Both the position numbers and the translations under genes were made by a program. Shown here piece after piece: positions 1-53,847 of a stretch of 53,847 nt of DNA. The notes beneath the pieces are model-generated. The model was not told the origin of the DNA. It saw nothing but the letters and a program-made list of their open reading frames with translations, and searched no databases. The first letter of the stretch is position 1; every line of letters starts with the position of its first letter. The stretch comes from Spirochaetota bacterium (GTDB lineage: Bacteria; Spirochaetota; UBA4802; JAFGDQ01), in contig JAXHTS010000063.1 in NCBI GenBank assembly GCA_034190085.1, forward strand, positions 1 to 53,847, in the 5' to 3' direction.

Positions 1-26
1 AATTGTAATAATATGGAGGAGATTGT

Positions 27-593
27 ATGAGAAAGGCTTCAGTGATAAGTTTAGTATTATTAGTCATTTCAGGTTGTAGTGGTGTTCAATACAGGGATGC
101 AAGCAAGGATAAGGGTTCAATGGAATGGGGTCCCAAAGAGATTAAAATAACTGTCAGCAAGATGGTGGGTTCAATGCATGATTTCCTCAAAAACGAATGG
201 GGAAAGGCTGCCTTTATTGAGGTGAAGAGGTTCAGGAATAAGACTTCTGAACATATTGACACTAAAATGGTATCCGACGAGATATCAACTAATCTTATTA
301 AAAAAAGGATTAAATTTATAGATCAGTCATTGACTCAGGAATCGATAAAGCAGATGGAAATGGGTATGACAGGACTGATAGATCCAGATAGCGCCATTCC
401 AGCAGGAATGTTGAAGTCTCCTAACCTCTACCTTACTGGTGATATACGAGATAATGTTAGAACAGTTGGGGGCAAAAGGTTACAGTATCTTGTTGTAACC
501 CTTAAATTAGTAAATCTGAAGACAAATATTGTCGAATGGCAGGATCAACAGCAATTCCTTAAAGCCTCCAAAAAAAATAGAATTTCTTTCTAA
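27..593 (+). CDS. LpoB-like outer-membrane lipoprotein (penicillin-binding protein activator family)
   Basis: The 188-residue product has a short hydrophobic signal and a lipobox, ISGC, with the lipidated Cys at residue 17. A GGAGGA ribosome site lies 5-10 bases before the ATG. The body resembles LpoB/YcfM proteins: an RNKTSEHIDT stretch (about 70-79), then a GMTGLIDPDSA-like segment and a final strand pattern ending near NIVEWQDQQQ. In enterobacteria LpoB reaches through the periplasm to activate PBP1B; that role is known for the family and only inferred here. The next gene starts 24 bases downstream and encodes the lipoprotein that commonly accompanies LpoB homologues, so the two are probably co-transcribed. 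A class A penicillin-binding protein is encoded at 6469-9012. The family assignment is by eye; the exact partner is unknown. Confidence 0.72.
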   Translation: MRKASVISLVLLVISGCSGVQYRDASKDKGSMEWGPKEIKITVSKMVGSMHDFLKNEWGKAAFIEVKRFRNKTSEHIDTKMVSDEISTNLIKKRIKFIDQSLTQESIKQMEMGMTGLIDPDSAIPAGMLKSPNLYLTGDIRDNVRTVGGKRLQYLVVTLKLVNLKTNIVEWQDQQQFLKASKKNRISF

Positions 594-617
594 CTAATCA
601 ATTTTGAGGAATCGATA

Positions 618-2018
618 ATGAAAAGACTTATCCTGATTCTGTCCTCCGCCTTTATTATCTTTAACCAAGTAGCTTGCACAACAAACTACAACCAGATAAT
701 TAAAGATTCGGAGAGGACCTTCTATCGAGGCAATTATAAAAAAGCTGCTAAAAAGCTACTACCACTTGTTAATAAAAAAAGCAGAGATCAGCTTATACTT
801 ATGATGGAATGTGGAATGATGCTTCATGCATCTGGGGATTATGAAAACAGTAATAAAGTGTTATTGGAGGCTGCAAAACTATCCGAGACAATTACAACAA
901 GCATTCGAAAGCAGGCAGCAGCCTTATTGCTCAATGAGACTAAAACCAACTACAAAGGCGAGGACTTTGAGAGGGTTCTCATTCATATGTATCTTGGGAT
1001 AAACTTTATCATGCTTCAAAAGGTTGATGAGGCGCGGGTTGAGTTCAAGAAGGTAAACGATCTTCTAAGAGATATAAATGTTTCAGTTGGCAAAAAATAT
1101 AAGCAGAACATTATGGCGAAATATCTAACTGCCATCACCTTCGAGATTACTGCTGATATTGACAACGATGAGGGTGATAAAGAATATGCATATATAGAAT
1201 ATAAGCAAATCCATTCACTATACCCAAAACTTTCATTAGTGTATCGTGATTTGCAGAGACTTTCCAAGCAACTCGGTGATAAGGAAGATTATACAAAATG
1301 GGTTACGAAGTTTGGGAAGAGGGATAATTTACCCAAGGATGCGGGCGAGCTTATTATGTTCTTTCAGGCTGGAAGAGGAGCAGTAAAGGTATCAAGAGGT
1401 TCGCTGCTTAAAGATAGGTCGATGAAAAATGGCATCACTGTATCTTTAAATGGAATGCCCTTAAAGGCTGGAGTTACTATTGTAGGTGTTTTAGCAGCGC
1501 TGAAAATAGCGAAACATCCCATACCTATATTTAAGAAAAGATCAAACAAAATCAATCATCTTGTTATTAGCGTTAATGAAAAAGATATTGGCAGGACATA
1601 TGAATTGGAGAATATCGAGAATACTGCGATCAAAAATATGGAGGATGACTATCAACGAATGTATATGAAGGTAGCAGCAGGCATTGCCGTAAAGGCTGCA
1701 ACCTCAGTAGCAGCAGGCATTGCCGCAAAGAAGCTTGCTGAACAGTCCAAGAAGTTAAGTGGATTTGCTGGATTGATTGGCGCTTTAGCAGGCATCGGCG
1801 CAGGGGCAACCCTTGTTTCACAAATAGAACCTGATCTACGCTGTTGGCATACACTGCCATCCAATTTACAACTCTCAAGAATATTTCTTCCTGCTGGCAT
1901 GTACGAACTTACTATCAAGTATATTGATCACTCAGGTCGGGTTGAGAAAACAAAGAACACTATGATCGAGATAAAAAAAGGGAAAAAGAGCTTCTTAAAC
2001 TACAGAACATTATATTAA
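618..2018 (+). CDS. TPR-type lipoprotein (COG3014-like), partner of LpoB-like protein
   Basis: The 466-residue product begins with a signal ending NQVAC, giving a probable lipidated Cys at residue 20. Residues about 25-230 look helical and repeat-like, with TPR-style spacing around GNYKKAAKKLLPL, SGDYENSNKVLLEAA and MLQKVDEARVEF. Residues about 345-400 form an Ala/Gly-rich, weakly hydrophobic stretch (AAGIAVKAATSVAAGIAAKK). The C-terminal part is beta-rich and ends in a charged tail. This layout matches the conserved COG3014 lipoprotein usually found beside LpoB-like genes, whose precise function is not established. A GAGGA ribosome site precedes the ATG. It probably forms an operon with the gene before it, and the next gene starts only 10 bases after its stop. 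Confidence 0.65.
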   Translation: MKRLILILSSAFIIFNQVACTTNYNQIIKDSERTFYRGNYKKAAKKLLPLVNKKSRDQLILMMECGMMLHASGDYENSNKVLLEAAKLSETITTSIRKQAAALLLNETKTNYKGEDFERVLIHMYLGINFIMLQKVDEARVEFKKVNDLLRDINVSVGKKYKQNIMAKYLTAITFEITADIDNDEGDKEYAYIEYKQIHSLYPKLSLVYRDLQRLSKQLGDKEDYTKWVTKFGKRDNLPKDAGELIMFFQAGRGAVKVSRGSLLKDRSMKNGITVSLNGMPLKAGVTIVGVLAALKIAKHPIPIFKKRSNKINHLVISVNEKDIGRTYELENIENTAIKNMEDDYQRMYMKVAAGIAVKAATSVAAGIAAKKLAEQSKKLSGFAGLIGALAGIGAGATLVSQIEPDLRCWHTLPSNLQLSRIFLPAGMYELTIKYIDHSGRVEKTKNTMIEIKKGKKSFLNYRTLY

Positions 2019-2028
2019 CATTATAATA

Positions 2029-3870
2029 ATGAAGAAAAGGAATACAAATACTTCATCTTCAGTTAATAATAATATTTTTGATTTATTAAAACATCCTATC
2101 TGCATTATTGATAACAATGGAGAATTGTCTTACCGAAACAATAGTTTCAAACAACTATTTGAAACTGACGAAAGCGATATCAGACTGGATATATCCCACC
2201 CATTCTACCCTGAATACAGAAAAAAAATAGCCCTTACCTATTCTAGAGTTAATAAAGGCTTGGATGGACGATGTTTCGCAATAATGATTTCTTCTAATGG
2301 ATATAGGCTCCCTGTTGAGATGCACTTATACCCATTGATCGAAAATGAAAATGTCTCATCCATTCTGGCCTTCATGAAAATAGTAGATGACAGACTACTC
2401 TCATTTGATAAGACTACATCGTCTTTACTCAAGGATTCTTCATCTGATACCAAATTGTATGAATTCTCGCCATTCCCAATTGTAAGGTTCAATCCCTCTG
2501 GAGAAATAATCAAAGGGAGTGCCACTTTTGAAACCCTAATGGGCAAAAATCTTAATGATAAAAACAAAAAAGAAAACTTACTGTTCCTCTCCTTATCGCC
2601 CTATGATAACAAAAGAATGGGAAAGGCAATAACAAACATTCTTAATGGAGTTATCTCTTTTAGCAGAATTGGAGAATTAAAAATAACTACTGCCAATGGT
2701 GATGAAAAATGGGTAAATGCTATTCTTTATCCAATAACAGATGATAACAACGATATTTCTGCTATAGAGATTATACTTGAAGATTTTACACAAGTCAAAA
2801 TATTGGAAAATAAACTGAGAGTCATGAAAAGAACCCGAATTATCGGTGATATCTCAATAGGGCTATTACACTATTTTAATGATATTATTTATTCAATTAC
2901 AAAGAGAATACAGATATTAAAAATGGAAATACGCAAGGATACATCTCTAAATGTACTTGATGAAATAGAAAGAAAGGCTTTTGAAGGCGAAAAGCAGATA
3001 AAAAAAATACAAAATTTTATAATAGAGGGGAATCTTTCCGAAGATCATAGAATTAGAAGCTTTAAGAAGATTATTGATGAGGCTATCAGTTTTGCAAAGA
3101 TAAAATTCATGACCGAGAATAATGGAAAGGGAAAATCAATTAAATATGAAAAGAGATATTACTCCAATAGCAGAGTGAAGGGAGATATCAGAAAATTAAA
3201 TGAAATTATTATCTCTATGATTTTTAAGGTTTCATCCATTATTGATAATAAGGGAGTTATAATTATTTCTCTAAGGAATAATGGTGCACTCTCTTTATCG
3301 ATGAGTGTCGAAAAAGCCAATGAAATGGAAATTGACAATACTGATACAATATCTCCTCAATTTCCAGATATTGATGTGAGGTATAGTGCACAGGGGATGA
3401 ACATCAAGATTATTGAAGAGGAGTCCACTAATTCTTATTCAATTAAAGCCATCATTCCATCATCATTGATTATTAGCAAAGAAGGAGAATCAACTGCTGA
3501 TTTAAATAATCTAAAAGATATGAATGCTATTATACTAAAAGAAGGGGGGGCAGTAGCATCAAAAGAAATAATTAATAATATTGGGAATACCTTTTTCTGT
3601 AACACTTTGGATGAGGCAATATCACATTATCACAAAGAGCATTGTGATCTGTTGATTACAGATTATCATCAATCAGGAGTTAATGGATTGGAGCTTTTCA
3701 CAAGGATAAAGGAATTAGATGAAAATGTTCTCTCGGTTTTATTATATAATGATAACCCTGATGATTTAAAAGCTTACAGGAATGTTATTGATATATTGAT
3801 ACCAACCCCTTTAGAACAGAACAGGTTTAACAAAGAGATCACAAAGACGCTAAATTCACGTAAAACATAA
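2029..3870 (+). CDS. PAS-PAS sensor protein with degenerate kinase core and C-terminal receiver
   Basis: The 613-residue protein has two PAS-like domains (about 15-120 and 145-260), a kinase dimerisation-like helix pair (about 262-335), a poorly conserved region where the ATPase domain should be (about 345-485), and a receiver-like domain (about 495-610). The dimerisation helix keeps the GxxHxFN pattern, with His281 and Asn284. I cannot find the N, G1 or G2 boxes of a HATPase domain. The receiver retains Asp545 in LLITDYH, but the usual N-terminal acidic pair is replaced (AIILKEGG) and the conserved Lys-Pro near the end reads PTPLE. There is no membrane segment, so it is probably cytoplasmic. 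It follows the lipoprotein gene by 10 bases with no clear ribosome site, suggesting translational coupling. It may act as a scaffold or phospho-relay rather than an autokinase. Confidence 0.6.
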   Translation: MKKRNTNTSSSVNNNIFDLLKHPICIIDNNGELSYRNNSFKQLFETDESDIRLDISHPFYPEYRKKIALTYSRVNKGLDGRCFAIMISSNGYRLPVEMHLYPLIENENVSSILAFMKIVDDRLLSFDKTTSSLLKDSSSDTKLYEFSPFPIVRFNPSGEIIKGSATFETLMGKNLNDKNKKENLLFLSLSPYDNKRMGKAITNILNGVISFSRIGELKITTANGDEKWVNAILYPITDDNNDISAIEIILEDFTQVKILENKLRVMKRTRIIGDISIGLLHYFNDIIYSITKRIQILKMEIRKDTSLNVLDEIERKAFEGEKQIKKIQNFIIEGNLSEDHRIRSFKKIIDEAISFAKIKFMTENNGKGKSIKYEKRYYSNSRVKGDIRKLNEIIISMIFKVSSIIDNKGVIIISLRNNGALSLSMSVEKANEMEIDNTDTISPQFPDIDVRYSAQGMNIKIIEEESTNSYSIKAIIPSSLIISKEGESTADLNNLKDMNAIILKEGGAVASKEIINNIGNTFFCNTLDEAISHYHKEHCDLLITDYHQSGVNGLELFTRIKELDENVLSVLLYNDNPDDLKAYRNVIDILIPTPLEQNRFNKEITKTLNSRKT

Positions 3871-3992
3871 TATAATTATCCCTATAATATAGTCTTCATG
3901 GATAAATATATCTTTCGAAAGACGAATCAATAAAAGCGATCCATAGTGCTTTACTTAATATTCTTAAAAGAATAGCCCTGCCATTATGTTAT

Positions 3993-4982
3993 TTATAGAA
4001 TTTCATTCATCCTAATCAAATCCTCCTTCTTTCCGATTGCCACAAAAATATCACCCACCTCAAGTATCTCATCTGGTAAGGGATTATAAATCATATCTCC
4101 ATTATATTTTTTAATAGCAACAATAATAACACCATAATCCTTTCTTAAATTGTTTTCAATAAGATTTTTTCCAATCAGTCTGGAACCCTCATTTACAACG
4201 ACCTCTTCCATGATAAGACCTAGATGATTATTCATCATAGCAATATCAATAAAATCAACGACCGTTGGTCTTATTAATGCTTGAGCCATTCTCTTACCCC
4301 CGATAAGATGGGGTGTAACGACCTTAGTCGCTCCTGCCCATTTCAATTTCATTTCACTCTTCTCATCTGAGGCTCTGGATAAAATAAAGATGTCTGGCCT
4401 CAAGCTTTTGGCAGTCAAGGTTATGAATACATTATCAGCATCAGACATAACAGCGGGGACAATCCCCTTTGCTTTCATAATTTCTGCCTTGAGAAGCGCC
4501 TCTTCAGTAGTGGCATCCATCGATATATATAGATATTTTTCAACCTCCAATTGATCAATGGCAGATGGGTTGTTCTCTATTACAACAAACTTAATACTAT
4601 GCTGGTGTAGCTCTTTACAAATGAGATGCCCAATTCTGCCAAATCCGCAAACTATATAGTGATCCCTTATTTTTCTAATATCCTTTTCCAATTTTCTCCT
4701 CCCAAAGGTTTTCGCCAACTCTCCTTCAATGAGCATACCAAACAGCGACCCAATAGCATATGCACCAATAGTTATACCGGTACTGATTATAACAATTGTG
4801 ATTATCCTACCATAAATTGAAAGAGGTTTAACCTCAGAAAATCCTACAGTACTAATAGTAATTATGGTCATATACAAAGAATTAAAGAGGGGAATCTCCT
4901 CCACAATATGATAACTGAAAGTGCCAAACACAATAGTCGCTAAAAAAAAAGATAATATTATAATTAATTTGCGTAGGTTCAT
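3993..4982 (-). CDS. Two-TM potassium channel with RCK (TrkA-N/TrkA-C) domains
   Basis: The 329-residue product starts with a membrane helix (about 5-24), a pore loop carrying the filter TVGFS at residues 45-49, and a second helix (about 57-85). A Rossmann RCK domain follows with GFGRIG at 113-118 and the acidic residue that caps NAD-type binding folds (VVIENN). The last 80 residues form a TrkA-C module. This is the MthK/Kch-type layout: an inner-membrane tetrameric K+ channel gated by ligands at the RCK ring. The filter differs from canonical TVGYG by Tyr to Phe and a final Gly to Ser. The gene is convergent with the sensor gene to its left. A 6-bp inverted repeat (ATAACG/CGTTAT, 5055-5071) lies about 75 bases upstream of its start and could be an operator, but this is weak. 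Confidence 0.85.
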   Translation of the reverse strand: MNLRKLIIILSFFLATIVFGTFSYHIVEEIPLFNSLYMTIITISTVGFSEVKPLSIYGRIITIVIISTGITIGAYAIGSLFGMLIEGELAKTFGRRKLEKDIRKIRDHYIVCGFGRIGHLICKELHQHSIKFVVIENNPSAIDQLEVEKYLYISMDATTEEALLKAEIMKAKGIVPAVMSDADNVFITLTAKSLRPDIFILSRASDEKSEMKLKWAGATKVVTPHLIGGKRMAQALIRPTVVDFIDIAMMNNHLGLIMEEVVVNEGSRLIGKNLIENNLRKDYGVIIVAIKKYNGDMIYNPLPDEILEVGDIFVAIGKKEDLIRMNEIL

Positions 4983-5170
4983 AAAGGCTTATGCCTAATA
5001 TTCAAAATTGGATAATTCTTTCTTATCTTAAGTATACATCTATATCAGTGAAGCATAACGATAAACGTTATATGATTGCAATATATGATTGATATAATAC
5101 TCGAAAAATTCAATATGAAATTCAGGAATAAATGATTATTAGATAAATCAAGCTTAATAAAGGCATAACA

Positions 5171-5198
5171 AAACGCCGAGTGGTAGGACTCGGCGTTT
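5171..5198 (-). terminator. Rho-independent terminator of flaB
   Basis: A perfect 10-bp stem, AAACGCCGAG with CTCGGCGTTT, encloses an 8-base loop. On the minus strand it lies 25 bases after the flaB stop and is followed by TTTTGTT. Position and structure fit an intrinsic terminator for the flagellin message. Confidence 0.88.
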
Positions 5199-5223
5199 AT
5201 AGTGGTGCTCCGATGTTAGCTCA

Positions 5224-6072
5224 TTAACGTAATAATTGCAATACTGTCTGAGATTTAGTGTTAGCCTGTGCTAACATTGCAGTCGCTGCTTGTGTTAATA
5301 TCTGGTACCTAATGAAGGATGACATTTGTTCTGCCATATCTGTGTCTCTAATTCTACTCTCTGAGGCCTGTATGTTCTCATAGGCATTCATAAGTCCCTT
5401 GGCAGCATGCTCAAGCCTGTTATAATAGGCTCCAAGGTCAGCTCGCTGCTTTGCGATAAGCCTTAATGCCTCATCTGCAAGACCAATTACGGCATTTGCC
5501 TTTCCAGGGGTTGAAATGGATATAAATGTTAGAACTACTGGATTACGCAGACCCAGAGCTGCTGTAGTCATTGTTTCGATAAAAACCCTCTCTCTCTGAT
5601 GCATATTTGGCCCCATATGGAACCACATTGAAGCAGTTGGATGAAGTCTTGCAAAGGACCCTGTTAACATCTTCATTTTGTTGAATTCTGCCTGAGATGA
5701 AATCCTATCTACTTCATCTATAAGCTCAGAGACCTCTACCTGTATTAGTTGTCTATCTTCAGCCGAATAGATTCCATTTGCAGCTTGAACAGCCAGTACC
5801 CTTATTCGCTGAATTATATCATGTAGTTCCTGGAGATAACCTTCAGCGGTCTGAACGAATGACATCCCATCTTCAGTATTTCTCTCCGCTTGCCTCAGAC
5901 CATTTATCTGTGTCCTCATCTTTTCAGACACTGCCAGTCCAGAAGCATCATCCCCAGCACGATTTATTCTCATCCCGGAGGATAGCTTTTCTATGTCTTT
6001 TGATATGCTCCAATCGTGAAACTTTAATGTCCTATGCGCAAAAATTGCGCTGGCATTATGATTTATGATCAT
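5224..6072 (-). CDS. flaB: Periplasmic flagellar core protein FlaB (flagellin)
   Basis: The 282-residue protein has the conserved flagellin N-terminal coiled coil ([16 protein letters not shown], then [20 protein letters not shown]) and C-terminal coil ([20 protein letters not shown], ending [11 protein letters not shown]). The short middle contains [18 protein letters not shown], which is typical of spirochaete FlaB and lacks the large variable domain of external flagellins. The length is normal for FlaB. AAGGAGGA ends 5 bases before the ATG. In spirochaetes FlaB builds the core of the periplasmic filament that drives cell-body rotation. The gene is transcribed alone, ends in a strong terminator, and is divergent from the penicillin-binding protein gene. 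I did not find a convincing sigma-28 promoter. This is the best taxonomic marker in the window. Confidence 0.95.
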
Positions 6073-6468
6073 CTTATTCCTCCTTGAACACTCTTGCCAT
6101 CTTCCATGATAGCAGAATCAAGCTAATTACTATTGTGTTATTCGTCTTATTACTTTATTCATTTAAGGCAGAATATACTCAATTATTAGCATTTATTTGG
6201 GTTTATTTGAAATTATGAATCAATTAATTATCAATACTATTAAAATATTATTTTTTTCGATTATTCTTGATATTCTTATAAGTATCTAATAGCAGATTAT
6301 AAAAAATGTTTGATTCTTTAAAACTTCTCAAAGATTGTAGGTATATAGATATGTTTTTATTCATGCATAGGAAATGAATATTGGCTTATTATTATATTTT
6401 TATTAAATATACATTATAATGAAGTACTTAAGCTCTTAATACACATGAAAGAGGACATATAAGCAGAT
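6073..6468. other. AT-rich divergent promoter region
   Basis: This gene-free stretch of about 400 bases separates divergent flaB and the penicillin-binding protein gene. It is very AT-rich and must hold promoters for both directions. Apart from the flaB ribosome site at its left edge I see no confident promoter boxes, hairpin or small gene. Confidence 0.6.
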
Positions 6469-9012
6469 ATGCTCAGAAAATTTAATGAATATCATTCAAG
6501 ATTGAGAAAACTGAAAATGCCTGAAGAAATAATTATACCTAAGCGCTCAATCAATATTACTGACAAAATATCAAGATTACTCCCAATATTTAAAATTAGG
6601 TTTTGGATTTTAAAGGCTGTTATTCTGGGAGCAATATCCGGCATTATTATTGCCTTTTTCATAATTTTGATTTCAGATTTCCATAAAGTAAAGGCACTTG
6701 GCGAATTCCAACCCAATATCACAACAAAAATATATGATAAGAATGAATTCCTAATATCTGAACTCTTTAGGCAAAAGAGAGAGTTGATATCCTTAAGTAA
6801 AATTCCCTCAGATCTTATTAACTCCTTTATTGCAATAGAAGATCGTGAGTATTATGATCACATGGGCATTAATATCAAGGGGATTGTAAGGGCTTTTTTT
6901 ATTAATATCTTTTCTGGAAAGATTAGACAGGGTGGAAGCACAATTACTCAACAGCTAGCTAAAATATTGCTTACCTCAAGAGAGAGAAGCATATATAGAA
7001 AAATAAAAGAGGCCTTTATTGCTATTATGATGGAGTTCTTCTATAACAAACAGAAAATACTAGAGCTTTATCTGAATCAGATATTTCTTGGACATGGTGT
7101 TTATGGTGTTGAATCAGCATCAAGATTCTACTTTGACAAGCATGTATGGGAGTTAGATCTGGCTGAATCAGCTCTACTGGCGAGCCTACCATCCTCCCCG
7201 AATAAACTCTCCCCTATTAGGCACCCCAAGAGGTCGATGGAGAGGCATAAAACCGTACTTGCAGGAATGGTAGAAATGGGATTTATTTCAATCATAGAAG
7301 CTGAAGAGGTTTTTCTAAGGTTTTGGCCTTTATACTTGGAACACATAAATGAACTTTCTCCAACTCAAAATACATGGTCTTCGAGGGTAGACAAGGCGCC
7401 ATGGTTTACAGAATATATAAGAAGAAGACTGATCAAGAAGTATGGTGAGAGAAGAGTATATGAAAAAGGACTTAAGGTTTATACAACCCTGGATATAGAT
7501 AAACAAATAGCTGGACAGAGAATATTATCCGAGGCCTTGAGGAAGCAGACTATTGTATCAAACAGCCTGTTATTTAAGAATGAGGATTATATTGTTGAAA
7601 ACTACTCCAATAAAATTGAACTATTCTCTCTTCTTTTCAACCTCAATCCATTCAACAAGAAGGGATCGATTGAACTAAAGAAGCTAATTGAATATGCTCA
7701 AAAAGAAATAACCGATGAATTAGAGATAATTAATTACTTTGTTGGCTTTGATGAAATTGGCAAAATTTTGGATATTTTTAAATCAGCACATTATGGGGAT
7801 AAAGAGCTTCAAAAAGTTGAGGGTTGTCTCATCTCCATAAATCATAGAAATGGATACATTGAGGCAATGATAGGCGGAAGCGAATTTTCAAGTATTAACC
7901 AGCTTAATAGAGTGATGCAATCAAGACGTCAACCTGGCTCTGCTATAAAACCTCTGCTTTACACTGCTGCATTGGAATCCGGGAGGTTTACCTCTTCAAC
8001 AGCTATACTCGATTCCCCGTTAGTCTATCTTGACAATGAGGGGGGAGACTGGATACCTGAAAATTATGAGGGAGAGTATTATGGATTAGTAAGATTAAGA
8101 AGCGCGCTTGCCAAATCAATTAATGGGGTATCGATAAGGGTAGCAGACCAATTAGGCATTGATTATGTTATGGAATTTCTGTCTAAGCTTTTAAAAATAA
8201 GGAGCAATAATATCAATAAGCGCATACCGAGAAATCTATCAATCGCTCTTGGATCTTTTGAGATCAGTTCTTTTGAATTAGCAAGAGCTTATGCAATAAT
8301 TGCAAATGGAGGCAGGGATGTAATTCCATTTAGCATTAGATACATTACAGATAGGAATGGAGTAATAATTGAAAACCAGGAAGAAGAGGTTAAAAAGATA
8401 CTTTTGAAAAAGAAAGGAGAGGGACGCTTCCAGATAATCACCCCTAGCACCTCCCAAATCATGATCAGCATGCTGAAGTCAGTAATAACATCCGGAACAG
8501 CACATCAGGCAACGATCGGGATGCCAGCAGGCGGAAAGACTGGAACTACGAACAACTGGCGAGATGCATGGTTTATAGGTTTCTCTCCTCAGATAACTAC
8601 ATGTTTATGGATGGGATATGATACTCAGGGACTATCCCTTGGGATTGGTCAGTCCGGGGGAGTGGTTGCAGCTCCTGTATGGGCAAAATATATGAAGGAA
8701 ATCCTGAGAAATGAACCTTATAAATACTTTCCGTTCTATGCTACTTTAATAGAAAAGGATGTCTGTGCTCATTCAGGAAAACTCCCTTCTCCCAATTGCA
8801 GAAATGTAATTAAAGAGGTTTTCAATAAAGACACTTTACCTAATGATGAATGCACTATTTGCAAAGGCATTCATCAGGATATTGCGCTTCACAAAAAGGG
8901 TCCTAGGGTAAATATCATTAAAGCTCAAAAAAAATCGATTTTTAAAAATATTAATTCTGGCAAGGTCAATAACACTATCATTGATAACATTGATAACAAT
9001 CTTCTTGATTAG
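6469..9012 (+). CDS. Class A penicillin-binding protein 1A (transglycosylase/transpeptidase)
   Basis: The 847-residue bifunctional peptidoglycan synthase has a cytoplasmic tail of about 44 residues and one membrane helix (about 45-67). A GT51 glycosyltransferase domain follows (about 100-270) with catalytic Glu124 in IAIEDREYYDH, then GGSTITQQLAK and the KILELYLNQIFLGHG motif. The transpeptidase domain (about 460-760) carries the three active-site motifs: Ser491-x-x-Lys494, Ser550-Ile-Asn552 and Lys690-Thr-Gly692. A Cys-containing tail follows (about 765-800, with four Cys). Length is normal for PBP1A. It polymerises and cross-links glycan strands on the outer face of the inner membrane. The ribosome site is poor: the nearest GAGG is about 15 bases from the ATG. 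The LpoB-like lipoprotein at 27-593 is a candidate activator, an inference from family knowledge. Confidence 0.93.
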   Translation: MLRKFNEYHSRLRKLKMPEEIIIPKRSINITDKISRLLPIFKIRFWILKAVILGAISGIIIAFFIILISDFHKVKALGEFQPNITTKIYDKNEFLISELFRQKRELISLSKIPSDLINSFIAIEDREYYDHMGINIKGIVRAFFINIFSGKIRQGGSTITQQLAKILLTSRERSIYRKIKEAFIAIMMEFFYNKQKILELYLNQIFLGHGVYGVESASRFYFDKHVWELDLAESALLASLPSSPNKLSPIRHPKRSMERHKTVLAGMVEMGFISIIEAEEVFLRFWPLYLEHINELSPTQNTWSSRVDKAPWFTEYIRRRLIKKYGERRVYEKGLKVYTTLDIDKQIAGQRILSEALRKQTIVSNSLLFKNEDYIVENYSNKIELFSLLFNLNPFNKKGSIELKKLIEYAQKEITDELEIINYFVGFDEIGKILDIFKSAHYGDKELQKVEGCLISINHRNGYIEAMIGGSEFSSINQLNRVMQSRRQPGSAIKPLLYTAALESGRFTSSTAILDSPLVYLDNEGGDWIPENYEGEYYGLVRLRSALAKSINGVSIRVADQLGIDYVMEFLSKLLKIRSNNINKRIPRNLSIALGSFEISSFELARAYAIIANGGRDVIPFSIRYITDRNGVIIENQEEEVKKILLKKKGEGRFQIITPSTSQIMISMLKSVITSGTAHQATIGMPAGGKTGTTNNWRDAWFIGFSPQITTCLWMGYDTQGLSLGIGQSGGVVAAPVWAKYMKEILRNEPYKYFPFYATLIEKDVCAHSGKLPSPNCRNVIKEVFNKDTLPNDECTICKGIHQDIALHKKGPRVNIIKAQKKSIFKNINSGKVNNTIIDNIDNNLLD

Positions 9013-9052
9013 TTGACATTTTATTGAGCAGGTTTATAGTTTTACTGAATTA

Positions 9053-9084
9053 GAATCTCACCCCGCACTCTGCAGGGGAGATTC
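9053..9084 (+). terminator. Imperfect hairpin after the penicillin-binding protein gene
   Basis: GAATCTC-A-CCCC pairs with GGGGAGATTC around a 10-base loop, with a small bulge. It lies about 40 bases after the stop codon. No T-run follows, so it could be a terminator or an mRNA 3'-end stabiliser. Confidence 0.35.
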
Positions 9085-9174
9085 AATCATTCATGTAAAA
9101 GGTACATGTATTATTACACAACTTAATACATTGATAAATGAATATGTCATAGAACTAATAAGATACTCAACTCA

Positions 9175-9387
9175 TTATTCTATTACAACTAAGACAGCAC
9201 CGCTATCTACTGTATCATCCTTCTTGCACCGTATCTCCTTGACTACCCCATCATCCTCACTTACAATTGGCATCTCCATTTTCATTGCTTCAAGTATCAA
9301 CACCTCATCGTCAGTTTTAACCTGATCTCCCACATTGATTAGGATATCAATCACTTTCCCTGTCATAGGAGCAGTTATCTCTGCCAC
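9175..9387 (-). CDS. Stand-alone biotinyl-carrier domain protein
   Basis: This 70-residue protein is a single biotinyl/lipoyl domain. It opens with APMTGKV, and the hairpin motif EAMKM places the biotin-accepting Lys at residue 36; VDSGAVLVVIE closes the fold. Such small carriers serve acyl-CoA carboxylases, oxaloacetate decarboxylases or related biotin enzymes, moving carboxyl groups between subunits. No carboxylase or carboxyltransferase gene is visible in the window, so the partner is unknown. The start is GTG, chosen because GGAGG (9394-9398) sits 6 bases upstream. A thiolase-like gene lies upstream on the same strand, 264 bases away, which hints at a role in acyl-CoA metabolism but is not strong evidence for an operon. 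Confidence 0.85.
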   Translation of the reverse strand: MAEITAPMTGKVIDILINVGDQVKTDDEVLILEAMKMEMPIVSEDDGVVKEIRCKKDDTVDSGAVLVVIE

Positions 9388-9393
9388 AATAAA

Positions 9394-9398
9394 CCTCC
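9394..9398 (-). promoter_or_regulatory. Ribosome binding site fixing a GTG start
   Basis: GGAGG lies 6 bases before the GTG codon at 9385-9387 and supports GTG as the start of the biotinyl-carrier gene. No in-frame ATG is better placed. Confidence 0.75.
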
Positions 9399-9651
9399 AT
9401 TAATACTAAATCTAAATAGAGTATAAAAATCTACTCTGTATATCTTTTGCCGTACTTCTTCTAAAGAATTAAAAAATACGACTTTTAAAATCAAATGGCA
9501 AATTATATTGATATATCATGAATGTCAAGAAAAAACAACTTAAATTAGATAACAAATTCTCCTAGATGACTAATTTAATTACTCGTCTTCAATTCTGTAG
9601 CCTATTACTGGAGCTAAATCTAAATAAAATTAGAAAGATTCGATTACTACA

Positions 9652-11151
9652 TTATTCAATGTAGAACCAATTAGTCGAATTAGAAGCGTCATGCTCCACC
9701 CTTCCATCCCTGCCGATGGGTTCCTCACGAGTCATCTGTTCAATCATTCCTTCTTCTGGTTTTACCCTTGCCAGAAATCTGTTATCCTCCTTATCCCTGC
9801 ACACAACAATTGAGTAATCGATCTGGCTATATCTATTATATACTATAGTGTAGGACTCTATTGTGCCTTTCCCTGTTGCGCTTGTCACAACATTAACCCT
9901 GGGATATTCTTTGACTTTGTGAGGGATTTCCAGCGGCTTCCATGGAGTCTTTCCTGGACTTGCGCTATAGATGCCAACTGAATGTTTACTGATGAACCAA
10001 CTCAAGGCCTGAACCATACCATAGGAAGCAGGATTAGCGCGCAATAAGCTCACAATATGACAAATAGCATGCAAAGAATAATTGTTACCCGGCCCCCCGA
10101 AAAAGGACATCCCTCCTGTAACAGTAAGGGATCGGGGATCATTATATGAGATATTCAGCATCTTCCTAGCTATACGTGGAGCGCATGGGAAACAACTATA
10201 TAGATCTAGATACTCTATTTCATCCAATGAAATAGAGAGTTGATTCAGGGCCATGTTCACAGCATCGGCTACTGAAGGGCTAGCCCATAATGCTGGCCTC
10301 TCTGAGACCAACCAAACGTCTTCCGCATTTCCACATCCCCGAAGGAATATCACTTTACCTTTGGGGATGCCCATTGCCTCTGCTCTCGCAAGATTAGTCA
10401 TTATCAATGCAGCGGCCTGATTCACCGTCATATTAGAACACATTGACTTGGTGTATGGGAAGACAACCATCCTGTTTTTATCCGTTACAGTAGCTATTTC
10501 ATCTTCTGTTTTAGATTCTTGAAACCAAGCATAGGGATTGCGGGAGGCTATCTGCGAAAATTGTGAGCAAAATGATGCAATTTCTCTTGAGTGATCAAAA
10601 ATGGATTTTCCATTATGTGCTCGCAGGGCATTTTCGAATATAGAATATGATAGTAAAGGAGACATCAATCCGTAAAATATCTCCAAATCAGAAACAGGTT
10701 TTCTGACATCACCAATATATAGTGATCCTGCAGCTTTGTCATCCTCTACAAAAAAAGATGAAGCGCTATCCCCCGTCTGTATTTTTTCATGAGAATAGAA
10801 TGCCTCTGCTCCACAGATCAACACCAATTCAGACTTTCCTGAAAAAATCCTTTCCGCTGCTCTATTAACAAACCATTGAGGCGCACAGGCTCCTATCCAA
10901 CTATATCCGGTGTCACTTGGTTGTATTCCTAAAAGCTCTGATAATTCTTGCGCCGGTTTACTCATTACCTTGGATATACAATTAACTATATATAGAGTAT
11001 CGACCTTTCTTAGATTGTCTAGCCTAGCATCCTCAGCAGCTTTTCGGCACACTTCCTCCATCATCTTTATTGGATCTAGTTGAATCTGTGTCTTCTCCCG
11101 ATGGACCAGTTGCCCAATACCTACAAGCACGGGTATCCTGTTTTTATCCAT
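9652..11151 (-). CDS. Thiolase-like protein (SCP2-thiolase/TLP1 type)
   Basis: The 499-residue product has a thiolase fold (about 5-400) with an extra C-terminal domain (about 415-499), the layout described for thiolase-like protein type 1. Cys89, in WIGACAPQW, sits where biosynthetic thiolases have their nucleophile, but the surrounding motif is not the usual CSSG. A GGMSFFGGPGNNYSLH segment near 350 corresponds to the His/Asn active-site loop. The CxG motif supplying the second catalytic Cys of classical thiolases is not evident. Expected chemistry is condensation or thiolysis of acyl-CoA, but activity of this subgroup is uncertain. AGGGGA lies just before the ATG. The gene stands alone, with the biotinyl carrier downstream. 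Confidence 0.75.
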   Translation of the reverse strand: MDKNRIPVLVGIGQLVHREKTQIQLDPIKMMEEVCRKAAEDARLDNLRKVDTLYIVNCISKVMSKPAQELSELLGIQPSDTGYSWIGACAPQWFVNRAAERIFSGKSELVLICGAEAFYSHEKIQTGDSASSFFVEDDKAAGSLYIGDVRKPVSDLEIFYGLMSPLLSYSIFENALRAHNGKSIFDHSREIASFCSQFSQIASRNPYAWFQESKTEDEIATVTDKNRMVVFPYTKSMCSNMTVNQAAALIMTNLARAEAMGIPKGKVIFLRGCGNAEDVWLVSERPALWASPSVADAVNMALNQLSISLDEIEYLDLYSCFPCAPRIARKMLNISYNDPRSLTVTGGMSFFGGPGNNYSLHAICHIVSLLRANPASYGMVQALSWFISKHSVGIYSASPGKTPWKPLEIPHKVKEYPRVNVVTSATGKGTIESYTIVYNRYSQIDYSIVVCRDKEDNRFLARVKPEEGMIEQMTREEPIGRDGRVEHDASNSTNWFYIE

Positions 11152-11576
11152 GTTCCCCTATTTTTTATTATATTAGACTTAATGAATTAATAGATCTAAT
11201 CTCTGATCAATTATTAATTAAGGAAAAAATTCCGCTGTCAAGATAAAAATTTAATGAATTTTTGAGCATTTAAGGTAATTAGTCTACAACAGATAAAAGA
11301 GAGTTTCGTCTATCATAAACAAGGTGTAATCATTCCCTCATGTTTTATTACATATTTTGCGCCAATTCTCATATATCCTTATGTATTTTACATGAATGCA
11401 ATTATAATAATTATATAATTTGTAAAACAATATAAACATGTAATCATTTTTTATTTTAAATAATTATAAAAATTAACAAAATGTATATTAATGTTCTTTA
11501 AAATAAAAAAATTGCTATTTTTATTCAAAGAGTGTATTATCTAAACTCAAGATAAATACTAATAGAAGATATTAAC
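11152..11576. other. AT-rich divergent intergenic region
   Basis: These 425 bases separate the divergent thiolase-like and hybrid kinase genes. The region is extremely AT-rich, with several TATAAT-like hexamers, for example near 11410-11420. I see no small gene, tRNA or convincing hairpin. Confidence 0.6.
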
Positions 11577-13475
11577 ATGTGTAATAATAACTTAAAAACC
11601 ATTAATGTCCTACTCATAAAGGGAAACGGTAAAGCGTCCGAAATAATAAAGGATATGCTTATTAAGCAGCAAGATATTCATTTCAATATTGAATACTATA
11701 GCAGTTTCATTTCGGAGACTGAAATAATACTATTAAATAATATTGATGTAGTACTACTTGACCTCTCAATTATCAATATACAAGGGGATATAATAAAAAA
11801 AATAAATGCTCGATTACCGCTTTTACCAATAATAACATTTGGAAATGATGATGTTTACTCTAAAATAAAATCCACACATAATATGATTTCAGATAATTTA
11901 ACTATAGATGATATTCATAGCAGACTAGCAATACATTCAATAAGATATAATATTAAGATTTCTAAGATAAAAAAGGAACTTGAGGAAAGCGATGATCGCT
12001 TCCTTAAACTATCCGATTCGATACAGGACGGAATTATCATTATCAATGATGAAGGGAATATTACATATTGGAATCCAGCAGCTACTAAAATCTTTGGTTA
12101 TACAAAGGAAGAGGTAATCGGAGAAGATCTGCATATCCTACTTGCTCATAATAGGTTTCATAACGATTACATCAAAGGATTTAATGTATTTAAAAATACA
12201 GGGAAGGGCTATGCAATAGCAAAGATACTTGAGTTATCAGCGATTAGAAAAGATCAAACAGAATTCCCAATTGAGTTGTCCGTATCAGCAGTCCTTTTGA
12301 ACGACAGATGGAATGCTATAGGTATCGTAAGGGATATAACTGAACGAAAACGCATAGAGGAATCACTGAAAAATAGTGAAAAACGATTTCGATCGTTGAT
12401 CGAGGACGGAACAGATGTTATTGCCATTGTAAATAAAGATGGATATATTACTTATGAAAGCCCTACAGCTAAGCAGGTTATGGGGTACAATCCAGAAGAT
12501 CTAATAAACACTCATTTTCTGAATCGAATTCATCCGGATGATAAAAGGGATGCTATAAAGGCCTATGAAGAAATATTATTGAATCCTAAGAAACCTATTA
12601 AGATTGAATTTAGATCTAAGCACAAAGATGGATCATGGCGAATAATTGAACTTATCTGTAAAAACCTATTAGATGATCCTGCTGTATCTGGTATTGTTGC
12701 CAATTTTAGAGATATTACGGAAAGAAGACAGATAGAGGCGATAAAAAGTGCTAAAGATGCGGCTGAAAGCGCTAATATGGCAAAGACGAAATTCTTAGCT
12801 AATATAAGCCATGAGCTCAAAACCCCTTTAAATTCAATAATTGGATTCAGCCAATTCCTGAGGATGCAGCAGATAGGTAAGCTAAATGAAACACAACTAG
12901 ATTATGTAAACACTATTCATAATAATGGAAAGCATCTTCTGGAGATTATGAATGACATTCTAGATATTTCAATAATTGAATCCCAAAAAATACAATTGTG
13001 TATTACTCCTTGTGATATTAAATACATTGTATTAAAATCTGTAACATCAATGGAGTCTTTATTGAATGAAAAGGGGGTAAAACTGATGTTAAATATAGAA
13101 CCAAATATTGGAAAAGTGGAAGTTGATGAAACACGATTAAAACAGATTCTATTGAATCTATTATCCAATGCAATTAAGTTTACTGATTCTGGGAAAAATA
13201 TTGGTATTGGAGTCCATAAAATAGAAGATGGCATAAAAATAACTGTATGGGATGAGGGGAAAGGGATATCCAAGGATAACCTCAATATAATATTTGATCC
13301 CTTTGTGCAAATATACACAAAAGAAGAAGGGAAGACTGGAGGAACAGGTTTAGGTTTATCAATAGTAAAGGAACTTGTTGAGCTTCATGAAGGCAGACTG
13401 GATGTTGAGAGCATAGTTGGATCGGGGAGTCGATTCTCTATAATTTTACCTAAAAAAAGGAATATTCATATTTAG
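11577..13475 (+). CDS. Hybrid sensor histidine kinase (REC-PAS-PAS-HisKA-HATPase)
   Basis: The 632-residue protein begins with a receiver-like domain (about 8-125) with Asp62 in VVLLDLS. Two PAS domains follow (about 140-255 and 265-385), both ending in the usual DITERKR/DITERRQ linker. The kinase core is complete: H-box SHELKTPLN with His412, N-box LLSNAIKF (about 525), G1 DEGKGIS and G2 GGTGLGLSI. No membrane helix is visible, so it should sense a cytoplasmic signal. The N-terminal receiver lacks the usual acidic pair after its first strand (LLIKGNG) and may be unphosphorylated. The next gene, 74 bases on, encodes a receiver/ATPase protein that is the obvious candidate partner. The ribosome site is weak. 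Confidence 0.85.
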   Translation: MCNNNLKTINVLLIKGNGKASEIIKDMLIKQQDIHFNIEYYSSFISETEIILLNNIDVVLLDLSIINIQGDIIKKINARLPLLPIITFGNDDVYSKIKSTHNMISDNLTIDDIHSRLAIHSIRYNIKISKIKKELEESDDRFLKLSDSIQDGIIIINDEGNITYWNPAATKIFGYTKEEVIGEDLHILLAHNRFHNDYIKGFNVFKNTGKGYAIAKILELSAIRKDQTEFPIELSVSAVLLNDRWNAIGIVRDITERKRIEESLKNSEKRFRSLIEDGTDVIAIVNKDGYITYESPTAKQVMGYNPEDLINTHFLNRIHPDDKRDAIKAYEEILLNPKKPIKIEFRSKHKDGSWRIIELICKNLLDDPAVSGIVANFRDITERRQIEAIKSAKDAAESANMAKTKFLANISHELKTPLNSIIGFSQFLRMQQIGKLNETQLDYVNTIHNNGKHLLEIMNDILDISIIESQKIQLCITPCDIKYIVLKSVTSMESLLNEKGVKLMLNIEPNIGKVEVDETRLKQILLNLLSNAIKFTDSGKNIGIGVHKIEDGIKITVWDEGKGISKDNLNIIFDPFVQIYTKEEGKTGGTGLGLSIVKELVELHEGRLDVESIVGSGSRFSIILPKKRNIHI

Positions 13476-13539
13476 AGATGATCTTGTTTATAATTCAACA
13501 ACTTATAATCGCTCAATAATACTGACTGAAATATCTCTT

Positions 13540-13544
13540 GGAGG
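13540..13544 (+). promoter_or_regulatory. Ribosome binding site fixing the start of the receiver/ATPase gene
   Basis: GGAGG followed by AAGGG lies directly before the ATG at 13550. A TTG codon in the same frame at 13538 overlaps this site and is unlikely to be the start. Confidence 0.8.
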
Positions 13545-13549
13545 AAGGG

Positions 13550-14788
13550 ATGACTTACAAAAGAATTTTAATTGCCGAAGATAGCCCAAGTGTTGGTAAA
13601 TTAATTTGTGATGTGTTAATGGCAAATGGATATCAAGTTACTTTAGCGACCAATGGGAGAGACGCTTTGAATCACTTTGCAACAGAACCTTTCCCTGTAG
13701 TAATAACCGACATAGAGATGCCCATAATGGATGGCAATGAATTCATTGATCATCTCAAATGCATTGATGAATCCACTTCTATTATTGTAGAAACAGTGCA
13801 TAAGGAAATCTCTATGATTATTGAAACAATGCGAAAGGGAGTGTATGACTACCTTGTCAAACCTTTTGATATAGAGGATCTACTACTAAAAATAGAAAGA
13901 GCATTTGAAGTAGCTGAGCTGAAAATGATGAAAAAGACCTTGGAGAAGGAAAGAATGATAAGATGTGACAGTCAACTGGAATGGTATAAATGGCAAGACT
14001 CTGTAAAGGATCGATCAACATATGATAAAAACAAATCGCTGTTTAAGAATCTTCTAACAAGCATGAATCAAGGAGCGGGTTTTGGATCGTTAGTAACGCT
14101 AATTAATCTTATTTCAACAAACTCAAAGGAAGAGAACGGACACTATATAATCGAATCTGATTTGTTTAATATAGTAAAAGAAAATGCCAAAATGACCGAA
14201 AAGGCATTAAAAGCCTTTTCGGATATTGAACACATTGAAAAAAATGAATTAGATTTTCATAGAATTTCATGTGATGGGATATATAATGAAATTGTTGAAA
14301 TAAAAAACGGATTAAACGTTTATACTACAAGTAAAAATCAATGGTTTCTATTAAGCGATAGAAAAATATTCTTTTCAGAAAAATATGTAGAAATAAACAT
14401 GGAATATTTTCGGAAAGCTATAAACGAGATCATAATTAACGCTCTTAAGTATTCAAGACCTAATTCAGCTGTTACTATTATATTTGATTGTATCAATAAA
14501 GAATTAAATATCTCTGTTGTTAATGATCCAATACCAGATGATGAAGGCAGGGTTGGCATTCCTTTGGGTTATGAAAATATAATATTTGAACCATTTTTTC
14601 GAATGACAAAAACAGTACAGGAGGAATACACAACTCTCGATTATGGTTTAGGCCTAACCCTAGTGGATAAAATTATCAATAAACATAATGGCAAAATCTC
14701 AGCAACAAATATAGTAGATCATTCGATCATTTCGAATAAACCGACAAATAAAGTGACTTTCAATATTAGTATACCCTGTAATCCTTAA
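13550..14788 (+). CDS. Response regulator with C-terminal histidine-kinase-like ATPase domain
   Basis: From the ATG at 13550 the product has 412 residues. Residues about 4-120 are a good receiver: acidic pair Glu10-Asp11, phospho-acceptor Asp54 in ITDIEMP, and Lys104-Pro105. A helical linker follows (about 120-165). The last 250 residues resemble a kinase core: an N-box-like INEIIINALKYS and a G2-like DYGLGLTLVDKI are present. The H-box position reads GAGFGSLVTLINL with no phosphorylatable His, and the G1 box is degraded (NDPIPDD). The protein may therefore bind ATP or a partner kinase but should not autophosphorylate. It follows the hybrid kinase gene by 74 bases and probably works with it. 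It ends 14 bases from the convergent mutS2 stop. Confidence 0.78.
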   Translation: MTYKRILIAEDSPSVGKLICDVLMANGYQVTLATNGRDALNHFATEPFPVVITDIEMPIMDGNEFIDHLKCIDESTSIIVETVHKEISMIIETMRKGVYDYLVKPFDIEDLLLKIERAFEVAELKMMKKTLEKERMIRCDSQLEWYKWQDSVKDRSTYDKNKSLFKNLLTSMNQGAGFGSLVTLINLISTNSKEENGHYIIESDLFNIVKENAKMTEKALKAFSDIEHIEKNELDFHRISCDGIYNEIVEIKNGLNVYTTSKNQWFLLSDRKIFFSEKYVEINMEYFRKAINEIIINALKYSRPNSAVTIIFDCINKELNISVVNDPIPDDEGRVGIPLGYENIIFEPFFRMTKTVQEEYTTLDYGLGLTLVDKIINKHNGKISATNIVDHSIISNKPTNKVTFNISIPCNP

Positions 14789-14802
14789 TATAATTATCAT
14801 TA

Positions 14803-17220
14803 TTAATCCCTCAATAACACGATGGATACACCATCGCCACCCTCGCCATATTCGCCAGGACGGAAATCCCTAACATATGGGGAGAATTTCAGACTACTTC
14901 GAACAGCCTTCTTCAAGGCGCCTGTGCCGTGGCCATGAATCACAATAGCAGCGCTGATTCCATTTCTAATCATTCTGTCAAAATCTTGTTCAATTCGAAA
15001 GAGTGCGTCATTCACCTTCAATCCCCTGAGATCAATTGTATTATAACTTGTTTGAACTGTCTGAGGGATTCTGCTCTTTATTTTTATTATGCCTTCTTTT
15101 TCAATTTTTTTAGCCGCCTTTAATCTTTCCTTATCCCCTTGTCTTGTTTTGGGAATCAAAAGATCATCAAACTTGTATCTTGTCTTGATTGAATTCCCGA
15201 GTAATAATTGGATACTCATCTCTGAAATATCGATAGATTCTATCCTTCCCTCCCTCTCCAAGGGAACAATAAAAACCGAATCCCCTATTTCAACGATTTT
15301 GGGATCAAAGGGGATATAACTATTAGAAAATCTTTTTTTGCTATCCCTCTTAAGCTTGGTTGATATATCATCATCAATTTTTATTATATCCTGTTGAAGC
15401 TTTCCCAATGCCCTAATATCGCTCTTCTGTAGATCGGTTATCCTATTGGCAATCTCATCCCTGTGCTTTCTTAATTCTTCAAGGAATTCAATTCCTCTCT
15501 CACTTCTAATTTCTTCAATTCTATTTTTAACCTTCGATTGAAAATCAATATATCTGTTCTTTTCTCTAAGTAATTGCTCCTTTAACCCTTCTATCCTCTT
15601 CTGTTCCTCATCCATCATCTCTTTATGTTTCTGTATTGATTCTATTAGAGCTTCGGTTGTTATCTCCCTATCATCGATTAGCTCTCTTGATCTAGAGATA
15701 ATCTTTTCAGACATGCCATAATTCCTGGCAATCTCAATGGCAAAGCTGGATCCAGGTATGCCAATCCTTAGATTAAAGGTGGGATTAAGGGTTTCAGCAT
15801 TAAAAGAGACTGATGCATTGCAAAACCTCCCATCCAGTGAAGCCAAATCCTTCAACTCAGAATAATGAGTTGTTATCACCATCTTGGCCTCAGTATCTAT
15901 CATTGACTCAAGAATAGCTTGCGCTAGAGCTGCGCCCTGTCTCGGATTTGTGCCAACAATAATTTCGTCAATTAGCGCTAGAGTGCTCCTATCAGCCATC
16001 TCTATCATTTCATTAATAATTACAATCTGTCCAGAATATGTAGAGAGGGATTGGGATATACTCTGATCGTCCCCAATGTCCGCAAGAATCTTCGAAAAAA
16101 TTCCTATAACAGAATCAGCGCTTGCAGGGATATGTAGGCCATATATCGTGAGGAGCGCGCATAATCCCACTGTCTTGAGTAAAACCGTCTTGCCTCCAGT
16201 GTTTGCGCCGGAGATAATAAGGCAATTATACCCTTTTCCTATTGAAATATCATTGGCAACAATAGTGTCTGGATTCATTAGGTATAGCAAGGGATGCCTT
16301 GCATCATGAAGGCTAATTATAAAGTCATCTGAAATCTCTGGCTCATTCCCCTTTAAGGAGATGCTGAATTTCGATGCCGCCACCAAAAAGTCAAAATGTG
16401 CCAGTTCATTAAGATTATCTATAATTTCACTAGAAAATCTGCTAACCTCTCTTGATAATATTCTCAATATCCTGTTTATCTCAACCTGGAGTTCCATCTG
16501 CAACACAATGAGTTGATTATTTAAACCTGACACAGCATCAGGTTCAATATAATAAGTAGCCCCGCTAGATGATAGGTCATGCACCCTCCCCTTTACTCTT
16601 CCCTTCATGTTGGCTTTTACGAGGAGCACATATCGGTTATTAATGGTAGTATGTATCTTCTCCTGAAAAATTTTATCCATTGAAGAAGAGTAGATGAGAT
16701 TATGGAGTCTCTTTTCAATTTCCTTTTTGGAATTGAATATTTTTTCTTTTAAATCCTTTAACTCCGGGTACTTCGAAGTACTCAGTTCATTATCATCAGT
16801 AATTGATGGTATCAATACCTCACCCAGTCCTTTGAGATCACTAATAACGCTAAATCTTTCTACAATTGGTATAATAACATCCATATGATTATTAATAAAC
16901 CTTCTTATTCTATTTGAGGAAATAATAAAATTTTTTACTAAAGCCAATTCCTCAATAGAGAGTATTCCACCCTTGCTAGCGATATTGATAATTGATTGAA
17001 TATCTGTAATGCCTGTAAAATCAGGGGCACCCTCTTGGATTACTATCTCCTTAATTCCGGTGATATCCCTTAGCTGATTCCTAGCTGCCTCTGCGGTAAG
17101 CGGTTGGAGTGATGTTACTACTTTTACGCCAATAGGGGTTTGACATCTTTGGAATAGTTCCTTTAATATTTCATTCCACTCAAGGATGTTTAAAACTCTT
17201 TCTGATATGTTGCTTCCCAT
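14803..17220 (-). CDS. mutS2: MutS2 family DNA/ribosome-associated ATPase
   Basis: The 805-residue protein has the MutS2 layout without the mismatch-recognition domain of MutS1. There is a core/lever region (about 1-310), an ABC-type ATPase (about 320-520) with Walker A GANTGGKT at 338-345 (Lys344), a Walker B region ALIDEI and a THYSEL switch, a long charged coiled coil (about 520-640), and a C-terminal Smr nuclease domain (about 720-805) with DLRGL and HGHGTG. MutS2 proteins suppress recombination in some bacteria; in Bacillus the protein (RqcU) splits collided ribosomes. Which applies here cannot be told. A second, free Smr-domain gene lies 46 bases upstream on the same strand, so the two are likely co-transcribed. 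Confidence 0.95.
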   Translation of the reverse strand: MGSNISERVLNILEWNEILKELFQRCQTPIGVKVVTSLQPLTAEAARNQLRDITGIKEIVIQEGAPDFTGITDIQSIINIASKGGILSIEELALVKNFIISSNRIRRFINNHMDVIIPIVERFSVISDLKGLGEVLIPSITDDNELSTSKYPELKDLKEKIFNSKKEIEKRLHNLIYSSSMDKIFQEKIHTTINNRYVLLVKANMKGRVKGRVHDLSSSGATYYIEPDAVSGLNNQLIVLQMELQVEINRILRILSREVSRFSSEIIDNLNELAHFDFLVAASKFSISLKGNEPEISDDFIISLHDARHPLLYLMNPDTIVANDISIGKGYNCLIISGANTGGKTVLLKTVGLCALLTIYGLHIPASADSVIGIFSKILADIGDDQSISQSLSTYSGQIVIINEMIEMADRSTLALIDEIIVGTNPRQGAALAQAILESMIDTEAKMVITTHYSELKDLASLDGRFCNASVSFNAETLNPTFNLRIGIPGSSFAIEIARNYGMSEKIISRSRELIDDREITTEALIESIQKHKEMMDEEQKRIEGLKEQLLREKNRYIDFQSKVKNRIEEIRSERGIEFLEELRKHRDEIANRITDLQKSDIRALGKLQQDIIKIDDDISTKLKRDSKKRFSNSYIPFDPKIVEIGDSVFIVPLEREGRIESIDISEMSIQLLLGNSIKTRYKFDDLLIPKTRQGDKERLKAAKKIEKEGIIKIKSRIPQTVQTSYNTIDLRGLKVNDALFRIEQDFDRMIRNGISAAIVIHGHGTGALKKAVRSSLKFSPYVRDFRPGEYGEGGDGVSIVLLRD

Positions 17221-17266
17221 ATATACAGTTGCAGGGTTATGGTAAAAAACATAAGTATTGTTTACG

Positions 17267-17527
17267 CTACCTCAAAAAGGCAATAGTCGCTCCCCAGTTC
17301 CCTGGTTCATCATGAAATGAAATCACATTATCATTTGACTGAAGAATTCTTATGACAACGCCCTTAATTGCAGATTTTCCCTTCCCATGTGCTATTCTGA
17401 TTCTTTTAATATCCTTTGCTAAAGCCATTTGTATAAACTCTAGGAGTATCCCCTTAACATCTTGGGGATGGAAGGGATGAAGATCAAGCTCATCATCAAG
17501 CTCTATTCTAATAACCTCATCTTCCAT
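17267..17527 (-). CDS. Small stand-alone Smr-domain protein
   Basis: The 86-residue product is one Smr domain. It has DLHPFHPQDV near residues 15-24, the HGKGKSAIKG loop near 47-56, and the ending GNWGATIAFLR. Small Smr proteins are predicted nucleic-acid-binding or nicking proteins related to the MutS2 C-terminus. It sits between the glycogen synthase-phosphorylase gene (96 bases upstream) and mutS2 (46 bases downstream), all on the minus strand. No strong ribosome site is visible before the ATG. The domain assignment is firm; the cellular role is unknown. Confidence 0.85.
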   Translation of the reverse strand: MEDEVIRIELDDELDLHPFHPQDVKGILLEFIQMALAKDIKRIRIAHGKGKSAIKGVVIRILQSNDNVISFHDEPGNWGATIAFLR

Positions 17528-17623
17528 ACTGTTAAATTCTTGTCATTATTAATCTTTATAATCGATAAAAAAATGCCGTCTTCTCTATGTGTTGATATGA
17601 TCCCTCCCATCTTTGATACTGCG

Positions 17624-20600
17624 TTAACCCCAATATACGAGATTGAGATCAATAATATCCTCTATATCTTTATTATAGGGAAGGATCCTTATTCCAAAAT
17701 TATATTTACCAGATTTATCTCCTCGGTATTTGCCAATATATTTAATATGATTATTCTTCTCTTCAAAACATTCCATAGTAATGTATTTAATGTCATCACT
17801 ATTAACCCTTCCATAGTCAGAGTAATTAGAATGTCTTATCATTTTATCCTGAAACACAAGCATCTCGGCCTTTATCTCCTCTTTTGTTACCTTGCCCCTA
17901 TTTATTTCCAGATGCACCGTGATCTCATCATTTATTGTAAGATTATCGCTATAGATGCCATCAATAATAACATCTTCAATTTGAATTGTTGAGAACCTGG
18001 CCTTTATAGATTTTTTCCATATAGTTATTTCTCTTGGTACTGCAAAGTCATTATCAATGAATTCAAAATACCTCTTAGCTGCTGGAATATACATTTTTTC
18101 AACATAATCTCTAACCATTCTATGGGTATTACACTCAGTCATTATTGAGGTAATTGAGTTTTTCATCATCCTTACCCAATTCTCAGGTAAACTTTTGTTA
18201 TTGACTGTATAGTAGTCCATAATAATTTTATTCTCTATAATATCATACAAGGAATCACTATCAATAATATCCTGTGTGTCAACATTATTATACTCCTTTC
18301 TATCTCCAATTATCCATCCATTGGAGCCATCATATAACTCGTCCCACCATCCATCCAGTATGCTCGCATTAAGCACACCATTTATTGCAGCTTTCTGACC
18401 ACTAGTGCCGCTCGCCTCAAAAGGTCTTCTTGGATTATTTAACCAAACATCAACGCCGGAAATCATACTGCGGGCAATCTTCATATCATAATTCTCAATA
18501 AAAATAATTTTTCCTAAGAATTCCTCCTTCTTTGAAATATTTACAATTTCTCTTATCAATCCCTGCCCTTCCTTATCTTCCGGATGCGCCTTTCCAGCAA
18601 ATATAAATTGTATAGGATGATCTTCATCAAGTATTAGCCTTTTAATTCTATCAAAATTTTGTAGAAATAATAGAGCCCTCTTATAGGTTGCAAAGCGCCT
18701 TCCAAATCCTATAGTCAAAGGGGATGGATCAAGATTTGAGAGAAACTTATTAAGAAGATGGGGGCTCTCACCAACCCTTTCCCAATTATCTGTTACTTTT
18801 TTCTTAATCAGTTGAAACAACCTTTTCTTTAGAGTCAAATGGGTTTCCCATAAGACATCATCAGGTATTTTAGAAATTACTTCCCATTTCTCTTTTTTTA
18901 AAAGGTCTTCATTTAGATTTAGAGAGGTATATTTCAAAATGAGTTCTTTCATCTCTTTACTGAGCCATGTTGGCACATGCACTCCATTTGTGATGTGAAT
19001 GATAGGCACTTCATCCAGATGATAACCACTCCATATATCTGACCACATCTTTCTGGATATGTGGCCATGGAGACGGCTAACGCCATTCCTCCTGTATGAA
19101 TTTCTTAAGGCGAGAACAGTCATCTCGTATTGATCTGTCTCCGAATTATGCCTGACGCCCATATCACAGATATCCTTAAAGTTGATGCCATTATTCTGTA
19201 TATATTTTTTCAAATAGGTTTCAAATATTGGTATGTCAAATGACTCATTCCCAGCGGCTACAGGCGTGTGAGTAGTAAATACCGTGCTGGATTTAATGAT
19301 CTCTTTAGCAGTTTCAATATTAATATTATTATTTTTTAATAGGTTGATAAGTCTCGCAATTATCAGGAATGCTGAATGGCCCTCATTTATATGGTAAACG
19401 GAAGGATATATCTTTAACTCATTCTCAAGTAATATTACTCCCCCTACACCCAACAGAATTTCCTGCTCAATTCTCCTCTTTACTCCTCCGCCATAAAGGC
19501 TGCTGGTTATTTCCCTATCAGAAACAGAATTCATCGGAATATCTGTATCCATAAAATATATAGAAACCCTTCCGATTTTTGCCTCCCACACTCTGGCGTA
19601 TAGGATTCTTCCTGGCAAATCAACAGACATCAAAAGCTTTTCACCACTATTTTTGTTAATCTCATTCAAGGGCATTCTAAAAAAATCATTATTTTCATAT
19701 TCAGCTATCTGATCTCCGGTCCTTGTAATCTCCTGTTTGAAATAACCCTTCTTATACAATAATCCTACTCCAATTAACGGCAGGTTCATATCAGAAGCGG
19801 ATTTTATATGATCTCCAGACAATATGCCCAGACCTCCGGAATATAAGGGTAGAGATTCATGAAATCCAAACTCCATTGAAAAATATGCAACCGGTCTATC
19901 ATATGAGATGTATTTAGTATTATTAAAAAAGGAATTAGGATGTGAAAGATATTTATTGAATTCACGAATCACCTTCTCATACAACGACATAAATGGCTTA
20001 TCTGAAATGACATCCTTCAGTCTTTCAGGATCAGTTATCTCACAAAGCGCAACAGGATTGTTTTTCAGTCTTTCAAATAGTTCTGGATTGAGCATAGAGA
20101 ACAGCTCCTGTGCATCGGTATTCCATGACCACCATAGATTATAGGCGAGTTCCCTTAGTTTATCTAGTTCATCTGGGATAGTGGATTTTATAGAAAATTG
20201 TCTAAATCTTGGTCGGGTAGAATGAGATTTTATAAAGAAAAGCTCTATTGCCCTAGCGAGCCATTTTTTATCCTTACCTGAAATCCTCTCGTCCCTATTT
20301 TCAATAGCAACATCATATGCCTTCAGGTAATTTTTAAAAAAAATCTGCCATTCTGCCATTAGGGCTATTTCTCTTGCAGACCTCCTAATTGAATTTATTG
20401 TTACTTCATCTTCACTAATAAATGATTCAATATAGTCCTTTAGCTCATTTACAGAATCATTATAATTTAGGCCAAATCTTTTTATTATTTTAACACCGCT
20501 GCCCTTTAATTTATTTGACATTACCCATTTCCCAAATCCAGCGACATCTGAACTAACAGTTGGTATTGAGTAAGCAACGCTCTCCAATGGAGTATATCCC

Positions 20601-21901
20601 CATGGCTCATAATACGAGGGATATATTGTCAAATCACATCCAGATAAAACATCATAGTATTCCATATTTAGTACACCATCCCTACCATTGAGATATACTG
20701 GCACGTAGATGATACTTATCCTATCCTTTGGTTTGTTCTGTAGATTATTATTATGACATTCATTTACAATTGGATCATTATAAGAATCCCACAAGGGATG
20801 AGTCGATATCATTGAATATTTTGTAATTTGATCTTTAGCAGCTATAACATCAACGCTCTTTTCCTGTGACATGTCCACATATCCGCCAATCGCAAAAAAG
20901 AACATTATGATTTCCTTTCTTAATTCATCCTGCGATTTATATAATTCTCCAAGCGCCTCTATGATTACATCGATTCCTTTATTATGGAACTCATAACGTC
21001 CTGATGTTGACATAATGACTGTGTCTTTATCTATAAAATGCTTTGATAAAAATCGTGACGCAAACCTTAATATCTTCTCTCTATTGGTTTTATAGTATTC
21101 TTCATTAGAATAATAATCCGGAACCTTGTTCACATTGAAGCCATTAGTCAGCACAATATCCGGCACAACATGTAAAATGTGTCTTGCCTCCATTGCGGTT
21201 ATTTCACTTACAGTTGTAAAACAATCTGCTTCCATTGCTGAAGCTGACTCCATTGAGTGTTTAGCCACCACATTGAACTTATTAGCTTCCTTCTTGGAAT
21301 CTATGTTTTGCAAGATACTATATATATCAACACCATTTCCAGCCATGCATCTCCCAAGCATTGTGGCATGGGTGGTAAAGACAGTTGCGATCTCTGGGAT
21401 ATTCCTTTTCAAGTAAAGCAAACCTGCCCCTGTCATCCATTCATGAAAATGTGCGATTATATCAAAATCTTCGAATAGAAAATGAATAGCCTCAATCGCT
21501 TTTGCCGCCACTGTTGAGAAGAGAACAGGTTCAATGTAATCCCATTTGCCTGTCATTGAATCAACGCCATATTGTTCCCAAAGTTGATATAGAGTTTTTT
21601 CCTGATCAATTGTATCATTATATTTTACAAGTATAACTCGGGGATTTTCATATACATTCCACCTTCCTACCTTTGAGAAAACACCTGATCGTATAAGTAT
21701 ATCCTGAATCTTCTTGGAATCATCACTGTTATCCTCATAAAATTCGGGATTATTTTCAAACAATGGTCCTATCAATATATAGTTCTCCCCAAGATTATTC
21801 TTTACCTCTTCCAACTTACTTATTATAACAGTATATATACCGCCAACCTTATTACATACTTCCCATGAAACCTCAAACAGGAATCGTTTTTTCTTATTCA
21901 T
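17624..21901 (-). CDS. Glycogen synthase (GT3-like) - alpha-glucan phosphorylase (GT35) fusion
   Basis: The 1425-residue protein joins two enzymes with opposite roles in glycogen metabolism. Residues about 1-555 are a glycogen-synthase-like glycosyltransferase: FEVSWEVCNKVGGIYTV at the N-terminus, HFHEWMTG, and the donor-site motif YPSYYEPWGYTPLES. Residues about 580-1300 are a short-type alpha-glucan phosphorylase: NLWWSWN, YFSMEFGFHESLPLYSGGLG, and the pyridoxal-phosphate site SGQKAAING with Lys1170. The remaining C-terminal residues are a beta-rich tail. Such fusions are known, notably in Bacteroidetes. The synthase extends alpha-1,4-glucan; the phosphorylase releases glucose-1-phosphate. 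GH57 and GT4 genes lie just upstream on the same strand, making a coherent alpha-glucan cluster. No clear Shine-Dalgarno precedes the ATG. Confidence 0.92.
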   Translation of the reverse strand: MNKKKRFLFEVSWEVCNKVGGIYTVIISKLEEVKNNLGENYILIGPLFENNPEFYEDNSDDSKKIQDILIRSGVFSKVGRWNVYENPRVILVKYNDTIDQEKTLYQLWEQYGVDSMTGKWDYIEPVLFSTVAAKAIEAIHFLFEDFDIIAHFHEWMTGAGLLYLKRNIPEIATVFTTHATMLGRCMAGNGVDIYSILQNIDSKKEANKFNVVAKHSMESASAMEADCFTTVSEITAMEARHILHVVPDIVLTNGFNVNKVPDYYSNEEYYKTNREKILRFASRFLSKHFIDKDTVIMSTSGRYEFHNKGIDVIIEALGELYKSQDELRKEIIMFFFAIGGYVDMSQEKSVDVIAAKDQITKYSMISTHPLWDSYNDPIVNECHNNNLQNKPKDRISIIYVPVYLNGRDGVLNMEYYDVLSGCDLTIYPSYYEPWGYTPLESVAYSIPTVSSDVAGFGKWVMSNKLKGSGVKIIKRFGLNYNDSVNELKDYIESFISEDEVTINSIRRSAREIALMAEWQIFFKNYLKAYDVAIENRDERISGKDKKWLARAIELFFIKSHSTRPRFRQFSIKSTIPDELDKLRELAYNLWWSWNTDAQELFSMLNPELFERLKNNPVALCEITDPERLKDVISDKPFMSLYEKVIREFNKYLSHPNSFFNNTKYISYDRPVAYFSMEFGFHESLPLYSGGLGILSGDHIKSASDMNLPLIGVGLLYKKGYFKQEITRTGDQIAEYENNDFFRMPLNEINKNSGEKLLMSVDLPGRILYARVWEAKIGRVSIYFMDTDIPMNSVSDREITSSLYGGGVKRRIEQEILLGVGGVILLENELKIYPSVYHINEGHSAFLIIARLINLLKNNNINIETAKEIIKSSTVFTTHTPVAAGNESFDIPIFETYLKKYIQNNGINFKDICDMGVRHNSETDQYEMTVLALRNSYRRNGVSRLHGHISRKMWSDIWSGYHLDEVPIIHITNGVHVPTWLSKEMKELILKYTSLNLNEDLLKKEKWEVISKIPDDVLWETHLTLKKRLFQLIKKKVTDNWERVGESPHLLNKFLSNLDPSPLTIGFGRRFATYKRALLFLQNFDRIKRLILDEDHPIQFIFAGKAHPEDKEGQGLIREIVNISKKEEFLGKIIFIENYDMKIARSMISGVDVWLNNPRRPFEASGTSGQKAAINGVLNASILDGWWDELYDGSNGWIIGDRKEYNNVDTQDIIDSDSLYDIIENKIIMDYYTVNNKSLPENWVRMMKNSITSIMTECNTHRMVRDYVEKMYIPAAKRYFEFIDNDFAVPREITIWKKSIKARFSTIQIEDVIIDGIYSDNLTINDEITVHLEINRGKVTKEEIKAEMLVFQDKMIRHSNYSDYGRVNSDDIKYITMECFEEKNNHIKYIGKYRGDKSGKYNFGIRILPYNKDIEDIIDLNLVYWG

Positions 21902-22003
21902 TAAATAACTCTCTTATAATTATTATATATGTGTGTAAATAGGGGAAAGGGTAAGCTCGCTTTCTGGCATTGTGAAAGCTGGTATTATCAACATGCCCTT
22001 AAA

Positions 22004-23272
22004 TTAAAGTGCTGGTCTTGCTCTAACCTTTCTTATTGAGAAGTTCTCATTTCTTAAACCTATTTCTTTCTGGTTATTATATAACCTGCTATTTTTTATG
22101 CTTGTCTTAAGATCATTAAGTATATTCATATAAACAATATATGCATCATAGGGTGAGTTGAATGGATTAAAATATTTATGAACATCACCATCAGAAAACC
22201 ACTTTGTGCACATATAATAAAAATGATCCGAGGTCAATAACTTTCTCCATACATCAAGCAGATCAGCATTATTTGTCGATAATACCTCCTCTTCAAGCTT
22301 AAAAGCCATCTCTATGGCGGAGTTTTGCAGGGGATTGCCAATCCATGCTGAAAGGTCTCTCTCCATGTCAGCCCATGAAATATAATAGGGCACATCCAAT
22401 TCAGATACTGGTGAATAGTATTCTTGTGCTTCAAATGGATTTATGAATTGGAAATCCGGATGTTTAAGCACTTCTTTTGGAAGCGATTGAAAAAACTGAA
22501 ATATTCCAGTATCTTCCCATTGGTGTTCTCCAAAGGTTTCATAATCCATGAATAGATTTATTATCTGCCCATTGCCGTTTGCCTGATGAAGCCAATGAGC
22601 AAATCTATCAGCAGTCAAAGGATATTCAGACCAACTGCGGTTTGAGAATCTAAATGCAATATCATCAGAGAGTTTATAATTCTTTATTAGCAGATTTAAA
22701 TAGCAGCATCCTTTAGGCTGATAAACAAAATTTGGAGACCTCCATCCCATTATCTGATCTGCGCCATCAGCGAGAATAGTATTAAAACCCATCTCTTCAA
22801 TAAATTTTGCAAGTTCATTATTATATATAAGCTCAGTATTCCTAAAGGTTGTAGGTGTCTGCTTAAATAATTCCCTTATTCTCTTTCTATGTTTTATTAT
22901 CTCACTCTTAAATTCCTTTTTCGAATAAAGGAAGGATAGTGAATGATAGTAGGTCTCACTAATAAATTCAACACATCCTGTCGAAGCAAGCTTTTGAAAT
23001 AATTCTATTACTTCAGGATTATACTTCTCAAATTGTTCTAACGCTATTCCACTAACTGAATATGATATCTTAAACTTACCCTTAAATTTATCAATCAGCC
23101 TAAGCATCATTTTATTAGCAGGAATATAGCATTTTCTGCTAACCTTATTGCATATCTCTCTATTTGCATCATCATCCTCATAAAAATGATTTACTCCAAT
23201 ATCAAAGAATGAATAATTTTTTTTGAGTCGGAATGGTTGATGTACCTGGAAATAAAAACATACTGAAACCAT
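22004..23272 (-). CDS. GH57 family alpha-amylase / glucanotransferase
   Basis: From the chosen start the product has 422 residues. It begins MVSVCFYFQVHQPFR, containing the GH57 motif HQP. The nucleophile is Glu147 in FRNTELIYNN and the general acid Asp243 in MDYETFGEHQ, a spacing close to that in characterised GH57 glucanotransferases. No signal peptide is visible, so it should act in the cytoplasm on maltodextrin or glycogen. An in-frame ATG lies 18 bases upstream (23288-23290), but AGGAGG sits between the two and 7 bases before the inner ATG, so the inner start is preferred. It is flanked by the GT4 gene upstream (142-base gap) and the synthase-phosphorylase downstream (102-base gap). Whether it hydrolyses or transfers glucan cannot be read from sequence. 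Confidence 0.88.
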   Translation of the reverse strand: MVSVCFYFQVHQPFRLKKNYSFFDIGVNHFYEDDDANREICNKVSRKCYIPANKMMLRLIDKFKGKFKISYSVSGIALEQFEKYNPEVIELFQKLASTGCVEFISETYYHSLSFLYSKKEFKSEIIKHRKRIRELFKQTPTTFRNTELIYNNELAKFIEEMGFNTILADGADQIMGWRSPNFVYQPKGCCYLNLLIKNYKLSDDIAFRFSNRSWSEYPLTADRFAHWLHQANGNGQIINLFMDYETFGEHQWEDTGIFQFFQSLPKEVLKHPDFQFINPFEAQEYYSPVSELDVPYYISWADMERDLSAWIGNPLQNSAIEMAFKLEEEVLSTNNADLLDVWRKLLTSDHFYYMCTKWFSDGDVHKYFNPFNSPYDAYIVYMNILNDLKTSIKNSRLYNNQKEIGLRNENFSIRKVRARPAL

Positions 23273-23279
23273 TTCAATG

Positions 23280-23285
23280 CCTCCT
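23280..23285 (-). promoter_or_regulatory. Ribosome binding site deciding the GH57 start
   Basis: AGGAGG lies 7 bases before the ATG at 23270-23272 and within what would be the first codons of the longer reading from 23290. It argues for the shorter protein. Confidence 0.85.
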
Positions 23286-23414
23286 GTCATTTTATCAAAA
23301 AAACCATATAACTGCTATTTGCCCGTATTTTAAAAATAATCTTTCATAAGTTGAGCCCTTTAATCCTTAATTAAAACTAATAATAACACTCATTCATAGA
23401 AGGATGGGTTATTA

Positions 23415-24689
23415 TTAAGCTGCAAATCTATCATATATTTTTTTTATCCGATTACCAGCTGTATTCCATTCAACACTCTTAAGCTCTTCTTTGCATTCCC
23501 TCACAATTTCCCTAGATAGCTCTTCATAGTTAAGGATGGAGACGATGCTTTCAGCAAGCTTGTTAACATCCCAAAAATCCACGCATATTGCATGTTTAAG
23601 TATTTCCGAAGCACCTGATTGCTTAGAGATTATTATTGGAACATCATAGACCAATGCCTCAAATGGAGAAAGGCCAAAGGGTTCTGATACCGATGGCATT
23701 ACATAGAGATCGCTCATTGCATACATTCTCTCCACATCAGTCCCTCTTAAGAAACCTGTAAAATGGAATCTATCCGCTATTCTCTGCTCAGCCATCCTTT
23801 GTATCATTTGAGGAAGCAGATCACCGCTGCCTGCCATGACAAATCTTACATTTTCAGCTCTTTTTAATACAAGGTTAGCAGCTTCCAAAAAATAATCAGG
23901 TCCCTTCTGCATTGTAACGCGCCCTAGAAATAGCACTATCTTTTCATCAAGATTCTTACTAATCCCATATCTCTCAAGCTGCCTTTCCTTATTGACGGCG
24001 TTATGCACAACTTCGATCTTATCAGGATTAATTCCATAATGGTTGACTATTATATTTTTTGTATAATAACTCACAGCAATAATTGTATCCGCATTATCCA
24101 TGCCATATTTTTCAATATTGTATACATCGTTGTTAATATTATCCCCACTTCTATCGAACTCAGTCGCATGAACATGAATAACAAGAGGCTTTCCACTAAC
24201 CTGTTTAGTCTGTACACCAGCCAGATATGTGAGCCAATCATGAGCATGAATAATATCAAACTCATGATTATAGCATATGGACTCCCCAACTAAGGCATAC
24301 CCCATAACCTCAGCCAATAAATTCTCCCCATAATTCCCCGTAAATCCTAGAACACTTCCCTGCCCCTCTTTCATTTTCCCCCAGGAGGATAAGTATTTCA
24401 GGTGTTGTCCATTAGCAATAGTTGTATAATATGGGGAATAGGAATCCAATAACTTTATATTGATTACTTTCAAATGTTCTCGTATTCTTCTTAGATCTCC
24501 AACTAAAGGCACCTCATCCGCGCCAATTACTTTAATTTGATTAGCAATCCCCTTGCCTTTTTTTGTAGGTAGCACAAAGGTAATATCAACGTCATTATCT
24601 ATTAACCCTTTTGTAATACCAAAACAGGCTGTACCCAATCCACCGCTTATAAAGGGCGGAAACTCCCATCCAAACATCAAGACCTTCAT
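23415..24689 (-). CDS. GT4 family glycosyltransferase (glycogen-synthase-like)
   Basis: The 424-residue protein has a GT-B fold. The N-terminal half has MFGWEFPPFISGGLGTA, with the glycine-rich acceptor loop, and the HAHDWLT motif. The C-terminal half has LFLGRVTMQKGPDYFLEAA and the EPFGLSPFEAL donor-binding motif with the paired Glu of retaining GT4 enzymes. It most resembles GT4 enzymes found beside GH57 genes in glycogen clusters, where they are thought to make or prime alpha-1,4-glucan. An alternative is a sugar-nucleotide transferase for another polysaccharide. AGGAGG lies 5 bases before the ATG. It is the first gene of the minus-strand alpha-glucan cluster and has 1 kb of gene-free DNA upstream. 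Confidence 0.88.
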   Translation of the reverse strand: MKVLMFGWEFPPFISGGLGTACFGITKGLIDNDVDITFVLPTKKGKGIANQIKVIGADEVPLVGDLRRIREHLKVINIKLLDSYSPYYTTIANGQHLKYLSSWGKMKEGQGSVLGFTGNYGENLLAEVMGYALVGESICYNHEFDIIHAHDWLTYLAGVQTKQVSGKPLVIHVHATEFDRSGDNINNDVYNIEKYGMDNADTIIAVSYYTKNIIVNHYGINPDKIEVVHNAVNKERQLERYGISKNLDEKIVLFLGRVTMQKGPDYFLEAANLVLKRAENVRFVMAGSGDLLPQMIQRMAEQRIADRFHFTGFLRGTDVERMYAMSDLYVMPSVSEPFGLSPFEALVYDVPIIISKQSGASEILKHAICVDFWDVNKLAESIVSILNYEELSREIVRECKEELKSVEWNTAGNRIKKIYDRFAA

Positions 24690-25727
24690 ACTTCCCTCCT
24701 AACCAACCAGTATTACCTTCATATAAATAAAATATTAATTTTTTAATTAATATAGTTACTCAAATATTGGAAAACACAAAATAATTGAATTATTAAAATA
24801 GCTTATATAAATTACTTCACGATCGCTGATAATGAAGAAATCCATTTTCTTAAATATTTTTTTATCTCATCGTTTATATGAAAATAAAAACACCTGAGTA
24901 GTTACAAAAAGCAATAATCCGAAAGTTTATTTATAACAGATTTTATTATAATAATCAAACTATTTTATTATAATCCATCCTTGATTTTCTCTATTTAACA
25001 AGAATGGATTTGCATACCCTCATTAGGTTTAGACTGAGGGAATAACGTCATTGCAGCTTATTAAAACTCCAATACATTAATATAATAAAACGTATACTCT
25101 TATTGAATTGTAGGACTAATTATAGTATTAATTAGTTACTGAAATACTTATTGGAATGATTCTAATTACACCACCATCGGAGTGGATGGCAAACTGATAA
25201 AAAAGAACAAGCACAGAATCCTAAATGGCATCATCCAGTATCAGCTAATGATTTAATGGCTAAATCTCCTGTTAGCCTTCAATGCCAAAGAAATGATTTT
25301 CTCACATTCAAATATAGTATTCTGATAATAGTAAATACTTGTGTGTAATATTATCTAAATGGGAAGACAAAAATATAAAGCTTTAAATCGATAACAGGTT
25401 AAATAGACTATTAATAAAAAATGATTATAATTTGGATTTTATTTGTGTAGAATATATTATACTAATAATTAAACATTATCAGGGAGTCAAATCATTTTTT
25501 TTAAATTACTAGAAATACTGATGTCTCCTAATCTATTCTGAATAATTTGTGGTAATTGTGATTGAATTAAATAATCAAAAAAACATTTTTGTCAGCATAA
25601 ATGCTTAAATATGTTCACTTGATGTTTATGAGGAAAATATAGAGGTATTCTATTAAATTGACCTAATCACTTAGGGATTGGATGTTTATTAGCATATTAG
25701 AAATGATAAGATAATCCCCGTCATTTT
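24690..25727. other. 1-kb gene-free AT-rich region
   Basis: Between the GT4 gene and the small MshEN-like gene I find no reading frame with a plausible start, ribosome site or recognisable product on either strand. The stretch is strongly AT-rich. The left end must carry the promoter of the alpha-glucan cluster. A short run near 25170-25259 reads open for 29 codons but matches nothing I know. No tRNA, CRISPR or clear terminator is visible. Confidence 0.5.
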
Positions 25728-25952
25728 CTATTTTTTAGCCTGCTTTCTTAAATACAATGCAAGAGTATCCTTATTTACATAACCAAGTTTATTGAGAATA
25801 ACCCCAATAGGATTTTGTTCAATATTATTTTGAATCTCTATAGCAACCGCTATTTGATCGTGAGTTAGTATTCTATTCTCTATTAGCATTTCACCAAGTA
25901 ATTTTTTCACTCTAATATCCTTAATATAATAATCCAAATACTGTGAAAACAA
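25728..25952 (-). CDS. Single-domain MshEN/T2SSE-N-like protein
   Basis: The 74-residue product is essentially one domain resembling the N-terminal MshEN/GspE-N module. It contains KKLLGEMLIENRILTHDQI, then AVAIEIQNN, PIGVILNKLGYV and NKDTLALYLRKQ: two copies of the LGxxLxxxGxI-type helix pair seen in this family. In type II secretion and type IV pilus ATPases this module is regulatory, and in some cases binds cyclic di-GMP. Here it is free, with no ATPase attached. The first possible start is TTG at 25950-25952, preceded directly by an in-frame stop, with no good ribosome site; an internal ATG at codon 22 would cut into the domain. It lies 37 bases after a small coiled-coil gene and is probably co-transcribed with it. 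Confidence 0.6.
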   Translation of the reverse strand: MFSQYLDYYIKDIRVKKLLGEMLIENRILTHDQIAVAIEIQNNIEQNPIGVILNKLGYVNKDTLALYLRKQAKK

Positions 25953-25989
25953 TTATCATTTCATATGATCCAATTTCAATTTAAATTTA

Positions 25990-26256
25990 TCATCTTATTG
26001 CTATAGATTGTTGAGCGTTGATGTTTTGGTCATTATAATCGAGATGCTGGGTAACTTCATTATCTAGTATTTCATTCAATAATGATAATTCACCCATGGT
26101 TAATTTAATCTGCCTCTCGATTTCTGTATGCCTATTATTAAAACCACTAACATAATCCCTGTAAGTCTCGTCTAGTTCTTCCATTATCATGATTCTTCTC
26201 TTGAGTTGATCAATATGAAAAACCAGGAGTTCTATAAACCTATTTTGATCATTCAT
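25990..26256 (-). CDS. Small hypothetical coiled-coil protein
   Basis: I do not recognise this 88-residue protein. It is highly charged and predicted helical throughout: MNDQNRFIELLVFHIDQLKR opens it, and a heptad-like pattern continues through ERQIKLTMGELSLLNEILD. It has no signal peptide, membrane segment or Cys. An upstream in-frame ATG exists (26284-26286), but AAGGGGG sits 6 bases before the ATG at 26254-26256, which I take as the start. The MshEN-like gene follows 37 bases downstream on the same strand. The pair stands isolated between gene-poor flanks. Confidence 0.6.
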   Translation of the reverse strand: MNDQNRFIELLVFHIDQLKRRIMIMEELDETYRDYVSGFNNRHTEIERQIKLTMGELSLLNEILDNEVTQHLDYNDQNINAQQSIAIR

Positions 26257-26262
26257 GATAAT

Positions 26263-26269
26263 CCCCCTT
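26263..26269 (-). promoter_or_regulatory. Ribosome binding site deciding the start of the coiled-coil gene
   Basis: AAGGGGG lies 6 bases before the ATG at 26254-26256, favouring the 88-residue product over a 98-residue reading. Confidence 0.6.
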
Positions 26270-26624
26270 TTAATTATTTTATCCAACCATGAATTCCACC
26301 TCTTTGAATTAATATTTTAATTTATATTTAACATAAATCTAAATATGTTAATCTTTTCATGGGCCAGCTTGTGGTTAAATGGATAATTAATTGTAATATT
26401 GTTCACAAAACATTTTCTTGTAAACAACATTTATATAAATTATTATAAATATTATATTAATATTACATTTCATAATAATAATTCAAGCTGTGTTATCATA
26501 ATGATCGGTTGTTTCATACTGAAGCTGATACTTTTTTGTACTATAAATGACAAAATTATTTCACTAAATCCCTCAAAACCTAATTACTTGTGAAATCTTT
26601 ATTTGAGCTTATTTATGTAAATTA
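26270..26624. other. AT-rich region downstream of the NRPS operon
   Basis: This gene-free stretch of about 350 bases separates the end of the NRPS operon from the small coiled-coil gene on the same strand. It contains an imperfect inverted repeat, TTGTTCACAA / TTGTAAACAA, at 26399-26427 with a 9-base spacer (9 of 10 pairs), which could be a weak terminator or an operator. Otherwise I see nothing in it. Confidence 0.45.
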
Positions 26625-27374
26625 TCAAAAAAATTTATGCGCCAGTGTATTAATAATAATATCAATTATATCCTTAAGATGCGTATGGATTATGAAGTGG
26701 TCGCCATTTAGCATATGTTTGGTGAAGGATACACTGGTATGCACTGACCATCCTTCAACATCATCAGATGTCACTCTCTTATCCTGTAATCCACCAATTG
26801 CTGTAATTGGGCACCCCAAGGGTTCATCTTCCTCATATTTATATACCTCGTACATTCGGAAATCATTACGAAGCATTGGTATCAAAAGCTCCAACATCTC
26901 CTTATTTTGCAGTACTTCCTGGGGTGTACCACCAATCTTCTTAAGCTTATTAACAAAGTCATCATCAGGAAGATAGTGAATTAGTTCATCCCTCATTGGT
27001 GTTTGAGGAGATCTTGCCCCTGAAACAAAAATATGCATGGGCATGTGTGATCCCTTACCCTTCAATACCCTTGCGGTTTCAAAGGCTATAAGACTCCCAA
27101 GTGAGTGGCCAAATAGTACATACTCCTTTGTATCCAGGAGAGGGATTAACCCGTGGATTGCCTCATCAACTACTGAAGAAATTGAATCCGGTAGATTTTC
27201 TCGAAAACGCCTCCCCCTGCCAGGCATTTCCAAGGCATATAAGCCCATGCTTACCGGTAGCGAACGGGCAAATGGGAGAAAGACCTGTGCAGTGCCACCT
27301 GAATATGGGAAGCAGAACATATCAATATTTTCTTCATTACTTTTTAAAGAAAGCCTTTTCCATGGATGACTCAT
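26625..27374 (-). CDS. Type II (external) thioesterase of the NRPS locus
   Basis: From the chosen ATG the product has 249 residues. It is an alpha/beta hydrolase of the GrsT/SrfA-TE type: CFPYSGGTAQVFLPFA near the N-terminus, EMPGRGRR, the nucleophile elbow GHSLG with Ser91, and the catalytic His in NGDHFII near the C-terminus. Type II thioesterases clear stalled or misprimed acyl groups from carrier domains. A TTG codon 12 bases upstream is in frame, but GAGG (27381-27384) lies 6 bases before the ATG at 27372-27374. It is the last gene of the operon, 13 bases after the dehydrogenase gene. Because both synthetases end in reductase domains, this protein most likely edits rather than releases the product. 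Confidence 0.92.
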   Translation of the reverse strand: MSHPWKRLSLKSNEENIDMFCFPYSGGTAQVFLPFARSLPVSMGLYALEMPGRGRRFRENLPDSISSVVDEAIHGLIPLLDTKEYVLFGHSLGSLIAFETARVLKGKGSHMPMHIFVSGARSPQTPMRDELIHYLPDDDFVNKLKKIGGTPQEVLQNKEMLELLIPMLRNDFRMYEVYKYEEDEPLGCPITAIGGLQDKRVTSDDVEGWSVHTSVSFTKHMLNGDHFIIHTHLKDIIDIIINTLAHKFF

Positions 27375-27380
27375 TAGTAA

Positions 27381-27384
27381 CCTC
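27381..27384 (-). promoter_or_regulatory. Ribosome binding site deciding the thioesterase start
   Basis: TTGAGG ends 6 bases before the ATG at 27372-27374. The upstream TTG at 27384-27386 overlaps this site and is rejected as the start. Confidence 0.7.
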
Positions 27385-27387
27385 AAT

Positions 27388-28137
27388 TTATACTTTCGAT
27401 AGCAACCTAAAGAAAAATTTCTTGCTTAAAACCCTCAAAAGAATCAGGTTCCCCTTATTTCGTAAACCATATGTTGAATTGAGTTTCTTCTTCTTAGCAT
27501 CCCGAATTGCCAATCTTACAACATCCGATGCACTGGCAGCGAATGGCGGCGCTTTCATTACTCCATTGGATGCAATCTCTAACCACTCTGTACCTACCGC
27601 CCCGGGAGATACAGCAATCACATGGATTCCCTTTTTTTTCAATTCCTGATAAAGAGAAAACGCAAAATTCAACACAAAGGCCTTAGTTGCGCTATAAACA
27701 GCCCCATCCGGTACTGGCATAAAGGCATTGAGGGATGCAATTTGATATATAATACTACCCTCGCTCATATAGGAAAGACAAATATGTGTAAGTCTCACTA
27801 ACACATTAACATTCAGATCAATCATACCCAATTGATCATTTATTGAAATATCTTCGAATGCCCCGATTATTCCATGCCCTGCGTTGTTTATCAATACACA
27901 AATCTCAGGAGATTCATCCTCAATCTTTCTCCTGAGCATATTCATTTCCTCTACAGAGGTTAGATCCATGGGAATTACAACACCCTTAGCTTGCTGAAGT
28001 CTAGCTGAAGTCTCCATTAACCGATCCTCCCTTCTTGCGATCAACCACAGCTCATCAAGCTCATAAGCAGATTCAAGCTGATAAACGAATTCCCTACCAA
28101 TTCCTGATGAAGCCCCTGTGACAATTCCTATTTTCAT
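27388..28137 (-). CDS. Short-chain dehydrogenase/reductase of the NRPS operon
   Basis: The 249-residue product is a classical SDR. It has the cofactor loop TGASSGIG at 7-14, NNAG near 87-90, and the active-site triad Ser135, Tyr148 and Lys152 (YSATK). The cofactor is NAD(H) or NADP(H); Ala-Arg-Arg after the second strand (LIARRED) favours NADPH. The C-terminus is unusually basic (KKKKL, KKFFFRLLSKV). A GTG two codons upstream is possible, but AGGAAGG is well spaced for the ATG. It lies 13 bases before the thioesterase gene. In this setting it may reduce a carbonyl in the peptide or its aldehyde, an inference from position only. A fatty-acyl or unrelated substrate is equally possible. Confidence 0.85.
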   Translation of the reverse strand: MKIGIVTGASSGIGREFVYQLESAYELDELWLIARREDRLMETSARLQQAKGVVIPMDLTSVEEMNMLRRKIEDESPEICVLINNAGHGIIGAFEDISINDQLGMIDLNVNVLVRLTHICLSYMSEGSIIYQIASLNAFMPVPDGAVYSATKAFVLNFAFSLYQELKKKGIHVIAVSPGAVGTEWLEIASNGVMKAPPFAASASDVVRLAIRDAKKKKLNSTYGLRNKGNLILLRVLSKKFFFRLLSKV

Positions 28138-28197
28138 ATTCACCTTCCTATCATTAAATTGATCAAATCCGAAATATATAATTTCCCGCTAGAACAT

Positions 28198-29051
28198 CTA
28201 CATATCGAGCAACTCTCCTAAGACTTGTTCAAGCAGAGCGATAATATCCTCAATCTCTTCATGCATAAATTCCATTTGCTGATATGAAACCAAGATCACA
28301 ATCTGGTCATTAATACTGGAGAATGATAGCAACATTCCATGATATTGTGTAGTCGAGATGACCTAAATAACCTGAAATCTATTCCCAGGATAATTCAATC
28401 TATCCAGATTGCCTAAATTTGAAACTGGAAATAAGGCCATAGATGATCTTTCTTTCTCTTTTAACTTCTGCACTAATCTTGCATAATTTTTCCTACCAAT
28501 TAGGGTACTCATCTTATCCATTAATAAAGGGAATAATAATTCTCCATATCTATATTTGCATTAATTTTCTGTAAAACTGGTTTTCCATTATATTCATCAC
28601 TTTTTTGGAATCAAAGCAATCCTTCAAATGGATTTTCAGCACAGGGGCATAGAGATAATTGCCAAATACATAAGCCTTTTTTCCTTTTAAATATGGTCTT
28701 AAATTAATTTAAACAGGTATTTTTATTATATTCCCTCTATCTTTATCAACTCTTCAACTAATAGATATAGCAAAGGCAGTTGCGAATAGCACAGTAACAC
28801 TGTATCCAAACTCTTTTACCTTTGATCTCAAAAAACACTATCATAGGATAGTGTATGATGGTATAGATTTAGGAGCCCATAGAAATTTGTTGGTCTGGAT
28901 GAAACTGAGACAACAAATTCATCTCTTCTACATTATGCCTTGTTTGAAAACGTATAGTAATTAGGTGAGATTGTGCAGGATTCACCTTATGCATAGCTAA
29001 AAAATGGAATTCCTGCAGGTTCAACTTTATAATATCATCCTTCCAACCCAT
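28198..29051 (-). pseudogene. Decayed condensation-like acyltransferase
   Basis: No intact frame spans this 850-base gap, but conceptual translation of the minus strand in several frames gives successive fragments of one protein of the NRPS-condensation-like / alcohol-acyltransferase type. In order: an N-terminal piece (KLNLQEFHFLAMHKVNPAQS) ending in a stop near 28869; a middle piece with VTVLFATAF, two in-frame stops, then INLRPYLKGKKAYVFGNYLY; and, after a frameshift, a piece with LFPVSNLGNLDRLNYPG, a stop, and HGMLLSFSSINDQIVILVSY running to the stop at 28198-28200. LRPYL, GNY and SNLG are landmarks of this fold. The part that should hold the HHxxxDG active site seems deleted or scrambled. 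At least two frameshifts and three internal stops are visible. It lies in the operon between the NRPS and the dehydrogenase. Confidence 0.75.
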
Positions 29052-29133
29052 ATATATCAATTGGATAAGCTTTATAAATATGGTTGAGTGTTAATCTGTT
29101 CACTACAGTCCTTATCTATCCCCTTAACCTTTG

Positions 29134-32100
29134 CTATTCCTCACTAGGCACTGGGGGATTTAGGAAATCTGCGGAAATACAATATTGAATGAGCCTATTT
29201 ATGAGTTCATTATCCAAAACTGGCCATTCAAATCCAACAGAATCAAGAAAATGTGACGCAATACCATGATTATAGATCACCTTGGTCTTTGGGGATAGGT
29301 TGTCAGAAAATTGTGAAATAAGCATTTCAATCCCATCCCCCAATTCTTCATCCTTAGAAAGATCCTTTATCGTTTCTATACACTCTTTCAACGGTAAAGA
29401 CCTGATATCGTATCCAACTCTTTTTAGTACTCCTGTGAATTGTTTTAGGGTAGTAAGGTTTGGATTATAGACATGAAGACAGCGCCCTGAGGTCTCTGGA
29501 AGCAGCATAAATTCAACCAAGGCCTTTCTGCATGAGTCAATTGGGGTCATCTCGATATGTCCATCAGATCCATCAGGTATCACACCTATATGAGCAATTG
29601 CCTTAATGAGACCATAGAATGCATTGGTATCAATAGAGCGTTGGAACTTTCCTGTAGAAGATGTTCCCACAAGGGTTCCCACCCTATAGATGGTGGCATT
29701 AATACCGCCTTCCATAGCTTCCCTCACAAGGGCTTCAGCCTCAAACTTACTCCTGGCATAAACGTTATCAAGAGCCTGTCCCCTATCGAAATCAGTCTCC
29801 TTAAACACCACCTGAGACATATTGGGATAATAGTTACCTGACACGCTTAAGGTGGATATATAGTGAAATCTCTTGATGCCTGATGAGTTTGCTAACTCAA
29901 GCAGCCTCTTCGTGCCCAGCACGTTTATGTTCCTAAAATGAGAATATTCACCAAAGTGCCTCACATCAGCCGCAGAGTGCACAATGGTATCCACTTCTTC
30001 GAGAATCCTCTCTGATATATCAACACTGAGGTTCAGGCCATCGATGTCCAGATTCCCAAGGACTGGGGTTATTCTGGACATACCCAAATCATTACAATCG
30101 AAGTAGAATTCTAGAGTAGCAATCAAACGTTCAGTAATATGCTCCTGATTTTCTCCACGAATTAGACAGTAGATATGCGCATCTGTCTTTTTTAGAAACT
30201 CATAGAGAAGGTGAGCGCCGAGATAGCCTGTAACTCCTGTGAGAAAAATATTTTTCGGATTTTCTCTCTTCCCTGAGATAGGAATATCAACAAATTCCTC
30301 CAGTGCCACTTCTTTGTCTGTAAAAGTATCACCCTGGGTCTCGCCCACACTTTCCATCCGCTTTAAGGCCACATGCGCTAAATCAACAATCCTCTGATAA
30401 TCAAAAAAATCCTGAACTGTAATAGGATAATTGAGCTTCAACTGCGCAAGCACTTTTAGGATCAATAGTGAGTTCCCTCCCAGATCAAAAAAATTATCAT
30501 ATATACCTATCCTCTCTACCCCCAAAACCCCCTGCCATACTTCAGCAAAGACCTGCTCCATATCATTTCTAGGCGGCACATATTCAGATGAAAAGAGAGC
30601 ATCCAGTTCTATCATTCTCAATAAAGAATTCCTGTCCAGCTTACCATTGGGTGTTAAGGGGAGTCTATCCAGAGGAATAAACAATGAAGGTATCATGTAA
30701 CTAGGCAGATACTCATTGAGATAAGAACGCCCCTCCTCCTCGCTCAAAGCATCGGATAACACATAGAACATCACAATAATAACATTACCATCATCGCTGG
30801 TCTTATCAATTACTACGCATTCAGTTACAGCTTCGTGACTCAGGAATACCTTCTCGATCTCTCCAGGTTCAATCCGGTAACCCCTTATCTCAAACTGATG
30901 GTCAACCCGTCCAATAAAATCAATATTACCGTCAGGCATCCATTTAGCATTATCTCCGGTCCTATACATAATCTCTTCAATATCGGAAAAGGGATTTTGG
31001 ACAAAGGCCTCATGCGTCTTATCTAGGTCATTTATATAACCATTGCCAACAGAGGAGCCGCTGATGAAGACCTCGCCAACAACACCCACAGGAACAGGAT
31101 TGAGATGTTTATCTAAAATATATACCTTAACATTGGATATAGGCCTTCCAATAGGGGGATTTCCCTTTGAATTGTCCCAATTGCTCACATTACCTGACGT
31201 TGCCACTACAGTAGTCTCAGTTGGGCCATAATTATTAATCACTTCAAATGCATGGCGTGATGGGACAAGGCTCAACCTATCGCCGCCGGTGAAGAGTGTC
31301 TTAAGCGAGAGATTCACAAGATTCAAACCGAGAACCAGCTCAGCCAGTTTTGTGGGAATAAAGGCTCGGGTTATTTTGTTCTTCCTGAGCCAGATAACAA
31401 GCTCATCGGGTAGCATATGGCTAAGATTCATCTCAAGAGGATATACGCTAGATCCGCTAAGTAAATATGGCCATATCTCCCACACCGATGCATCGAAAGC
31501 AACGCCTGCCAAAAGAGAGGCTCGGTCATGCTCATCTACGCTGAATGTGTTGATATGCCAGTATACTAGATTTGCAAAATTCCTATGTGTAATCTGAGAT
31601 CCCTTGGGTTGACCTGTTGAGCCTGAGGTATAGATCAGGTAAGCAGCATGCTCAGCCATTGAGGATACCTCAAGGGAATTCTTGGATTCCCCCCAGCAAT
31701 CATCAAGGCAGAGAGCCTCTGTATCAAATTCCAGCGTTCTGCTCAACAAATCCCTCTGCACGATCAATATCTTTGCACTTGAATCCTTGAGCATAAAGCG
31801 AACGCGATTTTGGGGATACTCTGGATCTATGGGAACAAACGCAGCCCCTACCTTCCAGACTCCTAGCTGCGATATTATCATCTCATCAGAACGCTTGGCA
31901 AAAATCCCCACATGGTCCTGTTCCAGAACACCCTTTCTCCTTAAAGAGTGGGCTAGTTGATTTGCTTTTGCATTGAGTTCACTATAGGTTAATGTTTTAC
32001 CATCAAAGACAACAGCAGCCATATCCGGAGTCCTCTTCATCTGTTCCTCAAATAGCTGATAGATGTGATTTGTCTTAGGATAATTAACATATGTGTCATT

Positions 32101-33469
32101 AAAATTATAGAGGACTCTATTCCTCTCCTCCTCCCCCAATATCTCATACTCACTTAGCCGCTTAGTGGGACAATTTACAACACCGGATAGGAGAGACTCA
32201 AAATATCCTGCAAATCTCTGAATTGTTTTTTCATCAAAAAGGTCGATGTTATATTCAAACTGTGCCTCAAGTCCCTTCTCATTTGCAGAGATGATCAATG
32301 TCAGGTCGAATTTAGAGGCAACCTGCTCTCCCTCAATCGGCTTTATGCAAATATCTTCATTTTTTTGGGATGTCAATGATGGGACAATCTCATCCTGATT
32401 AAATGCAAACATCACATCAAAGACCGGACTTCTGCTTATATCCCGCACAGGATTAAGGATATCTATCAAACGATCAAAGGGGTAATCCTGATTTGAATAC
32501 GCCTCAAGGCATGTCGCCCTCACCCTTCTCATGAGTTCAACAAAGCTAGGATTGCCGCTCAAATCAACGCGCAATGCCAGTGTATTTACAAAAAAACCTA
32601 TCAACTCCTGAATATCTGGATGATTCCTTCCAGCAATTGGTGTTCCGATTATTATGTCTTCCTGATTCGTCAACCTCAACATGAGAAGATTAAAGACAGC
32701 GAATAAAATCATAAAGGGTGTCATATCCTCAACCCTGGCAAGGCTTTCCATCCCATGCTTCAGATGACAATCTATCGTAAATCTATATGCCGCGCCGTAC
32801 TGAGTCTGAATGGAGGGTCTTTGTCTATCTGTCGGAATCTCCAACACTGGCAAATCGCCACCTAACTTCCCTAGCCAATAATCCTCCTGATTCTTCAATA
32901 AATCATTTATCAATAATGACTTCTGCCAATAAGCATAATCTTTATACTGAACATGTAGTTCCGATAGTGATGGATATTTGCCATCCCTAAGCGCGAGATA
33001 ACTTGAAACAAACTCCCCTGCCATAATACCCATAGACCACCCGTCGGATATGATGTGATGCATAATAAAGACAAGCATATACCTGTCTTTATCAGTCATA
33101 AATAGTGTCATCCTGAAAAGCGGGGCAACAGAAAGATCAAAGGATTTTGTAATCTCATCCATAGCTAGTTTAATAGAATCATCATCTCTACTCAAAATTA
33201 CATGAACCTCAGCCTTCATATCATCCAGTATAATCTGAACTGGCTCGCCGTCCAAATTTTTGAAGGCCGTGCGCAATGAGTCATGTCGATCAACAATAAT
33301 CTGTAATGCCTCCCTCATCAAACCTATATCCAGCTCACCCTCTATGGCTAAAACCATTGGGATATTGTATGTGGATATGCCAGGTGACATCTGATCCAAA
33401 AACCACAACCTCCTCTGCGCGTGGGAAAGTTCATAATACTCCCTCTTAGTTATAGGCTCAATAGGCAGA
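29134..33469 (-). other. NRPS module 6: C-A(Leu)-T-reductase
   Basis: Condensation about residues 5705-6160, adenylation about 6168-6670, carrier Ser6706 in GGNSL, reductase about 6765-7150. Specificity residues read D-A-W-F-F-G-N-V-V, one change from the Leu code DAWFLGNVVK. The reductase is of the extended SDR type and uses NAD(P)H to cleave the carrier thioester. The carrier-reductase block closely resembles the end of the upstream synthetase (LLILK.LAQLKLNYPITVQ against LLILKAIAKLKLSYPITIQ). Confidence 0.82.
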
Positions 33470-36400
33470 TATAATGATCCATCATGGACAGATATAACCC
33501 TGGATAGGCCATAAATTGTTGGCTCGTCAAAAAGCGATCTCACCGGCAAATCTATGGCAAAGCTCTCCTTTATCTTGCTCATTACCTGGATCACCTTCAA
33601 TGAATGCCCACCTAAATCAAAAAAATTATCATGTATGCCGATCCCCTTAACACCCAATACCTCTGACCAAATCCCTGCTATCTTCTCCTCCATATCACTA
33701 CGAGGTGGGATATATTCTCCATCAGCTTTGATATCAGGTTCTGGTAAAACACTTCTATCAATCTTACCATTGAGTGTTAATGGCATTTCATCTATCTGTA
33801 CAAAATATGATGGTATCATATAATCAGGCAGGCTCTTGGATAAAAATTTCCTTATTTCAGAGGATCGAATTTCTCTATCTGCAACAAAATATGAACAAAG
33901 AAAAACTTCATCATTATTATCTATCTTAGCTATAACTATATTTTCAGATATATCTATATGTCTCTGTATATGATTCTCTATTTCCCCTAACTCAATCCTA
34001 AATCCACGTATTTGAAATTGATGATCAATCCTGCCACAATATTCCATTTCACCATCGGCAATAATCCTCACAAGATCACCAGACCGATAAAGCCTCTCCC
34101 CAGGCTTGAATGGATCTTCGACAAATCTTTCCTCTGTAAGCTCCTTCCTGTTCAAATATCCTCGCGCAACGCCCTCCCCCCCTACATACAATTCTCCAAT
34201 TACGCCTTTTGGCAATAACCCCTGCTTCTCATCTAATATATATGTAAATAATGTTGGTATGGGTATTCCGATATTACTAACATTTAATTCGATGTCCCTC
34301 TCCTCCATCTCTTTATAGGTGACATGCACCGTTGTCTCCGTTATCCCATACATATTGATTATCTTTGTTTCAGGATAGATATCCTTCCATCCCAATAATT
34401 TAATAGGTTTTAGGGACTCACCCCCAAGAACAACATATCTAATAGATAATTCATGTTCTCGTTGGCCCAATTCTGCATTGATTAAATTATAAAAAGAAGA
34501 GGGGGTTTGATTCAGTACTGTTACCATCTCAGATCCCAATATTTGTAATAATTCCTTTGGATCCTTAGTGACTCCTTTTGGCACCAGTATCAACTTGCCG
34601 CCATAGAGCAGAGCCCCATAAATCTCCCATACTGAAAAATCGAAACAATAAGAATGAAACATCGTCCACACATCGTTACTATCAAAATCGAACGGATTCT
34701 TATCGTTAAACAAAAGCCTTACTACATTTTTATGTTCGATCATCACACCTTTAGGTTTTCCAGTAGTGCCAGATGTATAGATGATATAGGCTAAATCAGA
34801 GGAATTATTAATATTTTCAAGATTCGAATCATCTCCTACAAATACGTCAGCTTTATCCAAATATATCTTTTCTTCTACAAAACCTGCCCTGCTTGCCAGA
34901 CCTTCCGTTGTCAGTACTATCTCTGTTCCACTGTCCTGCAACATGAAGCTGATTCTCTCTTCCGGAAAATCTGGATCTATCGGCAGATATACCCCTCCGG
35001 CTTTAAGGATTGCCATCATTCCGATGATCATCTCAATGGATCGATCAAACATCATCCCCACAATACAATCAGGTTTCACACCCTTTTGTCGTAATAATCT
35101 CGCTAGGCTGTTTGCCCTTCTATTCAATTGGTCATAGGTGATCCGATTCTCTTTTATAACCACTGCTATATTATCTGGAAAATTCTCAGCTTGCTTCTCA
35201 AATAATTCATGAATGGTTGTATTCCTTGGATAATCTATCCCAGTCTTATTATATTCTACTAATAACCGATTTCTTTCTTCCTCGCCTATAATCTCATATT
35301 GGGATATTGGTTTCCCAGGATCTGACACTGCCTCTGATAATATATTACAAAAATAACCTGAAAACCTCCCTATGGTCTCAATATCAAAAAGATCTGTATT
35401 GTATTCAAATTGAGCTTCAAAACGATCATTATACTCAAATATAAATAGACTCAAATCAAACTTGGACGTCCTCCATACCTCATCTATCTCATCATACTCT
35501 TCAAGACTCAAACCATCCACATTCGTAAATAAATATTTATCAGCCTCATTCTGTACTACCAACATCACATTGAATATCGGACTCCTGCTCATGTCCCGAA
35601 CAGGATTAAGAAGATCTATCAAACGATCAAAGGGATAATCCTGATTCGAATACGCGCCTAAACAGACATCCCTTACGCGTAACAACAACTCCTCAAAACT
35701 CGGATCACCGCTCAAATCCACCCGCAGGGCAAGGGTATTTACAAAAAAGCCTATCAAATCCTGTATATCAGGATGATTCCTGCCGGCTATCGGAGAGCCG
35801 ACAATTATGTCATCCTGTTGACACAACCTCATTAAAAAAATATCAAATACCCCAAGCAAGGCCATGAATAACGTAAAATCACCATCCCTGGATATAGACC
35901 TCAGCCCTGAGGGAAGATCATCGCCTATAGTAAACCTATAGATTGCACCATTCTGACCCTGTATTGAGGGCCTAGGGCGGTCTAAAGGAAAATCCAACAC
36001 CGGCAAATCCCCACCCAACATATCCAACCAATACTCCTCTTGTGTCTCCAATTCACCGCTATCCAATAAGGAATTCTGCCAGGCTGAATAATCCCTGTAT
36101 TGTACAGGCAACTCAGGAAGTACAGGCTCCTCGCCCATACTCAAAAAACCATAGCAGAGCGCCAACTCCCTTATCAATAACTGCATGGACCAGCCGTCTG
36201 ATATGATGTGGTGCATCGTAAAGATAAAAAGATGACGGCCATCTCCCAATCTCAATAGGTTGACCCTGAAGAGCGGCAGCTTCGTAAGGTCAAAGGGTCT
36301 AAATGCCTCCTCCAATACAAAATGAGTCAAATCACCCTCACCCAATATATTCACTTCAAACCTAACATCATCAGAGATCACCTGCACCGGATGACCATTG

Positions 36401-39400
36401 AGGCTCGTAAATGTGGTTCTCAGCGTCTCATGTCTATCAACCACAAGATGCATGGCGCGGTTCAGAATCTCTATGTCCAAATCACCCTTTATTATGAAGA
36501 CTGAGGAAATGTTGTAGGCCGAGGAATCAGGTGTCAGTTGATCCAAAAACCAAAGTCTCTTCTGTGCATGGGAAGGCTCATAATACTCCTGCCTGGCCAA
36601 GGGCTCTATTGAGCTATATTTCACTGATCGATAATCACTAACCGCAATGGCTAAACCAGCTATGTTAGGCTCATCAAATATAATCCTCAGGGGGATATCA
36701 ACACCAAACCCCTTCCTTATCCGGGAGATGACCTGGGTCGCCAAAAGAGAGTGGCCGCCAAGATCAAAGAAGTTATCGTATATCCCGATATCGGATACCC
36801 CTAATACTTCCTGCCATATGGATGATATATGCTCCTCCCTCTCATCGCGAGGTGGTATAGGCTCCCTATCCACAGCAGTGCCAATACCATCAATCTCAGG
36901 CAACCTATCCCTGTCTACCTTCCCATTAGGGGTCAAGGGTATCGAATCTAATCTCACAAAACGTGCTGGAATCATGTAATCAGGCAGGCTCTCTTTTACA
37001 AAGGACTTTAGTTCTCCGGATGATATATCATCAACACTCACATAATACCCTATCAGGTATCTCTCCCCCCTGTCATCCTCCCTGTCCATCACAACACTAT
37101 CATGTATACCATCATAAAGGCTGATTACAGAAGCAACCTCCCTAGGTTCTATACGATAACCCCTAATCTTTATCTGATCATCTACCCTACCCAGATACTC
37201 GACATTCCCGTCATGGAGCCATCTGCCAAGGTCGCCTGTGCTATATAACCTCTCTCCCTCAGAAAAAGGACTTGACAAAAAGCTCTTGGATGTAATATCA
37301 TGCTTATTTAGGTAACCCCTCGCAACACCCGGACTGAAGATATGGATCACTCCAGGAACACCAATGGGCACCAGCTTCATATCCTTATCCAGTATGTATA
37401 TTTTGGTGTTTGCTATGGGTTTCCCAATAGGAATATTAATGCAACTAGAATCCAAACTGTCAAACTTGTAGGCTATGCATCCTACTACTGTCTCTGCTGG
37501 GCCATACTCATTATAAATGATGAGACCTGGGTACTTTTTTAGTATCGACCTAGAGACCTTTGCCGAAAGAGCCTCGCCACCAAGGATTAACCTATTCAAA
37601 TTCCCTGATTTTCTGAGATCGTCATCCGTTAAGCGATCAGCGATCTCCAAATGGGCAGGCGTAAGCTTCGCAATATCACTCATCCCGCTCCTAAATACTT
37701 CCTCAATAAGAGAGACAGGATCTGTATCTCCTGGATATATCTCAATGCACTCTCCAGCTACTAAGGGTGCAAATATACTCGTCACAGTCAGGTCAAAGGA
37801 CATGGAGGTGTAGAGGGGAAAGCTGCCATGGTCTTCAATATCATAGTAGTGCAGTGCCCAGATTATATAGTTGACCAGTCCCCTATGCTCTATCTCAATA
37901 CCCTTTGGCTGACCTGTTGATCCAGATGTATAGATCACATAAACGAGATCCCTGCTCGTATTTATCATCTCAAGGCTTGAGCTTGGCATCCTGCTAATCT
38001 CATCCCAACCCCTATCCAAGCAGAGAATCTCACCATTATAACGTGGAAGCCCTTCAAATACCGATGAATGGGTTAATATCAACTTCACATCTGAATCGCT
38101 CAACATATACTCAAGCCTCTGTTCAGGATACTCGATATCCAAGGGTACGTAGGCCCCGCCTGCCTTCAATATCCCAAGTATGCCCACAATCATCCCTATA
38201 GAACGATCCATGAATATGCCTACCCGGCTATCATTTCGTATATCCCGCAACCTCAGATAATGCGCCAGTCTATTGGCATTCATCTCCAAATCCCTATAGG
38301 TAAGATGCTCATCACCTGCCCTAAGCGCAATTCTATCAGGATATCTGGTTGATGTCTTCTCTATCAGTTCGTGAATGCACAGGTCCTCTGGAAACTCAGT
38401 ATATGTATCATTAAACTCGATTAGCAGGCGATTTCTCTCTTCCTCGCCTATAATCTCATATTCAGATATTGGTTTCCCAGGATCTGACACTGCCTCTGAT
38501 AGAATATTCCGGAAATAACCTGAAAACCTCTCTATGGTCTCAATATCAAAAAGATCTGTATTGTATTCAAATTGAGCTTCAAAACGATCATTATACTCAA
38601 ATATAAATAGACTCAAATCAAACTTGGACGTCCTCCATACCTCATCTATCTCATCATACTCTTCAAGACTCAAACCATCCACATTCGTAAATAAATATTT
38701 ATCAGCCTCATTCTGTACTACCAACATCACATTGAATATCGGACTCCTGCTCATGTCCCGAACAGGATTAAGAAGATCTATCAAACGATCAAAGGGATAA
38801 TCCTGATTCGAATACGCGCCTAAACAGACATCCCTTACGCGTAACAACAACTCCTCAAAACTCGGATCACCGCTCAAATCCACCCGCAGGGCAAGGGTAT
38901 TTACAAAAAAGCCTATCAAATCCTGTATATCAGGATGATTCCTGCCGGCTATCGGAGAGCCGACAATTATGTCATCCTGTTGACACAACCTCATTAAAAA
39001 AATATCAAATACCCCAAGCAAGGCCATGAATAACGTAAAATCACCATCCCTGGATATAGACCTCAGCCCTGAGGGAAGATCATCGCCTATAGTAAACCTA
39101 TAGATTGCACCATTCTGACCCTGTATTGAGGGCCTAGGGCGGTCTAAAGGAAAATCCAACACCGGCAAATCCCCACCCAACATATCCAACCAATACTCCT
39201 CTTGTGTCTCCAATTCACCGCTATCCAATAAGGAATTCTGCCAGGCTGAATAATCCCTGTATTGTACAGGCAACTCAGGAAGTACAGGCTCCTCGCCCAT
39301 ACTCAAAAAACCATAGCAGAGCGCCAACTCCCTTATCAATAACTGCATGGACCAGCCGTCTGATATGATGTGGTGCATCGTAAAGATAAAAAGATGACGG

Positions 39401-42400
39401 CCATCTCCCAATCTCAATAGGTTGACCCTGAAGAGCGGCAGCTTCGTAAGGTCAAAGGGTCTAAATGCCTCCTCCAATACAAAATGAGTCAAATCACCCT
39501 CACCCAATATATTCACTTCAAACCTAACATCATCAGAGATCACCTGCACCGGATGACCATTGAGGCTCGTAAATGTGGTTCTCAGCGTCTCATGTCTATC
39601 AACCACAAGATGCATGGCGCGGTTCAGAATCTCTATGTCCAAATCACCCTTTATTATGAAGACTGAGGAAATGTTGTAGGCCGAGGAATCAGGTGTCAGT
39701 TGATCCAAAAACCAAAGTCTCTTCTGTGCATGGGAAGGCTCATAATACTCCTGCCTGGCCAAGGGCTCTATTGAGCTATATTTCACTGATCGATAATCAC
39801 TAACCGCAATGGCTAAACCAGCTATGTTAGGCTCATCAAATATAATCCTCAGGGGGATATCAACACCAAACCCCTTCCTTATCCGGGAGATGACCTGGGT
39901 CGCCAAAAGAGAGTGGCCGCCAAGGTCAAAAAAGTTGTCGTATATCCCGATATCGGATACCCCTAATACTTCCTGCCATATGGATGATATATGCTCCTCC
40001 CTCTCATCGCGAGGTGGTATAGGCTCCCTATCCACAACAGTGCCAATACCATCAATCTCAGGCAACCTATCCCTGTCTACCTTCCCATTGGGGGTCAAGG
40101 GTATCGTATCCAGCACAATAAAACGCGATGGTATCATGTAATTCGGAAGCGTCATTTTGAGAAATTCCCTGAGATCGTTTGTGGAAAGCTCAACCTCAGA
40201 AACGCAGTAAGCGACAAGACACTGATCGCCACCAGCATCATGCCTATCAACCACCACCGCATCACTGATTGAAGAGTGTTCACATAAACGCGTCTCTATC
40301 TCTCCAAGCTCAATGCGATAACCCCTGATCTTAACCTGATAGTCCGATCTACCAAAAAACTCAATTTCACCATTGGGCAGCCAACATGCAAGATCTCCAG
40401 TCCTATAGATCCTCTCGTCAGGAACAAAGGGATTTTCAATAAATCTCTCAGATGTCAGCTCAGGCTTATTCAGATACCCCCTTGCAAGGCCCTCTCCTCC
40501 AATACATAACTCCCCAGCTACCCCTATTGGTTGAGACCTATTATAATCATCTATAATATATACCCGTGTATTGGATATCGGTCTCCCAATATTTATCTCT
40601 TCAGTCTCCGTTAAATCCTTAAGCGTTGACCAGACAGTCGTCTCCGTAGGCCCATATGCATTATATATTCTGCCATCAAATGCATCCTTTAACTCTGTAA
40701 GCAGATTATCAGGGAAGGGTTCTCCGCCCACAATCAACTCACTCAGTCCGCTCATACACTCTGCCATATTTCCATAGCCCTTCAGCAACTTCAACCTTGA
40801 TGGCGTCACCTGCAACATGCTGACACGGTTATCATTTATTAAATTCCTCAACAACTCAGGATCGCTCTGCTCCATCTCATTTGCTATTACAATCCTCAAG
40901 CCCTTAGCCAATGCTAAGAGGGTCTCCAAAACAAATATATCGAAGGAAACTGTGGTTAATGCCAATATTGTCTTATTCGATGAGAAGTCTATTGTTGACG
41001 CCATCCCCGCAATAAAATTAACCACATTCCTATGCTCTATCATCACGCCCTTGGGTTTTCCTGTTGAGCCAGAGGTGTAGATCACATATGCCAGATCACC
41101 ATGGCAAGCGATATTACTCAAATTAGTGCTATTTGCCCCATAGGATCCCTCATCAAATATATCAATGATTTCGCTACTAAAACCACACCCCAAAACCTTG
41201 GATATCAATCCACCCTGAGTCAACATAATCCCTACATCGCTATCCTCAAGCATATATCGCACCCTCTCTTCCGGATATTCAGGATCTATTGGAAGATAGG
41301 CACCGCCAGCCTTCAATATTGCCAGTAGCCCTACTATCATCTCAGTTGATCGATTAACCATTATCCCAACTATACTGTCCGGCCTAACCCCCTTTGACCT
41401 CAACAACCAGGCTAACCTGTTAGCCCTCTCATTTAACTCGCTATAGGTAAGCTGAGTATCCCCAAATATCAAAGCTACATTATCCGGCATATTAGCAATC
41501 TGATCCTCAAAGATCTGATGATAACACAAAGCCTCAGGATATAATGCCTGGGTGTCATTAAACTCAATCAAGAGTTTATTTCTTTCTACATCATTCAAAA
41601 TTTTATATTCAGACAACCTATTAGAGGGATATTTCGTCACATCGAATAAAAGCGTTATGAAGTAATGGGAAAACCTCTCAATTGTAGCTTCATCAAAGAG
41701 GTCTGTGTTGTATTCAAATTGGGCCTCGAATCTGTCATTGAACTCGAATATCAGCAATGTAAGATCAAACTTCGCACTCGTCTGTTCATCTATGATCTCC
41801 TCTATGGTGAGCCCCTCCACGCTTAAGGAGGTGAGGATATCCATCTCATTTTGAAGTATAAACATTACGCTGAATATTGGGCTCCTGCTTGCATCCCGGG
41901 GTGGATTCAGGATATCTATGAAACGATCAAAGGGGTAATCCTGATTCGAATATGCATCTAGGCATGTCTCCCTTACGCGCTGCATAAGTTCCTCAAATTT
42001 GGGATTACCTCCCAGATCGACACGCAAGGCCAAAGTATTTACAAAAAAGCCTATTAAATCGTGAACATCTGAATGATTCCTAGCCGCCACTGGAGAACCA
42101 ACGATGATATCATCCTGATTGCTCAATCTCAACAACAGGATATCGAAAACAGCGAGCAAAACCATGAAGAGTGTTAAATCTCTCTGTTTAGTTAGGTTCC
42201 TTATCCCTATTGCCAGATCAGACCCTATTATAAATCTGTATGTGGATCCATTTTGTGTCAGCATTGAAGGTCTTGCACGATCAGTCGGCAGATCCAACAC
42301 AGGCAAATCCCCTCCCAGCTTCCCTAACCAATATTCCTCCTGCTCCTTTAATTCGCTCATCAATAGCATACTATTCTGCCAAGCGGCATAATCCCTATAT

Positions 42401-45400
42401 TGCACAGGCAACTCAGGAAGACGGGGATTCTCACACCTCTTGATAGAGGAGTAACTCAATAACAATTCCTTTATCAATATCTGCATTGACCACCCATCCG
42501 AGATGATGTGGTGCATAGTAAAGAGAACCAGATGCCTCTCATCACCTATACTAAACAGACTCACCCTGAATAGAGGAAGACTGCTAAGATCAAAGGGTCT
42601 GGAGGCCTCACTCGCCGCAAGCTCTTTAACATTGCCACTATCAATAATATTCACCTCAATCGGCATTTCATCAGCCACTACCTGCACAGGCCTTCCATCC
42701 TCATCTGTAAAGGTGGTTCTTAATATATCATGTCTTTCAACGACAAACTGGAGAGCCTGGTTCATGGCAACGATATCAAGATCACCGTTGACAATAAAAG
42801 CGGTGGGTATATTATAGGCTATTGAATTAGGAATCAGTTGATCTAAAAACCATAGTCTCTTCTGAGCATGGGATAAGGGATAGGAAGTCATCTTCGGCAA
42901 GGGCTCAATATTGCCAAGAACTCTGTGATTCCACATTGATATGACCCTGCTTATGCCCTCTATGCTGGGATCTTCAAATATCGCCCTCAATGGGATCTCA
43001 ACATTGAGTTCCTTCTTTATCCTGGATACGACACGCATTGCCTTTAGAGAGTGTCCGCCAAGGTCAAAGAAGTTATCCCTCACACCAACCCCTTCAATCC
43101 CTAATAGATCCTGCCATATCTCAGTCAATGTCCGCTCAATATTATTTCTGGGAGCCACATATTCTGTCTCCAGGACAGGACGCATGTCATCAATATCCGG
43201 TAAAGCATTCCTGTTCAGCTTGCCGCTTCGATTCATTGGAAACGAATCTAAGCCTACGAATCTTAGGGGGATCATATAGTCTGGCAGGGATTTCCCAAGA
43301 AAATCTCTCAGACTGGACGCAGAGAGTTCTCTCCTTGAAACATAGTAGGCCACAAGAAACCTGTTGCCAGAATTGTCAAGTTTATCAACAATCACGCATT
43401 CGCTCACATCCGGATAAGCTGAGAGAACGGCCTCTATTTCACCAGGTTCAATACGGAAGCCCCTGATCTTAACCTGTTGATCAATTCTCCCCAAAAATAA
43501 TATATTGCCATCAGGAAGCCATTTGCCCAGGTCGCCAGTCCTGTAGAGCCTTTTACCTTTATTTATGGAATCGTCTATAAACCTTTGCCTCGTCTCCTCA
43601 GGATTATTCAAATATCCCAATGCAAGGCCATCGCCTCCAATGTACATCTCCCCTGGCACACCCACAGGCACAAGTCTCATGTGTTCATCAAATATATATA
43701 TCCACGTGTTTGCGATTGGCTTGCCGATTGGGACATATAGGCTACCGCCAATGGCATCAAGTTCAACCAGACAAACGGTGGAATCAACCGAACTCTCAGT
43801 AACTCCGTATACATTTGTCCACTTTGTCCCTTTACCATAAGATCCATCATAAAAACGCTCTATAAGCTTTTTTGGCAAGGCCTCACCGCCAACAATGATA
43901 TGTTTCAACTCAAGACCCGATCTATCAGAAATCCCACCATCTATAAATAATTCCCATAAGGATGGCGTGCCATCTATGATCTCTATTTTATTATCCAGAA
44001 TATAGTCTATCAGCAGAGAAACATCCCTCTTTATGGTATTAGGGATTGGATAAAGGGTATGGCCCAAAATGAGACTGGCAAAAATCTGCTGAACCGATGC
44101 GTCAAATGAAAAGGATGCAAGCTGGGCAACGTGAAGAGGATCAGAATAATTGGAGTAGATGCCTTTCTGAAGGGCGTACACAAGGTTCACTACCCCGCGA
44201 TGAGGGATGAGCGCCCCCTTTGGCTTTCCGGTTGACCCTGAGGTGTAGAGGGCATAGGCCGCATCTTCAGGCAAGATATCACACTGAAGATTTGACACAT
44301 CATAATACGAAATATAATCCCAATCCCTATCAAGGCATACTATTCCCCCCTGATAGCCTGATAGCTTGTCTAAATGAGCCTCCATTGTAAGAACCACAGG
44401 CGCATCGCTCTCATCTATCATATGATCTATACGAATTTTAGGATAATCAACATCCATATAAAGATAGGCGCACCCTGATTTCAGGATACCGAGAATGGCT
44501 ACGATGGCATCCAAGGGCTCAGAAATCATCATGCTGATAATAGCGCCTGAGTCTACCCCCTGTTCCCTGAGATGCCTTGCCAATTGATTGGACCTTGCAT
44601 TCAACTCGCCATAAGTATAGAATCCATCATAAAAGACTACAGCGGGCCTTTCCGGAGTGAGATCCGCCTGCTCCTCAAACAGCTGATGCAAACACTTATC
44701 CTTAGGATAATTAACATATGTAGTATTAAAGGAAACCAGAACATTTTGTCTCTCTATAGGTGTGAGGATATCCAGCTCTGATATCCTCCTAGAGGGATTC
44801 TCAATAACAGCGCATAAAATCTGATGCATATGACCCATCATGCGGCTGATTGTCCCTTGATCAAATAGTGATCTGTAGTATTGCATATTTAAACTCATGC
44901 GCGCACCAGGCACAATAACCAGGGTCAATGGAAAATTGGTCATCTCAAAGCCGTAAATGTCTGAAATTTCTAAGCTATGATTCTCTATTTCTGAAAGAGA
45001 TTCTAATGGATAGTTTTCAAATACCACTATACTGTCAAAGAGATTCTGAGACCTGGGAATAGCGCTCACATCCTTAACATCCGGCAATAACGAGTATTCA
45101 TAATCCCTTATACGGAGCAACAAGTCCTGAAGTGATTGGAAAAGCTCAGTAAGGGTCATATCCTCGGCAAGAGTGATCCTCACTGGCAGGGTGTTAATGA
45201 AGAGTCCGACCATATCCTCAGAACCACTAAGCTCAGCAGGCCTGCCGGATACAACGCTTCCAAAGACCACATCCTCTTGTCCGCTGTATCGAGATAGGAG
45301 GATAGCCCATACCGCCTGAATCAGGGTACTCAGGGTGATGCGTTCCTTCTTGGATAAATCCCTCAAATGGGCTGAGAATTCCTCCGTGAGGAGGAGTCTC

Positions 45401-48400
45401 TCCTCTCCCATATCCGTCACATAGGTTTCATTAAAAGGTCTGTCCATAGGCAGGGGAGTAATGGCTTCGAGATCTCCCAAGTGCGATTTCCAAAACTCAA
45501 GGGCAGCCTTGCTGTCCTGTTCCAAATACCATGAGATGTAATCCCTAAAGGATCGTCTCTGAGGTCTGGGTGGGGCATTGCCCCTAACAGAAGAGAGGTA
45601 GGTATCAAAAAAGTCCTTTAGGATAATAGGCAAAGACCATCCATCCAGCAGGATGTGATGGAAACTCCACACAAAACGATGCAGCTTCTCCCCTAGTATG
45701 AATAGGTTCAATCTTATGAGAGGGCCCTTTTCCATATCAAAGGGGTTGTCTCTATCGCTCTTCAGAAATGCATGAATCCTCTCCTCCTGGCCTTCTTTGT
45801 CAAGCCCAGCAATATCATGCACATCAAGGCTCACATGTAGATTTTTTAAGACAATCTGGACTGGATACTTAACACCAGACCATCTGAATACGGTTCTAAA
45901 TATTGGGTTAATGGAAATCAAATGGTTCCAGGCAGACCTAAAGGACTCTATATCCAAAGGCCCCTTAATTTTTAAGGAACGCTGCTCAAAGTATACTGGG
46001 TCTTCATGCTCCAATATAGAATGGAACAACATCCCATCCTGAGCGGGTGATAAGGGATAGATATCATCTATCTCATCCCTGTACTCATCCAAAAACTCTT
46101 GAGAGACATCTACAAGCGAAAAATCCGAGGGCGTATAACGCGAACACTCAACTAGCATGCAGTGTTGAACCACATTCTCGATCTCTCGAACTAGTCCTTG
46201 TGCTAGAGCGTGTAAGGTATCATCCCTGTATTTGTTTCTGCTGTAACCAACATCTATAAATAGCTTTAAATCCTGAACAATACAATTGATATCTATGAGG
46301 TGACTTCGGTTATTTATAGGATCACCACGTAGAAAATTCATCTCATATACGGGCTCTAAAAGTCCTTCGAATCCAATATTGTTTATCTGCCCAAGGTAAT
46401 TAAACAGGATCTCCGATTCGCCGCAAGGGATGAGATCAGCATCTCTCATATACTTGAGCACACCATAATTTAAACCCTTATGCGGCATAGCGCGCAGGTT
46501 TTCCTTAACATATCTGATATGATATCCAATATCCTCCTCAGGGCTAACCCCGAGTGTGACAGGGCAGATGGTTGTGAACCACCCAACGGTTCGTGATACA
46601 TCAATGCCATCTATTATCTCCTCCCGGCCATGCCCCTCAAGATCGAATATCACCTCATCAAGGGAAGACCAACCCTGCACCGCTCGCATCAGGGAGGTGA
46701 TCAGGAGTTCATTCACCTCAGTATGGTATGCCCTGTTCGCATCTCGCAGCAGATTATTTGCACACCCCCCGCTGATCACTACACGCACAACATCTGATGA
46801 CGCAACATCATTAGCGCCATAATCATGATCTATCACAAGCCGGTGTACAGAATCTGACGTCCTTCCCCTCCAGTAGGAGAGTTCATTCATGAGATCGGAC
46901 CTTGAAGCATATTCTGAAATGCATTGCGCCCATTCCCTGAAGGATGTTGTCTTATCCGGAAGCTCGATCTCCTTTCCGCTTAACAGAGATTCATATGCAC
47001 TGACTATATCCTCCAGCAGTATCCTCCATGAAACGCCGTCAACAACAAGATGGTGACACACTAATGCCAAGTAATCAACGCCATCGATTCGGAATAGACC
47101 GGCCCGAAAGAGAGGCCCATCCGCTATGTTAAGGGATGTTAAGAGGCTGTTAATTCCATCCTTTAGTGCAACGCGGTTATCAATATCCCTTACAACTAGA
47201 GAAACCTTCTCACCAAGAGGCTGATTCACCTGCTTGCCATCATAAAAACGCATCCTCAGTGCATCGTGATGCTCTATTAAGAGCTGCAAGCTCCTCCTCA
47301 ATGCATCCTCGTCAATGCTCGCGCCACACTTAAATATTAAGAATTGATTGAAGTGATTCTCGTTTGCCAATCCCAGTTCAAAAAACCACTTCTGTATCGG
47401 TGTTAGAGATGCCTCACCGATTACAGGCCCTTGCTCAGTCCTTACGCCATCGCTTATCACCGCTACAGCGGCAAGCTCGACTATGTTTTGGCGTTCAAAT
47501 ATGTCCTTTGGACGAATTACATAACCCCTCTTCTTCAGTCTACCAACAACCTGAAGGCTAGTGATGGAATCGCCTCCCATATCAAAAAAATTATCATATA
47601 TTCCGATCCTCTCTAGGCCAAATATCTCTGTCCATATTTCGACCAGGACACACTCCACTTCACTTCGAGGCGCAATATATTCACTTTTCACTACATCTCC
47701 AGCCCTCCTCATATCGAGCAACGCATCCCTGTCTACCTTGCCATTGGGTGTCAAGGGTAATTCATTCAGAGATACAAAACGCAACGGAATCATATATTCA
47801 GGCAACCTCTCCCTCAAAAAGGCCTTTATCTCGCTTGAAGATATCTCATCATCACTCACATAATATCCGACAAGGTGTCTGCTGCCTGAGGCCTCCTCCA
47901 TGTCCAGCACAACACAATCCTGAATGCCATCATACTTGCATAATGCCGCCTCCACCTCGCCAAGCTCTATGCGATAACCCCTGATCTTAACCTGATGGTC
48001 AACCCTACCAAGGAACTCGATGTTACCGTCCGAGAGCCACCTGCCTATGTCGCCAGTGCGATACATCCTCTCCCCATCAATAAATGGATTTGACACAAAG
48101 GCTTGGGCAGTGGGATCAGCCTTGTTCAAGTACCCCCTCGCCACACCCGGGCTGGAAATATATATCTCACCAGGAACGCCTATTGGCATCAGGTTTAAAT
48201 TCTTATCCAGTATATATATCCTAGTGTTAGCTATAGGCTTCCCTATGGGGACATTAGAGCATTCGGGATTCAGCCTGGAAAACCTATATACTATACATCC
48301 GACAACAGTCTCCGCAGGCCCGTACTCATTATAGATGATCAAATCCGCGTATTTATTCAACATTGACCTGGAGACATTTGCTGATAGAGCCTCGCCTCCA

Positions 48401-50586
48401 ATGATAAACCTATTCAATTTCTCAGATTTCTCAAGACCTTCATCTGTAAGCCGATCGACAATATCCAGATGAGCAGGGGTAAGCTTAGCAATATCGCATC
48501 TTTCGCTTATGAGCATTTGCTCGATAAGCGTATTTGGATCAAGACCCTGTGGTTGGATCTCAATGCATCCCCCTGCAACTAAGGGCGCAAAGATGCTGGT
48601 TACAGTAAGGTCAAAGGAGATGGACGTATATAAGGGAAAACCTTCATGTGCTTTAATATCATAGTAGGTGAGAGCCCAGGAGATGTAATTTACCAATCCC
48701 CTATGTTCAACCTCAATACCCTTGGGACTACCAGTTGATCCGGATGTATAAATTACATAGACTAGATCCACATTAGTATTTATCACCTCCGGCCTAAAAC
48801 TTGGCATCCTGCTGATATCCCTCCAGTCCCTATCCAAACAGATTATCTCGCCTTGATAGGGTGGCAATTCCTTCAACATTGATGAATGGGTTAAGATCAT
48901 CCCGGCATCACAATCATCAATCATGTATTCAAGCCTTGCCTTGGGATATTCCGGGTCCAATGGCACATAAGCGCCACCAGCTTTTATTATTCCAAGCAAC
49001 CCAACAACCAGATCTGTAGAGCGATCCAAAAATACGCCCACACACATATCAGGCCGAATCCCTCTTGTTCTGAGATAATGCGCCAACCTATTAACCCTCT
49101 CATCCATATCTACATAGGTTAAGCATTCATCACCATCCACAATGGCTATCCCATCAGAATTCTCATCCACCCGCTCCTCAATAAGTTCGTGAATGCAACT
49201 GTGATCAGGGTAAAGGGTATCTGTGATATTGAATTCCTGAAGCATCCTTTTCTCTCCAGTTCCCATGATCTCAATGCAATTTGCGTTACATAAAGGATTC
49301 TGAATCATGTGAACAAGTATATTGCGCAAATGCTCCAGCATACATTCTATGGTTTTTTCCTTAAATCGATCCCCTGCATAGGAGAGAGAGATCTCCATCT
49401 GATTTCCAGGCATAACGACCAGGCACAAATCAAAATTTGTCTCCTCCAACATCTTCATGTCAGATAAAATCAGATCCTCATCAATAGAGAGGGAATTGGG
49501 ATCAAGGGGATAGTTCTCGAATACAACAATGCTATTAAAGAGGTCCTCCCCAGCAGGAACCTGACTGCATGCCTTGATTTCAGGGAGGAATGAATACTCA
49601 AATCCCTGCATCTCTGAAAATCCCTCTTGAATATTTTCGAGCATCTCAGCAACTGTGGAGGTGAGACCAACCCTCATAGGAAGTGTATTGATAAATAGCC
49701 CTATCATCTCCTCTGAACCGGTGAGCGAGGCTGGTCTGCCGGAAACCGTAATGCCGAAAACAACATCATCACTATTACTGTAGCGACCAAGCAGGATTCC
49801 CCAGGCGGCCTGAATCAATGTACTAGAGGTAATCCTCTGATTACGGGCGAATGACTCGAGCGAATCTGTGATATCTTCAGATAGCCTTATCTCCCTCTTC
49901 TCAATCCTACGCTCGCACTTTAGTGACTTATAATCCCACAGTAATTCTGTTGGTGTGTCAAATCCATGGAGATATTCACTCCAAAATTGTTTAGCCCTCT
50001 CCATATCCTGCTTGGCAAGCCAAGATATATAATTCTTGTAGGGTGGTCGTAAAAGTACTGGCAGGGGCTGATCATTTCTTAAAGAGGTGTATGCAGCAAA
50101 GAGATCTGTAATAATATGAGAGAGGCACCATCCATCCAAGAGGATATGATGATAGCTCCATATAAAATAATTCCTATTCGACTCCAGTTCAATTACCTGC
50201 AAACGCATTAGCGGACCCTTTGCCATATCAAAGGGGTCTTGCCTATCTAAACGTAAAATCTCTTCTATTCTCTCTTTCTGCCCCTTATTATCCAGATCAT
50301 TAAGATGATGCACCTTGATGCTTATGGGTCGTTTCTTCAATACGAGTTGAACTGGCTGGCCTGCATCCTTCCAATTGAAGACGGTTCTAAATACCGGATA
50401 CTGATCTATGAGATAATTCCATGCGTCTTCAAGGTGTTTCAGGTATAGAGTCCCTTCTATTATGCAACAGAACTGTTCAAAATAAACCGATTGCTGCGGC
50501 TCATACAGGGTATGAAAGAGCATCCCCTGTTGCATAGGGGACAGGGGGTAAATGTCAGCTATATTCTTCTTTGACAAATAGTGCAT
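29134..50586 (-). CDS. Six-module nonribosomal peptide synthetase with terminal reductase
   Basis: The 7150-residue protein reads C-A-T-E / C-A-T / C-A-T / C-A-T / C-A-T / C-A-T-R. Carrier serines are Ser1007, 2513, 3559, 4613, 5662 and 6706. The first carrier has GGDS, as usual before an epimerase; the others have GGHS or GGNS. Adenylation codes read by eye predict Asn, Gln, probably Gly, Asn, Thr and Leu. The C-terminal domain (about 6765-7150) is a thioester reductase with GVTGYLG at 6784-6790, Tyr6943 and Lys6947 (YxxxK), which releases an aldehyde or alcohol. Condensation domains 1 and 2 start YPLSPxQxGMLFH, the form usual for D-donor condensation domains; domains 3-6 start LSHAQ(K/R)RLWFLDQ, the form usual for L-donor domains. 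GGGAAG precedes the ATG. It follows another NRPS gene by 79 bases. The product is cytoplasmic; no exporter is visible. Confidence 0.97.
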   Translation of the reverse strand: MHYLSKKNIADIYPLSPMQQGMLFHTLYEPQQSVYFEQFCCIIEGTLYLKHLEDAWNYLIDQYPVFRTVFNWKDAGQPVQLVLKKRPISIKVHHLNDLDNKGQKERIEEILRLDRQDPFDMAKGPLMRLQVIELESNRNYFIWSYHHILLDGWCLSHIITDLFAAYTSLRNDQPLPVLLRPPYKNYISWLAKQDMERAKQFWSEYLHGFDTPTELLWDYKSLKCERRIEKREIRLSEDITDSLESFARNQRITSSTLIQAAWGILLGRYSNSDDVVFGITVSGRPASLTGSEEMIGLFINTLPMRVGLTSTVAEMLENIQEGFSEMQGFEYSFLPEIKACSQVPAGEDLFNSIVVFENYPLDPNSLSIDEDLILSDMKMLEETNFDLCLVVMPGNQMEISLSYAGDRFKEKTIECMLEHLRNILVHMIQNPLCNANCIEIMGTGEKRMLQEFNITDTLYPDHSCIHELIEERVDENSDGIAIVDGDECLTYVDMDERVNRLAHYLRTRGIRPDMCVGVFLDRSTDLVVGLLGIIKAGGAYVPLDPEYPKARLEYMIDDCDAGMILTHSSMLKELPPYQGEIICLDRDWRDISRMPSFRPEVINTNVDLVYVIYTSGSTGSPKGIEVEHRGLVNYISWALTYYDIKAHEGFPLYTSISFDLTVTSIFAPLVAGGCIEIQPQGLDPNTLIEQMLISERCDIAKLTPAHLDIVDRLTDEGLEKSEKLNRFIIGGEALSANVSRSMLNKYADLIIYNEYGPAETVVGCIVYRFSRLNPECSNVPIGKPIANTRIYILDKNLNLMPIGVPGEIYISSPGVARGYLNKADPTAQAFVSNPFIDGERMYRTGDIGRWLSDGNIEFLGRVDHQVKIRGYRIELGEVEAALCKYDGIQDCVVLDMEEASGSRHLVGYYVSDDEISSSEIKAFLRERLPEYMIPLRFVSLNELPLTPNGKVDRDALLDMRRAGDVVKSEYIAPRSEVECVLVEIWTEIFGLERIGIYDNFFDMGGDSITSLQVVGRLKKRGYVIRPKDIFERQNIVELAAVAVISDGVRTEQGPVIGEASLTPIQKWFFELGLANENHFNQFLIFKCGASIDEDALRRSLQLLIEHHDALRMRFYDGKQVNQPLGEKVSLVVRDIDNRVALKDGINSLLTSLNIADGPLFRAGLFRIDGVDYLALVCHHLVVDGVSWRILLEDIVSAYESLLSGKEIELPDKTTSFREWAQCISEYASRSDLMNELSYWRGRTSDSVHRLVIDHDYGANDVASSDVVRVVISGGCANNLLRDANRAYHTEVNELLITSLMRAVQGWSSLDEVIFDLEGHGREEIIDGIDVSRTVGWFTTICPVTLGVSPEEDIGYHIRYVKENLRAMPHKGLNYGVLKYMRDADLIPCGESEILFNYLGQINNIGFEGLLEPVYEMNFLRGDPINNRSHLIDINCIVQDLKLFIDVGYSRNKYRDDTLHALAQGLVREIENVVQHCMLVECSRYTPSDFSLVDVSQEFLDEYRDEIDDIYPLSPAQDGMLFHSILEHEDPVYFEQRSLKIKGPLDIESFRSAWNHLISINPIFRTVFRWSGVKYPVQIVLKNLHVSLDVHDIAGLDKEGQEERIHAFLKSDRDNPFDMEKGPLIRLNLFILGEKLHRFVWSFHHILLDGWSLPIILKDFFDTYLSSVRGNAPPRPQRRSFRDYISWYLEQDSKAALEFWKSHLGDLEAITPLPMDRPFNETYVTDMGEERLLLTEEFSAHLRDLSKKERITLSTLIQAVWAILLSRYSGQEDVVFGSVVSGRPAELSGSEDMVGLFINTLPVRITLAEDMTLTELFQSLQDLLLRIRDYEYSLLPDVKDVSAIPRSQNLFDSIVVFENYPLESLSEIENHSLEISDIYGFEMTNFPLTLVIVPGARMSLNMQYYRSLFDQGTISRMMGHMHQILCAVIENPSRRISELDILTPIERQNVLVSFNTTYVNYPKDKCLHQLFEEQADLTPERPAVVFYDGFYTYGELNARSNQLARHLREQGVDSGAIISMMISEPLDAIVAILGILKSGCAYLYMDVDYPKIRIDHMIDESDAPVVLTMEAHLDKLSGYQGGIVCLDRDWDYISYYDVSNLQCDILPEDAAYALYTSGSTGKPKGALIPHRGVVNLVYALQKGIYSNYSDPLHVAQLASFSFDASVQQIFASLILGHTLYPIPNTIKRDVSLLIDYILDNKIEIIDGTPSLWELFIDGGISDRSGLELKHIIVGGEALPKKLIERFYDGSYGKGTKWTNVYGVTESSVDSTVCLVELDAIGGSLYVPIGKPIANTWIYIFDEHMRLVPVGVPGEMYIGGDGLALGYLNNPEETRQRFIDDSINKGKRLYRTGDLGKWLPDGNILFLGRIDQQVKIRGFRIEPGEIEAVLSAYPDVSECVIVDKLDNSGNRFLVAYYVSRRELSASSLRDFLGKSLPDYMIPLRFVGLDSFPMNRSGKLNRNALPDIDDMRPVLETEYVAPRNNIERTLTEIWQDLLGIEGVGVRDNFFDLGGHSLKAMRVVSRIKKELNVEIPLRAIFEDPSIEGISRVISMWNHRVLGNIEPLPKMTSYPLSHAQKRLWFLDQLIPNSIAYNIPTAFIVNGDLDIVAMNQALQFVVERHDILRTTFTDEDGRPVQVVADEMPIEVNIIDSGNVKELAASEASRPFDLSSLPLFRVSLFSIGDERHLVLFTMHHIISDGWSMQILIKELLLSYSSIKRCENPRLPELPVQYRDYAAWQNSMLLMSELKEQEEYWLGKLGGDLPVLDLPTDRARPSMLTQNGSTYRFIIGSDLAIGIRNLTKQRDLTLFMVLLAVFDILLLRLSNQDDIIVGSPVAARNHSDVHDLIGFFVNTLALRVDLGGNPKFEELMQRVRETCLDAYSNQDYPFDRFIDILNPPRDASRSPIFSVMFILQNEMDILTSLSVEGLTIEEIIDEQTSAKFDLTLLIFEFNDRFEAQFEYNTDLFDEATIERFSHYFITLLFDVTKYPSNRLSEYKILNDVERNKLLIEFNDTQALYPEALCYHQIFEDQIANMPDNVALIFGDTQLTYSELNERANRLAWLLRSKGVRPDSIVGIMVNRSTEMIVGLLAILKAGGAYLPIDPEYPEERVRYMLEDSDVGIMLTQGGLISKVLGCGFSSEIIDIFDEGSYGANSTNLSNIACHGDLAYVIYTSGSTGKPKGVMIEHRNVVNFIAGMASTIDFSSNKTILALTTVSFDIFVLETLLALAKGLRIVIANEMEQSDPELLRNLINDNRVSMLQVTPSRLKLLKGYGNMAECMSGLSELIVGGEPFPDNLLTELKDAFDGRIYNAYGPTETTVWSTLKDLTETEEINIGRPISNTRVYIIDDYNRSQPIGVAGELCIGGEGLARGYLNKPELTSERFIENPFVPDERIYRTGDLACWLPNGEIEFFGRSDYQVKIRGYRIELGEIETRLCEHSSISDAVVVDRHDAGGDQCLVAYCVSEVELSTNDLREFLKMTLPNYMIPSRFIVLDTIPLTPNGKVDRDRLPEIDGIGTVVDREPIPPRDEREEHISSIWQEVLGVSDIGIYDNFFDLGGHSLLATQVISRIRKGFGVDIPLRIIFDEPNIAGLAIAVSDYRSVKYSSIEPLARQEYYEPSHAQKRLWFLDQLTPDSSAYNISSVFIIKGDLDIEILNRAMHLVVDRHETLRTTFTSLNGHPVQVISDDVRFEVNILGEGDLTHFVLEEAFRPFDLTKLPLFRVNLLRLGDGRHLFIFTMHHIISDGWSMQLLIRELALCYGFLSMGEEPVLPELPVQYRDYSAWQNSLLDSGELETQEEYWLDMLGGDLPVLDFPLDRPRPSIQGQNGAIYRFTIGDDLPSGLRSISRDGDFTLFMALLGVFDIFLMRLCQQDDIIVGSPIAGRNHPDIQDLIGFFVNTLALRVDLSGDPSFEELLLRVRDVCLGAYSNQDYPFDRLIDLLNPVRDMSRSPIFNVMLVVQNEADKYLFTNVDGLSLEEYDEIDEVWRTSKFDLSLFIFEYNDRFEAQFEYNTDLFDIETIERFSGYFRNILSEAVSDPGKPISEYEIIGEEERNRLLIEFNDTYTEFPEDLCIHELIEKTSTRYPDRIALRAGDEHLTYRDLEMNANRLAHYLRLRDIRNDSRVGIFMDRSIGMIVGILGILKAGGAYVPLDIEYPEQRLEYMLSDSDVKLILTHSSVFEGLPRYNGEILCLDRGWDEISRMPSSSLEMINTSRDLVYVIYTSGSTGQPKGIEIEHRGLVNYIIWALHYYDIEDHGSFPLYTSMSFDLTVTSIFAPLVAGECIEIYPGDTDPVSLIEEVFRSGMSDIAKLTPAHLEIADRLTDDDLRKSGNLNRLILGGEALSAKVSRSILKKYPGLIIYNEYGPAETVVGCIAYKFDSLDSSCINIPIGKPIANTKIYILDKDMKLVPIGVPGVIHIFSPGVARGYLNKHDITSKSFLSSPFSEGERLYSTGDLGRWLHDGNVEYLGRVDDQIKIRGYRIEPREVASVISLYDGIHDSVVMDREDDRGERYLIGYYVSVDDISSGELKSFVKESLPDYMIPARFVRLDSIPLTPNGKVDRDRLPEIDGIGTAVDREPIPPRDEREEHISSIWQEVLGVSDIGIYDNFFDLGGHSLLATQVISRIRKGFGVDIPLRIIFDEPNIAGLAIAVSDYRSVKYSSIEPLARQEYYEPSHAQKRLWFLDQLTPDSSAYNISSVFIIKGDLDIEILNRAMHLVVDRHETLRTTFTSLNGHPVQVISDDVRFEVNILGEGDLTHFVLEEAFRPFDLTKLPLFRVNLLRLGDGRHLFIFTMHHIISDGWSMQLLIRELALCYGFLSMGEEPVLPELPVQYRDYSAWQNSLLDSGELETQEEYWLDMLGGDLPVLDFPLDRPRPSIQGQNGAIYRFTIGDDLPSGLRSISRDGDFTLFMALLGVFDIFLMRLCQQDDIIVGSPIAGRNHPDIQDLIGFFVNTLALRVDLSGDPSFEELLLRVRDVCLGAYSNQDYPFDRLIDLLNPVRDMSRSPIFNVMLVVQNEADKYLFTNVDGLSLEEYDEIDEVWRTSKFDLSLFIFEYNDRFEAQFEYNTDLFDIETIGRFSGYFCNILSEAVSDPGKPISQYEIIGEEERNRLLVEYNKTGIDYPRNTTIHELFEKQAENFPDNIAVVIKENRITYDQLNRRANSLARLLRQKGVKPDCIVGMMFDRSIEMIIGMMAILKAGGVYLPIDPDFPEERISFMLQDSGTEIVLTTEGLASRAGFVEEKIYLDKADVFVGDDSNLENINNSSDLAYIIYTSGTTGKPKGVMIEHKNVVRLLFNDKNPFDFDSNDVWTMFHSYCFDFSVWEIYGALLYGGKLILVPKGVTKDPKELLQILGSEMVTVLNQTPSSFYNLINAELGQREHELSIRYVVLGGESLKPIKLLGWKDIYPETKIINMYGITETTVHVTYKEMEERDIELNVSNIGIPIPTLFTYILDEKQGLLPKGVIGELYVGGEGVARGYLNRKELTEERFVEDPFKPGERLYRSGDLVRIIADGEMEYCGRIDHQFQIRGFRIELGEIENHIQRHIDISENIVIAKIDNNDEVFLCSYFVADREIRSSEIRKFLSKSLPDYMIPSYFVQIDEMPLTLNGKIDRSVLPEPDIKADGEYIPPRSDMEEKIAGIWSEVLGVKGIGIHDNFFDLGGHSLKVIQVMSKIKESFAIDLPVRSLFDEPTIYGLSRVISVHDGSLYLPIEPITKREYYELSHAQRRLWFLDQMSPGISTYNIPMVLAIEGELDIGLMREALQIIVDRHDSLRTAFKNLDGEPVQIILDDMKAEVHVILSRDDDSIKLAMDEITKSFDLSVAPLFRMTLFMTDKDRYMLVFIMHHIISDGWSMGIMAGEFVSSYLALRDGKYPSLSELHVQYKDYAYWQKSLLINDLLKNQEDYWLGKLGGDLPVLEIPTDRQRPSIQTQYGAAYRFTIDCHLKHGMESLARVEDMTPFMILFAVFNLLMLRLTNQEDIIIGTPIAGRNHPDIQELIGFFVNTLALRVDLSGNPSFVELMRRVRATCLEAYSNQDYPFDRLIDILNPVRDISRSPVFDVMFAFNQDEIVPSLTSQKNEDICIKPIEGEQVASKFDLTLIISANEKGLEAQFEYNIDLFDEKTIQRFAGYFESLLSGVVNCPTKRLSEYEILGEEERNRVLYNFNDTYVNYPKTNHIYQLFEEQMKRTPDMAAVVFDGKTLTYSELNAKANQLAHSLRRKGVLEQDHVGIFAKRSDEMIISQLGVWKVGAAFVPIDPEYPQNRVRFMLKDSSAKILIVQRDLLSRTLEFDTEALCLDDCWGESKNSLEVSSMAEHAAYLIYTSGSTGQPKGSQITHRNFANLVYWHINTFSVDEHDRASLLAGVAFDASVWEIWPYLLSGSSVYPLEMNLSHMLPDELVIWLRKNKITRAFIPTKLAELVLGLNLVNLSLKTLFTGGDRLSLVPSRHAFEVINNYGPTETTVVATSGNVSNWDNSKGNPPIGRPISNVKVYILDKHLNPVPVGVVGEVFISGSSVGNGYINDLDKTHEAFVQNPFSDIEEIMYRTGDNAKWMPDGNIDFIGRVDHQFEIRGYRIEPGEIEKVFLSHEAVTECVVIDKTSDDGNVIIVMFYVLSDALSEEEGRSYLNEYLPSYMIPSLFIPLDRLPLTPNGKLDRNSLLRMIELDALFSSEYVPPRNDMEQVFAEVWQGVLGVERIGIYDNFFDLGGNSLLILKVLAQLKLNYPITVQDFFDYQRIVDLAHVALKRMESVGETQGDTFTDKEVALEEFVDIPISGKRENPKNIFLTGVTGYLGAHLLYEFLKKTDAHIYCLIRGENQEHITERLIATLEFYFDCNDLGMSRITPVLGNLDIDGLNLSVDISERILEEVDTIVHSAADVRHFGEYSHFRNINVLGTKRLLELANSSGIKRFHYISTLSVSGNYYPNMSQVVFKETDFDRGQALDNVYARSKFEAEALVREAMEGGINATIYRVGTLVGTSSTGKFQRSIDTNAFYGLIKAIAHIGVIPDGSDGHIEMTPIDSCRKALVEFMLLPETSGRCLHVYNPNLTTLKQFTGVLKRVGYDIRSLPLKECIETIKDLSKDEELGDGIEMLISQFSDNLSPKTKVIYNHGIASHFLDSVGFEWPVLDNELINRLIQYCISADFLNPPVPSEE
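33470..36627 (-). other. NRPS module 5: C-A(Thr)-T
   Basis: Condensation about residues 4654-5110, almost identical to that of module 4. Adenylation about 5115-5625, carrier Ser5662. Specificity residues read D-F-W-N-V-G-M-V-H, one conservative change from the Thr code DFWNIGMVHK. The A3 motif is TSGTTGKPKG, differing from TSGSTG in the other modules. The adenylation segment is visibly more AT-rich than the other modules. Confidence 0.82.
35267..36944 (-). repeat. 1.68-kb direct repeat, copy B (T4-C5 block)
   Basis: This copy spans the end of adenylation domain 4, carrier 4, condensation domain 5 and the linker to adenylation domain 5. It matches 38429-40106 at a constant offset of 3162 bases. 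By eye the stretch 35370-36762 (1393 bases) has no mismatch with its partner; about a dozen and a half differences cluster at the two ends. The offset is a multiple of three, so recombination between copies keeps the frame. Confidence 0.93.
36628..39789 (-). other. NRPS module 4: C-A(Asn)-T, flanked by repeats
   Basis: Condensation about residues 3600-4050, adenylation about 4062-4575, carrier Ser4613. The specificity residues D-L-T-K-I-G-E-V-G are identical to module 1, and the two adenylation domains are clearly paralogous. Odd points: the A7 motif reads YSTGDLG instead of YRTGDLG, and the A8 region reads EPREVAS where its neighbours have ELGEIE. The domain lies exactly between two near-identical 1.68-kb blocks. 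Confidence 0.8.
38429..40106 (-). repeat. 1.68-kb direct repeat, copy A (T3-C4 block)
   Basis: Partner of 35267-36944, in the same orientation. It covers the end of adenylation domain 3, carrier 3, condensation domain 4 and the linker to adenylation domain 4. Between the two copies lies only adenylation domain 4 (Asn), about 36945-38428. Confidence 0.93.
39790..42914 (-). other. NRPS module 3: C-A(Gly?)-T
   Basis: Condensation about residues 2558-3010 (HHIISDGW), adenylation about 3012-3522, carrier Ser3559. Specificity residues read D-I-L-Q-I-G-A-V-W, closest to Gly-type codes such as DILQLGLIWK that I recall, with three differences. Gly is the best guess but is less secure than the other modules. 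The carrier is the start of the 1.68-kb block repeated in module 4. Confidence 0.6.
42915..46084 (-). other. NRPS module 2: C-A(Gln)-T
   Basis: Condensation about residues 1500-1950, of the YPLSPAQDGMLFH form expected after an epimerase, with HHILLDGW. Adenylation about 1952-2475, carrier Ser2513. Specificity residues read D-A-Q-D-I-G-V-V-D, one conservative change from the known Gln code DAQDLGVVDK. The A5-like motif is YGVTESS rather than YGPTET, as is common in this subgroup. Confidence 0.8.
46085..50586 (-). other. NRPS module 1: C-A(Asn)-T-E
   Basis: Condensation about residues 1-450 (HHILLDGW), adenylation about 455-965, carrier with Ser1007 in MGGDS, epimerase about 1059-1490 (HHLVVDGVSW, ILFNYLGQ). 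Specificity residues aligned to GrsA are D-L-T-K-I-G-E-V-G, one conservative change from the published Asn code DLTKLGEVGK. With the epimerase this should give D-Asn. The condensation domain resembles the D-donor type, although the preceding synthetase ends in a reductase. Confidence 0.85.
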
Positions 50587-50665
50587 AATCTTCCCAAAAA
50601 TTCCATAACATTCAAATGACGGAATTCACAGATCACCATGAAATCACATCTCATCATCTATATTC

Positions 50666-53600
50666 TTATATTTCTGATGATTTTACAAATCCTGTTGTCA
50701 CACAATATTTAATCAGCCTTTTTAGTAATTCTCTGTCCAGAGAGGGCCATCTAAATCCTACTGAATCTAAGAAATGGCTTGAAATACGATTATCGTATTT
50801 CACCCTAGTCTTAGGTGTAAAGGAAGCTGTAATATAGGGGATAAGCTTTTGAACAACCTCCTCCAACTCCTTGTTCTCTAAGGCATTTTGTATAGCAGTA
50901 GCATAATCTTCTACACTTAGGGACTGAATATTATATCCAAAGGATGATAATTGTTCTCTTAGATTGTTTATGGTAATCAGGTTGGGATTGTACAGGTGAA
51001 AGGTATGACCTGATGTCTCTGGAAGCAACATAAGATTAACTATTGCATCTCTGCAAGAATCAACGGGGGTCATATCCAATTGTCCGTCGCTATCACCTGG
51101 CACAACACCCATCTGAATTATTGCCTTAATTAGTCCATAGAATGCATTGGTATCTATGGAGCGTTGGAACTTCCCGGTTGTGGAGTCTCCCACCAATGCA
51201 CCAATCCTATAAATAGTAGCGTTAAATCCATTGCCCGTCGCATCCCTCACTAAAGACTCAGCCTCGAATTTGCTCCTTCCATAAACATTATTGAGCACCT
51301 GTCCCCTATTATAGTCCAATTCACTGAATACGATTTGAGACATATTGGGGATATAATCCCCTGAAATGCTTAATGTTGATATATGATGGAATCTCTTACA
51401 ATTTCCTATCCTTGCTAGATCAAGCAATCTCTTTGTGCCCATTACATTTATTTTTTCAAAATGAGAATACTCGCCATAGTGCCTGACATCAGCAGCAGAA
51501 TGCACGATTGTGTCCACTTTCTCAAGCAGCATCCACATATCATCAACATCTAAACATATCCCATCAATCTCCAGATCGCCTAGGATTGGTGTTATTCTTG
51601 AACAATCCACCTCAATCAGATTAAAATAAAAATCCATGGTAGATAAAACACGTTGTATAATATGTTCTTTACTCTCTCCACGGATGAGACAATAGACATG
51701 CGCATTGGTTTTATTCAAGAGTTCATAGAGGAGATGGGCACCAAGATAACCGGTCACTCCGGTAAGGAGTACTGCCTTAAGATTTTCCTTTTGCCCTGAG
51801 ATTGGTATGATCCTGTTTTTTTCAATTTCTATAGTAGTATCATCCTCAGTCATAGAAATATCAGACTCCTTTCCCTCAGTTTCCATTCGTTCACGGGCTT
51901 TCTGTGCAAGATCCGCTATTGTCTGATAATCGAAAAAATCCTGGATCGTAATGGGATAGGACAACTTTAATTTCGCAATCGCCTTCAGGATTAACAATGA
52001 GTGCCCACCCAAATCAAAAAAATTATCATATATGCCTACCTTATCAATACCCAAGACCTCCTGCCAAGCTAAAGCCAATACCCGCTCTAAATCATCTCTG
52101 GGCGCAGCATACACCCTCTCCATCACAGGCCGTAAACCATTTATATCTGGGAGAGCCTTACGGTCAATCTTGCCATTAGGCGTCAACGGCAGACTCTCCA
52201 TAAGCATAAAGCGGGATGGAATCATATAATCAGGCAAATTCTCGCCTATATGTGAACGAAGTGAGCTCGTGGAAAACTCAACATCCGAAACATAAAAGGT
52301 TGCCAAGTACTTATTCCCTTCCGGATCATCCCTGGCTACCACAACCACATCCACTATGCCATCATAAGAGAGTAAGCACGCCTCGATCTCTCCCAACTCT
52401 ACGCGGTTACCCCTGATCTTAACCTGGTTATCAATCCTACCCAAATATTCGATACTTCCATCATAGAGCCACCTGCCAAGATCGCCAGTTCTATATAGCC
52501 TGCCATATCTCGATTGAGCGCTGGGTATAAAGACCTCATCCGTCTTCTCAGGCTTATTTATATACCCCTCTGCAAGACCTAGACCAGCAAGATATATCTC
52601 ACCTGCTATGCCAATAGGCACTGGATTCATATTTCTATCCAGTATATATACCTCCATATTTGCAATGGGTCTGCCAATAGGAATAGCGCTGGATTTATCT
52701 CTGGGACTACATTCATAATAGGTCACGTCAATGGATGCCTCGGTAGGACCATAGAGGTTATGCAACTCGCAATCAATGTATTTAAAGAATACATCCCTAT
52801 GCTCTGCTAAAAGCGCCTCACCTGAACAGAATACCCTCCTCAATGATTTCAAACATGATCTATTCTCATCATCCATTATCCTTAAGAATCCACTCAACAT
52901 AGATGGAACAAAATGGATGGTGGTTATCTCCCTATCGCTTATAACATTAATGATATTAAGCGGATCCTTCTCCATTCCAGGATTCAAGAAGTGAACCCTT
53001 GCTCCAAACATCAATGCCCAAAAAAACTCCCATCCCGATACATCAAATGTATATGGAGTCTTCTGCAGTATACAATCATCCCCTAAAAGGGGATACTCCT
53101 CCTGCATCCAAAATAGACGGTTACATAATCCCTGGTGTATGCATGCAACTCCCTTCGGTATTCCAGTGGAGCCTGATGTGTAGAGGACATAGACAACGTC
53201 TTCAGGGCCGCTTAGATAGGATAAATTAGAAGCTTCCTCTTTTGCAATATCTTCCCATTGACTATCCAAGCAAAGGGACATCACATTTCTATCGGATAAC
53301 CTGTGGACATGCCTCTCCTGTGTAAGCACTATTGGGGATAGGGTATCCTCAAGTATATAATCTACCCTCGAATCAGGATATTCTGTGCCAATTGGCACAT
53401 AGGCCCCGCCTGATTTCATAATACCCAAAAGGGCTATCATCATTTCAAGAGAACGATCAAGCATCATGCCTACCATTGTCTCTCTGCCAACGCCCAGTTT
53501 CCTCAGATAACGAGCCAGTTGATTCGCCTTCCCATTTAATTCATTATACGTAAGAGACTTATCTTCAAATGTCACTGCTATTGAATCAGGAGCTCTGGTT

Positions 53601-53847
53601 GCCTGATCTTCAATCATTTGAAATACGCATCTTTCCAAAGGATATGGCTTAGCAGTATTATTGAAAGAAACCAGTATCCTCTCCCGCTCATCAGAAGTCA
53701 GCATATCAACATCGCTAACACTTAAACCAGGATCAGAAACTAACACCCGCAATATCTGCTCAAGGTGAAAAAGTACCCGGCTTATCATAGCTGAATCAAA
53801 AAGCGACCTGTAATAGTGAAGGCTTATGCTCATGCGAGAGCCAGGGG
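50666..53847 (-). CDS. Partial NRPS ending C-A(Ser)-T-reductase (5' end outside the window)
   Basis: The frame is open to the window edge: the codons before the first visible Met read Pro-Gly-Ser-Arg, matching the PGARMSLNMQYY segment late in condensation domain 2 of the downstream synthetase, so the gene starts beyond 53847. Visible parts are the end of a condensation domain of the D-donor-like subgroup, an adenylation domain (about 52120-53690; TSGSTGIPKG, YRTGDLG), a carrier with its Ser codon at 51998-52000 (GGHSL), and a reductase (50666 to about 51790; GVTGYLGAH, NVYGRSKFE). Specificity residues read D-V-W-H-F-S-L-I-D, one change from the Ser code DVWHLSLIDK. The visible end should release a peptide with a reduced C-terminal Ser. 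The stop lies 79 bases before the next NRPS gene. Confidence 0.95.
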   Translation of the reverse strand, partial: PGSRMSISLHYYRSLFDSAMISRVLFHLEQILRVLVSDPGLSVSDVDMLTSDERERILVSFNNTAKPYPLERCVFQMIEDQATRAPDSIAVTFEDKSLTYNELNGKANQLARYLRKLGVGRETMVGMMLDRSLEMMIALLGIMKSGGAYVPIGTEYPDSRVDYILEDTLSPIVLTQERHVHRLSDRNVMSLCLDSQWEDIAKEEASNLSYLSGPEDVVYVLYTSGSTGIPKGVACIHQGLCNRLFWMQEEYPLLGDDCILQKTPYTFDVSGWEFFWALMFGARVHFLNPGMEKDPLNIINVISDREITTIHFVPSMLSGFLRIMDDENRSCLKSLRRVFCSGEALLAEHRDVFFKYIDCELHNLYGPTEASIDVTYYECSPRDKSSAIPIGRPIANMEVYILDRNMNPVPIGIAGEIYLAGLGLAEGYINKPEKTDEVFIPSAQSRYGRLYRTGDLGRWLYDGSIEYLGRIDNQVKIRGNRVELGEIEACLLSYDGIVDVVVVARDDPEGNKYLATFYVSDVEFSTSSLRSHIGENLPDYMIPSRFMLMESLPLTPNGKIDRKALPDINGLRPVMERVYAAPRDDLERVLALAWQEVLGIDKVGIYDNFFDLGGHSLLILKAIAKLKLSYPITIQDFFDYQTIADLAQKARERMETEGKESDISMTEDDTTIEIEKNRIIPISGQKENLKAVLLTGVTGYLGAHLLYELLNKTNAHVYCLIRGESKEHIIQRVLSTMDFYFNLIEVDCSRITPILGDLEIDGICLDVDDMWMLLEKVDTIVHSAADVRHYGEYSHFEKINVMGTKRLLDLARIGNCKRFHHISTLSISGDYIPNMSQIVFSELDYNRGQVLNNVYGRSKFEAESLVRDATGNGFNATIYRIGALVGDSTTGKFQRSIDTNAFYGLIKAIIQMGVVPGDSDGQLDMTPVDSCRDAIVNLMLLPETSGHTFHLYNPNLITINNLREQLSSFGYNIQSLSVEDYATAIQNALENKELEEVVQKLIPYITASFTPKTRVKYDNRISSHFLDSVGFRWPSLDRELLKRLIKYCVTTGFVKSSEI

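Follow-up and report, generated by a model that had tools for sequence, protein, structure and literature searches.

A putative branched lipopeptide synthetase with two reductase-ended arms in a Spirochaetota draft genome

Introduction

One upstream line that feeds several downstream NRPS arms is reportedly found in the vatiamide hybrid PKS-NRPS system. In the laxaphycin/scytocyclamide cluster lxa of Scytonema hofmannii PCC 7110, a common loading stage serves two NRPS arms, an arrangement called exceptional (PMC7524897), and vatiamide is listed as a FAAL product (PMC11837247). Between proteins, COM elements are found together with E domains (PMC12402864), COM pairs are promiscuous, acceptors that are 75-88% identical were found able to share one donor, and the TycA COM donor docks with SrfA-C, TycB and GrsB (PMC9113145). 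Work on such donor sharing has so far dealt chiefly with pairs that were engineered or drawn from different pathways. As to release, the terminal R domain of linear gramicidin yields an aldehyde that a separate aldo/keto reductase takes to the alcohol, and R* (Dieckmann) domains lack the Tyr (PMC8949500).

Here we analyse a window of 53,847 nucleotides, the entire contig C63 of an 86-contig Spirochaetota draft genome. It probably forms part of a single lipopeptide NRPS cluster whose assembly line is branched, and in which the loading protein p1, encoded on a second contig (C72), would feed either p2-p3-D...B or the six-module protein A.

Results

Domain order was read with profiles built from the window itself together with Pfam. 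These analyses revealed two NRPS genes, B and A, whose open reading frames match the tandem arrangement given in the preliminary description (one direction, 79 bases apart), and profiles and Pfam agree with its statement that both proteins end carrier-reductase. Protein A comprises six modules, C-A-T-E-(C-A-T)x5-R, and B is genuinely truncated, because position 53847 is the end of the contig (Table 1). In both proteins a T domain precedes a C-terminal R domain of the extended SDR type (NAD_binding_4, matched in B at 5.6e-53), and alignment with solved reductases (6vtj, MxaA 4u7w and AusA 4f6l) revealed that the NAD(P) motif (GxxGxxG) and the Thr-Tyr-Lys triad are kept in both, such that the TGVTGYLG of B, the Thr of its ISTLS and the Tyr and Lys of its YGRSK align with the corresponding positions, as do those of A. 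With motif and triad retained, including the Tyr, both R domains are expected to be reductive. The earlier option that the first reductase is inactive is thus disfavoured, as the active-site residues whose loss it pictured are present. An AlphaFold model of the R domain of B, made from a two-row alignment, was dropped (mean pLDDT 38), and because the model was too poor the active site was judged by the alignment with solved reductases.

Table 1. Features of the window and of the NRPS genes on contig C72 (residues in brackets are predicted)
Feature	Position in window	Strand	Description
Type II thioesterase	26625-27386	(-)	Homologue at the equivalent place in G035
Short-chain dehydrogenase (SDR)	27388-28143	(-)	Directly downstream of A; G035 homologue in the same place
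NRPS A	29134-50586	(-)	7150 aa; C-A(Asn)-T-E-C-A(Gln)-T-C-A(Gly)-T-C-A(Asn)-T-C-A(Thr)-T-C-A(Leu)-T-R
Reductase domain of A	29182-30258	(-)	TGVTGYLG, ISTLS, YARSK
Last T domain of A	30373-30564	(-)	LGGNSL
1.7 kb repeat in A	38429-40142 and 35267-36980 (span 35267-40142)	(-)	98.6% identity; T-C of neighbouring modules
A_C2	44740-46071	(-)	Second D-residue-type C; sister of p3_C1 (100/99)
E domain, A module 1	46147-47451	(-)	HHLVVDG; followed by internal (cis) COM linker and A_C2
A_C1	49237-50562	(-)	D-residue-accepting C clade; sister of p2_C1, clade with G035p2_C1 (100/98)
COM-type acceptor, N-terminus of A	50470-50586	(-)	MHYLSKKNIADIYPLSPMQQGMLFHTLYEP...
B/A spacer	50587-50665		79 bp
NRPS B	50666-53847 (open ORF 50666-53845)	(-)	1059 aa; (C end)-A(Ser)-T-R; cut by contig end
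Reductase domain of B	50705-51781	(-)	TGVTGYLG, ISTLS, YGRSK, all intact
T domain of B	51902-52093	(-)	LGGHSL, not the GGDSI type found before E domains
p1 (C72)			FAAL-T-C-A(Val-like)-T-E
p2 (C72)			C-A(Gln)-T-E
p3 (C72)			C-A(Asn)-T-E

Across the genome, condensation-domain matches fall on C63, C72 and, as a small fragment, C76 only. Contig C72 begins mid-NRPS and carries, in order of transcription, p1, p2, p3 and a C domain, D, whose frame leaves the contig in the direction of B; the FAAL of p1 was assigned from its AMP-ligase sequence and its position ahead of the first T domain. The oddest motif encountered, NHIIIDG, lies in the C domain of p3. All NRPS genes of the two contigs share one direction, with those of C72 pointing toward C63, and their G+C content is 41.5-43.6% versus 32-35% in the flanks. 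The right end of C63 and the left end of C72 face each other, and no other open NRPS end was found in the genome.

These two ends share a short sequence, with positions 53685-53803 of the window (119 bp, within the C-terminal part of a C domain) being 99% identical to C72:3-121 and the flanks of this common stretch differing between the contigs. Its core is exact over 77 bp, beyond which each contig has 44 private bases, and 77+44 makes 121; several other contig ends of the assembly overlap by 120-121 bases, so the assembler k was about 121. We rejected a direct join through the 119-bp overlap, because past the exact match the two contigs disagree at either side of it and the 44-bp tail of C63 can be read, in register, as another C domain (PGSRMSISLHYYRSLFD versus PGSQLEMTLQYATDLFD). 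This form of contig end, a 77-bp core with 44-bp tails, would be expected if a third path existed that runs from the C72-side tail through the core to the C63-side tail. We infer that at least two A-T-C modules, nearly identical and merged by the assembler, lie in the gap; a search of the bin for the missing piece found none. Homogenised modules do occur in this cluster, as the 1.7 kb repeat copies are a recent homogenisation inside A. From these ends we infer the gene order p1-p2-p3-D...B across the gap. That C72 and C63 are not neighbours, but parts of two separate clusters with A fed from elsewhere, would fit the missing direct join and the differing flanks of the common 119 bp; we consider it extremely improbable, given that these are the sole open NRPS ends found, that direction and base composition agree, that their domains are the most similar, and that the contig ends have the shape of an internal repeat collapsed at k = 121.

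Evaluating the N-terminus of A, domain profiles revealed neither a FAAL or A-T start nor any loading module. Its first C domain instead falls in a D-residue-type clade (100/100), most other members of which directly follow an E domain, and at the N-terminus lies a COM acceptor that is 82% identical to that of G035 protein 2, 74% to that of p2 and 51% to those of p3 and D. The COM donors of the cluster are p1, p2 and p3 (a TPSDF helix at the C-end of T-E), and the acceptors, found at the N-ends of p2, p3, D and A, carry the hand IY-L-SPMQ-GMLFH. Lacking a starter, and having a D-type C domain and a COM acceptor, A is unlikely to stand alone. The sequence of the two contigs contains one FAAL-T-C-A-T-E protein, p1, and it is this FAAL-Val-E loading protein on which A most likely draws. 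That p2 and A share the p1 donor is plausible, because acceptors of 75-88% identity can share one.

The neighbour of A offers a different kind of end, as B closes with an LGGHSL carrier and R and has neither a COM donor helix nor an E domain. A simple colinear line, in which reductase B acts slowly or not at all and the B carrier hands the chain on to A_C1, so that a single long peptide is freed only by the reductase of A, would agree with the gene order, the 79-bp spacing on one strand and the spacer itself, in which a terminator search found none (the nearest terminator-like match, 50521-50543, lies within the coding start of A). We nonetheless regard it as very unlikely, since the R motifs of B are intact, its carrier lacks an E domain or COM donor and A_C1 belongs to the type fed by T-E proteins, and the literature searched gave no forward transfer past an intact terminal R. 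The branched line is favoured because the A_C1 and COM acceptor type follows a T-E protein, whereas B ends in R.

Where the line would branch is a finer question, and the donor helices of p1 and p2 are too alike (68% identical) for sequence alone to settle it. A later branch, with A fed by p2 (acyl-D-Val-D-Gln) or by p3 (acyl-D-Val-D-Gln-D-Asn), would again give two products, now with a longer common start. Such a course is consistent with the location of A after B, with the promiscuity of COM pairs (PMC9113145) and with the COM donor of p2 being 74% identical to that of G035p1, but the acceptor and C1 of A group with the receivers of p1 (p2 and G035p2) and not with p3 or D, and we judge it unlikely beside feeding by p1.

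Feeding of A by p1 is further suggested by the relative G035, from the same order, the only relative found with a simple two-protein line. On its contig C11, a p1 homologue (FAAL-T-C-A-T-E) is followed by one protein with a D-type C start and R (predicted residues Gln-Asn-Ala?-Gly-R, a single arm), then by SDR and type II TE, and the order A, SDR, TE of the window is the same as this R, SDR, type II TE order. Because the type of C start, the COM acceptor and the R-SDR-TE order agree, A looks like the counterpart of the second protein of G035. It thus looks as if A would be fed by p1 as that protein would be, with p2-p3-D...B a second arm from the common loader, and the comparison suggests how a fork could originate, namely by duplication of an arm behind that loader.

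The kinship of the two arms bears on this. Over 474 aa, the T-R ends of A and B are 60% identical (R alone 61%), above the 49-51% that either R shares with that of G035, and in a tree of the reductase domains, as proposed earlier, the two R domains group as sisters with moderate support (89/92). The paralogy between arms is wider than the duplication of a synthetase end that the preliminary description had suggested, and takes in A_C1/p2_C1 and A_C2/p3_C1 as well as R_A/R_B. In module 1 of A, C1 is p2-like but the A and E domains resemble those of p3 (E pair 98/96), and from this mixed kinship we take the arms to be a duplicate that was later reshuffled, not a clean copy. Paralogous arms and internal recombination would also suit a cluster that uses a single arm and keeps the other as a redundant or decaying copy; this seems very unlikely, given that the examined catalytic motifs of A and B are intact and that the 7150-aa frame is open.

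To predict residues, ten-residue A-domain codes were aligned to a PheA segment, and all residue calls are predictions made with established code tables. The code of B is DVWHFSLIDK, predicted to be Ser-like, and that of the last module of A is DAWFFGNVVK, predicted to be Leu-like. Modules 1-6 of A would take Asn, Gln, Gly, Asn, Thr and Leu, and p1, p2 and p3 a Val-like residue, Gln and Asn, respectively.

Discussion

In the branched line that we favour, p1 would make acyl-D-Val-S-carrier, and its COM donor could dock with either p2 or A, whose acceptors are of one type. There are two arms, each with a release domain of its own. The first would run through p2, p3 and D...B and be released by the reductase of B as acyl-D-Val-D-Gln-D-Asn-(...)-seryl aldehyde, and the second would consist of protein A and be released by its reductase as acyl-D-Val-D-Asn-Gln-Gly-Asn-Thr-leucyl aldehyde, with all residues predicted. 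The SDR, a candidate enzyme for further aldehyde reduction, may take the aldehyde to the alcohol, and the type II thioesterase would clear stalled carriers, each probably for both arms. Among the three options raised earlier, two peptides, one ending in reduced Ser and one in reduced Leu, is the best supported, with the amendment that A probably does not work as an independent line.

If true, one gene cluster would give two different peptide aldehydes or alcohols, and gene order would mislead product prediction, such that automated prediction would either link B with A or call A an orphan. It would also offer a natural system in which to measure how a single COM donor divides its chain between two acceptors. 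We see an even chance that this is a natural COM-coded fork, at which p1 picks between two reductase-ended arms whose lipopeptide aldehyde/alcohol pair maybe acts together as the laxaphycins do.

Surveying for similar loci, we found a close R match in 7 of the 393 sampled genomes of the phylum, with two in one locus only in the present genome; another (G079) has three R matches on three contigs. Plasmid records with an R match numbered 101, at 107 places. Nostoc NIES-3756 has one R within the 44 kb inspected, and R. leguminosarum GLR17 was rejected as a parallel, as its two R-bearing proteins lie about 4.5 kb apart on opposite strands and are not successive multimodular lines. The 393 sampled genomes, Nostoc NIES-3756 and GLR17 showed no second locus in which one R-ended NRPS directly follows another, and no NRPS cluster with two reductases was found in the literature, which is weak evidence of absence because most subscription journals lay outside the search.

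Set against known systems, the vatiamide line differs in being PKS-NRPS and cyanobacterial. Linear gramicidin has one line, one R and an enzyme of the aldo/keto type, whereas here an SDR would take that role. The G035 line resembles the present cluster in its FAAL-T-C-A-T-E p1, the D-type C on protein 2 and the terminal R followed, in matching order, by SDR and type II TE, but has a single arm without a second R. TycA crosstalk likewise joins one donor to several acceptors of 75-88% identity (PMC9113145), although in engineered or cross-pathway settings, whereas here it would be the natural design of one cluster. The lxa cluster resembles the proposed line in that one FAAL-based loading stage serves two NRPS arms in one cluster to give two lipopeptides; its arms, however, end in thioesterases and form rings whereas those here end in R, its common part is FAAL-PKS and not a FAAL-NRPS-E protein, and it is cyanobacterial, with the docking-domain logic of its branch not described in the portion of that report on which we draw (PMC7524897). 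Branching from a shared starter is thus already known from the laxaphycins, and what would be new is the reductase-ended arms, which, if the putative branching is true, would add a reductase-ended case to the few described branched NRPS lines.

Repeats within the NRPS genes and their surroundings

The six-module, reductase-ended synthetase (protein A) holds a 1.7 kb carrier-condensation (T-C) stretch in two copies sharing 98.6% DNA identity, with protein-level identities of 99% (C4/C5) and 100% (T3/T4). Such near-identity points to recent homogenisation of its modules. A further 119 bp, near-identical between two C domains and lying close to a C-A boundary, is likely a recombination point and also the cause of the assembly break.

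Coordinates of features within and beyond the window
Feature	Location	Position
T-C copies, protein A	window	38429-40142; 35267-36980
119-bp stretch	window	53685-53803
Fusion ORF	window	17624-21901
499-aa protein	window	9652-11151
PUFA-synthase-like set and phosphopantetheinyl transferase gene	C72, L035 (20001-40000)	3312-19781 (within L035)
 543-aa protein with FabD helical insert	C72	within set
 KS-AT-ACP-KR protein	C72	within set
 KS-FabA-repeat protein	C72	within set
C-domain fragments	C76, L010	8939-10059

Elsewhere in the window, a single ORF, whose leading portion matches glycogen synthase and whose trailing portion matches carbohydrate phosphorylase, adjoins a GH57 enzyme and a glycosyltransferase, and a 499-aa protein has a thiolase-like protein type 1 C-terminal domain as its sole Pfam match, the remainder being without Pfam assignment.

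On contig C72 of the same genome, a PUFA-synthase-like gene set, together with a phosphopantetheinyl transferase gene, lies ~6 kb beyond, and divergent to, the proposed FAAL starter protein p1, and might supply the acyl chain. Isolated C-domain fragments on C76, spread over two frames, are probably an NRPS remnant.

Another genome of the phylum (G079) carries three R-ended NRPS proteins on three contigs (C26, C34 and C54; L054, L055 and L056), one of which comes after a T-E protein.

Follow-up and report, generated by a model that had tools for sequence, protein, structure and literature searches.

Near-identical T-C blocks on both sides of one adenylation domain in a spirochaete NRPS gene: probable recombination-born copies with a converted core

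Introduction

How do neighbouring modules of one NRPS gene come to share a nearly identical T-C unit while the adenylation (A) domains beside them differ, and does such an arrangement allow a module to be lost in frame? The question is raised by a 53,847-bp stretch of DNA from a Spirochaetota bacterium, referred to here as the window. In the source assembly, a draft that totals 4.27 Mb over 86 contigs, this stretch is contig C63. A sequence-only reading of the window had picked out two T-C blocks around the fourth A domain of a large NRPS gene and attributed them to recent duplication or gene conversion.

Results

Layout of the gene and predicted peptide

The blocks lie in an NRPS gene on the minus strand, and the features considered here are as follows.

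50666-53845, minus strand: upstream gene, cut off by the end of the contig; domain order A-T-TD, A code DVWHFSLIDK (open reading frame, Pfam, code reading)
29134-50586, minus strand: NRPS gene, 7150 aa, six modules (open reading frame, Pfam domains, core motifs)
A1: code DLTKIGEVGK
A2: code DAQDIGVVDK
40036-41562, minus strand: A3, code DILQIGAVWK, Gly-like (core motifs, code reading)
38429-40106, minus strand: block copy 1, upstream in the gene; A10 tail, T3, C4 and C4/A4 linker; 99.17% identical to copy 2
36910-38415, minus strand: A4 up to the A10 motif, code DLTKIGEVGK, Asn/Asp group
35267-36944, minus strand: block copy 2; A10 tail, T4, C5 and C5/A5 linker; 99.17% identical to copy 1
35370-36762, minus strand: exact 1393-bp core of copy 2, partner at 38532-39924 (base-by-base alignment)
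33718-35253, minus strand: A5, code DFWNVGMVHK, Thr-like (core motifs, code reading)
A6: code DAWFFGNVVK

Core motifs give the module order C1-A1-T1-E1 / C2-A2-T2 / C3-A3-T3 / C4-A4-T4 / C5-A5-T5 / C6-A6-T6-TD, in which the E1 (epimerisation) label rests on position and motif, Pfam calling this domain condensation-type. The Pfam domains PF00668, PF00501, PF00550, PF13193 and PF07993 were found in the 7150-aa protein, comprising condensation, AMP-binding and carrier domains, with NAD_binding_4 (reductase) at its C-terminal end. With repeated C-A-T units, intact core motifs and a terminal NAD-binding TD, the gene is a multimodular NRPS with a terminal reductase, and it is apparently intact. Its reading frame remains open across both block copies.

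Two reductase-ended NRPS genes thus stand in tandem (50666-53845 and 29134-50586). Contig C72 of the assembly carries an AMP-ligase-like/T start followed by modules with E domains (Gln-type, Asn-type), and together with the tandem genes this content suggests two lipopeptide-aldehyde lines side by side. At the right end of the window, positions 53685-53847 and C72:3-121 have 119 bp in common, with one mismatch, and then differ (44 bp on the window side); comparison of C72 with the window end found no exact end overlap of the kind that a fixed k-mer would leave. Genes are cut on both sides, with a C domain lacking its A on one and an A-T-TD lacking its C on the other, and the two may therefore be one gene, with a strain variant or chimeric end whose break falls close to where a C domain ends. 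A lone condensation domain split across two frames was also seen at G000:C76:8939-10059; it could be the remnant of an NRPS gene in decay, or reflect an erroneous frameshift.

The substrate codes were read at the GrsA positions, with the tenth residue, K, set by convention. The choice of Asn over Asp, and of Gln over Glu, follows known codes; for A4, Asn is also helped by the best plasmid match, which is bacillomycin BamB (47.5%). In PMC12283262, DLTKIGEVGK appears in the Asp/Asn section and DAQDLGVVDK is associated with Glu/Gln; the paper also lists DILQLGMIWK for Gly, DFWNIGMVHK for Thr, and DAWFLGNVVK for Leu. The predicted product of the gene would be D-Asn-Gln-Gly-Asn-Thr-Leu, released reductively. 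Loss of one unit is predicted to leave Gly-Thr in place of Gly-Asn-Thr; the sequence-only reading had the peptide shortened by one Asn, and here the loss of a residue from the Asn/Asp group stands, with Asn likely from the A4 code rather than proven.

The blocks and their borders

Base-by-base alignment placed the two copies exactly where they had been reported, on the same strand and 3162 bp apart, with 1664 of 1678 bases alike (99.17%) and no gaps. The identity first estimated at about 1.39 kb by eye is a longest exact run of 1393 bp. Directly beyond the blocks, identity drops to about 50-60% per 100 bp. When the NRPS part of the window and the first 17.4 kb of C72 were compared with themselves, the block pair was the sole match of at least 95% longer than 119 bp; leaving aside the 119 bp that the end of the window shares with C72, the remaining matches were 23-130 bp long at 81.5-100% identity, the one at 100% being 23 bp. 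The blocks do bracket the fourth A domain of the gene, and the A domains between and beside them have diverged as described (A3/A4 45.8%, A4/A5 40.1% aa). The step between the copies is 3 x 1054 bp, so any exchange between them keeps the frame, and the proposal that recombination would delete exactly one module in frame is correct by this arithmetic.

Identity switches at the A10 motif on one side; on the other it does so at the final C-domain helix / C-A linker, where the border of the exact core was placed by comparing C-domain ends. In 30-column windows, A4 is 11-73% identical to module 3, and 86-100% identical from the A10 motif onward. The Asub of A4 (A8 to A10) is 63% like that of A1 and 53% like that of A3. 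The A10-side border is mildly unusual, with the proviso that conversion of T4 may postdate the arrival of A4. Past the core the C-A linker is still alike and holds nine of the 14 differences between the copies.

All 14 differences lie within the outer 285 bp of the 1678-bp block (103 + 182 bp). For 14 mismatches placed at random in 1678 bp, a mismatch-free run of 1393 bp has a probability of about 2.5e-10, and none arose in 100,000 simulations. Thirteen codons are altered within the block, nine synonymously and four non-synonymously; a further codon straddles the edge, changed at 35266 outside the block, and its inclusion gives 10 + 4. Outside the core, neighbouring mismatches are separated by gaps of at most 99 bp. 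An older event with later homogenisation of the core, or a core merged by the assembler, would either one fit this pattern; since no mismatch gap outside the core exceeds 99 bp, the signal of two epochs could be assembler merging.

Recent copying of the T-C unit among old paralogues

C4 and C5 share 99.1% aa identity and 98.7% of fourfold sites, and T3 and T4 are 100% identical by both measures, although the T-domain comparison is small, with 12-15 fourfold sites per pair. All other C, A or T pairs in the gene reach 26.7-66% aa identity with 8-47% of fourfold sites alike, and silent change is near saturation for every domain pair other than T3/T4 and C4/C5. The contrast in fourfold agreement (98.7-100% against 8-47%) indicates that the block copying is recent and that the A domains are old paralogues. 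Within the gene A4 is closest to A1 (66% aa), and with only 37.9% of fourfold sites alike it was not recently copied from there. Paralogous domains in one gene that are far more alike than the rest, silent sites included, are the mark of concerted evolution by internal recombination, and this gene has them. Recent recombination behind the T-C blocks is thus well supported, and the fourfold sites bear out the duplication or gene conversion first proposed from the sequence alone.

Relatives and the frequency of internal repeats

A DNA search with the block against 59 genomes (own included) gave matches in 12, the own genome among them, the other 11 holding short or weak stretches only. At the protein level, matches at E<=1e-100 among 46 genomes of the same order (own included) were confined to the own genome and G035, a member of the same order that matches the block protein at 45-52% aa. 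Nothing near was found in a collection of 84,980 species genomes, where the best 80 of 225 relatives (79 loci) stood at 34-55% aa, and plasmids held no place covering 80% of the block query DNA. A DNA search of ten further genomes behind those loci gave G061 as the nearest, at 65% over 2.6 kb.

In G035, contig C11 (L137, L143) encodes an AMP-ligase-like start, a module with code DAMFLGVTFK and an E domain, Gln-type and Asn-type modules, a module with code DLFNNALTYK, a Gly-type module and TD. The line of AUK176 (G061; L132-L134), split over contigs, has an Asn-type module followed by DLFNNALTYK and TD. In these two distant lines Gln-type and Asn-type modules recur and the end is reductive; the make-up differs. 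Their make-up indicates that line lengths differ between lineages, a comparison that is silent on variation within one population. Internal repeats of at least 300 bp at >=85% identity were found in none of eight stretches from relatives (L107, L132-L134, L136-L138, L143).

As a baseline for such repeats we used 79 named NRPS loci, the flank being limited to 10 kb per locus and the genes often cut, the own-genome loci (L001-L008, L020, L024, L027) being set aside. Internal direct repeats of at least 500 bp at >=90% identity occur in 6 of the 79, so that such repeats are not rare in kind; three loci (L067, L071, L101) have a repeat of at least 1 kb at >=97%, and one (L101) at >=99%. All six repeats include A-domain sequence, and a T-C repeat without an A domain was found in none of the 79, a small sample in which genes are often cut. 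In L101, from a Nitrosomonas MAG, a 3048-bp C-A repeat (10372-13419 and 15102-18148) has 99.97% identity between copies 4730 bp apart and sits in an NRPS region with broken frames.

Discussion

Overall we favour, with a probability of about 0.62, a reading in which the blocks are recombination-born copies of a T-C-linker unit, an older module-sized exchange having been followed by later conversion of the core. In a first step, this exchange, whether it duplicated the unit in tandem or inserted a linker-A4-T-C unit, would have left the Asn-type A domain flanked by the same T-C on either side. Ectopic gene conversion would then have held the 1.39-kb core identical while the edges beside the A domains drifted. 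One T sequence would as a result serve two different A domains, and a nearly unchanged C domain would act twice, first joining Asn to a Gly-ended chain and then Thr to an Asn-ended one. The order of these events is fixed by no relative among those searched. Twin blocks of this kind would be expected to make the gene liable to lose one module in frame.

The repeat-A4-repeat geometry is also what a single recent event would leave, whether unequal crossing-over or a Campbell-type insertion of linker-A4-T-C into an A3-[T-C]-A5 gene, and the confinement of the differences to the two edges would then reflect mosaic joints rather than time. We consider this unlikely: the synonymous character of 9 of the 13 altered codons resembles drift more than foreign patches, and no other pair of modules comes anywhere near the similarity that the edges retain.

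Less probable again is an assembly effect, in which real paralogues about 95-99% identical were merged into an artificial exact core or, in the most drastic version, sequences of two strain variants were spliced together and one of the copies is not real. The fragmentation of the draft into 86 contigs and the chaining of every mismatch to the diverged flanks by short gaps would fit such merging, and the shared 119 bp at the window's right end hints at repeat trouble or a strain mixture. However, the copies are told apart by 14 differences and four amino-acid changes, the 7150-aa frame stays open through both, and the line would make little sense if A4 lacked a T of its own and a C after it. 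The perfect identity of the core may nevertheless be partly of this origin.

It seems improbable that the twin blocks act as lasting recombination handles by which linker-A domains are inserted, swapped or lost in frame, a general-purpose T-C pair accepting several A domains and one population making peptides of five, six or more residues. More improbable still is the active phase-variable switch suggested by the sequence-only reading, with five- and six-module forms coexisting through block recombination and peptides differing by one Asn, for which long exact direct repeats 3162 bp apart, an in-frame outcome and lines of other lengths in related lineages could be cited, but no variant form was seen, and no close relative holding the gene was found in the genomes searched.

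If the core is truly identical, the locus would provide a clean natural test on two points of debate, whether one C domain can serve different donors and acceptors, and whether a T can work behind a different whole A domain joined at A10, a joint that a survey of natural exchanges reports as avoided. The block would also offer engineers a natural pair of module borders.

In the literature on NRPS recombination and repeats we did not find this gene, or twin T-C blocks around one A domain, which is no proof of absence. Related processes have been described. Concerted evolution and gene conversion of NRPS and PKS modules were reported by Medema et al. (2014, PMC4256081), where domains within one line are homogenised by internal recombination after module duplication, as is proposed for this gene; that evidence came mainly from domain trees and family-wide similarity indices, whereas here one sharply bounded T-C unit is concerned and the A domain is left out. 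Calcott et al. (2020, PMC7486941) describe a recombination hotspot between C and A, with a permissive joint at the C-domain end, and nearly identical C domains (pyoverdine synthetase Pa8 and Pa11) paired with different A domains. The present case is similar but extends the near-identity to T, and its two copies occupy adjacent modules within a single gene. For Baunach et al. (2021, PMC8097286), the A10 joint would be a perfect recombination point, yet Asub and T tend to stay together. The Acore exchanges they describe resemble our locus in that peptides can be diversified when modules of the same cluster recombine with one another; here, in contrast, A10 is the point of the switch and Asub4 groups with the Asn-type A domain, so that Asub and the Asub-T junction did not stay with the host module as in an Acore exchange. 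Intragenomic recombination in the wollamide/desotamide NRPS (PMC9205934) likewise combined duplication with subsequent exchange of A-domain sequence, but the duplication there was of a whole gene and here it is within one. Both concerted evolution and the exchange of A domains have thus already been published for NRPS genes, and the twin T-C blocks are one more case of known NRPS evolution.
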